Shown piece by piece: positions 1 through 64,000 of a DNA stretch of 64,000 bases. Numbering within the stretch: the stretch's first letter is position 1; each line of letters begins with the position of its first letter. Source of the stretch: Cladorhizidae sp. MBARI D1340-BT2 (taxonomy: Eukaryota > Porifera > Demospongiae > Poecilosclerida > Cladorhizidae); the NCBI GenBank assembly GCA_028752905.1, contig JAQNBH010000015.1, forward strand, positions 34,392,163 through 34,456,162, in the 5' to 3' direction. A program made the position numbers and the translations under genes. The notes under the pieces are model-generated. The model was given only the letters and a program-made list of their open reading frames with translations. It was not told the DNA's origin and searched no databases.

Positions 1-47
1 TCTGCATTTATTGTCGCTAGACTAGCAGATACATCACCAGCACTTAC

Positions 48-99
48 CTGATAGAGCCTGCAAGCGATGAAAAGGGCACCCTCCACTCCTACTTCATTA
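48..99 (-). other. Possible further COPS3 exon
   Basis: A 52-base minus-strand open stretch ends at a perfect donor (CAG|GTAAGT) and encodes NEVGVEGALFIACRLYQ. This loosely resembles the COPS3 segment with ERALYFYEQ. The segment expected between it and exon 4 was not found, so the assignment is weak. Confidence 0.3.
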
Positions 100-200
100 C
101 TAAACTACCCAGGCCCTCAAGAGTTGGGCAAGGTGGACAGAGGAGAGGCACGCTTTCAAGAACGGTACCCTCCCTAGTGTGCCACTTCAACGAGAACCTT

Positions 201-234
201 ACCCCCCCCCCCCCACCCCCCCCCACCCACCCCC
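201..234. repeat. Poly(C)-rich tract
   Basis: A C-rich run broken only by single A bases between COPS3 exon 4 and the window edge; a G run lies at about 401-414 just outside exon 4. Confidence 0.85.
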
Positions 235-316
235 ACGCACACAGAGCCAACTACTGTTCTATGTCAACATTCATAGATATAATATATACACACACCGGCT
301 AGACATAACAACACAC

Positions 317-391
317 CTCATCCTGCAGACTGCTGAAGTCCTGGTTCAGAAACGGGAGGGCAGGTTTTACATTTTTTGCCAGCAAGCAGAG
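317..391 (-). other. COPS3: COPS3 exon 4
   Basis: A 75-base phase-0 exon encoding LCLLAKNVKPALPFLNQDF and then SSLQDE. It matches human LCLLAKCFKPALPYLD directly after the exon 3 homology. The acceptor is TTCTAG and the donor GAG|GTGTGT. Confidence 0.8.
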
Positions 392-3300
392 CTAGAAATG
401 AGGGGGGGGGGGGGGACAGAAAAAGGTCAAAGAAGTTGCATTACCTGCAGCAATCACTTGTACCTACTCACAATGCAAATTACATTATGTTAAGAGGCGG
501 GGGTTAAGAGGCGAGGGTTAAGAGGCGGGGGTTAAGAGGCGGGGGTTAAGAGGCGAGGGTTTTGGGGTTTCAAGAAGGAGCAAGTCGTGCGGATGAGCCA
601 TCATATTGACCACGCTTATTTGACCACACTTTACCAATTTAAGCAAGCCTTTGCACTGCATGCATGGCCAGTATGGCGCCATGTGTATTGCACGCAGCAT
701 GAAGTACGGCAGAGGACCAGGCAGCGAGATGCTTACTCTTCTGGGGAAAAGGCAATGTTTGAATCAACACTATACTTCCATCTACACGAGATTGCGAGAA
801 AAGAACATGGTTCAACACAGATGACCTCCTTCTCGCGAGGTACAGGTCAGAGTGCATCACTTGAAGAAGCTTATAGGCAGTATCTCTGATACATGTAGGA
901 ACGACCAGCTAAGCAGTGCAGAGCAACACATAAGCATGCATGTGCATGATGTGTGTGCGTGTGTATGTGCACGAATCTGCATACATATGGATGTGCATTG
1001 TGTGTGAGTGTGTACAGATGCGCATGTGTGAGTGTGATGTGTGAAGGTGTGTACAGATGTGCATGTGTGAGTGTGATGTGTGAGGTGTGTACAGATGTGC
1101 ATGTGTGAGTGTGAGGTGTGTGTACAGATGTGCATGTGTGAGTGTGTACAGATGTGCATGTGTGAGTGTGTGCAGATGTGCATGTGTGAGTGTGATGTGT
1201 GTGGTGTGTGATAAGGAGTAAAAGTAGCTTTGACTATGTTATTATTTCATTCATAATTAAACCCCACCCACATGCTTGATAGGCCAGTCGACATCAGCAG
1301 ATTGAGATATTATATTCCTCTGGTGTTGAGCACTCTCGAAAAAATTATAAAAAATGAATTGGTTGCATTACACTGGATTTGTTTCTACCTGCACGTGCCC
1401 AGTAGACAGCCGTACCAATTAAAAATAGTCATAAAATTCTGCTTCCTGTTTGATGGGATGATCAGCAAAATGAACGGCCGACTATCGCAACTACCATCAT
1501 GAACTGTCCTTCCTAGCCTTCACTGAAGTATTTCTTTGGAGAAAGCTCCACAGCTTACCCCTGGAACAGCCCTGAATCCCTTCCCTCTTGAGGAAGAAGG
1601 TGCTCTTGGATGGATAGATCTCCAGTAAGTATTGTTGTAGATAGATAACTTGTAGCTCTTGTGTGCTGGCCTCAGTGAAGCTGATTGTTATCCTAAACTG
1701 CAGCTTCTAGTTGAGTCTTGGCAACAAAAAAGTTATAGCTAAATGTGTTTTTTTAACCACAAATAAAATCATCAGTAATCTGCTTTTTCACTGATGAATC
1801 CCATAAAGTAAATCTAAATTCAATATAAAATCAGAAATGCATTCCTACCACTTGCTCAAGTGATAGCACTGTTTATAATTGATAAACATTGTGGTCACAA
1901 TTGCACCACATGATATGAATATCATTATACCATGAATATCGAGTGTTTATCAACAAAAATATCGCTTTTGTTTTGATAATTGCCGGAGCTGGAGAGGGGT
2001 GTTCCGGAGCTGGAGAGGGGTGTTCCGGAGCTGGAGAGGGGTGTTCCGGAGCTGGAGAGGGGTGTTCCGGAGCTGGAGAGGGGTGTTCCGGAGCTGGAGA
2101 GGGGTGTTCCGGAGCTGGAGAGGGGTGTTCCAGAGCTGGAGAGGGGTGTTCCGGAGCTGGAGAGGGGTGTTCCGGAGCTGGAGAGGGGTGTTCCGGAGCT
2201 GGAGAGGGGTGTTCCGGAGCTGGAGAGGGTGTTCCGGAGCTGGAGAGGGGGCTGGAGAGGGGATGATCAGGTTTCGGGAGGGAGTGGGCAGAGCAGCAGG
2301 CAGACTGGAAGATACTCATCATCGGATTATTGATTCCATCAGGTCTACTTATTTTCTTCATGTGGCACTTACATCATTAGAAGGAAATCCCCTGGAGGGG
2401 GGGCCAGAACAAGTTGGTCCAAATGTCCGTTTCTATTTTTTATGCCAATAGGAAAGTTGAGTAACACGTACTGTAGTTGAAAGAACATCACATGACCGAG
2501 CAACAAAAAACAGCCTTAGGCAATGTGCACTATAGCACAGCACAATCCTTCATCTTCATAAGCTTTCACTCTTGGAAAAGAAGGATTCCTCTAAGCTAGC
2601 TAAGTGGAAGAAAAGTTTCTCTAGGTAGGATGGCCACTAGAAACCAACACTCGCTTCAGCCCAACACTGACTGACCTTCAATGTCTGAAGTGAAAAGTCA
2701 AGGCTTGACATGTCAGTATACTACATGTACATGTAGGAGTATCCTAGGGCTAGGGTATTCTAGGGCTAGGGCTAGGAGTATTTTAGGGCTAGGAGTATTC
2801 TAGGGCTAGGAGTATTCTAGCGCTAGGGATATTCTAAGGCTATGAGTATTCTAGGGCTAGGAGAATTCTAGGGCTAGGAGTATTCTAGGGCTAGGAGTAT
2901 TTTAGGGCTAGGGTATTCTAGGGCTAGGAGTATTCTAGGGCTAAGAGTATTCTAGGGCTAGGAATATTCTAGGGCTAGGAATATTCTAAGGCTAGGGGTG
3001 CTAGGGGTATTTAGGGTTAGGGTATTCTAGGGCTAGGAGTATTCTAGGGCTAGGGCTAGGGGTATTCTAGGGCTAGGAGTATTCTAGGACCCTGAGTAGA
3101 GCTAAAGTATTCTAGGGCTAGGAGTATTCTAGTGCTAGGGATATTCTAGGGCTAGGGGTATTCTAGGGCTAGGGGTATTCTAGGGCTAGGGGTATTCTAG
3201 GACTAGGAGTATTCTAGGGCTAGAGGGCTAGGAATATTCTAAGGCTAGGGGTATTCTAGGGTTAGGGTATTCTAGGGCTAGGAGTATTCTAGGGCTAGGA

Positions 3301-6300
3301 GTATTCTAGGGGTATGGCTAGGGGTATTCTAGGGCTAGGGGTATTCTAGGGCTAGGGCTAGGGTATGGTGTATTCTAGGGCTAGGGTATGGTGTATTCTA
3401 GGGCTAGGGTATGATGTATTCTAGGGCTAGGGTATGGCATATTCTAGGGCTAGGGTATGGTGTATTCTAGGGCTAGGGTATGGTGTATTCTAGGGCTAGG
3501 GTATGGTGTATTCTAGGGCTAGGGTATGATGTATTCTAGGGCTAGGGTATGGTATATTCTAGGGCTAGGGTATGGTGTATTCTAGGGCTAGGGTATGGTG
3601 TATTCTAGAGCTAGGGTATGGTGTATTCTAGGGCTAGGGTATGGTGTATTCTATATGGTGTATTCTAGGGCTAGGTATGGTGTATTCTAGGGCTAGGGTA
3701 TGGTGTATTCTATATGGTGTATTCTAGGGCTAGGTATGGTGTATTCTAGGGCTAGGGTATGGTGTATTCTAGGGCTAGGGGTATTCTAGGGCTAGGGTAT
3801 GGTGTATTCTAAGGCTAGGGTATGGTGTATTCTAGGGCTAGGGTATGGTGTATTCTAGGGCTAGGGGTGCTAGGGGTATTCTAGGACTATATAGGGATAT
3901 TCTATGGCTAGGAGTATGCATAGGTCAAGGGCCATACCTAACAAGGGATATCCCAGGACATCCCTGGGATAGCCCCACCAGTGCCCACCAGACTTATGAT
4001 AAGGATTGGAAGTTCCTGAGACAAAATCTTCAAAACTGGACCTGACATTTTAACGCTCTTGACAAGGCAAACAACTGAAAGGAAGGTCTTGCTTTGATAG
4101 GAAATAAGCTAACTCAAACTTCCTTCTCAGCCATGCTTCTGCCTCAGAGTCAAAAGTTGAAAGAGTTCTTGCAATTGATGCATATGGCTGGTGATATCCA
4201 TCAACAGCTTAGCACTGCTCCTTAAGCAGAAGCATTCCTTAAGCAGAAGCATTCCTAAGCAGAAGCATTCCTAAGCAGAAGCATTCCTAAGCAGAAGCAT
4301 TCCTAAGCAGAAGCATTCCTAAGCAGAAGCATTCCTAAGCAGAAGCATTCCTAAGCAGAAGCATTCCTAAGCAGAAGCATTCCTAAGCAGAAGCTTGGCT
4401 CGCTGGTGCATGGCAGCTGTGGCATGAGCTTTGTCTGCCAAGGCTCGCTGGTGCAAAGCTCGCTGGTGCATGGCAGCTGTGGCATGAGCTTTGTCTGCCA
4501 AGGCTCGCTGGTGCAAAGCTCGCTGGTGCATGGCAGCTGTGGCATGAGCTTTGTCTGCCAAGGCTCGCTGGTGCAAAGCTCGCTGGTGCATGGCAGCTGT
4601 GGTATAGCTTTGAAAGAGCAGCAGAGAAATTAGTGGAACTCTGGGTGAAAGCTGTGTTATAGTTCCGGCAGCCATGAAGCATATCTTCCAATGGAATAGC
4701 TACAGGCTGAACACTTTAGAGAAGATACACATTCACTGTTAGCTTTGTCAAACTTCAACCAAGAAGCAGTGTTGGACTTGTCATTGTCTGCCATCCATTT
4801 CTCCACTATCTCTAGAGTCACAGCTCTCTTTCTGGCTGAGTGGCGGAGGTCTGATGCTCTAGCTGCTTCCTAGCAGGAGCAGGCTCAGGATTTGATTAAC
4901 CAAGTTTTCTCTAAAGAACTGGGGAATTCCTGGAACGTTCGTCCCCCCCCCCCCAAAAGGCTCATGTCTTTCCTAGAAGCAGTTTTCTCCTCTGGGGTTG
5001 TCTACAAAAACCAAGTTTCCTCCTTCCAGGAATATTGAAAATAGCTTTTCCTAGCCCAGCACAATTTGTCCAGACAAAAAAAATTGAACTTACACTTGAA
5101 CTTACACTTGCAATACTGACCAGAAATTGTCCAGGTCACCTGGCAATATTGACATGAAATTATCATGGAAATAGTCTAGGTCACCTGGCAATAAATACCC
5201 TGGGTGTTAACTGTTACCATAACCACTGCCCACGCATCAAGGGAATCCTGGAATGTCCTAGGAAAGGCTGTGACAGTACAGAACATTTCTCCAACCCCCC
5301 CCTGCCCACACACGTATACCTGAACCAGGTCAGCATGGATGGCTGTTAGATGAGATGGAGATTTCCTGAAGCGCTGGATAGCAATCTGGAGCACAGGGAT
5401 CGCCTCCATAACTGCCACCCTCCTTCTTCTACATAGCAGGCCCGTATAGTGGTGGTACAAGCTACAAACTAAGAGATGAACACATAGCTAGCATATACAT
5501 ACTTACACTGTGTAACACATACTTATCCCATGCAACACACACTTACACTGTGTAACGCATACTTATCCCGTGCAACACACTTACACTGTGTAACGCATAC
5601 TTATCCCGTGCAACACACTTACACTGTGTAATACATACTTATCCAATGCAACACATACTTACACTGTGTAACACATGTGTATACCATGCAGCACAAACAC
5701 CATGAAAACACATACTTACTGTATTCCATGTAACACATATCACTCCTATCAGCACACACTTACACCATGTAACCAGATCTGGGACGAGTATTGACCAAAA
5801 GTAATTGATCATAATTTATGATAACTTCCCCAATCATGATTGATCAATGATTTCCCCCCCCCCCCCCCTTGATTATGATTTCGATTACTTTGCCTAACTC
5901 ACTGATCACTGATAATGACTGCTTTCAGAGTGAAATGAGTAATTATGATTATTTTAATTAGCAATACTTGCATACACATTTCCACCGCCTACTGGGGCTT
6001 TGGCACCTTTTGTGTTGGGCATATTTGGAACAGCGCCAGATATTTCTACTCTGAGTTTTGCCATCAACAACAAAAACAGTTCATTTTCCAAACATCCTTC
6101 AACAGTAATCCAAAATAATAACATTCAGCTTGTATTCAGCTTGTGTTCAGCATAATGGCAGACATTAACTCTTGACTCTAAGATAATTATGAAAATAGTT
6201 ACAAAATAACGGTAAACAAATCATAATTTGCAATTACTTTTCAAAGACTATTACAGTGTTACTTCCATACTTATATTTGCTGAGCAGAGCTCGCAGTAGC

Positions 6301-9300
6301 AGAGAAAATCTTCCCCTCCATTTCGGGGGTGCGATTTGTGCATCAAATGTGTGGATTTTTCTGGAATATAAGTCACAGTGACTAAACTGAATCACTGGGA
6401 GGGAGGAGGGGGAGGGGGTGGGAGTTGGGGTCACAAGTGGGAGACAAGACCTTGTACTGCAGCTAGGTGCAAATTTCTCAATTGGGTGTGAGTGTAGCGT
6501 ATGAATTATACTGCAACTTTTAAGTTCAAAGTTGTTGGATTTGCAGAGAAATCCGGGAAGAAAGGGAGCTCAAGCAAGCAATCAAATTGGTAACATTGCC
6601 AAGATCAGCCAGATCGCATGGAGTCAGTTCACTCTTGCTCCCACATGCTAGAGGGAGTCAGTTCACTCTTGCTCCCACATGCTGGAGGGAGTCAGTTCAC
6701 TCTTGCTCCCACATGCTGGAGGGAGTCAGTTCACTCTTGCTCCCACATGCTGGAGGGAGTCAGTTCACTCTTGCTCCCACATGCTGGAGGGAGTCAGTTC
6801 ACTCTTGCTCCCACATGCTGGAGGGAGTCAGTTCACTCTTGCTCCCACATGCTGGAGGGAGTCAGTTCACTCTTGCTCCCACATGCTGGAGGGAGTCAGT
6901 TCACTCTTGCTCCCACATTCTGGAGGGAGTCAGTTCACTCTTGCTCCCACATGCTGGAGGGAGTCAGTTCACTCTTGCTCCCACATGCTGGAGGGAGTCA
7001 GTTCACTCTTGCTCCCACATGCTGGAGGGAGTCAGTTCACTCTTGCTCCCACATGCTGGAGGGAGTCAGTTCACTCTTGCTCCCACATGCTGGAGGGAGT
7101 CAGTTCACTCTTGCTCCCACATGCTAGAGGGAGTCAGTTCACTCTTGCTCCCACATGCTGGAGGGAGTCAGTTCACTCTTGCTGCCACATGCTGGAGGGA
7201 GTCAGTTCACTCTTGCTGCCACATGCTGGAGGGAGTCAGTTCACTCTTGCCGCCACATGCTGGAGGGAGTCAGTTCACTCTTGCTGCCACATGCTGGAGG
7301 GAGTCAGTTCACTCTTGCCCCCACATGCTGGAGGGAGTCAGTTCACTCTTGCTGCCACATGCTGGAGGGAGTAAGTTCACTCTTGCTGCCACATGCTGGA
7401 AGGAGTAAGTTCACTCTTGCTGCCACATGCTGGAGGGAGTCAGTTCACTCTTGCTGCCTCATGCTGGAGGGAGTCAGTTCACTCTTGCTCCACATGCTGG
7501 AGGGAGTCAGTTCACTCTTGCTGCCACATGCTGGCATGGAGTCAGTTCACTCTTGCTGCCACATGCTGGAGGGAGTCAGTTCACTCTTGCTGCCACATGC
7601 TGGAGGGAGTCAGTTCACTCTTGCTGCCACATGCTGGAGGGAGTCAGTTCACTCTTGCTCACACATGGAGGGAGTCAGTTCACTCTTGCTGCCACATGCT
7701 GGAGGGAGTCAGTTCACTCTTGCCCCCACATGCTGGAGGGAGTCAGTTCACTCTTGCTGCCACATGCTGGAGGGAGTCAGTTCACTCTTGCTGCCACATG
7801 CTTGAGGGAGTCAGTTCACTCTTGCCGCCACATGCTGGAGGGGGTCAGTTCACTCTTGCTGCCACATGCTGGAGGGAGTCAGTTCACTCTTGCTGCCACA
7901 TGCTGGAGGGAGTCAGTTCACTCTTGCTGCCACATGCTGGAGGGAGTCAGTTCACTCTTGCTGCCACATGCTGGAGGGAGTCAGCTCACTCTTGCTGCCA
8001 CATGCTGGAGGGAGTCAGTTCACTCTTGTTCCCACATGCTGGAGGGAGTCAGTTCACTCTTGCTCCCACATGCTGGAGGGAGTCAGTTCACTCTTGCTCC
8101 CACATGCTGGAGGGAGTCAGTTCACTCTTGCTCCCACATGCTGGCATGGAGTCAGTTCACTCTTGCTCCCACATGCTGGAGGGAGTCAGTTCACTCTTGC
8201 TCCCACATTCTGGAGGGAGTCAGTTCACTCTTGCTCCCACATGCTGGAGGGAGTCAGTTCACTCTTGCTCCCACATGCTAGAGGGAGTCAGTTCACTCTT
8301 GCTCCCACATGCTGGAGGGAGTCAGTTCACTCTTGCTGGCACATGCTGGAGGGAGTCAGTTCACTCTTGTTGCCACATGCTGGAGGGAGTCAGTTCACTC
8401 TTGCTGCCACATGCTGGAGGGAGTCAGTTCACTCTTGCTGCCACATGCTGGAGGGAGTCAGTTCACTCTTGCCCCCACATGCTGGAGGGAGTCAGTTCAC
8501 TCTTGCTCACACATGGAGGGAGTCAGTTCACTCTTGCTGCCACATGCTGGAGGGAGTCAGTTCACTCTTGCCCCCACATGCTGGAGGGAGTCAGTTCACT
8601 CTTGCTGCCACATGCTGGAGGGAGTCAGTTCACTCTTGCTGCCACATGCTTGAGGGAGTCAGTTCACTCTTGCCGCCACATGCTGGAGGGAGTCAGTTCA
8701 CTCTTGCTCCCACATGCTGGAGGGAGTCAGTTCACTCTTGCTGCCACATGCTGGAGGGAGTCAGTTCACTCTTGCTGCCACATGCTGGAGGGAGTCAGTT
8801 CACTCTTGCTGCCACATGCTGGAGGGAGTCAGTTCACTCTTGCTGCCACATGCTGGAGGGAGTCAGTTCACTCTTGTTCCCACATGCTGGAGGGAGTCAG
8901 TTCACTCTTGCTCCCACATGCTGGAGGGAGTCAGTTCACTCTTGCTCCCACATGCTGGAGGGAGTCAGTTCACTCTTGCTCCCACATGCTGGCATGGAGT
9001 CAGTTCACTCTTGCTCCCACATGCTGGAGGGAGTCAGTTCACTCTTGCTCCCACATGCTGGAGGGAGTCAGTTCACTCTTGCTCCCACATGCTGGAGGGA
9101 GTCAGTTCACTCTTGCTCCCACATGCTGGAGGGAGTCAGTTCACTCTTGCTCCCACATGCTGGAGGGAGTCAGTTCACTATTGCTCCCACATGCTGGAGG
9201 GAGTCAGTTCACTCTTGCTCCCACATTCTGGAGGGAGTCAGTTCACTCTTGCTCCCACATGCTGGAGGGAGTCAGTTCACTCTTGCTCCCACATGCTAGA

Positions 9301-12300
9301 GGGAGTCAGTTCACTCTTGCTCCCACATGCTGGAGGGAGTCAGTTCACTCTTGCTGCCACATGCTGGAGGGAGTAAGTTCACTCTTGCTGCCACATGCTG
9401 GAAGGAGTAAGTTCACTCTTGCTGCCACATGCTGGAGGGAGTCAGTTCACTCTTGCTGCCTCATGCTGGAGGGAGTCAGTTCACTCTTGCTCCACATGCT
9501 GGAGGGAGTCAGTTCACTCTTGCTGCCACATGCTGGCATGGAGTCAGTTCACTCTTGCTGCCACATGCTGGAGGGAGTCAGTTCACTCTTGCTGCCACAT
9601 GCTGGAGGGAGTCAGTTCACTCTTGCTGCCACATGCTGGAGGGAGTCAGTTCACTCTTGCTCACACATGGAGGGAGTCAGTTCACTCTTGCTGCCACATG
9701 CTGGAGGGAGTCAGTTCACTCTTGCCCCCACATGCTGGAGGGAGTCAGTTCACTCTTGCTGCCACATGCTGGAGGGAGTCAGTTCACTCTTGCTGCCACA
9801 TGCTTGAGGGAGTCAGTTCACTCTTGCCGCCACATGCTGGAGGGAGTCAGTTCACTCTTGCTGCCACATGCTGGAGGGAGTAAGTTCACTCTTGCTGCCA
9901 CATGCTGGAGGGAGTCAGTTCACTCTTGCTGCCACATGCTGGAGGGAGTCAGTTCACTCTTGCTGCCTCATGCTGGAGGGAGTCAGTTCACTCTTGCTCC
10001 ACATGCTGGAGGGAGTCAGTTCACTCTTGCTGCCACATGCTGGCATGGAGTCAGTTCACTCTTGCTGCCACATGCTGGAGGGAGTCAGTTCACTCTTGCT
10101 GCCACATGCTGGAGGGAGTCAGTTCACTCTTGCTGCCACATGCTGGAGGGAGTCAGTTCACTCTTGCTCACACATGGAGGGAGTCAGTTCACTCTTGCTG
10201 CCACATGCTGGAGGGAGTCAGTTCACTCTTGCCCCCACATGCTGGAGGGAGTCAGTTCACTCTTGCTGCCACATGCTGGAGGGAGTCAGTTCACTCTTGC
10301 TGCCACATGCTTGAGGGAGTCAGTTCACTCTTGCCGCCACATGCTGGAGGGAGTCAGTTCACTCTTGCTGCCACATGCTGGAGGGAGTAAGTTCACTCTT
10401 GCTGCCACATGCTGGAGGGAGTCAGTTCACTCTTGCTGCCACATGCTGGAGGGAGTCAGTTCACTCTTGCTGCCACATGCTGGAGGGAGTCAGTTCACTC
10501 TTGCTGCCACATGCTGGAGGGAGTCAGTTCACTCTTGTTCCCACATGCTGGAGGGAGTCAGTTCACTCTTGCTCCCACATGCTGGAGGGAGTCAGTTCAC
10601 TCTTGCTGCCACATGCTGGAGGGAGTCAGTTCACTCTTGCCCCCAGAGGGAGCTTTATTTGCTTTATTTAGAGCATGACATGGACTCAGGCAATGTTAAA
10701 ATTTCTGTAATGATGGTTTATTTAGTGCGTGACTTGGGCTCCGGCAATTTTAACTGCACAAGTCAGACGTGCATTAATACACATTGTCGCATCCACAATT
10801 TAGAATAATGCGCATTAATCTGGTCCACTTCCATACGTGATTCGAGTCGAAAAATTAAAGCTTACTGTGCGAGTGTATATGGAAAAGAATTTCATTCACT
10901 CGCGTCTTCGCGATGGCTGCAGTTGGGAACTTTGGAGCTATGTAGCTGTACACTATTTGTGGCCTGCAGCCAAACTGTAGCTAGCTAGCTAGACTACAAC
11001 TTCATAACTGTTGCTTATACCTGGACTTCGTGCAGTCACAACCTTCATTGGTTCTGCCTTTCCCTACGCTCTCCTCTTTCTTCTCTGCAGAAAAGATTTC
11101 CTGGGCATCCGTAGGTAGCTGATCAGCAAGAAAAGGACGCAAAAACATACTCCATCTCAACTACAGCTACAGTACATGATTTTGACTGACTTTGGTAGGC
11201 TGATTATTTTTGCTTCGTAAGGTTATTTCATTGCTAGTGCGGACGCGACGAATGCTCATTGCCTTCAAGAGTTTTTCCTGGGACCCAACGTGCATTAACC
11301 CTCTCATGGATATACGCGTCATATCATGCGAGGCAAAACTTACTTCGCAAAAATAATCATAAACAATCTACCATTACAGCTTCAAGCAAGTCTCTTATAC
11401 TAGCACGTGCCCAGAGAGTTGCTCTATCTAAGTAATATTGTAGACCTACTACGTCGGTAACCAGGGTAGCCGTGACGTCAAACTTCAACTTACAATGGCA
11501 GCCAGGTTTGGTGTGAGCGAGGTACAGTCAATGTGCTACACCAGTGACTATCAGGGGTTGCATCAGCTGTGATGAAGGAGAGGAGGTCCATGCCTAGTGA
11601 GGGCCAAGAGTTATAGCTCCTGAGGAAGTAGCAGCTATGAGCAGAGCTGCCACTTCTGAGCCAATAGCTAGCTAGTAGTAGTAGTAGGCCTCTGTAGATA
11701 GCCCATTTGTCAGTGTGGAGGTCTCTAACAGATGCTGAAGGACAGTTTCAAGGTGAGTAGTAAATGTAGACATAAAATAGGTCTTAAAAATAGATAGTAC
11801 AAGGATTGAGCTTTTTCCTGGGTAGTTCCTGGGTAGTTCCTGGGTAGTTCCTGGGTAGTTCCTGGGTAGTTCCCTGGGTAGTTCCTGGGTAGTTCCTGGG
11901 TAGTCAGTGGAATGTTGTTTTTAGACTACGAAGGTGTGTGACTAGCTAGAGGGCTAGGGGTGCAACTATGGCTGTAGGGCTATAAATAGGGCATAGAGTA
12001 TTTAGGATGTGGCTATATGTAGCTGGACAATGGCATCGGGCTAGGGGTGCAGCTAGGCCTAGATATGCATGTGTCAAAGTAATATACTGGATTGGATTGG
12101 TCGTTGCTGTAGCTCTCCTCCTTCCATGGAGATGCTGAAGTCTCTGGCCCTGATGTAGGGGTCAGAGTGCTAGGTATTTCACCCTTGCATCACTTAGTGT
12201 GGTTGCACCCCCTGGTCCTCCTGTGCCAGTGGTATCTCCCCCAGGTTCTTCTTCGGCATCTATGGCAACCCTTCCAGTCCCTTCTTCTCTATGATGTTCC

Positions 12301-15300
12301 ACGTCTGTGCACCAACCTCTCGTCCTTTTGTTTCCCCCACTATCCTCTGAGGAATCCTCAGATGACGAGTTTGACTCCTCCACATCTACAGAATGTGTGT
12401 ATGGTCAAGGACGTACTAGAAAGCATCCTAGAGGTCTGGAATCACGACCTCGACGGCTATCCTCGTGCAGTGGTCAAGGCTAAGTGTTGTGTCATGTGTG
12501 AGGGTACAAGAGGAAGCGTGGCAGCAGACATGAGTCTCAAACTTTGTGCTCTACCTGCCAAGTTCACCTGTGCGTGTAGGTGCTTTGAGAAGTTCCACAA
12601 GCATGTGGATTACTGCCTGATCCCCTCAGCCTGTCTTCTAGTCGAAACGTCGAGTAAATTAAAAAAATTGAAGTTGATTATTGAGAAGGTGATTTTAATA
12701 TATATTATATAATTATTTTATTTTTTGCTTGTGTGTCGTGATGTGTTATGTTTATGCACACATACACTACACTTGTGTGACACTACCCACCTGCCGGTGT
12801 TATGTACATGGCATGTGTCTACAGAGCAGTGCTTGTCTCTGTCTGTAACATCCTTTGTGTCTTTTTTAGGATGTGAATTATCTGCTCGCTTGTCAAGTGT
12901 GCGAGTGTTTTGTGTTGTCAGACTAAATCTCAGTCTTACCTCCACGTGGTAACACTGTCAACAGTTTGGGGTTGGCTAACAAGGAAGGCATCTATTACAT
13001 ACATATACATACATAAATATCATTTTGTTTAGTGGATTCAGCATTTTATGAATCCATAAATGCCAAAACAGAGACCATTTAGTGTAGGTTTGTGTAGAAA
13101 ATGCAGTGCAAAAGTATGACAACACAGTATAATGATATTCACATATTTGTGGTTGGTTGCTAAGCAATCATGATTGAATGGACAATAATCTAGACTAGGG
13201 TTGCTAGGTACTTCATCTCTTTTTGGGTAAATATATTTGTAAAAAAATACAAACAAAATCCCTGCATAAATCTATCCATGAAAGGGTTAATGTGCATCAG
13301 TTTAGGTGCAGTGTGGACAAGCCTTTACAGTTAACAGTTATTCTAAAGTACATGACTAACGATTATTAATCGTTAACATCCCAGGTTTAAAAAATGTCAC
13401 TTACTTATATGAACAATACACACTAACCATGTAAAATATAATTGCACCATGACAACACCTGCTTATACCCGTAACACATAATTACCAAATGTAACACATA
13501 CTTACACGACTTGCATCATGCAAATAATAACAAATGCTCATCCCAACAACCATCACTCCACACAGACAATGCAGGCACCACATTCATACCACTTTTAAAA
13601 GAAAAGCTACGGACATTCTTGCTCAGACAAAACACTATAATTGACAAGCAGAGTTTCAATGCAACTTATACTTCAATAGACTGGTTGTCGCATGAACACT
13701 TATAGCTCATTCGCCCTCCAATGTTGGTTCACAATACGATGCTTGCCAAACGTACCGTACTGTCCTATCGCATTCCACCATCGCATTGAGAACCAGCAAC
13801 ATTATGCTACGATATGACGACAGAACGATTAATTCTACTTATATTCCAGAACCAAACCGCCGAGCGCCTGACCAATCAAAATGCTAGAATTTAGCACATG
13901 ATGAACTGCAGCGACAGCTGTTCAGCTTCAAGTAAAGACTATGACGTTTGTGGACGATGACAAGCTCATTGGAGCACTCGAGACTTCCACCTGCTTGTGG
14001 CAGGTATCTGCAGCATCAGAGCTAGGACAGTGCAAATGGCAAGTCAGGTTGAAAGTGGTACATAGCTGGCTGGTAGTTTTCTAGCTGATATAGTCAGCTA
14101 GTGGCTTTGCTACCACATCGAACTAGAGCACTTCGACAGGTAGTTGTGGTCCTAGCTTGTGGTGCTGTAGGCTTAGCTACCATACAGCACTTCGGCATTG
14201 CTTTGCTGTAGCTACCATACAGCACTTTGGCAGCTAGTAGTTGCAGTCCTAGATTTGCTGTAGCTAGCTACCATACAGCACTTCGTCAGCTAGTAGTTGC
14301 AGTCCTAGCTTTGCTGTAGCTAGCTAGCACTTGGGCAGCTAGTAGTCGCAGTCCTAGCTTTGCTGTAGCTAGGCTTTGCATACAGCACTTTGGCAGCTAG
14401 TAGATGCAGTCCTAGCTTTGCTGTAGCTAGGCTTTGCTAGCTACCATACAGCACTTGGGCAGCTAGTAGTTGCAGCCCTATATCTACTTGGTGGTGCTGT
14501 AGCAAGCTAGTTAAAGATCTAGTCATTAGTGGTGTAACTTGTTTAATAGCAATAGTTCGTCAGGTGGTACAGCTAGAAGGTAAGTAATGTTGTTACATAC
14601 AAACATGTAGCTACAGCAAAATTAACTCCTCATCCACAAGCACCACCAAGTGTACTCTAACTGGGTCTGATGTCCATCGGCGGTGTGTGTGTTGCTCGAC
14701 ATCGCTTCTGCAATGTTATGTCGCGCGAACCATACACAACATGACATCACGATGATGCAACTACACCCGGCGAGCCTCACATTGTGAACAGCCTCAACAA
14801 GATCACTCCAAACTAGCATGTAGAACAACTAAAAACCTCTGAAATACGGACACCTCCACAATGAGGACACCTTCGAACAGACATGTGGATCTTCTCAAGA
14901 AACAGCTGCCCATTCCAAATCTTGTGTACACACCTCTAGCGGAGTGGACTATGAGTGCACCCTAGAGTGTTTGGTTTCTAAAGTGATGATGATTATGCCT
15001 GATTTATAAAGGCCAGTTCACAAGGTCTGCTGCAAGTTTAGCCTGAAAGCTACTCTTGAATTCCTCTCAGGCACCACAGTGAAATCAATGGAGCATTGTC
15101 ACTAGACTTGTTGTGAACTGGCCTAATGCTACACTACACTTCAGTGTTCTCCTTGGGCTACACAAGTGCTGGCTTCTGGCTGACCCGGAGCTGCCTCTGT
15201 GCTGCCTCTGTGCTATAGTTAGCTCTGTAAGCTCCACAACTTCAGAGATTGAAAGTTGCAGAACAAGAGAGATTCCTCTTGAACTCAAATGAGAGTTTAT

Positions 15301-18300
15301 TCCACGTGGGAAAACTGGCTGGCCTCTGAGCTCGACGTGGTGCACTGTGGACAATACCACAGATGTACCAGTTCAAAATTGTTTCCGCCAATGTTTCCCT
15401 AATCATATATCCCATGCCCTACAGCCCTAGCACTATATCCATAGCCCTATGTATATCCTGGCCCTATATCCCTACCCTAGCCTTATATATATATCCCTGG
15501 TCCTATATCTCTAGCCCTACATCCCTAGCCATATAATCCCTAGCCTAGCCCTATATCGCTAGCCCTATATCGCTAGCCCTATATCCCTAGCCCTATATCG
15601 CTAGCCCTATATCCCTAGCCCTATATCCCTAGCCCTATATCCCTAGACCTATATCCCTAGCCCTATATCCCTAGAACTATATCCCTAGTCAATATCCCTA
15701 GCCCTATATCCCTATCCCTATATCCTATCCCTATATCCCTGGCCCCTATATCCTTATCCCTATATCCCTGGCCCCTATATCCTTATCCCTATATCCTATC
15801 CCTATATCCCTAGCCCTATATCCCTAGCCCTATATCCCTATCCCTATATCCTATCCCTATATCCCTAGCCCTATATCCCTATCCCTATATCCTATCCCTA
15901 TATCCCTATCCCTATATTCTATATCCCTAGCCCTATATCCCTTGCCTATATCCCTATCCCTATATCCCTATCCCCTATCCCTATATCCCTAGCCCTATAT
16001 CCTATCCCTATATCCCTAGCCCTATATCCCTAGCCCTATATCCCTAGCCCTATATCCCTAGCCCTATATCCCTAGAACTATATCCCTAGTCAATATCCCT
16101 AGCCCTATATCCCTATCCCTATATCCTATCCCTATATCCCTGGCCCCTATATCCTTATCCCTATATCCCTGGCCCCTATATCCTTATCCCTATATCCTAT
16201 CCCTATATCCCTAGCCCTATATCCCTAGCCCTATATCCCTATCCCTATATCCTATCCCTATATCCCTAGCCCTATATCCCTATCCCTATATCCTATCCCT
16301 ATATCCCTATCCCTATATTCTATATCCCTAGCCCTATATCCCTTGCCTATATCCCTATCCCTATATCCCTATCCCCTATCCCTATATCCCTAGCCCTATA
16401 TCCTATCCCTATATCCCTAGCCCTATATCCCTAGCCCTATATCCCTAGCCCTATATCCCTAGAACTATATCCCTAACCCTATATCCCTAGCCTTATATCC
16501 CTAACCCTATGTACATGTATATCCCTAACCCTACAGTATATCCCTAACCCTACAGTAGGCGCAAAAAAAAGTTCCAGTTCCGTACCTGTTCCAACGCTAA
16601 TGTTATAATGTCTAAGGAAAGTAGAAACGCGGAATCAACGCATAAAAACCAGACGAATAACTCATAACAAACGCGCATTAAGTTTACGTTTCCAATTTTT
16701 AATCTTAGAGGGTTTTTTTTAAATAAATGCGTGCACACGCGCACATAGTTGTTTACAACTGGATGTTAAATCTAGCGAGTGTTTTTTGCTCCACTATGTT
16801 TTCTTCTTCCCAGATGTCATTTTGCCCTTCAAGAAGTTTATTGCTGACTGAAGTATTAGTTATTTCTCTTCCTAGCCTTTTGGCCTGTGCCCACTGTGCC
16901 CACTAGTGTCTGTCCTTCAGGTCTAGCTGTCTACTTAGTATTAGTAGCTTTGCCTTCTAGTTCATTGCTACACTGTGTAGCTAAGATGCATTAGACAAAG
17001 CTTGCTATATAGTTTTTTAGAGGTTAGGTTTGCTAAGCATAGGTGTAGACTAAGGCTGGCAAAAGAAAGCCCCTGCTTTTAATGCCCTCACAGAACCTCT
17101 AGTATAGCAAGCCTTACCTTAGAGAGACTTCACAGAGTAGCTTAGCAGGCCTTGCCTTAGAAAGGTGGAAGATTATACAGAACATCTAGAAGCTTAGCAG
17201 GACTTGCCTTAAAAAACTTAACCTCTAGAAACCCCTAGCTAAGCTTTTGTATGTAACAAGCCACGTTTAATAATATAGAATGTTAGGCCTCGCCTCAATC
17301 ATTAGACCAAGAGATGATGCGTTTACACATTGCTACTCCGGCCAACGGAGAACTCTGTGTCGGTGTAGCCCCCGAGCATGGTGGAGGATGGGTCATATGT
17401 TTGGTGAGGAGCAGTGTAAGAGAGTGGAAAAGTTAACTCGCAAGTGTAAGATATCTGCCATGCATTCCTCTATTGCATGGTGGAGGTCTTAGTATGTTTC
17501 ATTGTACATGTGCAACAGGACCTCAGGCTTCTATGGTTGAGTTATTGGATAAGTTTGTCCTTGATGGCCCCATCGACCTACACATACTAGTCTACTTCCC
17601 TACATTCGCTGGTTCCACAATCTATCTCTCCATGGACTCTATTGAATTTGAGCCTGTATGGGAGAAGTGTTTGGAGTCGATCCAGCAAGCATGCAAGTGT
17701 TGATGCTTGCAAAATAAAGCAATGACATGGACAATTATGTTTATAGTGTTAGTTTTGTAACTGACTGTCATCTTTTACTACATGAAGATTTCCTTTTAAT
17801 AAACTACTACAAGATAAGTTCATATGCTCCACATAGATGTCAGAGAAATGGTGTACACACACCAAGAGACACAAACACTTGGTTGTAAAAATAAGAGCCC
17901 ATGCCTCACACAAAAAAATGTGTCATGCCAATTGGGTAGTCTTGATAGTGGCAGCCAACCATAACACAAGCCTGGCTATACAGTGTTGAAAGTTCACTGG
18001 TGACAGTTATGCACGCTCATTGCTCAATTATTATGGTAACCTTACTACAAGTGAACAAAGATTATAGCAATTTTGAATGAACTACCAGGGAATAAGTACA
18101 ACATTCAATAGCCAGTTGCTGTTTCTTGTAAGTTCAACAATCCTTGGAAGAATTGAGTGCAGTGTGTGGATCTTGAGTTGGACTGCATTCATCAGTCCAT
18201 AAATAACATCCTCTATGCCACAAGTCATCTCCCAAGATAATCCATATTCACTCCAATCTTTTCATTTGGAAAGGTAAGGAAGGGAGGAGATATATCACCT

Positions 18301-21300
18301 TGCCTTTAGGATTTGGAAATCAAATGTTTCCCTGACTCAAGCTAAGCTTGCTAAAGAATAAGCTAAGTTTGCTAAGGAGTAAGCTAAGCCATCAAGATTG
18401 TCTTAAAAAGTCTTAGCCTGTTAAGATGGTCCTTCAAGCCCCCAAGCTAAACTCCAAGCTAAACTCCAAGCCACAACCCAGGCAAAGCTATATATAGATG
18501 CTCTTAAGCTTACCTTTCAAATTTAGAATAAGCTAATCATTCAAGCTTCCTTAAGGGGGGACATCTGCACTTTTTAATTTTAATTTTTTTAACCTGTGGT
18601 TACAACTTTAGAGCTCAGTAGATTCTGCAAACTTCATGGTATGGACTTGATATATAGCTCAAAAGATAGGTCTCTCTGTGTGCTCTCTTTTGATACTAAA
18701 ATATGTTTCATAGGTATAACTATAGGCAAGTTACTACACCCTAAAGCGGAGGGACTTCAAAAACCTGCACCCCAAAACCGCCGTTGGAAACCATTCTGAG
18801 ATGCGAAGTGCAAAAAAATTAAAAATGGTACGAGTGGCTAGAGGAAGCTCTAGAGCATACAATGACTATATTGAGTAGGCGTGAAAAATTGATTACCTGG
18901 TCAAGCGCGCGGTTGGAAAATTGAAGGCGTTGACAAGGCGTCGCCAAATCAACGCCTTCAATTTTCCAACCGCGCGCTTGACCAGGTAATCAATTTTTCA
19001 CGCCTACTCAATATAGTCATTGTATGCTCTAGAGCTTCCTCTAGCCACTCGTACCATTTTTAATTTTTTTGCACTTCGCATCTCAGAATGGTTTCCAACG
19101 GCGGTTTTGGGGTGCAGGTTTTTGAAGTCCCTCCGCTTTAGGGTCTAGTAACTTGCCTATAGTTATACCTATGAAACATATTTTAGTATCAAAAGAGAGC
19201 ACACAGAGAGACCTATCTTTTGAGCTATATATCAAGTCCATACCATGAAGTTTGCAGAATCTACTGAGCTCTAAAGTTGTAACCACAGGTAAAAAAAAAA
19301 TTAAAAAAAAGTGCAGATGTCCCCCCTTAAGCTAAGCCAAGCCAGGTTATAAACTGTAAGCTCAACTAAACTAAACTAAACTTAATAAGCTTTAGAAATG
19401 ACAGGCAACTTACCTTGTTCCACGTGTCTGATGAGCTGACAGTAGAGCTACCTTGGAAGGTCTATTCTAGAGCGGTCCTGCACCGCAGAATGGTGCGCAG
19501 TTAAATGTTGTAGCCCTAGCTGGGTCTGTAGCAGACGCTGGAGCTAGTCAACGTTGTTTCATCAGTCAGCTTCATCTGCTCCTCTATTCCTTCGAGGCTG
19601 GAATTAATATCGGGGGCCTTTTGATGAAGAACGACATTACAAACGGTACAAGAAGCGAGAGGCTACTGAAGACAAAGAAGCTGGAACACAAAGCCGATTG
19701 AACTGAGGCTTACAAACGACTTCGCAAACAAGGGCGAGCAAATTGAACCTCGAATGAATTTGAAGTGCGAAGGAAAAATGATTCTTCACCGTTGGAATGG
19801 AGTTGTTTTTTCATTACCTAGTGGCATTGGAACGACGTTACTAAGAAATGCCAACAGAATATTAACACAGCGCAACCAGAACATTGAGGGCTCCTACTGT
19901 ATGTCCCTAGCCATAACCATCATAAGGTAAGTAAGAATGGGGCCCCTACTGTATGTCCCTAGCCATAAACAGCATAAGGTAAGTAAGAATGGGGCCCCTA
20001 CTGCATGTCCCTAGCCATAACCAGCATAAGGTAAGTAAGAATGGGGCCCCTACTGTATGTCCCTAGCCATAACCAGCATAAGGTAAGTAAGAATGGGGCC
20101 CCTACTGCATGTACCTAGCCATAACCAGCATAAGGTAAGTAAGAATGGGGCCCCTACTGTATGTCCCTAGCCATAACCAGCATAAGGTAAGTAAGAATGG
20201 GGCCCCTACTGTATATCCCTAGCCATAACCAGCATAAGGTACATGTAAGTAAGAATGGGGCCCCTACTACATATCCCTAGCCATCACCAGCATAAGGTAA
20301 GTAAGAATGGGGCCCCTACTGCATGTCCCTAGCCATAACCAGCATAAGGTAAGTAAGAATGGGGCACCTACTGTATGTACCTAGCCATAACCAGCATAAG
20401 GTAAGTAAGAATGGGGCTCCTACTGCATATCCCTAGCCATAACCAGCATAAGGTAAGTAAGAATGGGGCCCCTACTGCATATCCCTAGCCATAACCAGCA
20501 TAAGGTAAGTAAGAATGGGGCCCCTACTGCATGTCCCTAGCCATAACCAGCATAAGGTAAGTAAGAATGGGGCCACTACTGTGTGTCCCTAGCCATAACC
20601 AAGTAAGAATGGGGCCCCTACTGCATATCCCTAGCCATAACCAGCATAAGGTAAGTAAGAATGGGGCCCCTACTGCATGCCCCTAGCCATAACCAGCATA
20701 AGGTAAGTAAGAATGGGGCCCCTACTGTATGTCCCTAGCCATAACCAGCATAAGGTAAGTAAGAATGGGGCCCCTACTGTATGTCCCTAGCCATAACCAG
20801 CATAAGGTAAGTAAGAATGGGGCCCCTACTGTATGTCCCTAGCCATAACCAGCATAAGGTAAGTAAGAATGGGGCCCCTACTGTATGTCCCTAGCCATAA
20901 CCAGCATAAGGTAAGTAAGAATGGGGCCCCTACTGTATATCCCTAGCCATAACCAGCATAAGGTAAGTAAGAATGGGACCCCTACTGCATATCCCTAGCC
21001 ATAACCAGCATAAGGTAAGTAAGAATGGGGCCCCTACTGCATATCCCTAGCCATAACCAGCATAAGGTAAGTAAGAATGGGGCCCCTACTGCATGTCCCT
21101 AGCCATAACCAGCATAAGGTAAGTAAGAATGGGGCCCCTACTGCATGTCCCTAGCCATAACCAGCATAAGGTAAGTAAGAATGGGGCCCCTACTGCATGT
21201 CCCTAGCCATAACCAGCATAAGGTAAGTAAGAATGGGGCCCCTACTGTATGTCCCTAGCTATGTACCTAGCCATAACCAGCATAAGGTAAGTAAGAATGG

Positions 21301-23661
21301 GGCCCCTACTGTATGTCCCTAGCCATAACCAGCATAAGGTAAGTAAGAATGGGGCCCCTACTGTATGTCCCTAGCCATAACTAGCATAAGGTAAGTAAGA
21401 ATGGGGCTCCTACTGTATGTACCTAGCCATAACCAGCATAAGGTAAGTAAGAATGTGGCCCCTACTGTATGTCCCTAGCCATAACCAGCATAAGGTAAGT
21501 AAGAATGGGGCCCCTACTGTATGTCCCTAGCCATAACTAGCATAAGGTAAGTAAGAATGGGGCTCCTACTGTATGTACCTAGCCATAACCAGCATAAGGT
21601 AAGTAAGAATGGGGCCCCTACTGTATGTCCCTAGCCATAACCAGCATAAGGTAAGTAAGAATGGGGCCCCTACTGTATGTCCCTAGCCATAACTAGCATA
21701 AGGTAAGTAAGAATGGGGCTCCTACTGTATGTACCTAGCCATAACCAGCATAAGGTAAGTAAGAATGTGGCCCCTACTGTATGTCCCTAGCCATAACCAG
21801 CATAAGGTAAGTAAGAATGGGACCCCTACTGCATGTCCCTAGCCATAACCAGCATAAGGTAAGTAAGAATGGGACCCCTACTGCATGTCCCTAGCCATAA
21901 CCAGCATAAGGTAAGTAAGAATGGGACCCCTACTGCATATCCCTAGCCATAACCAGCATAAGGTAAGTAAGAATGGGACCCCTACTGCATATCCCTAGCC
22001 ATAACCAGCATAAGGTAAGTAAGAACGCTGCATGGACATCTCTATATGACCCAGACACATACATGCCTACAGGTCACACTTAAGTCACCACATGGTCCAA
22101 GTTTGCATCACCAACTCTCTACTGAACTGCACATCTAATGCAGCACACATGCACGGGATACACGTACAGCACAGATGCACAGTACACATGTGCAATACAC
22201 ATGTGCAGAACACATGCACGGAACACACACGCATGACACACACGCACGAGACATGCCCGAAATTATTTCCTTGCTCCGCCCACTTTCACAAAGGCAAAAC
22301 AAAACACTTTAAAAAAAGGGAGAAAGGTCTAGAAATGAGCGATGCTGCTTTGAAGAAACCTTGGAGGTTTTCAAAGACAAACAAAAAAAAACAAGCTAGA
22401 TATTTGATGAATATTTAATGAATAATTTACTTGCCTGGCCTATGGATGAGAGGGCAATTCTCTTAGGAGGGAGGGGGGGGGGATCTGGGGAAGGTACTAG
22501 ACAGTGTACCAGATAGCTTCAAATAGCTGACAAGTATCGAGATAAATAAATAAGGTCATGAGGGGGATATTTCCCCCCCCCCCCCCTCCACCCAATATTA
22601 CATCACGCAAATTAAAAGACAATCCAGACCTCAACTAATGCTAGAAAAACACACAGTTCTACATAGGACATTGCTGAGAGAGAGAGAAAACACTGGTGTC
22701 ATTTAACAGGCAAATCTCACCAAAAATGCATGAAAACAATAATTGAACACCTATGTGACACCACTAACACACACACTTACAAGTTCCTGGTAAGTGTTCT
22801 CTTATTTGAGAATCATTGAAGTTGTTTGAGAAGTCTTTCATCTGTCTCAGAAGTAAACTCCAGTCCGTCACTTTCTCCTCCTGCTTCACCTTACCTAAGC
22901 TAAACATGAATTATGCAAGTCAATGGTCATGCATAACCACACCCATTCATAGTTACCAGTAATTTTCCACTTGTGCACATGCTGCCAGGGGCTCAAAATA
23001 AAACCATGGCAGGTATCAATAAAATGGCCGTGATAAAATTTAATGACTCTATGCTGGTAGTAGAAGCTTGCCCTGAGAAAGATTTGAAAATCATTAGCTC
23101 TCAAGTGAACAAAGTGAAAAGTATGACTATTCGTTATTCGTCATGGAAACCAAGGCCACATTGGAGCACATATGGAATGGAACTGCTTTATCAATGTGAA
23201 TGCTGTTGCTATGCATGTGATATTGAATGCACGCTCACATTATCTGAGCATGCGAAGGGGCGAGTATGTACATACTCCAATGATCGTAGCAGAGCTTATC
23301 TAAGCCACTTAAGGATATTTTTGGAAGTTAAATAGGTCTCTCTGAATCAGAGTGTTATTTTCTGGGCAGGTTACCTTATGTAGGTTACCTTATGTACATA
23401 ATATATGTATGTGTGCACATGTGTGGGTGCATAAGCACATGTTCTGTATTCATTGGTTTTAATTTTAACTTACAGGGCAGCCAGAACCCCCAAACAGTGA
23501 GTGCTAACATCCAGACACTCTATCATAGTGTCCAGCATGGATAATTCAACACTGGCTAGATGCTCCTCCTGTGAGACGAGCTTAGCTGCTATTTCCTTGA
23601 GCTCCGCCTTCTCAGAGACCTTGCGTATGTCAGCTACCAGGTTGTCCACCGTGGAGGCCAT
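317..23661 (-). CDS. COPS3: COP9 signalosome subunit 3, 5' part (exons 1-4; gene continues off the left edge)
   Basis: Recognised coding exons in transcript order: 23474-23661, 22781-22894, 5320-5468, 317-391. Together they give about 150 residues of an expected 420 or so. The start MASTVDNLVADIR, the CLGVLAAL motif, IREHLPGT joined to FCSLYHHYTGLL, LTAIHADLVQ and LCLLAKNVKPALPFL follow human COPS3 in order. The junctions of exons 2-3 (phase 1) and 3-4 (phase 0) match exactly. The exon 1-2 junction does not: the exon 1 donor leaves two bases of a codon, while exon 2's frame needs one. A short unseen exon or another splice choice is therefore likely. COPS3 is a PCI-domain subunit of the COP9 signalosome, which removes NEDD8 from cullins. 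The remaining exons, including the PCI domain, lie outside. Introns 2 (about 17.3 kb) and 3 (about 4.9 kb) are largely satellite DNA. Confidence 0.85.
483..562. repeat. 14-base tandem repeat (GTTAAGAGGCGGGG), about 5 copies
   Basis: Direct repeats of GTTAAGAGGCGGGG/GTTAAGAGGCGAGG within COPS3 intron 3. Confidence 0.85.
935..1212. repeat. GT-rich minisatellite
   Basis: Repeated GTGTGAGTGTG and GTACAGATGTGCATGT blocks with variable spacing. Weak open frames seen here are by-products of the repeat. Confidence 0.85.
1213..1979. other. COPS3 intron 3, non-repetitive segment
   Basis: No coding exon, RNA gene or mobile element recognised. Short open frames here show no family resemblance. Confidence 0.4.
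1980..2262. repeat. 21-base minisatellite, about 13 copies
   Basis: Unit GGAGCTGGAGAGGGGTGTTCC, nearly perfect, decaying only in the last two copies. Because the unit is 7 codons long, every frame stays open (PELERGV, GAGEGCS, FRSWRGV), but nothing else supports coding. Confidence 0.95.
2735..3890. repeat. CTAGGG-rich minisatellite (units of about 17 and 23 bases)
   Basis: About 60 copies of TATTCTAGGGCTAGG. The left half has GAGT/GGGT spacers and the right half a 23-base variant containing GGGTATGGTGTATTC. G-rich on the plus strand and vaguely telomere-like, but not a canonical telomere repeat. Confidence 0.95.
4215..4395. repeat. 16-base tandem repeat (AAGCAGAAGCATTCCT), about 11 copies
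   Basis: Near-identical direct copies of AAGCAGAAGCATTCCT run up to the first copy of the 60-base repeat. The first two copies carry an extra T. The array appears to have grown inside the zinc-finger pseudogene. Confidence 0.9.
4396..4600. repeat. 60-base tandem repeat derived from zinc-finger coding sequence, about 3.4 copies
   Basis: Three successive 60-base copies are essentially identical. Each contains GCTCGCTGGTGCA twice. On the minus strand the unit encodes the MHQRAL part of a TTF zinc-finger family protein. Confidence 0.9.
5320..5468 (-). other. COPS3: COPS3 exon 3
   Basis: Encodes FCSLYHHYTGLLCRRRR followed by AIPVLQIAIQRFRKSP and LTAIHADLVQ. Human COPS3 has the same order, with a TSIHADLCQ motif. 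It is flanked by a CTTAG acceptor and a CAG|GTATAC donor. Length is 149 bases: two completing bases plus 49 codons. Confidence 0.85.
5505..5770. repeat. Minisatellite of about 37 bases (ACACTTACACTGTGTAAC)
   Basis: Alternating ACACTTACACTGTGTAAC and GCATACTTATCCCGTGCA blocks, about six copies, adjacent to COPS3 exon 3 in the upstream intron. Related isolated words recur near 13.4-13.5 kb. Confidence 0.8.
5771..6586. other. COPS3 intron 2, AT-rich segment
   Basis: AT-rich unique sequence with a poly(C) run at about 5855-5869 and a GGGAGGAGGGGGAGG patch near 6400. No exon recognised. Confidence 0.4.
6617..10645. repeat. 34-base satellite array, about 118 copies, with higher-order repeats
   Basis: The unit contains GGAGTCAGTTCACTCTTGC followed by TCCCACATGCT or TGCCACATGCT and is 34 bases long. 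Marker variants (CATGGAGTC, TCACACATGGAGGG, TTGCTCCACATG, TGCTTGAGGG) recur in the same order in blocks at about 7390-7860, 9390-9870 and 9900-10375. A second block type repeats at 7860-8310 and 8710-9300. So the array also grew by copying multi-unit segments. As 34 is not a multiple of three and the unit lacks stops, each frame reads through as a 34-residue periodic peptide. This is an artefact of the unit, not a gene. It lies in COPS3 intron 2. Confidence 0.97.
10646..11818. other. COPS3 intron 2, low-repeat segment
   Basis: Unique-looking sequence with short AGCTAGCTAG runs. No exon, RNA gene or transposon recognised. Confidence 0.4.
11819..11903. repeat. 11-base tandem repeat (CCTGGGTAGTT), about 8 copies
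   Basis: Direct copies of CCTGGGTAGTT, one with an extra C. Confidence 0.9.
12150..12640 (+). pseudogene. Possible piggyBac-type transposase remnant (acidic stretch and cysteine-rich C-terminus)
   Basis: One frame shows EESSDDEFDSSTSTE, an acidic stretch typical near piggyBac transposase ends. Further on, SRHESQTLCSTCQVHLCV and then, after a frame change, RCFEKFHKHVDY resemble the C-terminal cysteine-rich domain (C-x2-C ... LCV..CF..FH). Frameshifts are present and the catalytic core is not seen. A hairpin-type repeat follows directly at about 12632. Family assignment rests on the Cys/His spacing alone. Confidence 0.4.
12716..14050. other. COPS3 intron 2, unannotated segment
   Basis: AT-rich sequence with scattered ACACATACTTACAC words related to the repeat at 5.5 kb. 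No exon or element recognised. Confidence 0.4.
14085..14510. repeat. Degenerate minisatellite of about 60 bases (GCAGCTAGTAGTTGCAGTCC)
   Basis: Six imperfect copies containing ACCATACAGCACTTCGGCA, GCTAGTAGTTGCAGTCCTAG and CTTTGCTGTAGCTAG, of variable length. Confidence 0.85.
14511..15390. other. COPS3 intron 2, unannotated segment
   Basis: Non-repetitive sequence; no coding or RNA feature could be supported. Confidence 0.4.
15400..16555. repeat. 14-base CCCTATATCCCTAG satellite with a duplication of about 400 bases
   Basis: The unit CCCTATATCCCTAG repeats with variants (CCCTATATCCTAT, GGCCCCTATATCC). The variant string with CTAGAACTATATCCCTAG and then TCAATATCCC occurs at about 15671 and again at about 16072. 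The following 400 bases match in order, so a segmental duplication is visible inside the array. Confidence 0.95.
16556..18550. other. COPS3 intron 2, segment between two repeats
   Basis: Contains short repeated motifs (TTAGCAGGCCTTGCCTTAG near 17.1 kb, AAGCTAAGCT near 18.4 kb). Two short open frames at 17280-17703 have no recognised relatives. No exon is supported. Confidence 0.4.
18551..19330. mobile_element. TTAA-flanked foldback (long inverted repeat) element, copy 1
   Basis: Two arms of about 385 bases are reverse complements, centred near 18941, differing by a few bases (such as TACACCC versus TAGACCC) and in A/T-run length. The outer ends are TTAA followed by GGGGGGACATCTGCAC. TTAA on both sides could be a target-site duplication of piggyBac type. 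Inside each arm lie CCTGTGGTTACAAC, GCTCAAAAGATAG and TGTGCTCTCTTTTGATAC. The same words recur in two other TTAA-flanked inverted repeats here. No transposase, so non-autonomous. Both arms show an identical short open frame, a mirror artefact. Confidence 0.9.
19331..19879. other. COPS3 intron 2, segment before the 52-base array
   Basis: Unique-looking; no feature supported. Confidence 0.35.
19880..22025. repeat. 52-base satellite array, about 40 copies, each with a splice-donor-like motif
   Basis: The unit contains AAGGTAAGTAAGAATGGGGC, CCCTACTGTATGTCCCTAGC and CATAACCAGCATAAG. Variants (GTATGT/GCATAT, GGACCC, TGTGGCC) form blocks, for example a three-unit pattern repeated from about 21310 to 21780. 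Every unit carries AAG|GTAAGT on the plus strand, opposite to COPS3 transcription. Confidence 0.96.
22560..22592. repeat. Poly(C) tract
   Basis: A run of about 14 C bases, preceded by a G run near 22470-22480, in COPS3 intron 2. Confidence 0.85.
22781..22894 (-). other. COPS3: COPS3 exon 2
   Basis: The reading frame VKQEEKVTDWSLLLRQMKDF...IREHLPGT aligns with human COPS3 after the GVLAVL motif. The donor is T|GTAAGT and it joins exon 3 in phase (T+TT gives Phe). The upstream boundary, CTTAG before 22894, is the least certain part because it does not fit the exon 1 phase. Confidence 0.75.
23474..23661 (-). other. COPS3: COPS3 exon 1 (coding start)
   Basis: The ATG is at 23659-23661 on the minus strand and begins MASTVDNLVADIRKVSEKA. 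The exon ends ECLDVSTHCLGVLAAL at a GTAAGT donor. The last eight residues match the human HSLGVLAVL segment. The divergent START-vinculin gene starts about 1.36 kb away, so this side probably contains the COPS3 promoter. Confidence 0.85.
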
Positions 23662-24556
23662 GGCGGTGTGGTGTACGGTAGGGCACAGGTAGAGCCAGCG
23701 GACTCCGTTCACAGTAAGAGTGGAGATTTCTCTTCACCAAATGCGCATCATTTAGAATCGGGTTCCCCGCGAAAAATCGTAATGTTTGCGAGTTCAACAC
23801 ATCGAGTGTTTTTGCAAGAGTATGTGGAAGTTAGTAAGGTTAGGCATGACCCAGCCAACTTTTTCTTCCATTACTCAGTTGAAAGAATCACAAATGTCTT
23901 CAGCTAAAGCTATCAGCATACTCATTAGTTAGGAGCATGCCTCTACTCCGGGTCTTCTCACTTTAGCTCAGCCAGCCCATGTATGGAGTGAGTGTAGTGG
24001 TAATGGTGGACTATGATGATATGATGGAGTATAGGATTCAGGTAGCTACAACAGTAAGGTAGAATTGGTACAACATGGCTTTAGCCTGACTCTATGGTAC
24101 AACTTTTAGAATTCACCTTTGTCTCTCTGGCGGTGTTGGCACATTATTAATATTATTATTATTATTATTATTATTATCATTTTACTTTGTTTGAAACAAC
24201 ATCAGAGGTTCTCTGGTGTTACAGATTTCTGTAGTTAGGAATTTAATTAATAGTGCAACACATCCCAAAACAATAACAAACTTGTTCAAGTGCATTTTTG
24301 GTAGTTTAAAATGTATTCTGTCCTGTTTTTTCCCCCAACATGTATACAAAAGTTATTTCCTGCCAATGAGAGGAAAGGCTCCGAATTGGCCAAAAATTGA
24401 CTTTTTGCATTTCTAATCTTTGAATTATATACATGGCATCTGGAGACTTCATGGATTAAGTTTTTATTTCCCCAACTTTAGATGCTATAGCTTTGGTAGG
24501 TTATAACTATACCTGTAATTTTAGTGCCAAAAGAAAGCACACAGAACCCCCCCCCC

Positions 24557-24587
<31 letters not shown>

Positions 24588-25018
24588 ACACACACACCTT
24601 TTATTTCAATATTTTGATGTAGAGACCCCATAATTTTTGGCATACAATAGACACTTGATTGGGCCTTTACAAAGAATATTATCATTCATAATCCATAATT
24701 ACTAGTTCAATTATGTCATTTCTTGTAGTCAGCAAATGTTGTTGTCCTGCATCATTGCATCATTCAAGAGCATTTGCCATTTAGCAAATGAGATTGGTGG
24801 TATGACAGGACTTTGCATAAATTGCAACGTGCCTTATTTAGACTTTAGCATGGATTGATGTAGGAATACAGATTGATGTAAAAGAACCATGCTAACCAAC
24901 AAAACTCGACTAACACTTAAAACTAATCAGTACGATGGGTGTGCGATGAGGCACTATTTAATAGTTCAATAGTTTTTCACGAGGTTAATTTAATGATTTT
25001 CAAAGTGATCAAAAAGCT
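23662..25018. promoter_or_regulatory. Divergent intergenic region between COPS3 and the START-vinculin gene
   Basis: About 1.36 kb between the two head-to-head start codons; it must hold both 5' UTRs and promoters unless non-coding exons lie further out. It contains an ATT microsatellite at about 24146-24176, a long poly(C) run with a CA repeat at about 24547-24598, and a sequence at about 24480-24545 resembling the arm of the TTAA-flanked elements. No clear TATA box was identified. Confidence 0.45.
24547..24598. repeat. Poly(C) followed by (CA)n
   Basis: More than 25 consecutive C bases followed by about 12 CA units. Confidence 0.95.
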
Positions 25019-28000
25019 ATGTTAGTCACATTTAAGACAGAGCCGGCGGAATATTCTGATCCACTTAGAGATGAAGGTGCAGTCTATATAAAGTTAGCTG
25101 AGTATCTATTATTTGAGCAATGTAAGGTCCTGAACTTAACATAACCTTGTGATATTTTTTTTAGGTTTCAAGAGGCTTTTGGAAGAAGAGAGTTCTTCTC
25201 CCTGTAAGGAAACTGGATGGGAGTTGTTTAGTAAGACATTGGACTGTGAAGTATGGAGGCAAGCAAGCACTCAGTACAAAGCTGGAGTGGTCAAGGTGAA
25301 GTTTGGGGGCTTTTTTTTTTTATAGAAAAAAAAACATGGACATTATGTGTTCTTTTTCACTTCTGTCTAGGTCTCCAAGTCCAGGGGTGGGTAGAGGAGT
25401 TCATTTTTTAGTTGGGAGGGAGGGAGGGAGGGGGGGGCAAGGCACAACATGTGGCACTGTGGTTTAAGGTTAAGTATTTCAAAAGCTCAGAAAACAAGCT
25501 AAGCCTAGGAGTATGCCTTGGGAGACCCCCCCCTCTTCCCCTTCCCCATTCCACTCCTCCTCAGTGTGGCTCCCAGACCTCAGTTATCTCTATATATGCC
25601 TGCAGATTATTTGTCTGATTCTGTAAAGCAGGTAAGAATTATATATTTAATGGTCTTGGAAATCAGGCATTTCAGCAGTAAAACAACCAAGGTCTTTTTA
25701 AAGTTCCTGACAGTGCTTTCATATAGACTATAACCAAGATCTCTGGAAACAGCTGCTCTGACTTCCATTTTCTCCCTGCACATCATGCAGTATTTTTTTG
25801 GTTTGGTGACGTTAAATGACCTTTCTCAGCTTCAGTACCATAGTTCCAGAACCCTGGCATTAGTATTTCCACCCATTAAATTCTACTTGGCAGCGATGGC
25901 AACAATGGGTTGCTACCATAGAGCATCAAGCACCTGGTGGCTTCAGGTGCTCAGCAAATTCAATGGCTGACTTTGGGGCATGCAGACAAAACAATAGCTA
26001 CCACTGTGTTTCTATCTAAACTCGTGGGTAGAAACAATACTGATTCAAGCTCAATTTAATGGCTCATTAAGATTACCCAGTGTATGTTTGGTGTTGATGC
26101 TGTTGTTGTTGATGTTGCTGTTGTTGTTGTTAATATTACTAGTGTTGTTGTTGCTGTTACTATCGGTGGTGTTGATGATGATTTGTTACTATTGCTGGTT
26201 TTATTACTGTTGCTGTTGTTGTTACTATTACTAGTTTTCTTTTGCTGTTATACTGTCGGTGGTATTGATGATGATTGGTGCTAGTGCTGTTGCTGTTACT
26301 ATTGCTGTGTTGCCGTTTTTGATGCCGTTGCTATAAATGTGTCACTGGCTCGTTCTTACTGTTGTTTTTGTTTTTGCTTCTGTTGTTGCAGCTGCTGTTG
26401 TTGTTGCTGTGGTTGTTGTTGCTGCTGCTGTTGTTGCTGCTGCTGCTGTAGTTGCTGCTGCAGTTGTTGTTGCAGCTGCTGTTTTTGTTGCAGCTGCTGT
26501 TGTTGTTGCTGTGGTGGATGTTTCTGCTGCTATTGTTGCTGCTGCTGTTGTTGCAGCTGCTGTTATTGTTGCTGTGGTTTTGGTGCTGCTGCTGTTGTTG
26601 CAGCTGCTGTTATTGTTGCTGTGGTTGTTGTTGCTGCTGCTGCTGTTGTTTGCTACTGCTTTCACTATTTTTATTGAGGTTAATATTACTGAGAATGTTG
26701 TTGCTCTTTACAGGGTTTGCTCACTTTTCGGGGAATACCTCCCTCCACAGGTATAGAATAATGTAGTACAATTTAATGGCATTCATAACACAAGTCTTAT
26801 CTGCCTGCTGTTGCAAAAGAACAAACCAGAAATTAGCATACATTTATTCTGGCGTTCATTTTGTGGGTATCTATTTGCTATGCAGTTCGAGACATCCTAG
26901 TGCATATGGAGGTGTGGAATGTTTTCGACCCAAAAGCTCCTGTAGTTGATGTCGTGGAAAATCATACACATTACAAAATGATTTATTGGTGAGTGGCATC
27001 CAAGTGCACCCATACTACAGTGACAGGAAGGGGTGTGTGGAAAGCTCTGTAACAGATGGCCGCTCTCAATGAACTTTCAGTTGATATATATATAGCCACT
27101 TACTAAACACAAATTTGTCACTCAATGTTTCGCTAGATGCACTAGCCTTCATCAGGAATAATTCACAACCATAAATTATCTTTCTGAATCACATCTTCCT
27201 CATTAAGATTCAACATGCTATGTAGAAGGATTCCATTGCTAGTGGAATAACTCTGCTTTGTAACAGCATTGAACTGCCCCAATTTCTGAAAGACACCAAG
27301 TAATATAGGAAGAAATGTTGGGATTATTCTCTCTGGAAAATCACCCTGCAGATGTACAAATGTAATTACTCAACCCTGTTTCTTACTATGCAGTGGGGGA
27401 TAGTTATATCCTGGCAACGTGCTATGGCCTTAGTCCTAGCCCCTGCTCTAGCCTGAGCCAGTTTGGGTGGAAAAGAACGTAGTTATTCCTAGTCTTGTCT
27501 ATGGACACATAATGGTGTGATATATAATCACGTGGAGAGACAGGACTATCATACACACAACACAGTGCAGTTGCATTCTCTTATTCCAGAGATGTGCTTC
27601 ATAGATTTTGGTATATTTTTACAGGCATGCCAAGCTTCCCTTTTGTGTGAAGCCTAGAGAAATGTTACATAAGATCTACTGTCAAGATGAAAAAGACACA
27701 TTAGCCCAGTACATCCTCTACCTGGACACAGAGCATCATTTTAAGCCACACAACGACAGTGTCATCAGGTAATTAATATGTGTCGGGGTATATAAAATTG
27801 TCATGACATTTAGGATGCATATGGAGGATGGTTCATAATGCTGAGCAGTGTGCTAGTTTTTTGACGACTGTAAAATAAAACTCAAGTATATTCCAGTGCT
27901 GTCGTAGTGTTCTTCATAACTTGTAACATAACGGTGAACTGAGCTCAAGTGAATTAATCACTGCTTGTAAAAACTTACTTTTAGAACTTAGTATTAATTT

Positions 28001-31000
28001 TGTATATTCCATAATTACATCTCTTACTACACTGATGCTAAATAAATATTGAAAACAATTTCAAGTGTGCTTGCTTACCAATTAAGTGACATTCAAAAAA
28101 ATATAAATATTGGGACTCATTTATTTATATTAGCCCAAGTTAAATCTCAGTCCCAGCCCTAATTCTAACTTAGCGTTGGCCCCAGTCCCAGTGCTAGTCC
28201 TAACTCCAGCCCTAACCCTAGCCCCAAATTTGAAGCCTGGCTAAAGTATCGAAATAGTACTGTCTCACTATGTGCACCATGGATTACAATGGCACACTTT
28301 GTCACGAATCCAAATGAATTTTTTTCCAGGATGAAGACTCATTTCCTAGGAGTGATTATTCGCCCACATGTGGTCTTCCCTGACTCCACAACCTTGATTC
28401 TAGTCATGCAAGTGGATATCAAGGGGTGGCTCCCTTATGTTTTGGGAAATAGACACTTGGCAAAGGCACCCAAGAATTGGCATTCTCTGCTGACTGACTA
28501 CTACTGGAATTTCTATTCCAAGAACAAAATCAGTGATGAGAAGACTGTTGCAAACAGCATTGTGACAGACAGTGAAGATGCCAATGATGCTGATACAGAG
28601 GGGAGTGGAGGGATTAGAGCACTGTCAGGTATTTTATCCATAATTAATTACAATAGCCATAGTGCAACTGCCACCGTGAACCTTATATGCCTATAATAAT
28701 CCAATGTTGCATTGTGTGCACAAATAATTATACTAAACTACAAATGTTTTTTCCCTGTTCAGTTAAGAATACCTAACACTGTTATTATTGAAGAGTAGTA
28801 ATTTTGCACCCACTGGATTTGAATTTTGCTATTCTAGGAATTACCAACTGTATAAAAATGCGTAATTTAAAATTAGTGCATGAGAAATTCAACCACTCAC
28901 TAAGTTATAGAACCTATCTATAGTTAACAGGGTATTTTTTTGGCATAGTTTTTAAATTTGCTAATTATTTTTATTAGGACTTGAGGTCAAGACCGTACTA
29001 AATCAAAGTGATTTGGCTGAAATAAGGAAGGCAGTTCTGAATTTTCCAGAAAAGAACCGACTGATAGTGGAAAAGATATGCAACGAAATCAGTGAACTCA
29101 CCAGAGAGCTAGAAGTACTGCAAGGAAGGGAGGAGGTGAGAGAGTAATGTCATACGTAGCAGAATATTTGATGATTTAATAAGTGAATATTACAAATTCT
29201 GTGGAAATGGAGTCGATCCTCGGCTAGCTCTCATACTTATAAATGTAAGGAGTGTATGCGTATGTGTATCTGAGTCAGGCACTCAGGTGCATGCAACATT
29301 AATACTCTAATTGGAGAGATCTCAAGGTGAATTGGTACAGTGGAGCCTCCCTTAACTGGTTCTCCAAGAAACATATGACCTCTGATAAGTGGACCAACAT
29401 AAAAGCACTAGTCGATTTTATGTTATGAACTTCTGAGAAGCAATTGCCTCTGTGCTTAGGAGAGCAGATGTCACAAAATCCTTACTAGCACGATTTAATA
29501 CAAAACATAATGAACAGTTAGCCACACCCCTCAAGATATTTACTTTTGCATGTCCTGCCCCCCAGGCCCACTCTGTTCAAGCTATGAGCAGACTGAAGCT
29601 GAGGATGGCTGTGAGCAACACAGTCGGGGACCTATAGCTTTTTGATATTCATTCATATATATATTAGGGGTCGGGCGATCATCCTTACATGAACATTTGG
29701 ACTCCAGTTCTAGGTCAAACAACATTGCTGTAGAACTGAGAGCCAATCAACAACAGAAACAGTAATGCAGCAGGGGTTTTGCAAGAGGATGTGATCGTAG
29801 GATATGTTCCAATCCCAAGGGAAGAGTGTCATAAAATTATTTGCTGAGTTGAATGAGAAAAGATGAAAAGAGGAGGACGAGAAAATGAACTTGAGATCCC
29901 ATACATACACCACTTTTGTGGACCAAAGGCCTATGTAAGAAAAATGAGAAATCTGGTGGAATCTGTAATATTTGTTTGCATGCTGTAGTCAAAGTCAGCA
30001 GAATAGTTATAAGACTTATAAGTCATAAGACATGATATAGACAGGAGACAGGAGACTGAGCAATCTTGTACAACCAGTAAAAATAACAGTGCAAGGCCCT
30101 ACAAAAGAACAATAGACAATGTACAACAACAATGAACAGCAGTAAGGCTTAAGTATAGTACCGAACATGCTCAAGGTAACAGGAAGTCAGTTTACCACAC
30201 TCCTCTCTCACTAATAGTCAGGCTGGTTCAGAAGACTTGGATGCACTGTGATTGCATCGAGAGCATGGAAAACATGTTGCTCTCACTCACAGCTGCAGGA
30301 ATGGGTGTTGCTGCTGGGCTCTATGTCTTGTAGTAGGCATGTTTGTTGAAGCATCCTGAGTAGTCGTGCAGCAGCCAGGATTTCTCTGGATAGGTGTTGT
30401 TAGCAAATATTTGGTGTTTCATCTTGTCAAAATCCAATTCTGCTTCTTAACTCGATTCTGCTGTAAAATCTTTAGAACTATCAGTTCTTTCCCAAACTGG
30501 TCAATATGTCATTTCCACAGTTCACCACTCTGAACTTGAATCAGATATAACACTGGTCTACTTTGTTCAACAATCAGGTATAACAGGTCTACTTTGTTCA
30601 ACGATAGTGCCGGGGATCTATTTTAGTGATTTTGCACATTACTCTTCGACCAATCAACATTTCTCTTGTACATGCCTTCTGGTCATAATTTAGTTTCCTG
30701 TTTTCCTGTTATGGTGCCAATTCCACTTTCACATCTGGGCTAAATAGATCCAGATGGGTCCATAATTGTCCCTTGAGGAACACTGAAGCAGGTGCTACAT
30801 TTGTGGTTGCATAGGAATTGTTTCTGTGTGTGAACAAGAAGTTCATCAACATAGATGTAGTGGAAACCCTTTATTTGTGGCTTTCATTCTTCTCATGAAT
30901 GTTAGGAATCACTCAGCAGCTCCATTTGAGGCAGGGTGGTATGGAGTGAGGCAGGTAAACTTCACACCACTGTGCTTCAACAAATTCTAGTAACATAAAC

Positions 31001-34000
31001 TGGGTCCATTGTCAGAAACTGATAAAGCACAAGAAGTAAACACCTCTTGCAACTCCTACACTTAAGTAATAAGTTAGTTGATGTCATTGGAGTGACTTCA
31101 GGCCATTTGGAATGTGAATCCATGGAACGGAGCGATTTGTCATTCGCTTTTACATCAGCGGTAAATGGGTGTGAGCTTCATGACCTCACAATACAATCAG
31201 GCAATCAGAACTGCCGGAACATTCTTCTTGCACTCTATGAGTTCTTCGTAGAATTGTAGTAAAACTGTTCGTAAGGTTTCCTCTTACCTTTGAATGCCTT
31301 CTTTCGACATGCACTGCAGGTTGTACCCTGGAAGTACATTCAGATGCAAGGCGATTATCTCGTCCACATGGATAACAGGTCCTGTTAAAACCAGGAATGC
31401 TGGTCTTCTTCTTCCTGTCCGAGTAAAACCTGTGAATTTTTCCTCTTCTTTATTACACTGCTGAAATATGAGATTAACAACTTCCATCCATTCTGCAATT
31501 TCATCTGCTGCAGCAAAGGAGGTCAGGCATTGTGAACCATTTCTTTTGAATGGCCTCATTTTGAAGACCACACACAAAACAATCTCAGAGTGCCTGTCAG
31601 GTGCTTTTGAAATATCCCTCGTGTATAGTGTTATCAAAAGTACTATCAATGGAGAGCTTCCTGAGGGCTGCAATGGAATTTTCGATAGATACTTCATCTG
31701 TGTATTATGGTGATAAAGCTGGAGTCTCTCTACCATGACTACCTTCTTTGGCTCAAAGTGTTTGCATAGCACTTCCTGCAAGTCTGCTAGCAGCATGTAC
31801 TTCAGTCTGGTCGGGTTTACGAGCAATTATTGCAGAGATTAGATATTTCCTCCTAGTAAAGAGACATTCTTTCTTGCCTTCAAGTCTCTCACTGATCCAT
31901 GGTCATCCTTGAACACATCCTTGTACAGTTTGAATAGCACCTCCATGTGAGCTTGTCCATGATCGAGGGTAGATAGTTTGCACCAACAGGTGATATAGCC
32001 AGTCTCTCCTGAGCAGAGCTGGCCTACTTCCTGTAATAATTATAACGATAACTATGTACCATAGGATACCTGTACTGGTGTCTCTATAGGATAACTGTAC
32101 TGGGGTCTCTATAGGATACCTGTATTGGTGTCTCTCCAACTACAGAGATGACATCGTCAGTATACGTCCAATCTGGTTGAAGTTAACTTGACAGTTGTCT
32201 TTTGAAACAGTTTTATCGACACAACAGCTCCAGTATCAATCTTGAAACAGAGTCCTGAGCATTAGTAATTGGGTATGAGTATCATGCCCTACCACAATGT
32301 ATGGGTAGGTCACAATCAGAACTGTCAGAGCATACATCTTACACTCTGTGAACTCTTACTAGACTGTTTGTAAGGTTTCCTCTTATCACCAACTCCATTT
32401 GAACAACTAAGTGCCCCTAATTGAAGAGATCTCAAGGTGAATTGGTACAGTGGAGCCTCCCTTAATTGACTCTACAAGAAACAGATGACCTCTGATAAAT
32501 GGACCAGCATAAAAGCACTGGTTGTTTTTATATTATGAACTTCTGAGAAGTAATTGCCTCTGTGCTTTGGAGAGCAGATGTCACAAAATCCATACTAGTA
32601 CGGTTAATACAAAACATAATGAACACTTAGCCACATGCCTATAGATATTTACCTTTGCGTGTCCCGCCCCCCAGGCCCACTCTGTTCAAGCTATGAGCAG
32701 ACTGAAGCCATGACTACCTTCTTTGGCTCAAAGTGTTTGCATAGCACTTCCTGCAAGTCTGCTAGCAGCATGTACTTCAGTCTGGTCAGGTTTACGAGCA
32801 ATTATTGCAGCGATTAGATATTTCCTCCTAGTAAACTGAAATACAGAGACATTCTTTACCTTGAAGCATGCCTTCAAGTCTCTTACTGCTCCATGGTCAT
32901 CCTTGAACACATCTTTGTACAGTTTGAATAGCACCTCCATGTGCTTGTCCATGATCGAGGGTAGATAGTTTGATGGTCTTCCACCAACAGGTGATATAGC
33001 CAGTCTCTCCCAAGCAGAGCTGGCCTACTTCCTATAATAATTATAACAATAAGGTTTCATAACTATGTACCATAGGATACCTGTACTGGTGTCTCTATAG
33101 GATACCTGTACTGGTGTCTCTATAGGATACCTGTACTGGTGTCTCTATAGGATACCTGTACTGGTGTCTCTATAGGATACCTGTATTGGTGTCTCTCCAA
33201 CTACAGAGATGACATCGTCAGTATACGTCCAATCTGGTTGGAGTTAACTTGACAGTTGTCTTTTGAAACAGTTTTATCGACACAACAGCTCCGGTATCAA
33301 TCTTGAAACAGAGTCTGAGCATTAGTAATTGGGTACGAGTTTCATGCCCTCACACGATTACATGATGTAGTGGTAGATCACAATCAGAACTATCAGAGCA
33401 TTCATCTTGCACTCTATGAGTTCTTACTAGAATTGTAGTGAAACCTTTCGTAAGGTTTCCTCTTATCATCAACTCCCTTTGAAATAAAAAATCTTGGCTA
33501 AGTGTCCTTCTTTCCACATGATTTGCAGGTTGTGTCCTTGAAGTGACATTCAGGTGCAAGGTAATCATCTCATCTACATTAATAATAGAAGCAGCAATGC
33601 TCATTCCTGTCTGAGTAAACCATGTGAACTGTTCCTGTTCCTACTTATACTGCTGAGATATGAGATCAGCTGCTTCCATCCCTTCTGCAATTTCAACTGC
33701 TGCTGCAAATTATGTCAGGCATTTTTTCTGAATGGCCTCACTTCGAAGACCACACACAACCACAGTGATAGTTTACAGCTTGCATTTGAGGTATTGTAGT
33801 GAGATTCTAACTGGCTACTATTCTTTCTTAATAACTGTTATCATAATTATGATTCATGCATTATGGAATGTTTTGTGGAATGGGCATGCTCAGTATGGAA
33901 TGGACTAAAATGACTAGGTTGATTTGTAACTCAGTCTCTTAAAGTATCTGTTAGGTAGCCCTTATGAACTAGCAATCACTGACTCTACATGGTGGCAAAT

Positions 34001-37000
34001 GTTGAATCTAAGCCATTTGTCAGAAGTAAGCAAGATAATCTAGACCACATGGCAGCAACCTATCAAGTGGCTCCTCCTGAACAGTTCACCTTCAGTTGCC
34101 CCCAAGAATGTCCAAAATGGGTCAGGAGTTTCGAGAGGTTTAAAAGTGCTGCCAGCGCCAAGGATAAAACTGAAGAAGTAAAAGTGAACGCACTAATGTA
34201 CTCCGGGCAATGAACGATGACATTCTCAGATCATTCTCATTGTTTGATGAGGACAGGAATAAGTACGACACAGCCAAGGAGAGGTTTGAGAGCCACTTCA
34301 TAAAAACAAGGAATGCTATATTTGAACGAGCAAAGTTCAATCTGAGGGTAAAGGATGAAAATGAACCAGTAAATGCCTTCATCACAGACTTGCATGCTTT
34401 GGTGGGTATGAGACCCTGCATGATGAGATGATCTGGGATCATATTGTGGTGGGCCTGCAAGATGCCAAATTCTCTGAAAGATTTCAGCTGGATGCAACCA
34501 GAAAGGCAGTTGACAAAGTACACCATCAACAAACAGCAATCAGTGATCTGGACTGACAAGAACTCAGCCCAATAGGGGACCCCGACTACAGCAGGGTTAC
34601 AGATGACCAATGACCTTCTCAAGTTCAGCTGGTAGAAAACAATGTTCCTTATATGGCAAAGCACTTTCCCATGAGTGACAGAAGTGCCCAGCTAGGATGT
34701 CACTTGTCGGAACTGCATTAAGAAAGGCAATTTCAGGGTAGTATGGCAAATGTCAGGGAAGTATGACAAGATTAAGTACCTAACTCAGATGAAGAAGGTG
34801 AGTCCTTCCTTGGAGCCGTAGAGAAGAATCTCTGGGTAGTCAACCTGAAACTGAATGGCAATTCTGCATTGATAGCAGCACAAGTAAATGTTACACCAGA
34901 ATGCAACTACCAAATACTCCACAATATCTCGCTCTTGGCATTTCAGTTGATATTGAGAGGACCCGGTCAGAACAAACTCCAAGCATGCGGCCGGATCTCT
35001 GGAACTTATGTAAGAGATGAGCTAGAAACAGAGCAGGAAATCTGTCATCAAGTATCTCCACAAGCCACTGCTGGGATGGCCTGGCACTGAAGCATTCAGA
35101 CTTCTAGCATGAGTGATCGGGGGTAGAACAGAACAAAACCCCTGAACAGTTTTTTCCAGGATTCTTTGAGAGCCTTAGGAAAATGCATGGGGAATACATG
35201 ATCAAGCTTCATGAAGGAGAAAAATGTTCCTCTGACCCAACCTCAAAGAGTAGCTATCCCTTTCATTCCAGCTGTCAGGACCGAGCTGGAGTGGATGGAA
35301 AAGCTAAGATTAATCTCTTGTGTGGATGAGCTTATAGTGTGGTGTGCAGGTATGGTGGTCTCCCCCAAAGTTAAAGGAAAGGTGTAAATTTGGATTGATC
35401 TCACTAAGTTAAACACTAGTGTGTGTCGAGAGCATTATCAACTCTTGCACAAATTTCAGGTGCCCATGTGTTTTCTAAGCTGAAAGTTAATTCTGGCTTT
35501 TGGCAGATCCCATTAGGAAGAGAATCCTTCTTACTCACAACATGCATTATGCAATTTGGCCTAAATAGACTATCCTAAGTTATAACCTCGACCTCAGAAC
35601 ACTTCCACATAGCATAACTGATTTATTGAATGTGTTAGAAGGCATAGTGTGCCTTATGGATGATTTTAGTCCATTGAAGAACCCAAGAAGAACATGAAAA
35701 TTGGCTCGCTGCAATACAACGACTCCTTAGGTCCAGTATGTGACTCTCAACAAACAAAAATGCAAGTTCTCCTGTTCATAGATCCAGTTTCATGGACAGA
35801 TCCTTTCAGAGTCAGGCATATGCTCAGATAGAGAGAAGATCAAAACTATCCAAAAGCTCCATGCCAGAGATGTACAAGGAGTTAGAAAATTCTTGTGCAT
35901 GGTCAATTAGCTCAAGAAGTTCAACTCTCAAATTAGCAGAGAAGATGAAGCCATTAAGATATCTCTTATCAAGCAATAGTTCTTGGTGCTGGGAGCATCC
36001 ACAGAGGTCAGCATTCAAAAACATCAAAACTGCCTTAATGGAGAGTCCCATCCTAGCCCTATATACCCTCCAGTTTGAGACAATTGTATCAGCTGACGTT
36101 CCCTCATATGGACTTGGAGCTGTCCTCCTACAGAAACATCCAGCCAGAAATCTCTACCCAGTGGTAACATCACTCAAGCCATTATCCCAGACAACAGAGA
36201 TACACACAAATTGATAAAAGGCGTACGCTCCGACCTGGATGTGTTTGTTAACTACATTATTTGGATTTCCTATCATAATCAGGCCAACCATAAGCCCTTA
36301 GTATCCTTACTCAGTACTAAACTTCTGAACAACATCCCCATACATACACAAACAGTCCGGAGGAAGCTATTGCGATACAACTTCTCAATCAGTCCCATAC
36401 CCAGAAAGGACCTCATTATCGCAGATTCACCATGAAGCGCCCCAATCCATACAGACAGGAACCCATTGGATCAGCTTTTCCAAAATACCTACATCCAGCT
36501 TACCATGGAGAATCTCCAGTACAGAAAGGAGATTGGGAGATATTTGGGAAGCTTGGCTGAAGGATGAAACTTGTGAGCAGGTCAAAAAGTACTGTCAGGA
36601 GGGGTGGCCTGAGAGGAACAAATTGTTTCGCTCAGTGAAAAGATTCTACCCGGTGGTTGCAGAACTAGCAGGATGCTGATGAGAGCGAATCATTCGGCAT
36701 TCAGCACTTTAGGTAGAGCCAATTTCACATTGGGTACCAGGTGATTCAAAATGTAATCAGCATGCCAAACAAGCCTGGACTATCGACCAAAGTTGAAAAT
36801 CTGTCGAAAAGCTGTCCCGATGCATCAAGTTTCAGTGTCCCAGAGAGCTGAGCCAATGTTACCAACTCCTCTACTGAACCTGCCCTGGCAGAGAGAGTAG
36901 CTTCTGATCTCTTTGAGTGGCACAAGGCAACATATCTTCTGATAGTGGACTACTTGAGTTTGCACATCTGGGACCAACTCACAGCAAGTGCTACAACACA

Positions 37001-40000
37001 CCAGCTTCATATCTGCATGCCATGGTATACCAGAGAGTGTAATAAACTGACAATGCCCTCAGTATATCTCGGAGGCATATGCCAGCTTTTCTAAGGACTA
37101 TGGATTCAAACACATCACCAGCAACCCCTACCATACACAGGGTGTTGGAGAGACTGAGAAGGCCATTAAAACTAGCAAACCTTAACTGGTATTGTAGGCA
37201 TACAGATCGACACCTCTTAAAGTTGGCTATAGTCCTTCGGAACTACTGATGGGAAGGAGACTCCAGTCTACAGTGCCAACCACACAAAAACAGCTTACTC
37301 CCAGGACTCCAGATCTCTCTGAGGTGAATTCCAGAGACCAGTGGGTGAAGAAGAGACAGAGAGACAACTTTGACTCCCACCATGGTGTTAGAGAACTACC
37401 TTCCCCTCCTGGAGATCCTGTTTGTGTATTGGACCATCAGACATTTGATGAAGTTGTGAAAGAAACAAATCCTCAATCAAACCAACAGACTGAAGGAGGG
37501 AGGGTATATCAGAGAAAATGTCGACAGATTGTACAGTCACCAATCAGCCAGGAGGTACCTTGCTGGAATGGTCCTCTCCAAAATCCATTAAACCTGAATG
37601 ATGGACAAAGCCCAAATTGTCTCCAAGTAATACTTTTTCTCGTATTTTAACACATAATAAATGTTATCATATTATTCATACATTATGTAGTGTTTTGTGG
37701 ACTGGGCATGCTCAGTGTGGAATTGACTAAAATGACTCGTGTTGATCTCCAACTAATTCACTATTAGGCACCTGCGTAGCAATCACTAACTATACACTAA
37801 CTCTACAGGTATCCCCTCGTGTCAGTGTTATCAAAAGCACAGTCGATGGAGAGCTTCCTGAGGGTTGCAACATAATTTGTGATAGATTCATCTGCCTCCT
37901 TATGATGATAAAACTCGAGTCTCTCTAACATGACTACCTTCTTTGGCTTGAAGTGTTTGCATGGCATTTCCCACAAGTCTGCCAGCAGTGTGTATTTCGG
38001 CCTGGTCGGGTTTATGAGCGAGAATAGACTTTTCCTCCTCGTAAACTAGAATACTTCTTTACCTAGCATGCAGTCTCTCACTGCTCCAAGATCACATCCT
38101 TGAACATGTCCTCATGCTGTTTGAGTAGCATCTCCATGTGAGCTTGTCCATGATCGAGGGTAGACAGTCAGACGATCTTCCAATCAAGCTTCAAGTGAAA
38201 TAGCCAGTCTCTCCCGAGCAGTGCTGGCCTATTTCCTGTAACAATTATAGGGAAAAGGTTTCATAACTGTGTACCTGTACTGGCATCTCTCTAATCACCT
38301 GATGACTTCACCAGTATACGTTCAGAGGCTGGTTGATGTTGACTGGCAGCTGCCTCTGTGAGCTGCTTCTTCTGGTCCTCTTGTGATAATATCGACTCAG
38401 AAGCTCTGGTGTTACTTGAAATGGAGTGATCTGTCATTCACCTTTGACATCAGCAGTAACTGGGTGCGAGTTTCATGCCTACATGATGTAGGGGTAGATC
38501 ACAATCAGAACTATCGGAGCATTCATCTTGCACTCTATGAGTTCTTACTAGAATTGTAATGAAACCATTCGTAAGGTTTCCTCTTATGATCAACTCCCGT
38601 TGAATGACAGATCTTGGCTAAGTATCCCTTCTTTCAACATGCATTGCAGGTGTGTCCTTGAGGGGGATCCTGACCAGGTGTTAAAATAAAGTTGTGGTTA
38701 CCACTTCATAACTCCATAGGTTTTCCAAACTTATGGTATGTACAATAGGTGCTCTCTTTTGAAATTATTTTTCATAGGTATAACTATACCCAAGTTAGTG
38801 GAGCTAAAGTAAAACCAGAGTGCCTGATTTCTCTGCATAAATATCTCAGTGCTAGATAACTGAAATTAGCACCTTGAAGAAGCCCTCTGTAGTCGCTAAA
38901 ACATAATGTGCTGAAGCACGTGGGGGGTGGGGGGTGGGGGTGGGGTGCTTGACCACAGACTTAAGTTTTAGTGCCTAATGAAAAAAGTTGTGCATGCAGT
39001 AGGACTTCTCTAGCCTCGGGTGATAATTTCAGCTCTCTAGCGCTAGGCAATCTGGTGATATTTATGCAGAGAAACCAGGCACTCAGGTTTTGATGTCCCA
39101 GCACTTTAGCTCCAGTAACTTGTACCTATGAAAAATGTTTTAGTATTTAGTATCAAAATAGATCACACAAAGAGACCTATAAGTCCATACCATGAAGTGG
39201 GTAACCACAAGTTTTTACTTGTTTAAGGTCATGAAGTGATATTCAGGTGCAAGGTAATCATCTCATTCATAATAACAGGTCCTGTTGGTATTCTTCTTTC
39301 TGTCTGAGTAAACACTGACTGTTATTGTACACTGCTGAGATATGAGATTAGCTGCTTCCATCCCTTCTGCAATTTCAACTGCCACTGCGAATGAGGTCAG
39401 GCATTGTGAGGTAGTTTCTGCTGAATGGCCTCACTTCGAAGACCACACACAAAACAATCTCTGAGTACCTGTTGCAGTTGTGTTTGTGGTATCCCTCATG
39501 TATAGTGTTATCAAAGTACTGTTGATGGAGAGCTTCCTGACGGCTGCAATATAATTTGTTATAACCTCATTATGGTGATAAAGCTGGTCTCTCTACCATG
39601 ACTATATTCTTTGACTCAAAGTGTTTGCATAGCACTTCCAGCAAGTTTGCCAGCAGAGTGTCCTTCAGTCAGGTCAGGAGGATTACAAGCGATCGTAGCA
39701 GCGAGTAGACCTTTTATCCTAGTAAACTGTGGAATACAGAGACCTTCTTGTTATTTGCGATACCATTGACTTTGAAGAACACTCATTCCACAATTGTTTT
39801 GTGTCAACATTGAAGATATCCATATAGACAATGAAGGATTGTTAATGGCCATCCTCATCGCCAATTGTAATGTTGGTTTACACGTGATAGTTAAGTCAGC
39901 AGAATAGTTATAGTCATACGACACAAGATGAACAGTGCGAGACCCTACATAAGAACAATGAACAATACGAACAGTAACGGTGAACAATTGTAAGGTTTAG

Positions 40001-43000
40001 GTATACGACCTGGATGCTCAAGGTAAAGGAACTCAGCTCACCACAAAATCTCTTAACAAATGTTGGACTTCTTTAGGGATTGTGAACAATATTAACCTGA
40101 CTTTCAGCTGACACAGTAGACTTTCTCGATAAACAATTTGAATTTACTCACGACATTTCGGCTAGATGCTCTAGCCTTCATCTAGCCTTCATCTGATGAA
40201 TCTAGCCTTCATCTAGCCTTCATCTGATGAAGGTTAGATGCTCTAGCCTTCATCTAGCCTTCATCTAGCCTTCATCTGATGAAGGTTAGATGATCTAGCC
40301 TTCATCTAGCCTTCATCTGATGAAGGTAAGATGCTCTAGCCTTCATCTAGCCTTCATCTGATGAAGGTTAGATGCTCTAGCCTTCATTTAGCCTTCATCT
40401 GATGAAGGTTAGATGCTCTATCCTTCATCTAGCCTTCATCTGATGAAGGTTAGATGCTCTAGCCTTCATCTAGCCTTCATCTGATGAAGGTTAGATGCTC
40501 TAGCCTTCATCTAGCCTTCATCAGATGAAGATTGAGTATCTCTGAAATATCAAGTCAGTTGATTAGTGAGAAAGGTATTATTATTAACATAATACGAAAA
40601 ATCTGAGTGTGTTTTTTAAACTGCATAATGGTCATACACATTATTACATAACATAAAAACAGGAACAAGGTCTATACCACACTCTTGTTGAAGTGTAAAG
40701 GCTTCAGCTGCTGAGTTTCCCAAGAAGAAGAACTACTTACCATTGAAGAAGGAAGTTGAAGTAAGCAAATCTGACCAAAACAATTCAGCATGAGAGGTCT
40801 GGGAGAAACTTCTAAATGTGTAAAGGCCCACGTTGGCAAGACCCTAAAGATCAAGTAGTCTGCTATCCATGACACTTCAAGAAGCAGAGTGCATACCAGC
40901 ATGATACAGCAGCTATCAGAGTATACAGCATTCAGTCAAGCTCTCTATAAGCGGTGAAGAATATCCACCCTGAAATGATTGGACATGGAGACCCTCCAAA
41001 AGTTCTAACTTCAAGGGGGCCATAATTCCCATGAAGGTGTTTAGCAGTTCCTACAAAGCAGAGGCTATATAGAAAATTAGTTCAGCAATAGACGCCATGA
41101 CCATTTTTAAACTAAAATCCTTAAAACAGACCATCTCCAGGACTACACATAATGCCATCATAGCTGACAGTTATTATTACCCATCCCCATCCCAATTTAT
41201 CCAAAGAGAATACATGTTATAAATTGACAATCGGTGTTATAATTAAAATAAAGATAAACTGCTGAGATAACCTTTCTACAAAGGACAAAGACAATTTCCC
41301 TAAGGTGTTCTTTATTTGGAAGTCACACTGTAAGTGTTAGTTGCCAAGCAACTCCATAGAATCATAAGTGTGGTTTCATTGCAGAGTTGAATTTTTTTCT
41401 TTGGTGTTATTATTGTTTTGCTTCTATATTTTTTTATTTTGTTGTTGCTATTGGTGATGTTGGTGTCATTTTTTTGTGTGTGCTGGTGGAGGCATTGTTG
41501 TTGTTATTTTTGTTGTTGCTATTGGTGATGTGGTACTAGTAGCATTTTTGCTGTATTATGTTATTGTTGCCCAAGATGTTAAGTAACCAGAAGACCTAAA
41601 TACCATGCAGGTGAATGGTATAGGAGTGAAATATCATTCTGAAGCTATCAAGATGAAGCTGCAGGAGCTAGACAAGGAGTTGCAGTCAGCCATGACTACG
41701 ATGGTGCTGGAGAACTTCATGAATCCTCTAGCATCACTCAATCTTCTATTACAAGCAGCACTGGATACAGGTCAGTGAAGGCAATGTAATATAATCATGA
41801 TGGGTGATGAAGATACCATCCTGAAGGCTAAAGCATGTAGGTATAAATATTAGTTGGTGTAACCATTTATAAGGAGCTAACACACACTGTCTATATAGAA
41901 AAGTATTTTTTTAAATTGTTGTGAGACCAACTGATGTCAGTTTTGAAACTCTCTGCAATATCTTCTTGATGCACGAGGTTTTGGTATCAGGCAGGAATCT
42001 TTGAACACTTTTGGCATTTTCTTTGTGTAGTGGCCAAGTGAACCATTTTTGTGTGTCACTAGGTCACTGAAAAGCCACTACACTCAAGGTCTGAGATAGA
42101 TTAAGCATTAGCATGAGGTATTGTTAACAACTGTTTGGTAGTAATAAAAATATATGAATATTTTTGTACACTTTTGGTGGGTGGGATGGGGTGGGGGTTT
42201 GGGGGGGGGGGGGGGGGGGGGGGGGGAGTGGAGGGGGTTATTTAAAAAGTTCACTCCTGTGAAAATGTTGATAATTGCGAATGACCCGAGTGAATCTAGT
42301 GTTTTGTGGATTATGAGGAAGCTATAACCACTTCCTATATTGGTTTGTCCCTTATTTCAAATAGTGGATGCAAAAAAAATAACCATTCGCTTTGGCAGCC
42401 TTCTAGCATTCTAAACAATGCTTTCAGTTTTTAGCTCCAAATTTTTTTTCAAGCATGCCTTAACTTCTTTGGTGAGGGGAAAAACCAGCAGCCACCCCCC
42501 CCCCCCCCCCCCCCCCCAAAAAACCCCCATTAAAAACCATGAAATTTGTCTTCAAGGATCTGTATATGTATTTATATACTCCCCCCCCCCCCCCCCCCCA
42601 ACAACACTTGTGTACAACAGGTCCATTCATTATCTATCATTTCATACAGAACACTGAATTGTCCTGCATTGCAGTGACTAATCAATTTCTCAATTCATCT
42701 GGAAATCAGTCAAAGATTGTCAATTCAATAGACCTGCTCATATGTATATATGTGCTAGTTTGATTTTTTGTTTTTTAATCAAACGTTTTTGTGCTGTTGC
42801 TTTATGTTACAGAGCTTATAGTATACTAGACATCCATGTGATAGTTCCTAGTATACTAGACAGCCATCTGCTCATTCCTTTAGCTATTAACAAGGATGGT
42901 TATGATGATGATGATGATGAAGATGGTAATGATCAAAATAATGGTAATAATGGTGATATGGCAAATTTTGATATCCTAAAACAGATCAACCCGAGAGTGA

Positions 43001-46000
43001 AAAACTCTACCATGCAAAATCTGAGGCCTTTGAAGAGTGTGCTAACAAGATGGCTTATACTGCCACAACTGTGGCTGCCTGTAAATCATGGATGAATGCT
43101 GAGCTTGACTCCAAGGCTATGCAAGAACTCTGCCACTCTGCTAAGCAGGTACATGTTAAAAAATGAAACTCTGTTTCTAAAATACTGGCTGTTATTTATG
43201 CTGGCAGGTGAAAGAACTTGCGAAGCAAACTCTGTGCGCCTCCAGGCTTGTTTTTACCAACCCAGGCAATCAGGTGAAGTCTTTATTTAAACTGTAGTAT
43301 CTGTGATAGGAAAAATTAATATATTTACATACCATATTTTAATCTTGCATTGCGTAATTACATTCAATTTGTATGCACAGGAAGCGAAAGAAAGTTTCCA
43401 GGCTTTGAAAGAAGCCTATCAGGATAAAGTGGAAACGTTAACAGCGATGGTGGATATCGCTGTACCAAGAGTTAAACTTCTCAGACTAGCAGGTCTATAT
43501 TTATTTTATTTTGTGTTTGATGATGTAGTATATATACACAAACACCTTGCTTACATAAACCAAAAAATGCTGGTTGTAAGCAGTGTGCTTATAGCATCAG
43601 TCAGCAAGCACTTTAATACCAAGCAGTACCTCTACAAGCAATCCCCATGCATAGATATAATATAGGTACCGATCACTTACTATGCTAGCTTGAAATGGAG
43701 AAGGCATCTACAAGTTGCCAATGGAGAGAATCATAACTGATGCCAATTATCAAGTATAGGCTGGAAGGAAAATTAAAGAAGGCGCTTAACAAAAAAAAGA
43801 CGTGCTTAGTATAGTGATGCACATATATGCCGAACAAATGCAGTACAGAATAATATTATTGCATGGTTGCATAATAGATCTTAATTACTGTGATACTTCT
43901 GCAGAGAACATGGTGAAAACTGAATTGGGAATTGCTATAAAGCGAACACGAAGTGGTGATAAAGCTGAGGTAAGCCACTCAATCCTATATAGTGTATAAT
44001 CAATGCTTATTTATCTACTTATGACTAATTACATATCCATAGGAAGTATTTTGTAGTGTAGCTTGTGTTGCAAACGTTGCCAAACGTGTGGCAGCAGTAA
44101 TTAGAATTGAAGCAAGCACCTGTCAGGATGAGAGCTACAGGGTAACTCTGGCACTTAACATCGCATACTTCAATGAAGGTACAGTATACAACTATAATCA
44201 GCTCATAATCAATAGGAGCCATGAAATGACTTTTTTTCTTTTTTTTCTTGTTGCTTCTGCTGTTGTTGGTGTTGTATTTTCTTAGCAATTGCCTCGATGC
44301 TTATTTTGGCTCATGATGCTATTATTCAAACCAATAATGATGAACTTCAAGAAGAATTTGAAGCCAGTACCTGCATGGTATAGCATAACCTTAACATGTT
44401 GAGAGAAGATAGTGTATAAATTTACATTTGTATATTTTTATAGTTGGTGATTGCCATTCAGAAATTATTTGAGATCATAGAACGACATTATTACATTGCC
44501 GACACAGGTACTCAATGTGAAAGTAGAGCTATATTTGTGCATACCCAATTTCTTTTATGTGGTAAGCACTACAATTTTTTTTCTTCTTTTTTTTTTAGAG
44601 AGTGAAGATGAACCTTTTATTGAGGAAGTTCCAAGTTGTCCTATTGAAGTGAGTCCATGTACCCTCGATTCTATATGTATTTTACCAGATTGCATTGGAG
44701 GCATTTATGTAATATAATTTATGTAGGGCTATATAAGAAGTGATGTGTTTTTTTATATGCAAGAAATACTCGAGCATATTTAGTAGCATCCCAGATGCAA
44801 GTGTTACTTTGTGCAGGGAGAACATAAATATATAAATAAATATAAATAAATAAATGAACTAACGAACAGACGGACAGATGGATGGACACAAACAAACAAA
44901 CAAATAGTTCTACAGAAAGCCAATCCTAATTATCAAGACAAGTTCACATTCACGGTTTATAAGAATTAAGACAACATACAACATTCCATGTCGATACAGA
45001 ATATAATGACGAGAGAGAGCAGTCTGTGACAGAATATATACTTGCAGCATGTCTGATGACATGGCCTGGGTATTTTATAGACCCCACTAGAATTGCCATA
45101 TAAGGGCAAACGATAATAATAATTCAACCAATCAAATAGAGTCATATGCCTTTCTTAAGCTATGTAATTAAAATGTGTGGTCAACTACCATATGACTTAA
45201 TATGGAAATATTTAGACTGCTATATATATAGTGGTGTATTAGTCAATAATGTGAGGGGTTTGGTTGAGGGAGTGGTTTGTTAGGAGGTTCCTAATACAAA
45301 CAAACAAAATATAACAAAATAAAGACAAGATGATGTGATATATATCAAGAATCTCAATGAACTCTCAGTTGACATAATAACATTACAATAACCTTCTCAA
45401 TAATCAACTTGAAATTGTTAAGAACACAATTTCAAGTTGATTATTGAGAAGGTTGTTGTAGTATATCAAGAGTACTTACACTATCAGTGGAACTGGACTA
45501 TACAGCATATATAGCTCTAATTCTTTTATCAAGGATAAACTGTTCATATTATTGGATGCAAATATAATAAGCTGCAGTTGGTTTAAATATAGATAAAGAA
45601 GTTTACTGGGCAAATGCAGATTAAAATGCAAAATCAGTTTGTCTTTAGTCAAGTTTTTCTAACCGTTGTCAAGTTTTTCTAACCGTTGTGTCAAGTTTGT
45701 TTATCTGCTTGTGGTGTGTCATTGGTGAATATATTCTTGTAAACAATGTCTGAGTTTGTGCTTGCAAGTATAGAATTTAAAAAAAACATAGACACTATTT
45801 TTTCTACTCTTTAAATAGCTATTCTATCTTCTATCATTAGCATCTCTCTTTCTCTCCTCTACTGACTCCTGACTATGTAGCTAGTTCTTGCTTGTATCTT
45901 TGCAATGTCACATCAACAATCTAATGGCCAGGTATTTGCAATCTAATTGTGACAACCATTTCCCTGTGTACGTTTGTCTTTAGGTGCTTTTTTTTTCCAG

Positions 46001-49000
46001 TTGAAATTTATTAGAACTGTGATGAAATGTCTGTAATAACAAGCTATAATTCAGGGAGTCAGCATTGGTTCCACTATATATATATATATATATACTAGCT
46101 GGAATACCCACTCTCAGTTGTTGATGTTGGCCTCTAAATACACACATATATAATCTGTCTATTTATTATCTATTCATTGTGGCTACTCGGGGGGGGGGGG
46201 GGGGTGAATGGTTCCACCTAGGTTCAAAGTAGGGGCTTGAGTACCAAATGAATAGGGGGAGAAAATGAAAGAAAAAGGAGGGGGTTGGAAGGTGAAGAAC
46301 CTTGAGTGCCAAAGCAAACAGACAAACTCTGTTACAGGAATACTCTCAAGCTGGTGATATATATATATGGGCTCTAAACATACACATACACACATGAATA
46401 ATGGCCACTGACTTTTTTCTTTCTTTTTTAGTCGAAACCCCACACAATTTCTTGATCCTGACAAAAAAAAACAATAATAAGATTATAAAGAGACAGCTAT
46501 TACTGTTATTTTATTTGTTTATTTGTTTGGTTTGGTTTTTGTAGAAGCCGTTCCACAGAATTTCCCATTATTAATATTAGCAGGAGGGGGAAGGAGAGGA
46601 AGGGGAAAAAAGATGAACGATTCCCAACATTGAACTGGGAACCTCGAGTATATACCAAGTGAATGAAGAGAGGGGAAAATGAAGAGTGATTCTGCCTGGA
46701 ATTGAACCGGCACCTTGAGTAACCAAACCAGATAGAGGAACCCACAGAATTTCCCCTTGTTATATGTATATATATACTTGACAAAGACTTGAAAAATGAT
46801 TTGTTAAAAATCATGTCTGAGTTCACTCATGTCAACTCACCTTCAATATAATGTATATTTATTTTTTAGGTAGCTGCACTTCAACTCGAGCATGATGCCA
46901 ATCAGTGGGAGTGCAAGAGCAATGGGATGGTAGAAGCTGCCACAAAAATGGCTCATTCTATGATGAGAATGGGAAGACACACAAGGTGACTGAATATATG
47001 TAGAGACATTGATGGCCATTGTGGGCTCGACTAAGTAAAGATTGTTGTTGTTTTTTTTGTTTGTTTGTTGTTTTGTTATTGTTGTTTTGGGGGGAAGGGG
47101 GTTAGAAAAACATTTTACTAGACACAGTTGTGTGTGTGGTGTATGTGGTCTGTGGGGGTGGGAGTGGGAGTAGGAAAGAGGGGAGAGTGGTGGGGGGAGT
47201 GGGATGGGGGTGGGTTTTTTTTTTGTGGGTGTGGGTGTATGGTGTGTGTGGAATTGGGGGGGATGATGGAAGATGTTAAACTGACAAGCTAATCACACCC
47301 AAACTAGATCTTGCAGAGGGAGTCTACACACATCTTTACTATAAATATATCAGGTGCTCTTTATTTTGAAACTTGATGGGCCGGTAATAGTTGAGAGGGG
47401 AATAGTTGAGAGGGGAAATACTTGTAGACTTTACTTGATGAGTCATGGAAACTTTTTATTCTGATAGGTCACATAAAATACATAATGCAGTTAGCAGCAC
47501 TTGGTTAACTAATATCAAAGTTTTGCTTTGAAGCTGTGAATGTTTATTCACCTGAATATGCTGAGTGTGCAGTTATTCACCTGAATGTCCTGAATGTGCA
47601 GTATTCACATGAATGTGCCTGAATGTGCAGTTATTCACATAAATGTGAAGATTCATCTGAATGTGCAGTATTCACCTGAATGTGCAGTATTCACCTGAAT
47701 GTACAGTGTTCATCTGAATGTACTGTGTTCATCTGAATGTGCAGTATTCATCTGAATGTACAGTGTTCACCCGAATGTGCAGTATTCACTTGAATGTGCA
47801 GTATTCATCTGAATGTGCAGTATTCATCTGAATGTGCAGTATTCATCTGAATGTGCAGTATTCACCTGAATGTACAGTGTTCATCTGAATGTGCAGTATT
47901 CACCTGAATGTGCAGTATTCATCTGAATGTACAGTGTTCATCTGAATGTGCAGTATTCATCTGAATGTGCAGTATTCACTTGAATGTGCAGTATTCATCT
48001 GAATGTGCAGTATTCACCTGAATGTGCAGTATTCATCTGAATGTGCAGTGTTCATCTGAATGTGCAGTGTTCATCTGAATGTGCAGTGTTCATCTGAATG
48101 TGCAGCAGTATTCACCTAAATGTGCAGTATTCACCTAAATGTGCAGTATTCATCTGAATGTGCAGTATTCATCTGAATGTGCAGTATTCATCTTTTTTTT
48201 CTTCTTTTTTCTTTTTTTTCTTCGCGATATAATAAAAAATCATTAGTACGAAGTATAACAGCAACAACAGAACCAACAACAACAGAAATAGTGCCTGCCC
48301 ATCCACCCTAGGAGATAGGGTTAGAAGATGACTCAACCACATGACTGCATTACCTCTCCAAAGGCAGATGGCCAAATGTTGGAAGAGGTGGCGTATAGAC
48401 TCCGCTGGAGGTATCCCTCGGCGCTGCCCTTGGAGTCGTGCAATTACCTGGATGGTGTCCAGCCCCTCCTCACTCCAACCTCCTGTTGCCTCTACTGCTA
48501 CTGGGATGAAGTTGACCCCCACTGAGTGACAGGGCGCAGAATGAACAGCCATCTTTCTGGCTTTGGCAACAGATAGTGCATAACCTTGAATGGTGGAGGC
48601 TGCAGCAATTGTCACCTGTTGAAGGTGCGAGATGACTGTGACATCAATGGCAGCTGGTTGGCCCCTTTTCCATATTGGTAGGAAAACATCAGCTGGGCAG
48701 CTAGCGGATCCTAGAATGAGAGCCGGCACTTCTCTCTTGGGCGCATAAGCAGCAGACTGAGCTGCAGAATATAGTGCATCCCTAAGAGAGTCATGCCGAA
48801 AGATCCTATCACCGTTGCCACCGCAGCCAACCTGTGATCACCAAAAAGGTCAGTGATAATCTGGCATATGGAGCACTGAGTTCCGTCCTCAGCCATCCTA
48901 ATTCCCAACCAATACTGCATACACAGACGGAACTCAGCGTCGAAGAGATGGAGACCGAGGGCTTGGAAAGGAACAACATTGAGCCAATCACCTGCATGGG

Positions 49001-52000
49001 GAGTACAACAGAGAGCCAAAGCCTTTGATCTCATGTCCGGGGCCTGAGCGATGAGAGAACCATAGGCTGCCTGATCTATTGAGCGAGATAGGGCCTTTTG
49101 TGTAAGGGGAACATCAATGTCTTGGAGAGAACACCATTCCGGTTTTGCTGCATTCAGGGCCAATTCGGACAGAGCAGAGGCTGCATGAGGGGAAACCTTT
49201 GGCATATTCCCAAGTATACTGCTAATGAGACCTTTAGAGGCATGCAAAGAGCTAAGGAAAGCTGCTGGGGCATGTAGCGAAGCCTGTCTGATGTTGAGAC
49301 CGCCTAGGGAGCTTGGAAGAGTTGCCTTTTCCCATGACCAGTCAGACAATGGATAACCAGCAAGGTCAGAGACGGCTTCCCACATGGTGTTATCGAAAGC
49401 TTTCAACGCCTCTTGGAGATGGCAAGGGGGACATGTGTGGAGGGCAAAAATTATCTTTGGAAGCGTCAGGCAGGAACGTAGCAGCGTTGTCTCCATCTGT
49501 GAGTCCTGGAGGTCAGGCAGGCAGGATAGAATCTTCTCCAATTTCTTTACCCGGTTCATGAGTGTGGCTTCACAAAATGAGGGAGGACCTAGTTGGGCAC
49601 CCAACACGATGAACCCTTCACGAGAGATGGGGATATCCGAAGGGAGGGGATTAGGAAGGGGGCAGGAGGCCTCAGGTATGTGTAAAAGGGATTTCAGTCG
49701 ATTCAAATGGAGGCCTCGAGCAGGACCATCTTGTTCAATAATGGTCAAAGCAGCACACAGATCCTTGGCCGAACCACACAGTGATCCATCATCAAGATAC
49801 CAGGCATTAATCAAGAGGCCTGGCACCTGCTTGCGGATCTTCTCAACTAGCGGATGGAGGGCCAGAGAAAAGCTGAGTGGGCCTAACGGATCACCCTGCT
49901 GGACCCCACTGCAGCTGGGGATGGAATAATTACCAAAATAGAGGAGACATCTAGTACCATAGCACATCTCCATCCAAGCAGATATCGAGGGTATGCGGTC
50001 TCTTATTTCCTTGAACATACACCCCCTATCAATCCCATTGAAGGCATTAGAGAAATCAAGTAAGAGCGTCCATTTTTCCTCAGGAAGAATGTCAATATCC
50101 TGTTGCACCTGGGTCAAGGCATGAACAATGGTCCCACCGGCACTCCCACTCCAACTTGTGAAGGGGCAAAGACCTTGAAGGACTCTGTTCTCACCGCCCT
50201 TGAAATGCACTTGGAAGTTAGGCGGCGCAGGACTTCCCCTACAGCAATGGGCCTAAGCCCACCCCACCCCTCTTCCTGCTTGCAAGGAGAGAAGCCCCAC
50301 AGAGATGTGGAATAACTTCAGAGGGAGCATCGCCCGCACATAGAAGGTTGACCAATCCCTGAGAAGGGTAGAAGGGCACTATTTCGTCTATCTGGTGAGG
50401 GACAGAATATAGCTTCTTTGATGTGAGTAGCTCTAAAATTAGATGGGCCAGGAGCAGAGCCATTGGGGAACGACTTAACTGCAAAGATGACATCCTTCGC
50501 TGACACCCTGACAGGAGATGGTACGGGGTCAGTTGGCATAGAAGGTGGTGGTGTCTGAGGGTGTTTAGACAGCATGTCATCAAAGGAATCAGCATCTGCC
50601 GGAACAAGCCCATCTGACGTAAGAATCTGGATAGCTTTCTTATATTGACCATCCTCCACAGCGCTCCGAGCCCGTCTAGCATTGGCCACTCTCAGCAACT
50701 CTGGGGTCACCTTCCAAAGCTTCCCTTGGTGGTTGTGAAGCTTGGAAGTCAACTCCTCCACAGTAGACCATAGACCCAGGAAATCACACCCTTTCCACCT
50801 ACGTATCCTAGCCTTGACGAGCATTTCCGTAGCACGCCAATGGCTCCCGCCCCCTCGCTTAGGTGCAGCCAGAATACATCGTGGTAACATAAAGACCTTG
50901 CTCCAGACAGCTATATCTAAAGGATCTGCCACAATGTCACGAAATACCTCGCCGAAAAGACCGGCCCAAGCATCTCTTGCTCCTTTAGGGACATGCTTAA
51001 GGATGATGGTCTTTTCCCTAAGGATGGAAGTTAGGGATGGGAGAGTGATTTGATGATCAGCTGGTAGACCAGTATTAGTGATAGAGGTGGGGACTGTAGC
51101 AGGAGATGTAGATGGTGGCTGAGACGAGAGAGGTAGAACTTGCAGCAAGGAAGTGAGTGGAGAAGATTGATGATGTAGAGTTACAGAAGGTTGGGTAGTA
51201 GATGTAGAATGTTGGACAGGGGTGAGGTCAGGTGAGCCATTGGTTGGAAAGGGGTCGACATCTCCCTCATGGCAAACAGGTTTGTTAATAGAACCAACAA
51301 CTGAAGAGACAGAGCTTGAGGATGAGATGGGAATGATTGGAGCTGGTATATGCCCACCAGAGACTGAGTTATGACATGTTCCGCCTCGGATGGCTAAGCA
51401 GTTCACACATTGTTTCTTCTGTCGACAGCACGAACAATTAATACAGCGCCCACTGTGGTTGCATCGACAACAGACTAGCTAAAAGCTAGTTTGACAGTGA
51501 CTGGCTAAAGCTACCTAACGACAAGTGGACTAAACGGATGAGCGCGGACAGTGTGAATCTGCAGTACTCACCTGAATGTGTAGTATTCTCCTGAATGTGC
51601 AGTATTCATCTGAATGTGCAGTGTTCATCTGAATGTGCAGTATTCATCTGAATGTACAGTATTCACCTGAATGTGCAGTATTCACCTGAATGTGCAGTAT
51701 TCACCTGAATGTGCAGTATTCATCTGAATGTGCAGTATTCATCTGAATGTGCAGTATTCATCTGAATGTGCAGTATTCATCTGAATGTGCAGTATTCACC
51801 TGAATGTGTAGTAGTCACCTGAAAGTGCAGTATATTCACCTGAATGTGCAGTATTCATCTGAATGTGAAGTATTCATCTGAATGTGAAGTATTCATCTGA
51901 ATGTGCAGTATTCACTTGAATGTGCAGTATTCACCTGAATGTGCAGTATTCATCTGAATGTGCAGTATTCATCTGAATGTGCAGTATTCACCTGAATGTG

Positions 52001-55000
52001 CAGTATTCATCTGAATGTGAAGTATTCATCTGAATGTGCAGTGTTCATCTGAATGTGCAGTATTCATCTGAATGTGAAGTATTCATCTGAATGTGCAGTA
52101 TTCATCTGAATGTGCAGTATTCACTTGAATGTGCAGTATTCACCTGAATGTGCAGTATTCATCTGAATGTGCAGTATTCATCTGAATGTGCAGTATTCAC
52201 CTGAATGTGCAGTATTCATCTGAATGTGCAGTATTCATCTGAATGTGCAGTATTCACTTGAATGTGCAGTATTCACCTGAATGTGCAGTATTCATCTGAA
52301 TGTGCAGTATTCATCTGAATGTACAGTATTCATCTGAATGTGAAGTATTCATCTGAATGTGAAGTATTCATCTGAATGTGCAGTATTCACTTGAATGTGC
52401 AGTATTCACCTGAATGTGCAGTATTCATCTGAATGTGCAGTATTCACCTGAATGTGAAGTATTCATCTGAATGTGCAGTATATTCATCTGAATGTGCAGT
52501 ATTCATCTGAATGTGCAGTATTCACCTGAATGTGAAGTATTCATCTGAATGTGCAGTATATTCATCTGAATGTGCAGTATTCACCTGAAAGTGCAGTATA
52601 TTCATCTGAATGTGCAGTATTCATCTGAATGTGCAGTATATTCATCTGAATGTGCAGTATTCACCTGAATGTGCAGTATTCATCTGAAAGTGCAGTATAT
52701 TCATCTGAATGTGCAGTATTCATCTGAATGTGCAGTATATTCATCTGAATGTGAAGTATTCATCTGAATGTGCAGTATTCATCTGAATGTGCAGTATTCA
52801 CCTGAATGTGCAGTATTCACCTGAATGTGCAGTGTTCATCTGAATGTGCAGTATTCACCTGAATGTGCAGTATTCACCTGAATGTGCAGTATTCATCTGA
52901 ATGTGCAGTATTCATCTGAATGTGCAGTATTCTCCTGAATGTGCAGTATTCATCTGAATGTGCAGTATTCTCCTGAATGTGCAGTATTCATCTGAATGTG
53001 CAGTATTCATCTGAATGTGCAGTATTCATCTGAATGTGCAGTATTCATCTGAATGTGCAGTATTCACTTGAATGTGAAGTATTCATCTGAATGTGCAGTA
53101 TTCATCTGAATGTGCAGTGTTCATCTGAATGTGCAGTATTCATCTGAATGTGCAGTGTTCATCTGAATGTGCAGTATTCATCTGAATGTGCAGTATTCAC
53201 ATGAATGTGCAGTATTCATCTGAATGTGCAGTATTCATCTGAATGTGCAGTATTCACCTGAATGTGCAGTATTCATCTGAATGTGCAGTATTCATCTGAA
53301 TGTGCAGTATTCATCTGAATGTGCAGTATTCACCTGAATGTGCAGTGTTCACCTGAATGTGAAGTATTCATCTGAATGTGCAGTATTCACCTGAATGTGA
53401 AGTATTCATCTGAATGTGCAGTATTCACCTGAATGTGCAGTGTTCATCTGAATGTGCCTGAATGTGCAGTATTCATCTGAATGTGAGGGTGTTTATATGC
53501 TTGTGATTGTAGGAGCAAATAATGGCTTGAGAAAAAATAAATCAGAAGGATGGGGAGTGTAGGTTGTGGGAAGTCCAATGAGTGCTTCCCTCCAGGCTGC
53601 CTCCCTAGAGACTCTCATCTTGAAAGGATTATTATATTACACATCCCCAATGACTATTTCCACCAGCCCCTACTTATGCTGTGTTATGATAGTCAACATT
53701 ATAAAAATATTTGTCCAGAAATGAAGAAAATAGTCGTTCGAAGAACGAGATAATTAAGCAATCCAGAAAAATTGCTGCTGAAAGTGAAAATGTTGCTGAA
53801 ATGGCTCTAAAACTGGCAGAGGTTTGCACCAATGCAGCATTGAGAAAAGTAAGTTAACGAAGATTACTTGGTGGATATAACAACCCTAATGATTATATTA
53901 TTCTTTTAGGCTCTAGAGGAAGTGGTGGGTAAACTTAAAATGATTTCTACTCAGCTCAAGATTATAACATCAGTGAAGGACAGTGAAACACCAGGTAAAC
54001 ACACACACACACACACACATTGTTTACAACAGATTGACTACCATCTTAAACATATTTATAACTTATTGAAAATTAATTAGATAATGGGAAGCAAAACAAA
54101 ACCCAACAAATAAATAGACGTAGTAGTGCTGAGCACAGCTAGCATGTTCCCACGCTGGATGGCAATGGAAATTCTCTGAAGGAGAAAATGATGGGAACGT
54201 GGTTTGTCGGATTTTACCTCGAGACGGCATCCCAACTCCCGAAGGAACAGAGATGCCTCCACTTCAAACACTCCAGTGGTTTCTATCCCAATTGGGACCA
54301 AAAAATGGGTAGAAGCAATATTGGCATACTTTTCCTTCTTCAAGGACTCTAGAGTACAAAATTAATAAACTCTCAATGTCTCAATTGACATAATAACATA
54401 ATAACCTTCTCAAAACGTCAAAACGTCAAGTCGAAACGTCAATTTCAAGTTGCTTATTGAGAAAGTTCAACTCAGCCAACCACAATACTTGTCAAAAAAA
54501 GGAAATAAGAATTTAGCAATGTAGACCTCACTGGCAGAACTTTTAAATAAAATCTGTGAAGTCCTCATTTCATTTTTTATTAAAAAAACATGAAGTTGTG
54601 TATTTTTTGTTATATACTATTTTGGTATTTTTGTACGAACTTGTAATTATTAAGAATTTAATATAAAGGCCAAAATAGTCTTTATTGGTAGATTAGCTAG
54701 ATTAGTGTGTCCAAGGAATTAAATTTTGAAAGGTCAAAGGGTAGGGCCTGTGTTCAATAATGCGGATTACTGTTCAAGGTTGCAACAGTGTATATATATA
54801 TATAGCTAAGTGAAAATAAAGAACTTCATCAGTTAAATTTAGTAGTAGTTTTATGTGCCCAACCATTATTCTGTGCAAACTCAACAAACATGCTTGTGAT
54901 ACAATACTGAATATATATTGCTATGCACACATTATATACATAGGTCCTGGTAAAGATGAAATAGCCATCGAGATGCTTACAGAAAATGCTGAGAATCTGA

Positions 55001-55113
55001 TGTCAACAGTGTCTGAAGCGCTGTTTATCAGTGAAATTGCTACCATCAGAGTGCCCATAGAGGAACGTAACAATCTTAGTTTGAAGTGGGTGAAGACATT
55101 GCCCAATACATAA
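25019..55113 (+). CDS. START domain-vinculin C-terminal chimera (20 exons, predicted 789 aa)
   Basis: Exons: 25019-25121, 25165-25295, 26714-26750, 26886-26988, 27625-27768, 28330-28628, 28978-29135, 41611-41770, 42985-43148, 43208-43273, 43381-43492, 43905-43969, 44043-44178, 44286-44377, 44444-44507, 44599-44648, 46870-46985, 53734-53848, 53910-53994, 54944-55113. They sum to 2370 bases, exactly 790 codons including TAA; every intron is GT-AG and every phase matches. Residues about 30-240 form a START lipid-transfer fold. About 241-275 is an acidic Ser/Asp/Glu linker. About 283-611 align with vinculin D3-D4 (NPGNQ motif at exons 10/11), 612-628 are a short acidic linker, and 629-789 align with the vinculin tail, ending in LKWVKTLPNT. 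The vinculin head is absent. The ATG at 25019 is the first in frame after an upstream stop. Inferred role: lipid-regulated actin/membrane linker. Retaining intron 7 would give a START-only product ending at 29147. Main doubt: transcription across the 12.5-kb intron 7 is unproved. Confidence 0.8.
26087..26655. repeat. GTT/GCT trinucleotide-repeat block in intron 2 of the START-vinculin gene
   Basis: Nearly 570 bases of mixed GTT, GCT, GAT and GTA triplets, purest from 26370 to 26655 (GCTGCTGTTGTTGCTGCTGC). It ends about 60 bases before microexon 3, so it lies in its acceptor region. All frames look open (Val/Ala, Leu or Cys runs), but this is intron. Confidence 0.92.
27060..27185 (-). mobile_element. 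Hairpin/hammerhead-like repeat, copy in intron 4
   Basis: On the minus strand, 27127-27156 reads CCTGATGAAGGCTAG, TGCAT, CTAGCGAAAC. This has the hammerhead layout: CTGATGA, a stem GCTAG/CTAGC with a 5-base loop, then GAAAC. The flank TCAATGAACTTTCAGTTGAT is shared with copies near 45.35 and 59.39 kb. Confidence 0.55.
29340..29640. repeat. Dispersed repeat, copy 1 (second copy at 32430-32710)
   Basis: AAGGTGAATTGGTACAGTGG through GAGCAGACTGAAGC is nearly identical at the two sites over about 280 bases. The second copy interrupts the antisense Gypsy remnant. The class of element is not known. Confidence 0.8.
31284..31826 (-). pseudogene. Gypsy gag fragment
   Basis: A 180-residue open frame with CKHFEPKKVVMVERLQLYHH, a serial-substitution-prone capsid-like region (LYTRDISKAPDRH, FAAADEIAEWMEVVNLIFQQ) and a damaged zinc knuckle (NLQCMSKEGIQ). 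The layout matches the gag of marine-invertebrate Gypsy elements. No intact polyprotein follows. Confidence 0.65.
32430..32710. repeat. Dispersed repeat, copy 2
   Basis: Second copy of the repeat at 29340-29640, directly followed by Gypsy gag-like sequence (CATGACTACCTTCTTTGGCT). Confidence 0.8.
32728..32952 (-). pseudogene. Rearranged Gypsy pol/gag junction fragment
   Basis: Starts with a pol-like stretch before the reverse transcriptase (YKDVFKDDHGAVRDLKA) and passes directly into gag-like ARKPDQTEVHAASRLAGS. This order is not that of a normal element and indicates internal deletion or template switching. Confidence 0.55.
33085..33205. repeat. 25-base tandem repeat (GGATACCTGTACTGGTGTCT), about 5 copies
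   Basis: Copies of GGATACCTGTACTGGTGTCT plus CTATA. A shorter version lies at about 32065-32140, in the other copy of the same Gypsy segment. Confidence 0.9.
33350..33789 (-). pseudogene. Gypsy gag-protease region fragment, third copy
   Basis: Minus-strand fragment with DECSDSSDCDLPLHH (acidic region before the protease) and gag-like words shared with 31260-31700 and 38430-39600. The younger Gypsy interrupts it at the GGTAT that ends at 33794. Confidence 0.55.
33795..33989 (+). repeat. 5' LTR of the plus-strand Gypsy
   Basis: About 195 bases, from TGTAGTGAG to CTCTACA. The gag-like frame begins at its very end (ATGGTGGCAAATG). Confidence 0.8.
33989..34560 (+). pseudogene. Gypsy gag, two overlapping frames
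   Basis: Frame one ends WVRSFERFKSAASAKDK and KVNALMYSGQ. Frame two continues DEDRNKYDTAKERFESHFI and ENEPVNAFITDLHAL; a third frame carries IWDHIVVGLQDAKFSERFQL. Together they match the capsid part of gag, broken by frameshifts at about 34210 and 34420. Confidence 0.7.
35150..36220 (+). pseudogene. Gypsy reverse transcriptase/RNase H, heavily mutated
   Basis: Recognisable stretches are VAIPFIPAVRTELEWMEKL, GMVVSPKVKGK, WIDLTKLNTSV and, near 36050, ETIVSADVPSYGLGAVLLQ, the start of RNase H-like sequence. Numerous stops lie between them. Confidence 0.6.
36890..37300 (+). pseudogene. Gypsy integrase, mutated
   Basis: Stretches such as LFEWHKATYLLIVDYLS, DYGFKHITSNPYHTQGVGE and TEKAIKT, then YSPSELLMGRRLQSTVP, match the integrase core and the region after it (the GExE..I helix). 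Frames change several times. Confidence 0.65.
37618..37807 (+). repeat. 3' LTR of the plus-strand Gypsy
   Basis: About 190 bases, from TGTCTCC to CTCTACA, alignable with the 5' LTR (ATGCTCAGT, AATGACT, AGCAATCACT) and followed by the GGTAT duplication. Confidence 0.8.
37813..38660 (-). pseudogene. Continuation of the older Gypsy gag fragment (right of the nested element)
   Basis: Continues the gag-like sequence interrupted at 33789, repeating words from 31620-31880 (GGAGAGCTTCCTGAGGG, TTTGGCTTGAAGTGTTTGCA). Many indels; no intact frame. Confidence 0.6.
38681..39226. mobile_element. TTAA-flanked inverted-repeat element, copy 2
   Basis: TTAA lies at both ends (38681-38684, 39223-39226). The arms share GTGGTTAC.../...GTAACCAC, TGCATAAATATC versus GATATTTATGCA, and GTGCTCTCTTTTGA-type words also present in copy 1. 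The centre has a GTGGGGGGTGGGG run. It interrupts Gypsy gag sequence whose uninterrupted counterpart is near 33530. Arm identity is much lower than in copy 1, so this insertion is older. Confidence 0.75.
39235..39750 (-). pseudogene. Older Gypsy gag fragment, last part
   Basis: Words shared with 31400-31850 (GAAGACCACACACAAAACAATCTC, here cut to GAAGACCACACACAAAACA; AGTGTTTGCATAGCACTTCC). It leads toward the right LTR at 39866. Confidence 0.55.
40140..40530. repeat. 41-42-base palindromic minisatellite, about 8 copies
   Basis: The unit contains TCTAGCCTTCATC, TGATGAAGGTTAGATGC. Each unit holds a hairpin, CCTTCATC-T-GATGAAGG. The sequence at 40155-40181 links it to the hairpin/hammerhead-like family, suggesting the array grew from one such element. 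Confidence 0.9.
42195..42232. repeat. Poly(G) tract in intron 8
   Basis: A nearly uninterrupted run of about 27 G bases. Intron 8 also has two poly(C) runs (about 42496-42517 and 42581-42599). Confidence 0.95.
44649..46869. other. Intron 16 of the START-vinculin gene
   Basis: 2.2 kb without coding sequence. Contains an inverted repeat at about 45385-45465 (ACCTTCTCAATAATCAACTT / AAGTTGATTATTGAGAAGGT) of the hairpin family, a (TA)n run near 46077 and a poly(G) run at about 46190-46203. Confidence 0.6.
45349..45470. mobile_element. Hairpin repeat, copy in intron 16
   Basis: Inverted repeat of CTTCTCAATAATCAACTTGA and its reverse complement around a short loop, with the flank CTCAATGAACTCTCAGTTGA shared with the copy at about 59.4 kb. 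The hammerhead-like core is missing here. Confidence 0.6.
47545..48187. repeat. 19-base minisatellite, left part, about 34 copies
   Basis: Unit TGAATGTGCAGTATTCATC with variants CACC, GTGTT and TACAG. Each unit has GAAT...ATTC symmetry. It ends at the A-rich 3' end of the retrotransposon. Confidence 0.95.
48190..48729 (-). pseudogene. Retrotransposon restriction-like endonuclease end
   Basis: SCPADVFLPIWKRGQPAAID followed by VTV carries the PAD...DVTV pattern of the PD-(D/E)xK-type endonuclease. FIPVAVEATGGWSEEGLD and HLAICLWRGNAVMW match the conserved C-terminal part of this family. The frame then runs into the A-rich 3' end. Confidence 0.75.
48711..50210 (-). pseudogene. Retrotransposon reverse transcriptase core
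   Basis: Open for 499 codons. Visible reverse transcriptase motifs are LLLDFSNAFNGIDR (first catalytic Asp), SGVQQGDPLGPLSFSLAL and WYLDDGSLCG, the YxDD active site. A thumb-like region follows with DWSWEKATLPSSLGGLNIR, then GDWLNVVPFQALGLHL. Near the end CSICQIITDLFGDH retains part of a Cys/His motif, but the last cysteine appears to be lost. The frame breaks just before the endonuclease. Confidence 0.85.
50318..51477 (-). pseudogene. Retrotransposon ORF, N-terminal part with Cys-rich motif
   Basis: The frame opens after a stop at about 51480 and has no ATG before a Cys-rich block (VCCRCNHSGRCINCSCC, then QCVNCLAIRGG). This could be a zinc-binding domain, so the true start may be lost or non-AUG. 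A Ser/Thr/Pro-rich linker follows, then a conserved region with MLPRCILAAPKRGG and GSAPGPSNFRATHIKE, just before the reverse transcriptase core. A frameshift near 50400 moves the reading to another frame that covers FVNLLCAGDAP-type sequence. Confidence 0.75.
51556..53490. repeat. 19-base minisatellite, right part, about 100 copies
   Basis: The same unit as 47545-48187 resumes directly after the retrotransposon, so the array was continuous before insertion. Longer variant blocks (AGTATATTCATC at 52470-52745) mark local duplications. Confidence 0.95.
54080..54360 (-). pseudogene. 3' fragment of a second restriction-like-endonuclease retroelement
   Basis: Minus-strand ANIASTHFLVPIGIETTGVF, ASLFLRELGCRLE and FLLQRISIAIQRGNMLAVL correspond to the C-terminal region that in the other element reads FIPVAVEATGG...LAICLWRGNAVMW. 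Only this end is present, as expected from 5' truncation. It lies antisense in intron 19 of the START-vinculin gene. Confidence 0.6.
54361..54478. mobile_element. Hairpin repeat, copy in intron 19
   Basis: Contains CAATTGACATAATAACAT, ACCTTCTCAA, a duplicated AAAACGTCAA and CAAGTCGAAACGTCAATTTC followed by AAGTTGCTTATTGAGAA. A degraded relative of the 59.2-kb copy. Confidence 0.55.
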
Positions 55114-55185
55114 CAACTTTGTAGAATACTAGATATTATATTTTTTGTGTTTGACATTGGATCCTCAATATGAATTATATGCTGT

Positions 55186-55191
55186 AATAAA
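55186..55191 (+). terminator. Poly(A) signal of the START-vinculin gene
   Basis: A canonical AATAAA lies 73 bases after the TAA at 55111-55113 and is the first such hexamer downstream. It sits only about 40 bases before the 3' end of the convergent ZW10 coding region, so the two 3' ends probably overlap. Confidence 0.6.
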
Positions 55192-55232
55192 ATTAACAGC
55201 AATGTACACACCATTGTTAGTCAAGTATATAG

Positions 55233-57521
55233 TTATGACCGAGTTATTTTGTTGAGTGCAGCAGCCCTGCGCTCAGTGTTCCTAAAAATGGCCTTGATCA
55301 GTGCTCTCACCTCCCCCACAGAAAACTCTGTTGCTAGAGATCCTTTTCCAGAGTCCCACATGCATGTAATATCCAGTAGAGAGGCATTCAATACCACAGA
55401 CAGACTCTGCAGCTTCTTCCAGCTCTTGCAATACTTAGTTACTAAGTCACCATCACCTTCTTGTGTTAATAAGAGAATCTGGGAAGCTTTGCTGATGACC
55501 ATGTTCAGAAGAGCATGAAGTTCGGTGGCATCAGCAGCTGTGATGTCTTCCATAGAGAATACCATTCGGATCAATTCGGACATGCATGTATCCAGCAGCT
55601 TACCCACTGCCTTAAGGTGCATGTGAGTGGGAAATATGCCAAAGTAAATCTTGCTCAGTTTGCTGATATGAGAAACGGCTGCCTGCATGGCCTGCCACAC
55701 TATTTCCCTCTGGTCATCGCTGGAGACTTTAACAAAAGTTCCAAAGGACTTCAAGAACTTAAGGACACAAACAGATTGCTTTCTCATCTCTGCTGAAAAG
55801 CACTCGTCGCCCAACTGACGAACAATAGGGATATAATCCACAAAGGTAGAGGATTGCTGGTTGAGAGGAGGAGGGAGTCGCGAGTAGAACTGGTGGCCGA
55901 GAGTGATGAGGTGATGGGCCAGGTACATGCAGTTATTGTACTGCACAGCTGCCACGCGGGGAAGCTCTGAGATAGCAGAACTGTGATAGGATGGGAGGAC
56001 AGCACAGAAGAGGTCCACCATATTTCTTGCCACATGGAAGAGCTGAAGTCCAGAGGCAGCATTGGTGGAGTCCGCACATCCCTTCAGAGTTAGGTACAAG
56101 TGATTCACGTAATCTTGCACAGATTTACTCACCGAGCAGCGAGGAAATTTTAAACTCAGAGAGGATATATCGGATCCGCAAACTTCATCTGTAACGGTAG
56201 CATTTTCTGAGCTGGTATCATCGGACAGAGTGGTGCTAGAGAAGATTTGATTGAGTTTGAGCACGGGATCCAAGCTGGTTGTAATAATAGTGTCATGGAT
56301 AGGCTGCATGAGGATGCTGCGTGCCTTCACCAGCATGTCCTGACTCCTCTGCATCACAAAGTGAGCATTAATATCACTTGCATAATCGCTCATTTTGTGC
56401 ATCTTTCCTCCTTCAACAAGACCCAATACTTCCACTGCAGCTTCAAATTCCTTTGTCTTTTCCCGTATGCTTTCGTAATCCTCCAACTCTAAAAGAGTCC
56501 TAGGAATAGAAGTCGATAATCGATGAGCAACCACCATTTCTTCCACCTCAGAGCACACCACACTACCCACCATCTTCAGCCACTCCTCCCTGTATTCCTG
56601 CACTACTACACACCCGATTACTTTAAAAACGTATAAGAGCATGTCATAGAGTTCCATGACAGACATCACCTCAGCCTCTGATTTAGACATGCTCACTATT
56701 ATTTGTCCTTTGTTGCTGGATTGGTGGATTCTCAATGATCCATGCACTATAAGAGGCTTTATGATCAGCTTCAAGATCTTATGTGAAAAGATCCTTGCTC
56801 TTTTCTCCCAGACACCTAGAGTCAAGAGACATTTCATTGCACTAACCACATCCTTCATATGGTCTTCTTGCATGCTGGAAAGAACAAGAATGTGTAGCTT
56901 AACACTAAGCAGGACATCTAAACTTGGCTCACTAGGGACCACCCTGGGACTCCAAATGACAAACTTTTGCCATTCCTCCTCCAGTTGCAAGGTAAGATCA
57001 CACAATACAGTGGCTAGTTCAGACTTAAGAGCTCGAAATACCAGAGCTTCACAACTCCCTTTTGCCAAAATAGAAAGGGATTCGGATGCATTGGATAACT
57101 GCTCACCAGCTATCTTATATTTCCCTGACTGCACATGTGACCTGCTAGTTTCTATTGCTTGATAAATGTCGACTAAGTGCTGAATCAGGTCAATACGTGA
57201 CCGTGTTTCCTTCAGCTTGCTTTCAATTTCCTCTTTCTTGTGAAATGTCTGTGTTATTCTGTAGCTGAGGTCGTGTTCAATACGAACAGATATCTTTTGG
57301 TACTCATCCCTCACCTCTTGCACTCTTTGCTCAAGAGCTATTGTGGTGCTCACATAGGAATCAAACGCCACGTAGTTCTGCTTAACCAGCTCGTAGAGTT
57401 CTCCCCTAAGGTGCCCTGACTTCTTGACTAGCCTCTCGATGGTGTCGTCTATTACATCCTGGTCATAAACACTAGCTTTCTGCACAATATTGGATACAAC
57501 GGACCCCACTTTCAGCGCCAT
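55233..57521 (-). CDS. ZW10: ZW10 kinetochore / vesicle-tethering protein, intronless, 762 aa
   Basis: A complete single-exon reading frame of 762 residues; human ZW10 has 779. The N-terminal third is coiled-coil-like (LEQRVQEVRDEYQKISVRIE). The strongest matches are in the C-terminal half: GLQLFHVARNMVDLFCAVLP, NNCMYLAHHLITLGHQF, TFVDYIPIVRQLGDECFSAE, and the C-terminus EVRALIKAIFRNTERRAAAL. ZW10 is a subunit of the Rod-Zwilch-ZW10 complex, which brings dynein and spindle-checkpoint proteins to kinetochores. It is also part of the NRZ (Dsl1-type) tether for Golgi-to-ER vesicles. The ATG at 57519-57521 lies close to the start of homology and has no better upstream rival. The gene is tail to tail with the vinculin chimera. 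No AATAAA is visible on the minus strand in the 120-base gap, so its 3' UTR probably runs into the neighbour's last exon. Lack of introns is unusual beside such a split neighbour, but the frame is intact, which argues against a dead retrocopy. Confidence 0.95.
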   Translation of the reverse strand: MALKVGSVVSNIVQKASVYDQDVIDDTIERLVKKSGHLRGELYELVKQNYVAFDSYVSTTIALEQRVQEVRDEYQKISVRIEHDLSYRITQTFHKKEEIESKLKETRSRIDLIQHLVDIYQAIETSRSHVQSGKYKIAGEQLSNASESLSILAKGSCEALVFRALKSELATVLCDLTLQLEEEWQKFVIWSPRVVPSEPSLDVLLSVKLHILVLSSMQEDHMKDVVSAMKCLLTLGVWEKRARIFSHKILKLIIKPLIVHGSLRIHQSSNKGQIIVSMSKSEAEVMSVMELYDMLLYVFKVIGCVVVQEYREEWLKMVGSVVCSEVEEMVVAHRLSTSIPRTLLELEDYESIREKTKEFEAAVEVLGLVEGGKMHKMSDYASDINAHFVMQRSQDMLVKARSILMQPIHDTIITTSLDPVLKLNQIFSSTTLSDDTSSENATVTDEVCGSDISSLSLKFPRCSVSKSVQDYVNHLYLTLKGCADSTNAASGLQLFHVARNMVDLFCAVLPSYHSSAISELPRVAAVQYNNCMYLAHHLITLGHQFYSRLPPPLNQQSSTFVDYIPIVRQLGDECFSAEMRKQSVCVLKFLKSFGTFVKVSSDDQREIVWQAMQAAVSHISKLSKIYFGIFPTHMHLKAVGKLLDTCMSELIRMVFSMEDITAADATELHALLNMVISKASQILLLTQEGDGDLVTKYCKSWKKLQSLSVVLNASLLDITCMWDSGKGSLATEFSVGEVRALIKAIFRNTERRAAALNKITRS

Positions 57522-59215
57522 TTCTCCTTCCCCTTCCCATGGGGTTTAAAGTTCAAAGTACGGGAGGGGATTACTCCTTCCACGGTACTATCGCTGTACT
57601 GTACCGTACTCGTGAAAGCTCTTAAATGCCATAGACATTTCAAACAGGATTGAGTTGACATCAGATGTATTTAGTTTAAGGGAAACCTACGGTAGCAATA
57701 CCCAGAAATTAGTGAGACATCTCCTTATGAAGGCTAGAGCATCTGGTCGAAACACATCGAGAGAATTCAATTTGAAGTTGATTGTTGAGAGGGTTAGTGT
57801 AGTATATTCTACCTTATGAATAAAGAAACTCTCAACATAAAACCAACATGGTTGATGACACATCTTGCTAATATCTATCACCAACAGATTTAATTGGTGT
57901 GTTATATAGTGGAGGGGACAGGCCTCCAACAGAAATTTCCCCTATGGGACAAAGTATTAGAATTCAAGATTTCTTCAAAGTGAGGGAGCACCACTCATTT
58001 CTGGTCTTTCCATGTTTGTCCCATGAGTAGTTGGTGTCCTCCCCAGGTGGACCAGTCCTCACTCACTGTTCGGCGACCAATGTTGTGGGTAAAAGTCCAT
58101 TATGTAGTTCACATCTCATGATCTGGTCTGGGTCACAAATAGATTAGTCTTTGACTTATTTTATGGTCACGTCCCCACCCCACCCCCCGCCCGCCCCACC
58201 CACCTTTCCTTCTATGCCCTCCCTTCTATATATGTAGTTATCAGGTTATTGTCCAGTGTACATGTATGTCATTGACCTAATGTAAATGTCGAAGCTGCTG
58301 GGGTGCTGACCATAGCTGTGATTGTTAAGCAGTTATGGGCTAGATCATCTTATAATGAGACAAGAGGCAAATATTCATCCCGATATTCTGTACCACTGAA
58401 TGCCACTGAAAAATCAACAAAAACGAACAAGGCTATAAAGAAAGATAACAAGACCTTACCCATGTAGACCACAATCAGTTGGAGACCCTTTATCACTTAT
58501 AATCATCTGCACCCATCATTAATAAGGCAAAGCTATTTGTATGTGGGTACATACAATCCAGTTACCTTTTTCTTTTAGTTGTTGTTTTTTTGTGTTTTTT
58601 AATATTTTAATCCACTCATTTTTGGGGGTGGGTGGGTTGTTGTTTCTGTACATCAATATCGGGGTGGGGGGGGGGGGGGGGAATGCAGTAGTAGAACTCT
58701 CTTGACACCTATTTCAAAATCACATGGCTGCTCTCTCTCCAAAAAAAAGCCCACATCTCGGCTTAAACTTGCAGTGGAGCTTTTTAGCTGTCAAAATGGT
58801 GGTTTCGGCTGAAATTAGACTCCTGGCATGCCTTCACTAAGATAGTAAACTGACTGGGGAAAAAATGAAATCCATCTTCACAGACCATTTATGTAATATC
58901 CGTTGTTGTAATTTTCCTTGCATAGCTTACATGCAATAGGTCGATTCATGAAACAATAATAGTACCGGATGTTCCAATGCACTACTTTGTTTCTCTGTGT
59001 GTGATGTGTTTTTTAATGCAATAAAGAACATACATATATAACCTGTACTCACTCCTGCAGTTTGATTTGTGTAGCTCTTGTCCTTATGCAACTGTTGACA
59101 AGACCAAAGGAGGCTGTAGAGCTCATTCTAATGTATCTCTTGTTTGGTTGTGCAGTTCTCCTGTACAACTGCGACCAAGTCCTTGAAGGAGGTTATATAT
59201 AGCAACAATGTATGG
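57522..59215. other. Region upstream of ZW10
   Basis: The first 100 bases contain GTACGGGAGGG and CTGTACTGTACCGTACTCG and may hold the ZW10 promoter. A hairpin-repeat fragment with a hammerhead-like core lies at 57723-57753 and continues to about 57840. A poly(G) run lies at about 58665-58681. No exon recognised. Confidence 0.45.
57723..57840 (+). mobile_element. Hairpin/hammerhead-like repeat, copy upstream of ZW10
   Basis: CCTTATGAAGGCTAGAGC then ATCTGGTCGAAACACATCGA, followed by TTGAAGTTGATTGTTGAGAG. The CTGATGA core is changed (CTTATGA), so it should be inactive. Confidence 0.55.
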
Positions 59216-59216
59216 C

Positions 59217-59402
59217 ATTAAAATCACCTTCTCAATAATTAACTTCAATTTTTATTCCCTCGACGTTTTGACTAGATGCTCTAGCCTTCATCAGGAATAA
59301 TTCCTGGTGAAGACTTAGTCGAAACGTCGAGGGAATAAAAATTGAAGTTGGTTATTGAGAAGGTGATTTTAATGTTATTATATCAACTGAGAGTTCATTG
59401 AG
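59217..59402. mobile_element. Hairpin repeat with hammerhead-like cores, near-perfect inverted copy
   Basis: The left arm (ATTAAAATCACCTTCTCAAT ... CCCTCGACGTTTTGAC) and right arm (GTCGAAACGTCGAGGG ... ATTGAGAAGGTGATTTTAAT) are reverse complements over about 75 bases around AGGAATAATTCCT. The minus strand of the left arm gives CCTGATGAAGGCTAGAGCAT then CTAGTCAAAAC; the right arm gives CTTAGTCGAAACGTCGAGGG. The right flank is ATCAACTGAGAGTTCATTGA. Confidence 0.7.
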
Positions 59403-59624
59403 AATATATGGCATGTGCTGATATGTGTAGTATTCAACAACAGCAATAAACAAAGTTAGTTAAAATTCCTGAAGATGCTGAAACTCACACATTGTCTAGT
59501 CCTCCACCACTCACTATAATATACAGGAACAAGAAGCAAACAAAACAAATTATTAAGGAAAGAAAAGGAAACAAAACTCTACCCTGTAGACCACACCCAG
59601 TTGGCTTGGCTTTTACTATTTAAG

Positions 59625-59800
59625 CTCTTGTGCTGCAATATTGTGCTGCTGTTGCTGACTGCACCCACAACCAGATGGCTTTGCAGCCTTTGCTTTTACC
59701 ATTTAAACTCTTGTGCTGCAATGTTGTGCTGCTGTTGCTGACTGCACCCACAACCAGATGGCTTTGCTTTTACCATAAACTCTTGTGCTGCAATGTTGCA
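59625..59800. repeat. Minisatellite of about 75 bases, about 2.5 copies
   Basis: Repeats of CTCTTGTGCTGCAATGTTGT and CTGACTGCACCCACAACCAG then ATGGCTTTGC. Confidence 0.8.
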
Positions 59801-60722
59801 CTGCTGTTGTTGACTGTACCCATACTGGCCATACAGTGTCAGCTACAGCCAGGACTTAGTAACAGAATAGCACCAACCAAACAGTGGAAGTGAGTGCATG
59901 TAATTCGTTCTTCTTATAATCCAGCACATGCATTAGCTTGGCTACATCATCATTATTGATGACATCACCTGCCTTATCAACCACGTTAATCTTCAATCGA
60001 GAAACATATCAGTTGTGGATATGCATCGGAACATTTGGAGTCTTCTGATGCTCAAATTTCTGTGAGTGCACTATTCTGGGCAAGCTATGGGGCAGAATGG
60101 GAGAAACAGATAAATAGATCCTAGCCAAGGGAGTGGTGTCGCACTTGCTGTGGTGTTTAGGGCTGCTAGTTTACTAGCTTAGTGAAGGATAAGGGGAGAC
60201 AAGAACATTTCTCATGTGTGTGTTTTTTTAATTACTTTTTAATATTTAATTTATTTTCAAAGATTTTGGTCTTAAAAGGTAGCCCATTCTGTGTACTTTC
60301 CAATGGTGTTACAATGGTGAAATTTGGGGAAACCACAAAAGTCTTTTTTAATTTTATTATATGCGCTCTTGCTTCCAAACCTAAGATCTTCTTCAACACT
60401 AGTCATTTATGGTGATATCAGAGTACCTACAGATACAACTTATGAATTAATAGTGTTTTATAAAACAATTTTATTTCCCCCATTATCCCAATTTATTTTT
60501 GCTGTCAGGTGACCGACTATATCTCATCACAAAATGTCTGGATTAGAAAACTGTCAATTCAAAATCAGAGCAGTGCAAGAGCTTTCAGATTATATAAAAA
60601 CTATTTGCTAAGAATAAAATTTGATTGAGTTAGACTGCTTTAAGTGGTATGGTATTACACTTTCGTGGTAAATCAGGAGTACAACACTAAATCACATGGA
60701 TTTACTCTTATTTTTACAAGTG

Positions 60723-61085
60723 TTAAAAAAAACTCTGGTTCGCAATTTGGAGCTCCATAAATTCTGCAAACTTCACTCTATAGCCTTTTAATATATAGCT
60801 CAAAAGATAGCTCACTGTGTGCTCTCTTTTGATACTAAAACCTGTTGTATAGATACAACCATACCCATGTTACATGCAGTAAAAAATGGGACCTCAAAAC
60901 CAGCCTGCCCAAGTCTTCTGCATTTCTAACTCCTAATTGGAAAGTGAAAAACAGTTGAAATTAGTACCAGTGGCTAGAGGAATATCATTAGGTGCTAAAA
61001 CGTAAGTACGTGGTCAAGTGCACAGGTGTCATAGAATCAGAATTTATGGAGCTCCAAAATCTCGTAACCACAGGGTTTTTTTTAA
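60723..61085. mobile_element. TTAA-flanked inverted-repeat element, copy 3
   Basis: TTAA lies at 60723-60726 and 61082-61085. The ends CTCTGGTTCGCAA... and ...CGTAACCACAGG are imperfect inverted repeats; TTTGGAGCTCCATAAATTCTG and GAATTTATGGAGCTCCAAA pair just inside. The words GCTCAAAAGATAG and GTGTGCTCTCTTTTGATAC match copy 1 exactly. The inner part is asymmetric, suggesting partial deletion or age. Confidence 0.75.
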
Positions 61086-61734
61086 TTTCTAGAGAGGTAT
61101 AATTATATACTGAAATGGGTGGCTAAAAAGTATCATTACTCAAGAATGGTTGATAATAATGAGTTGAAACTTGAAATGCAGTTAGTATAATAGTGAAGAT
61201 ATAGAATTGTGATGGGGGAAAAATTGAGGGATAAAAAAAGGTCCAAACTCCATACCAAAATGGTCTACTCCCCCAGGTACACTTGGAGTCTTTTGCAGCT
61301 GAAATGCACCATTTAACCAGCAAAGAAGCTATCTATATGAGTTTGGTCTTAGATAGCTTTGGTTTTTGGGTTGTTTGCCTTCCTCTCACTAACAAGTGTG
61401 TCTAGCCAATAGCTACAGCTGGAGCCTTGTTTTACACAGTTGCAGGGGAGGGGGAGTTGTGTGTGTTTTTGTTATTTTATTTATGGGGGGGGGGGGGGGA
61501 GGTGGGAGGGGCAGTTGTGCCTAATGGTGGTTTCATAGTTTCTGTTCAGTGTGTACTACAACTGATACTATGACAATGATAACTTAAGTGTGCTCCCGGA
61601 GCACTGAATGTTGAGTTGGTGGTTGACTTGTGGTTATTGGTGATGAGCTATGAATGTAACTCGCCCATCTATTAATGATCTCCATTTAATTAAACCAGGA
61701 TATATACTTACCCACTAGACTTGGAATCCCTTCC

Positions 61735-61910
61735 AAACAGTGGACTTGTGTAGTATCCAGTTCTGCGCACACTCGTCTGGCCATGATCCTGTGATGGTCA
61801 CTATGGCAACCAGGCTCAGTGCCAGGTGTGGTAGGAGCTACAACACAGTCAGCCATATCCTCCTCCACTTCACAACGTATGCTTCAACCTGGTTAAGGAG
61901 CAGGCATTAT
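61735..61910 (-). CDS. Possible exon of an unidentified minus-strand gene
   Basis: The minus strand encodes EEDMADCVVAPTTPGTEPGC and HHRIMARRVCAELDTTQVHC, ending at a GTAAGT donor near 61713. The composition looks coding, but I do not recognise the family. The upstream acceptor is not phase-consistent with the exon proposed at 62225-62290. Confidence 0.3.
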
Positions 61911-62224
61911 ACTTAACTTGATGGTAGGTCAAACAGTCCACAAGTGGTTGGGAGTGGAAGAACTCTGCTTGGAATCTTTGTATACAGCCAGGGAAGGCAT
62001 GTGATATATATGGTGACTGCATATGTTCCAGTAAAGATCACGACGTGTAGTCCATTTTCAAGTAAATAACAAATCAACCAACAATGTAGTGTTGAGGGAC
62101 ATTCTACCCTGGTACAGAGAAGGGGAGGGAAGGGTGGAGCAAATGCTATGCTTGGTTGTCTAGAAAATCTGTAAGTCCAATGCCCATATCTAGCTAGCAA
62201 GCCACATGTGGTCATTTCCCGCCA

Positions 62225-62290
62225 GCCTCCTTACCTCTGTCCAAATATTCCTAAAACTTCTTGTGGGATTGATTGGTCCTGACATTCCTA
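62225..62290 (-). CDS. Possible exon of an unidentified minus-strand gene
   Basis: Between a CTATAG acceptor and a GAG|GTAAGG donor the minus strand encodes MSGPINPTRSFRNIWTE. It may belong with the candidate exon at 61735-61910. No family is recognised. Confidence 0.25.
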
Positions 62291-63515
62291 TAGAGTAAGG
62301 TATACCCAGCATCCTTAAATCCTTAACCTCCTTAACCTCCATAAACGCCATATGGTGCAAACTCGGACATCCTCTGCAGGGGAAGGGAGGGGGGGAGGTG
62401 ATATCGAGGGGGGAAATGTATCGGGCACCACCCATTCTCTAGCACATGCATAATATGTTGAGTGTCTCTATAGGATGCATCCAGCAACGTCAAGGTCACT
62501 CAAAACTGAACCCGAATCAACTGAAACAGTCCTGACTCCCCAGTGGGTGTGATTAAAGTCTTTAACTTGGAGTGTGGCTTCCTAAAGCTTGTGATATGCA
62601 GATTATGCCGCAAGAGCATTGTTAATTAGTTTATGGCATGGATTAACACCTCTTCTAATGACCATAACTATATAGGCAATACGTAAAAAAATATCTGAAA
62701 CACTCGTAACAACATTTATCAAATCAGGGGTGGTGCTAGTATTGCCCTGACAAGTGGTCTGTTTGCGACTGATAGGGGGTCAAAAGACAATGCTGGGAAG
62801 AGTCTGAGAGGAGTCGTTCTCCCTCTCAGCTCCTAGAGGGCCACTCCGGTGGCATTTGCAGCTTCCTGAGCCATATAGATATAATTAGTTGTTGGATCAT
62901 CTGCAATGCTGCAAAAAATGAAATCTCTCAATCTCCATCATAAAATCGGCCCATTGCATTAAAAAATAATATCGCTTATCACCGATAACTGGTCTCCCAT
63001 GGAGGTCCAGACCTCCCCGACGGGGGGCCCTGGGCCCCATCCTAGTGGTCAAACGACAAAAAAAATTCGTGAACTATGGCAAGGTTATGACCGTTTCAAA
63101 AACCTGAAAAAATGGATTTCCATAAATTGTGGAATAATGTGTCAAAGTTAAGGACAATGAGTTACCTCTCCAAAGTTAAATTCCTTGTGCAAGAGAAGTG
63201 AATTGCTTGGACAACAACCATCAGAACTCTTAAATGTGGGCATCCAATGCCTCTATAGCTTTGGAAATGACTAGTAGATATACACAACAACAGTTAGAAC
63301 TGGAAAAGAAAACGAAAATTTTGATTTTTTTACGTATTGTCTCCCCTTGGACTACATTCAAAAGAAGAACGACTACACTCATGTGTCCAGTTCCACTATA
63401 ATACAACCCCTCACACAACAACTGGGGGTTCATCAGCACCGCAGATCAGAAGCAAGAGCATGAAAGAAGGTTATTTCATTGAGGGAAACATGGCTACCAA
63501 GGCTAAAGCAGAAAC

Positions 63516-63785
63516 ATGAACCACTCTCTTCCAACATGGATGAATTATATAATGTCACTTGAACCATGCCCACTGAGAGAGGAATTAAAGCAGGCCAATA
63601 GAGAACTGGAAGATAACATGCCTGACAATTTTAATGTACAAAGTCTGAGGATACTTCGACCTTATCCAAGGAGGCACATTCCTGTGTCAACCACTTCCTC
63701 CCAATCAATTAACTATGACCTTAACTATGACCTTAACTATGACCTTAACTATGAACTTAACTATGACCCTGACACTTACCAATGA
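63516..63785 (+). CDS. Hypothetical open frame, possible last exon of an unknown gene
   Basis: Encodes 89 residues, including CPLREELKQANRELEDNMPD and LRILRPYPRRHIPVS, then a LNYD-type tail from a 12-base repeat (TAACTATGACCT) at about 63710-63770. No homology recognised; it could be chance. Confidence 0.25.
   Translation: MNHSLPTWMNYIMSLEPCPLREELKQANRELEDNMPDNFNVQSLRILRPYPRRHIPVSTTSSQSINYDLNYDLNYDLNYELNYDPDTYQ
63710..63772. repeat. 12-base tandem repeat (TAACTATGACCT), about 5 copies
   Basis: Direct copies in which every third codon position is conserved; one copy has GAACT in place of GACCT. Confidence 0.9.
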
Positions 63786-64000
63786 ACTTTAACACTATAT
63801 AGCCACATTCTCATGTTGTAACATGATGATGTGGTAAATTGGTTACGTGTTAGATGTTAATTTCTCCTAGAGCAGCTGTCACACTCACAGCACATGCTAC
63901 GTATTCTGACAGCGAAACCAGCTCCATAAATTGTACCCAGTGGAACATCCAGAATACTTATTCGCTTAACGATTTGTGGCAATTATCAGGTCCCTGTTCT

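Follow-up and report, generated by a model that had tools for sequence, protein, structure and literature searches.

A single gene predicted in the genome of a sponge of the family Cladorhizidae joins a START domain, in one reading frame, to the rear part of vinculin (domains D3, D4 and the tail), with the START domain standing where vinculin carries its talin-binding head. We read the locus as encoding one START-headed vinculin, a predicted single protein whose two ends would likely attach to lipid or membrane and to F-actin, respectively, and give this reading a probability of roughly 0.6. From the features described below we infer that such a protein would be expressed from one transcript, would bind both lipid and actin, and would have shifted its membrane contact away from the position used in vinculin.

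To our knowledge, no START protein joined to a vinculin rod and tail is known; the known START fusions involve RhoGAP, PH, thioesterase and MENTAL modules. The open-licence literature, as represented by titles and the beginnings of abstracts, yielded no description of a START-vinculin protein, in agreement with an earlier note on this DNA, which knew of none.

Gene model

The gene model occupies positions 25019 to 55113 of the forward strand in the 64,000-nucleotide stretch of DNA analysed here (the window), and consists of 20 predicted exons separated by 19 introns, all with GT-AG ends. Rebuilding the model from the raw sequence reproduced the coordinates, the exon count, the GT-AG introns and the absence of phase conflict given in the earlier note, but not its length: the joined frame, which runs from an ATG at 25019 to a TAA ending at 55113, comprises 2385 nucleotides including the stop and encodes 794 amino acids, rather than 2370 bases and 789 residues.

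The START part is encoded by the first six exons. Exon 1 (25019–25121; residues 1–34 and the first base of codon 35) carries the ATG, lies in a stop-to-stop frame that starts at 24989, and ends at a GT donor; the START domain begins in exon 2 (25165–25295; residues 35–78), where the Pfam match sets in at residue 49, and continues through exons 3 (26714–26750; residues 79–90), 4 (26886–26988; residues 91–124) and 5 (27625–27768; residues 125–172). Exon 6 (28330–28628; residues 173–272) holds the end of the domain (Pfam match to residue 211), followed by an acidic linker that extends to residue 272.

Exon 7 (28978–29135; residues 273–325) encodes a predicted helix pair of the vinculin D3 type and lies with the START exons upstream of intron 7, which is 12.5 kb long. 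Domain D3 continues in exons 8 (41611–41770; residues 326–378), 9 (42985–43148; residues 379–433), 10 (43208–43273; residues 434–455) and 11 (43381–43492; residues 456–492), exon 12 (43905–43969; residues 493–514) spans D3 and D4, and D4 is carried forward by exons 13 (44043–44178; residues 515–559) and 14 (44286–44377; residues 560–590). The end of D4 and the start of the hinge lie in exon 15 (44444–44507; residues 591–611), the remainder of a short, acidic hinge with few prolines in exon 16 (44599–44648; residues 612–628), and the tail in exons 17 (46870–46985; residues 629–666, the first helices), 18 (53719–53848; residues 667–710), 19 (53910–53994; residues 711–738) and 20 (54944–55113; residues 739–794 and the TAA). 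An AATAAA at 55186–55191 (+ strand), 73 bases after the final stop, is the likely polyadenylation signal of the fusion gene.

Exon ends were picked by hand, on the basis of an open frame, GT-AG ends and resemblance to START and vinculin, and internal stops disappeared from the join once the boundaries of exons 13, 16 and 17 had been set. Because the ends were set in this way, the open frame is partly a product of construction; the family matches are not. Splice sites were scored by a leave-one-out procedure, with a matrix derived from the model's other introns, against a background of every fifth GT or AG in the window. All 19 donors lie above the 78th percentile, and 18 of the 19 acceptors above the 90th, the exception being that of exon 9 (64th percentile), the weakest of the set. 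At intron 6, which connects START to vinculin, the donor reaches the 97th percentile of sampled GT and the acceptor the 99th percentile of sampled AG. At third codon positions, G+C amounts to 0.46 for the START part of the gene as against 0.39 for the vinculin part, a difference that we take to be uninformative.

START domain

In the whole protein, residues 49–211 match the Pfam START family (PF01852) at 32.7 bits (cut-off 22; E 6.4e-8), over 165 of the 207 profile positions; when the first 272 residues are scanned separately, the match rises to 35.5 bits (E 8.9e-9). The family is common to the fusion and to STARD4, StAR and STARD3, among which STARD4 is the nearest solved relative (residues 48–223), but similarity is low (E 0.0043 for STARD4), and the START domain is here joined to a vinculin rod and tail. 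The last START helix likely reaches about residue 235–246; an AF2 model of exon 6 only, which is of low confidence (mean pLDDT 47.1), places two strands ahead of a helix at residues 222–246. A dead START copy was considered and rejected, as exons 1–6 are open and have GT-AG ends.

Vinculin rod and tail

The match to Pfam Vinculin (PF01044) has an E value of 9.8e-54 (183.4 bits against a cut-off of 38.1). Both families for which the earlier note proposed a Pfam search are present above their curated cut-offs, START in the N-terminal third, where that note had placed it. A sequence search of the PDB, which gave 36 rows at E ≤ 0.001, had at its top VIN1 (6bfi; E 6.5e-43, 150 bits), which we take to be a protein of the sponge Oscarella, followed by full-length vinculins from E 5e-41 (human, 144 bits) and then by vinculin tails. 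Alpha-catenin, which has the PF01044 superfamily in common with the fusion and matches it in D3 and the tail, is a far weaker match (best row 49 bits, E 2.6e-12); with 49 bits against 150 for the best vinculin it was ruled out as the parent, and the fusion model is without a catenin head. Alpha-catulin was absent from all search results.

The alignments with VIN1 and human vinculin both start within exon 7, at fusion residues 291 (VIN1 306) and 306, respectively. The order D3-D4-tail is common to VIN1 and the fusion over about 500 residues, whereas ahead of it VIN1 and vinculin carry the talin-binding D1 head and the fusion model START; since VIN1 residue 306 aligns with fusion residue 291, the preceding parts are nearly equal in length in the two proteins. 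The succession of D3, D4 and tail that the earlier note had proposed from exon 7 onward thus stands, with the correction that recognisable likeness begins partway into D3 (about human residue 529). In a tblastn search with human vinculin D3-tail as query, eight of the 13 exons from 8 to 20 were recovered at E ≤ 10 (six of them at E ≤ 0.002), the other low rows being proline-rich stretches. In a raw-frame Pfam scan, exon 17 gave an E value of 1.3e-6, but its 27.5 bits lie below the cut-off of 38.1.

Vinculin sequence in exon 7

The place of exon 7 was examined by a positional test, in which frames open for at least 20 codons and ending at a phase-0 GT were collected from both strands of the whole window and compared with the 35 vinculin residues that precede the part corresponding to exon 8 (human 529–563, VIN1 306–340). 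Among 1413 forward-strand donor candidates exon 7 ranks first, with a score of 25 (next 9.5) that was reached by none of 20000 shuffles, and all 1158 reverse-strand candidates fall below it (best score 6.5). The score rests on residues 291–325; residues 273–290, at the start of the exon, show no significant likeness, their score being equalled or exceeded by 1820 of 20000 shuffles. Residues 291–325 also rank first among the 760 stretches of 35 residues in the fusion protein itself (next 8.5), a ranking that controls for helix-like composition.

Exon 7 is too short to retrieve vinculin by itself: searched singly against the PDB, it gave three rows at E ≤ 10, with no vinculin among them (best a chain of C-type lectin family 4 member M, E 0.0023), and against Pfam just Tup_N (E 0.03, below cut-off). 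With exons 7 and 8 as a joint query, 15 rows were obtained, of which the first seven were vinculins: VIN1 at E 0.0011 and six others at E 0.017–0.44. An AF2 model of exon 7, made without an alignment, has a pLDDT of 87.5 and consists of two helices (9–21 and 24–50 of 52 residues) connected by a short turn, which in our reading of the ungapped register would adjoin the Gly-Pro of human vinculin MMGPYR. Of the 20 rows that Foldseek returned for this model at E ≤ 10, not one was a vinculin or reached E ≤ 0.001, a lone hairpin not being specific.

These results support the conclusion that exon 7 encodes vinculin-type sequence with a predicted helix pair. The earlier note had asserted that vinculin helices are already encoded before the 12.5-kb intron, which agrees with the VIN1 alignment from residue 291 and the first rank among 1413 donors, and had taken the exon for a vinculin-type helix pair, in line with the two helices of the AF2 model. 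With vinculin-type sequence in exon 7, the join between START and vinculin is independent of the 12.5-kb intron, and an assembly misjoin within that intron, considered as the source of the fusion, was ruled out on the same ground.

Junction and missing head

Of the competing readings, the one that survives best, which we nevertheless consider unlikely, is that two genes are nested or in tandem: exons 1–6 would be a START gene inside a long intron of, or beside, an ordinary vinculin gene, to which alone exon 7 would belong and whose head exons would lie upstream of the START exons or beyond the window. Vinculin homology does start in exon 7 and not in exon 6, introns of up to 12.5 kb at this locus leave room for head exons beyond the window, and read-through of an unspliced exon 6 meets a stop at 28694–28696, so that a START protein of ordinary size would result. 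Both splice sites of intron 6, however, are strong and compatible in phase, and the intron (28629–28978) is free of both AATAAA and ATTAAA, while an AATAAA does follow the final stop. Nor does 28629–28960 contain a first exon that opens with ATG and closes, in a compatible phase, at a G|GT(A/G) donor, and exon 7 is without any Met; a separate vinculin transcript may have an untranslated first exon and start in exon 8.

Head exons were sought by tblastn with human vinculin D1-D2, which found no match at E ≤ 10 in 10641–25018, whereas the same type of search recovers eight of the 13 known exons. Two of its nine rows at E ≤ 10 fall on exons 7 (E 4.5) and 8 (E 0.23); the remaining seven, which we take to be chance, comprise one at 57 kb (E 0.23), two in a tandem repeat near 4.5 kb, and one each at 49.8, 30.9, 58.4 and 61.6 kb, that in intron 7 being 30901–30957 (E 5.9). 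A raw-frame Pfam scan of the three forward frames over 10641–25018 and 28629–41610 likewise gave no vinculin but has little power, its control having seen one of ten vinculin exons and no START exon; its matches there were an RNase H-like domain (E 8.9e-12) and, both below cut-off, an integrase and a type III restriction-methylase. The near-equality in length of the parts preceding residue 291 in VIN1 and the fusion also argues against two genes, as do, weakly, changes in head-binding residues of the tail, which are expected where no head is present. In the gene model START stands in the place of the D1 head, by which vinculin binds talin and clasps its own tail, the substitution that the earlier note had described.

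Tail and hinge

Compared with vinculin, the START-headed protein has an acidic tail, a short hinge with few prolines and three changed residues among the four T12 positions of the head clasp. Of the 78 tail positions at which human vinculin and VIN1 agree, 41 are conserved in the fusion. Its actin-binding motif ISTQLKI, encoded in exon 19, is identical in the fusion, human vinculin and VIN1, and the longer ISTQLKI-x3-VK is retained; at the level of sequence, I728 and V732 correspond to human I997 and V1001, both kept and both of importance for actin binding by the vinculin tail. The motif predicts that the tail would bind actin.

Replacement of the T12 residues D974, K975, R976 and R978 by alanine yields constitutively active vinculin, according to a table in PMC6927945. 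The corresponding residues are N, A, A and R in the fusion (the first three, N705, A706 and A707, in exon 18) and D, K, R and K in VIN1, so that one of the four head-clasp residues is left. Loss of all three of D974, K975 and R976 has a chance of about 0.1 given that 37 of 78 positions are lost, and is not significant singly; the T12 losses would fit a tail without a head, but are suggestive only.

The net charge of the tail is -3 (pI 5.75), as against +9 (pI 9.75) in human vinculin and +6 (pI 9.55) in the VIN1 fragment; over the stretch covered by that fragment the values are -4, +8 and +6 for fusion, human and VIN1, respectively. PMC12180986 lists ten basic-ladder and four basic-collar residues involved in phospholipid binding by the vinculin tail. 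By that list, three of the ten ladder positions are basic in the fusion and six in VIN1 (which itself lacks four of the ten), one of the four collar positions is basic in the fusion and two of the three with data in VIN1, and the fusion tail thus retains four of 14 in total. The hinge has three prolines in 37 residues, compared with 20 in 55 in human vinculin, and does not qualify as proline-rich.

The charge of the tail bears on a second competing reading, in which the fusion is transcribed but START acts as a lipid-free protein-protein or folding module and the protein as a plain actin scaffold. The weak similarity to solved lipid-transfer domains (STARD4 being the best) is consistent with such a role, and no ligand can be named; we nonetheless think it very unlikely, given that START domains whose function is known usually have a hydrophobic ligand, that the profile match spans 165 of 207 positions and lies in stop-free exons, and that the tail gave up much of its own phospholipid-binding charge.

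Intron 7, repeats and the neighbouring gene

The least probable reading is that of two independent transcripts, of which one encodes a START protein and terminates after exon 6 or exon 7, and the other, from a promoter in intron 7, encodes a headless vinculin rod: read-through of an unspliced exon 7 meets an in-frame stop ending at 29147, and intron 7 is long and rich in repeats and retroelement remains, but neither AATAAA nor ATTAAA occurs in its first kilobase (29136–30200), and exon 7, the top-ranked vinculin-like exon end for the slot before exon 8, belongs with exon 8.

A decayed retroelement lies in intron 7 at 33983–37650 (+ strand), with the RNase H-like match (E 8.9e-12) and the sub-threshold integrase in different frames. 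The intron also contains four similar short frames with KCLHS or KCLHG (31717–31842, 32623–32817, 37912–38049 and 39565–39708); 25-bp tandem repeats (at 32061 and 33072) lie close to two of the four. These frames are perhaps copies of a small mobile element. Intron 17 harbors an array of 19-bp tandem repeats (47619–48193 and 51554–53457), divided, as if by retroelement insertion, by an element on the reverse strand (48172–51478) that encodes a reverse transcriptase (RVT_1, E 6.6e-13). Upstream of the fusion gene are two large tandem arrays, at 6620–10640 (34-bp unit, about 119 copies) and 19888–22025 (52-bp unit, 41 copies). Downstream, an intronless ZW10 gene (55233–57545, - strand; a frame of 770 amino acids) is oriented convergently to the fusion gene, whose stop lies some 120 bases away; it has Pfam matches to ZW10_C (E 2.1e-36), ZW10_C2 (8.2e-35) and Zw10_middle (1.3e-30), and to Zw10_N below cut-off.

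Relatives

A protein search gave no match at E ≤ 0.001 among 7990 scored candidates, and a pattern scan of prokaryote genomes confirmed none of its ten matches; neither returned an ordinary vinculin either, so that they provide no test of relatives. A spliced gene of vinculin type next to ZW10 suggests an animal host, and VIN1 as the nearest solved relative would be compatible with a sponge, although its lead over human vinculin is small (150 against 144 bits). For another sponge, Ephydatia, the excerpted text of PMC6820919 describes one vinculin homolog and does not mention START.

Discussion

In a START-headed vinculin of the kind proposed here, the START domain (about 235–246 residues, plus the acidic linker) would have taken the place of the talin-binding head D1, and would recruit the actin-binding rear of the protein to lipid or membrane, so that recruitment would proceed via lipid and not via talin. 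With no D1 head in the model, neither the usual recruitment by talin nor the usual head-tail clasp is expected, and three of the four charged tail residues of that clasp are changed. As the tail has lost most of its phospholipid-binding basic residues, membrane contact may have moved from the tail to START. We raise only tentatively, as rather doubtful, the further step of a lipid-gated actin tether, in which occupancy of START, rather than talin or tension, would free or recruit the actin-binding tail.

If this is true, a domain swap in one lineage has made a lipid sensor out of an adhesion protein that bears force, with the tail stripped of its membrane-binding charge. In vinculin, the head, its lock on the tail and the phospholipid-binding tail itself are regarded as a single integrated switch; a naturally occurring form that has a START head, a changed clasp, a tail with its charge removed and a conserved actin motif would show which of these parts are separable. 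The fusion would also link START domains directly to the cytoskeleton, and would offer a ready test protein for lipid control of an actin linker.
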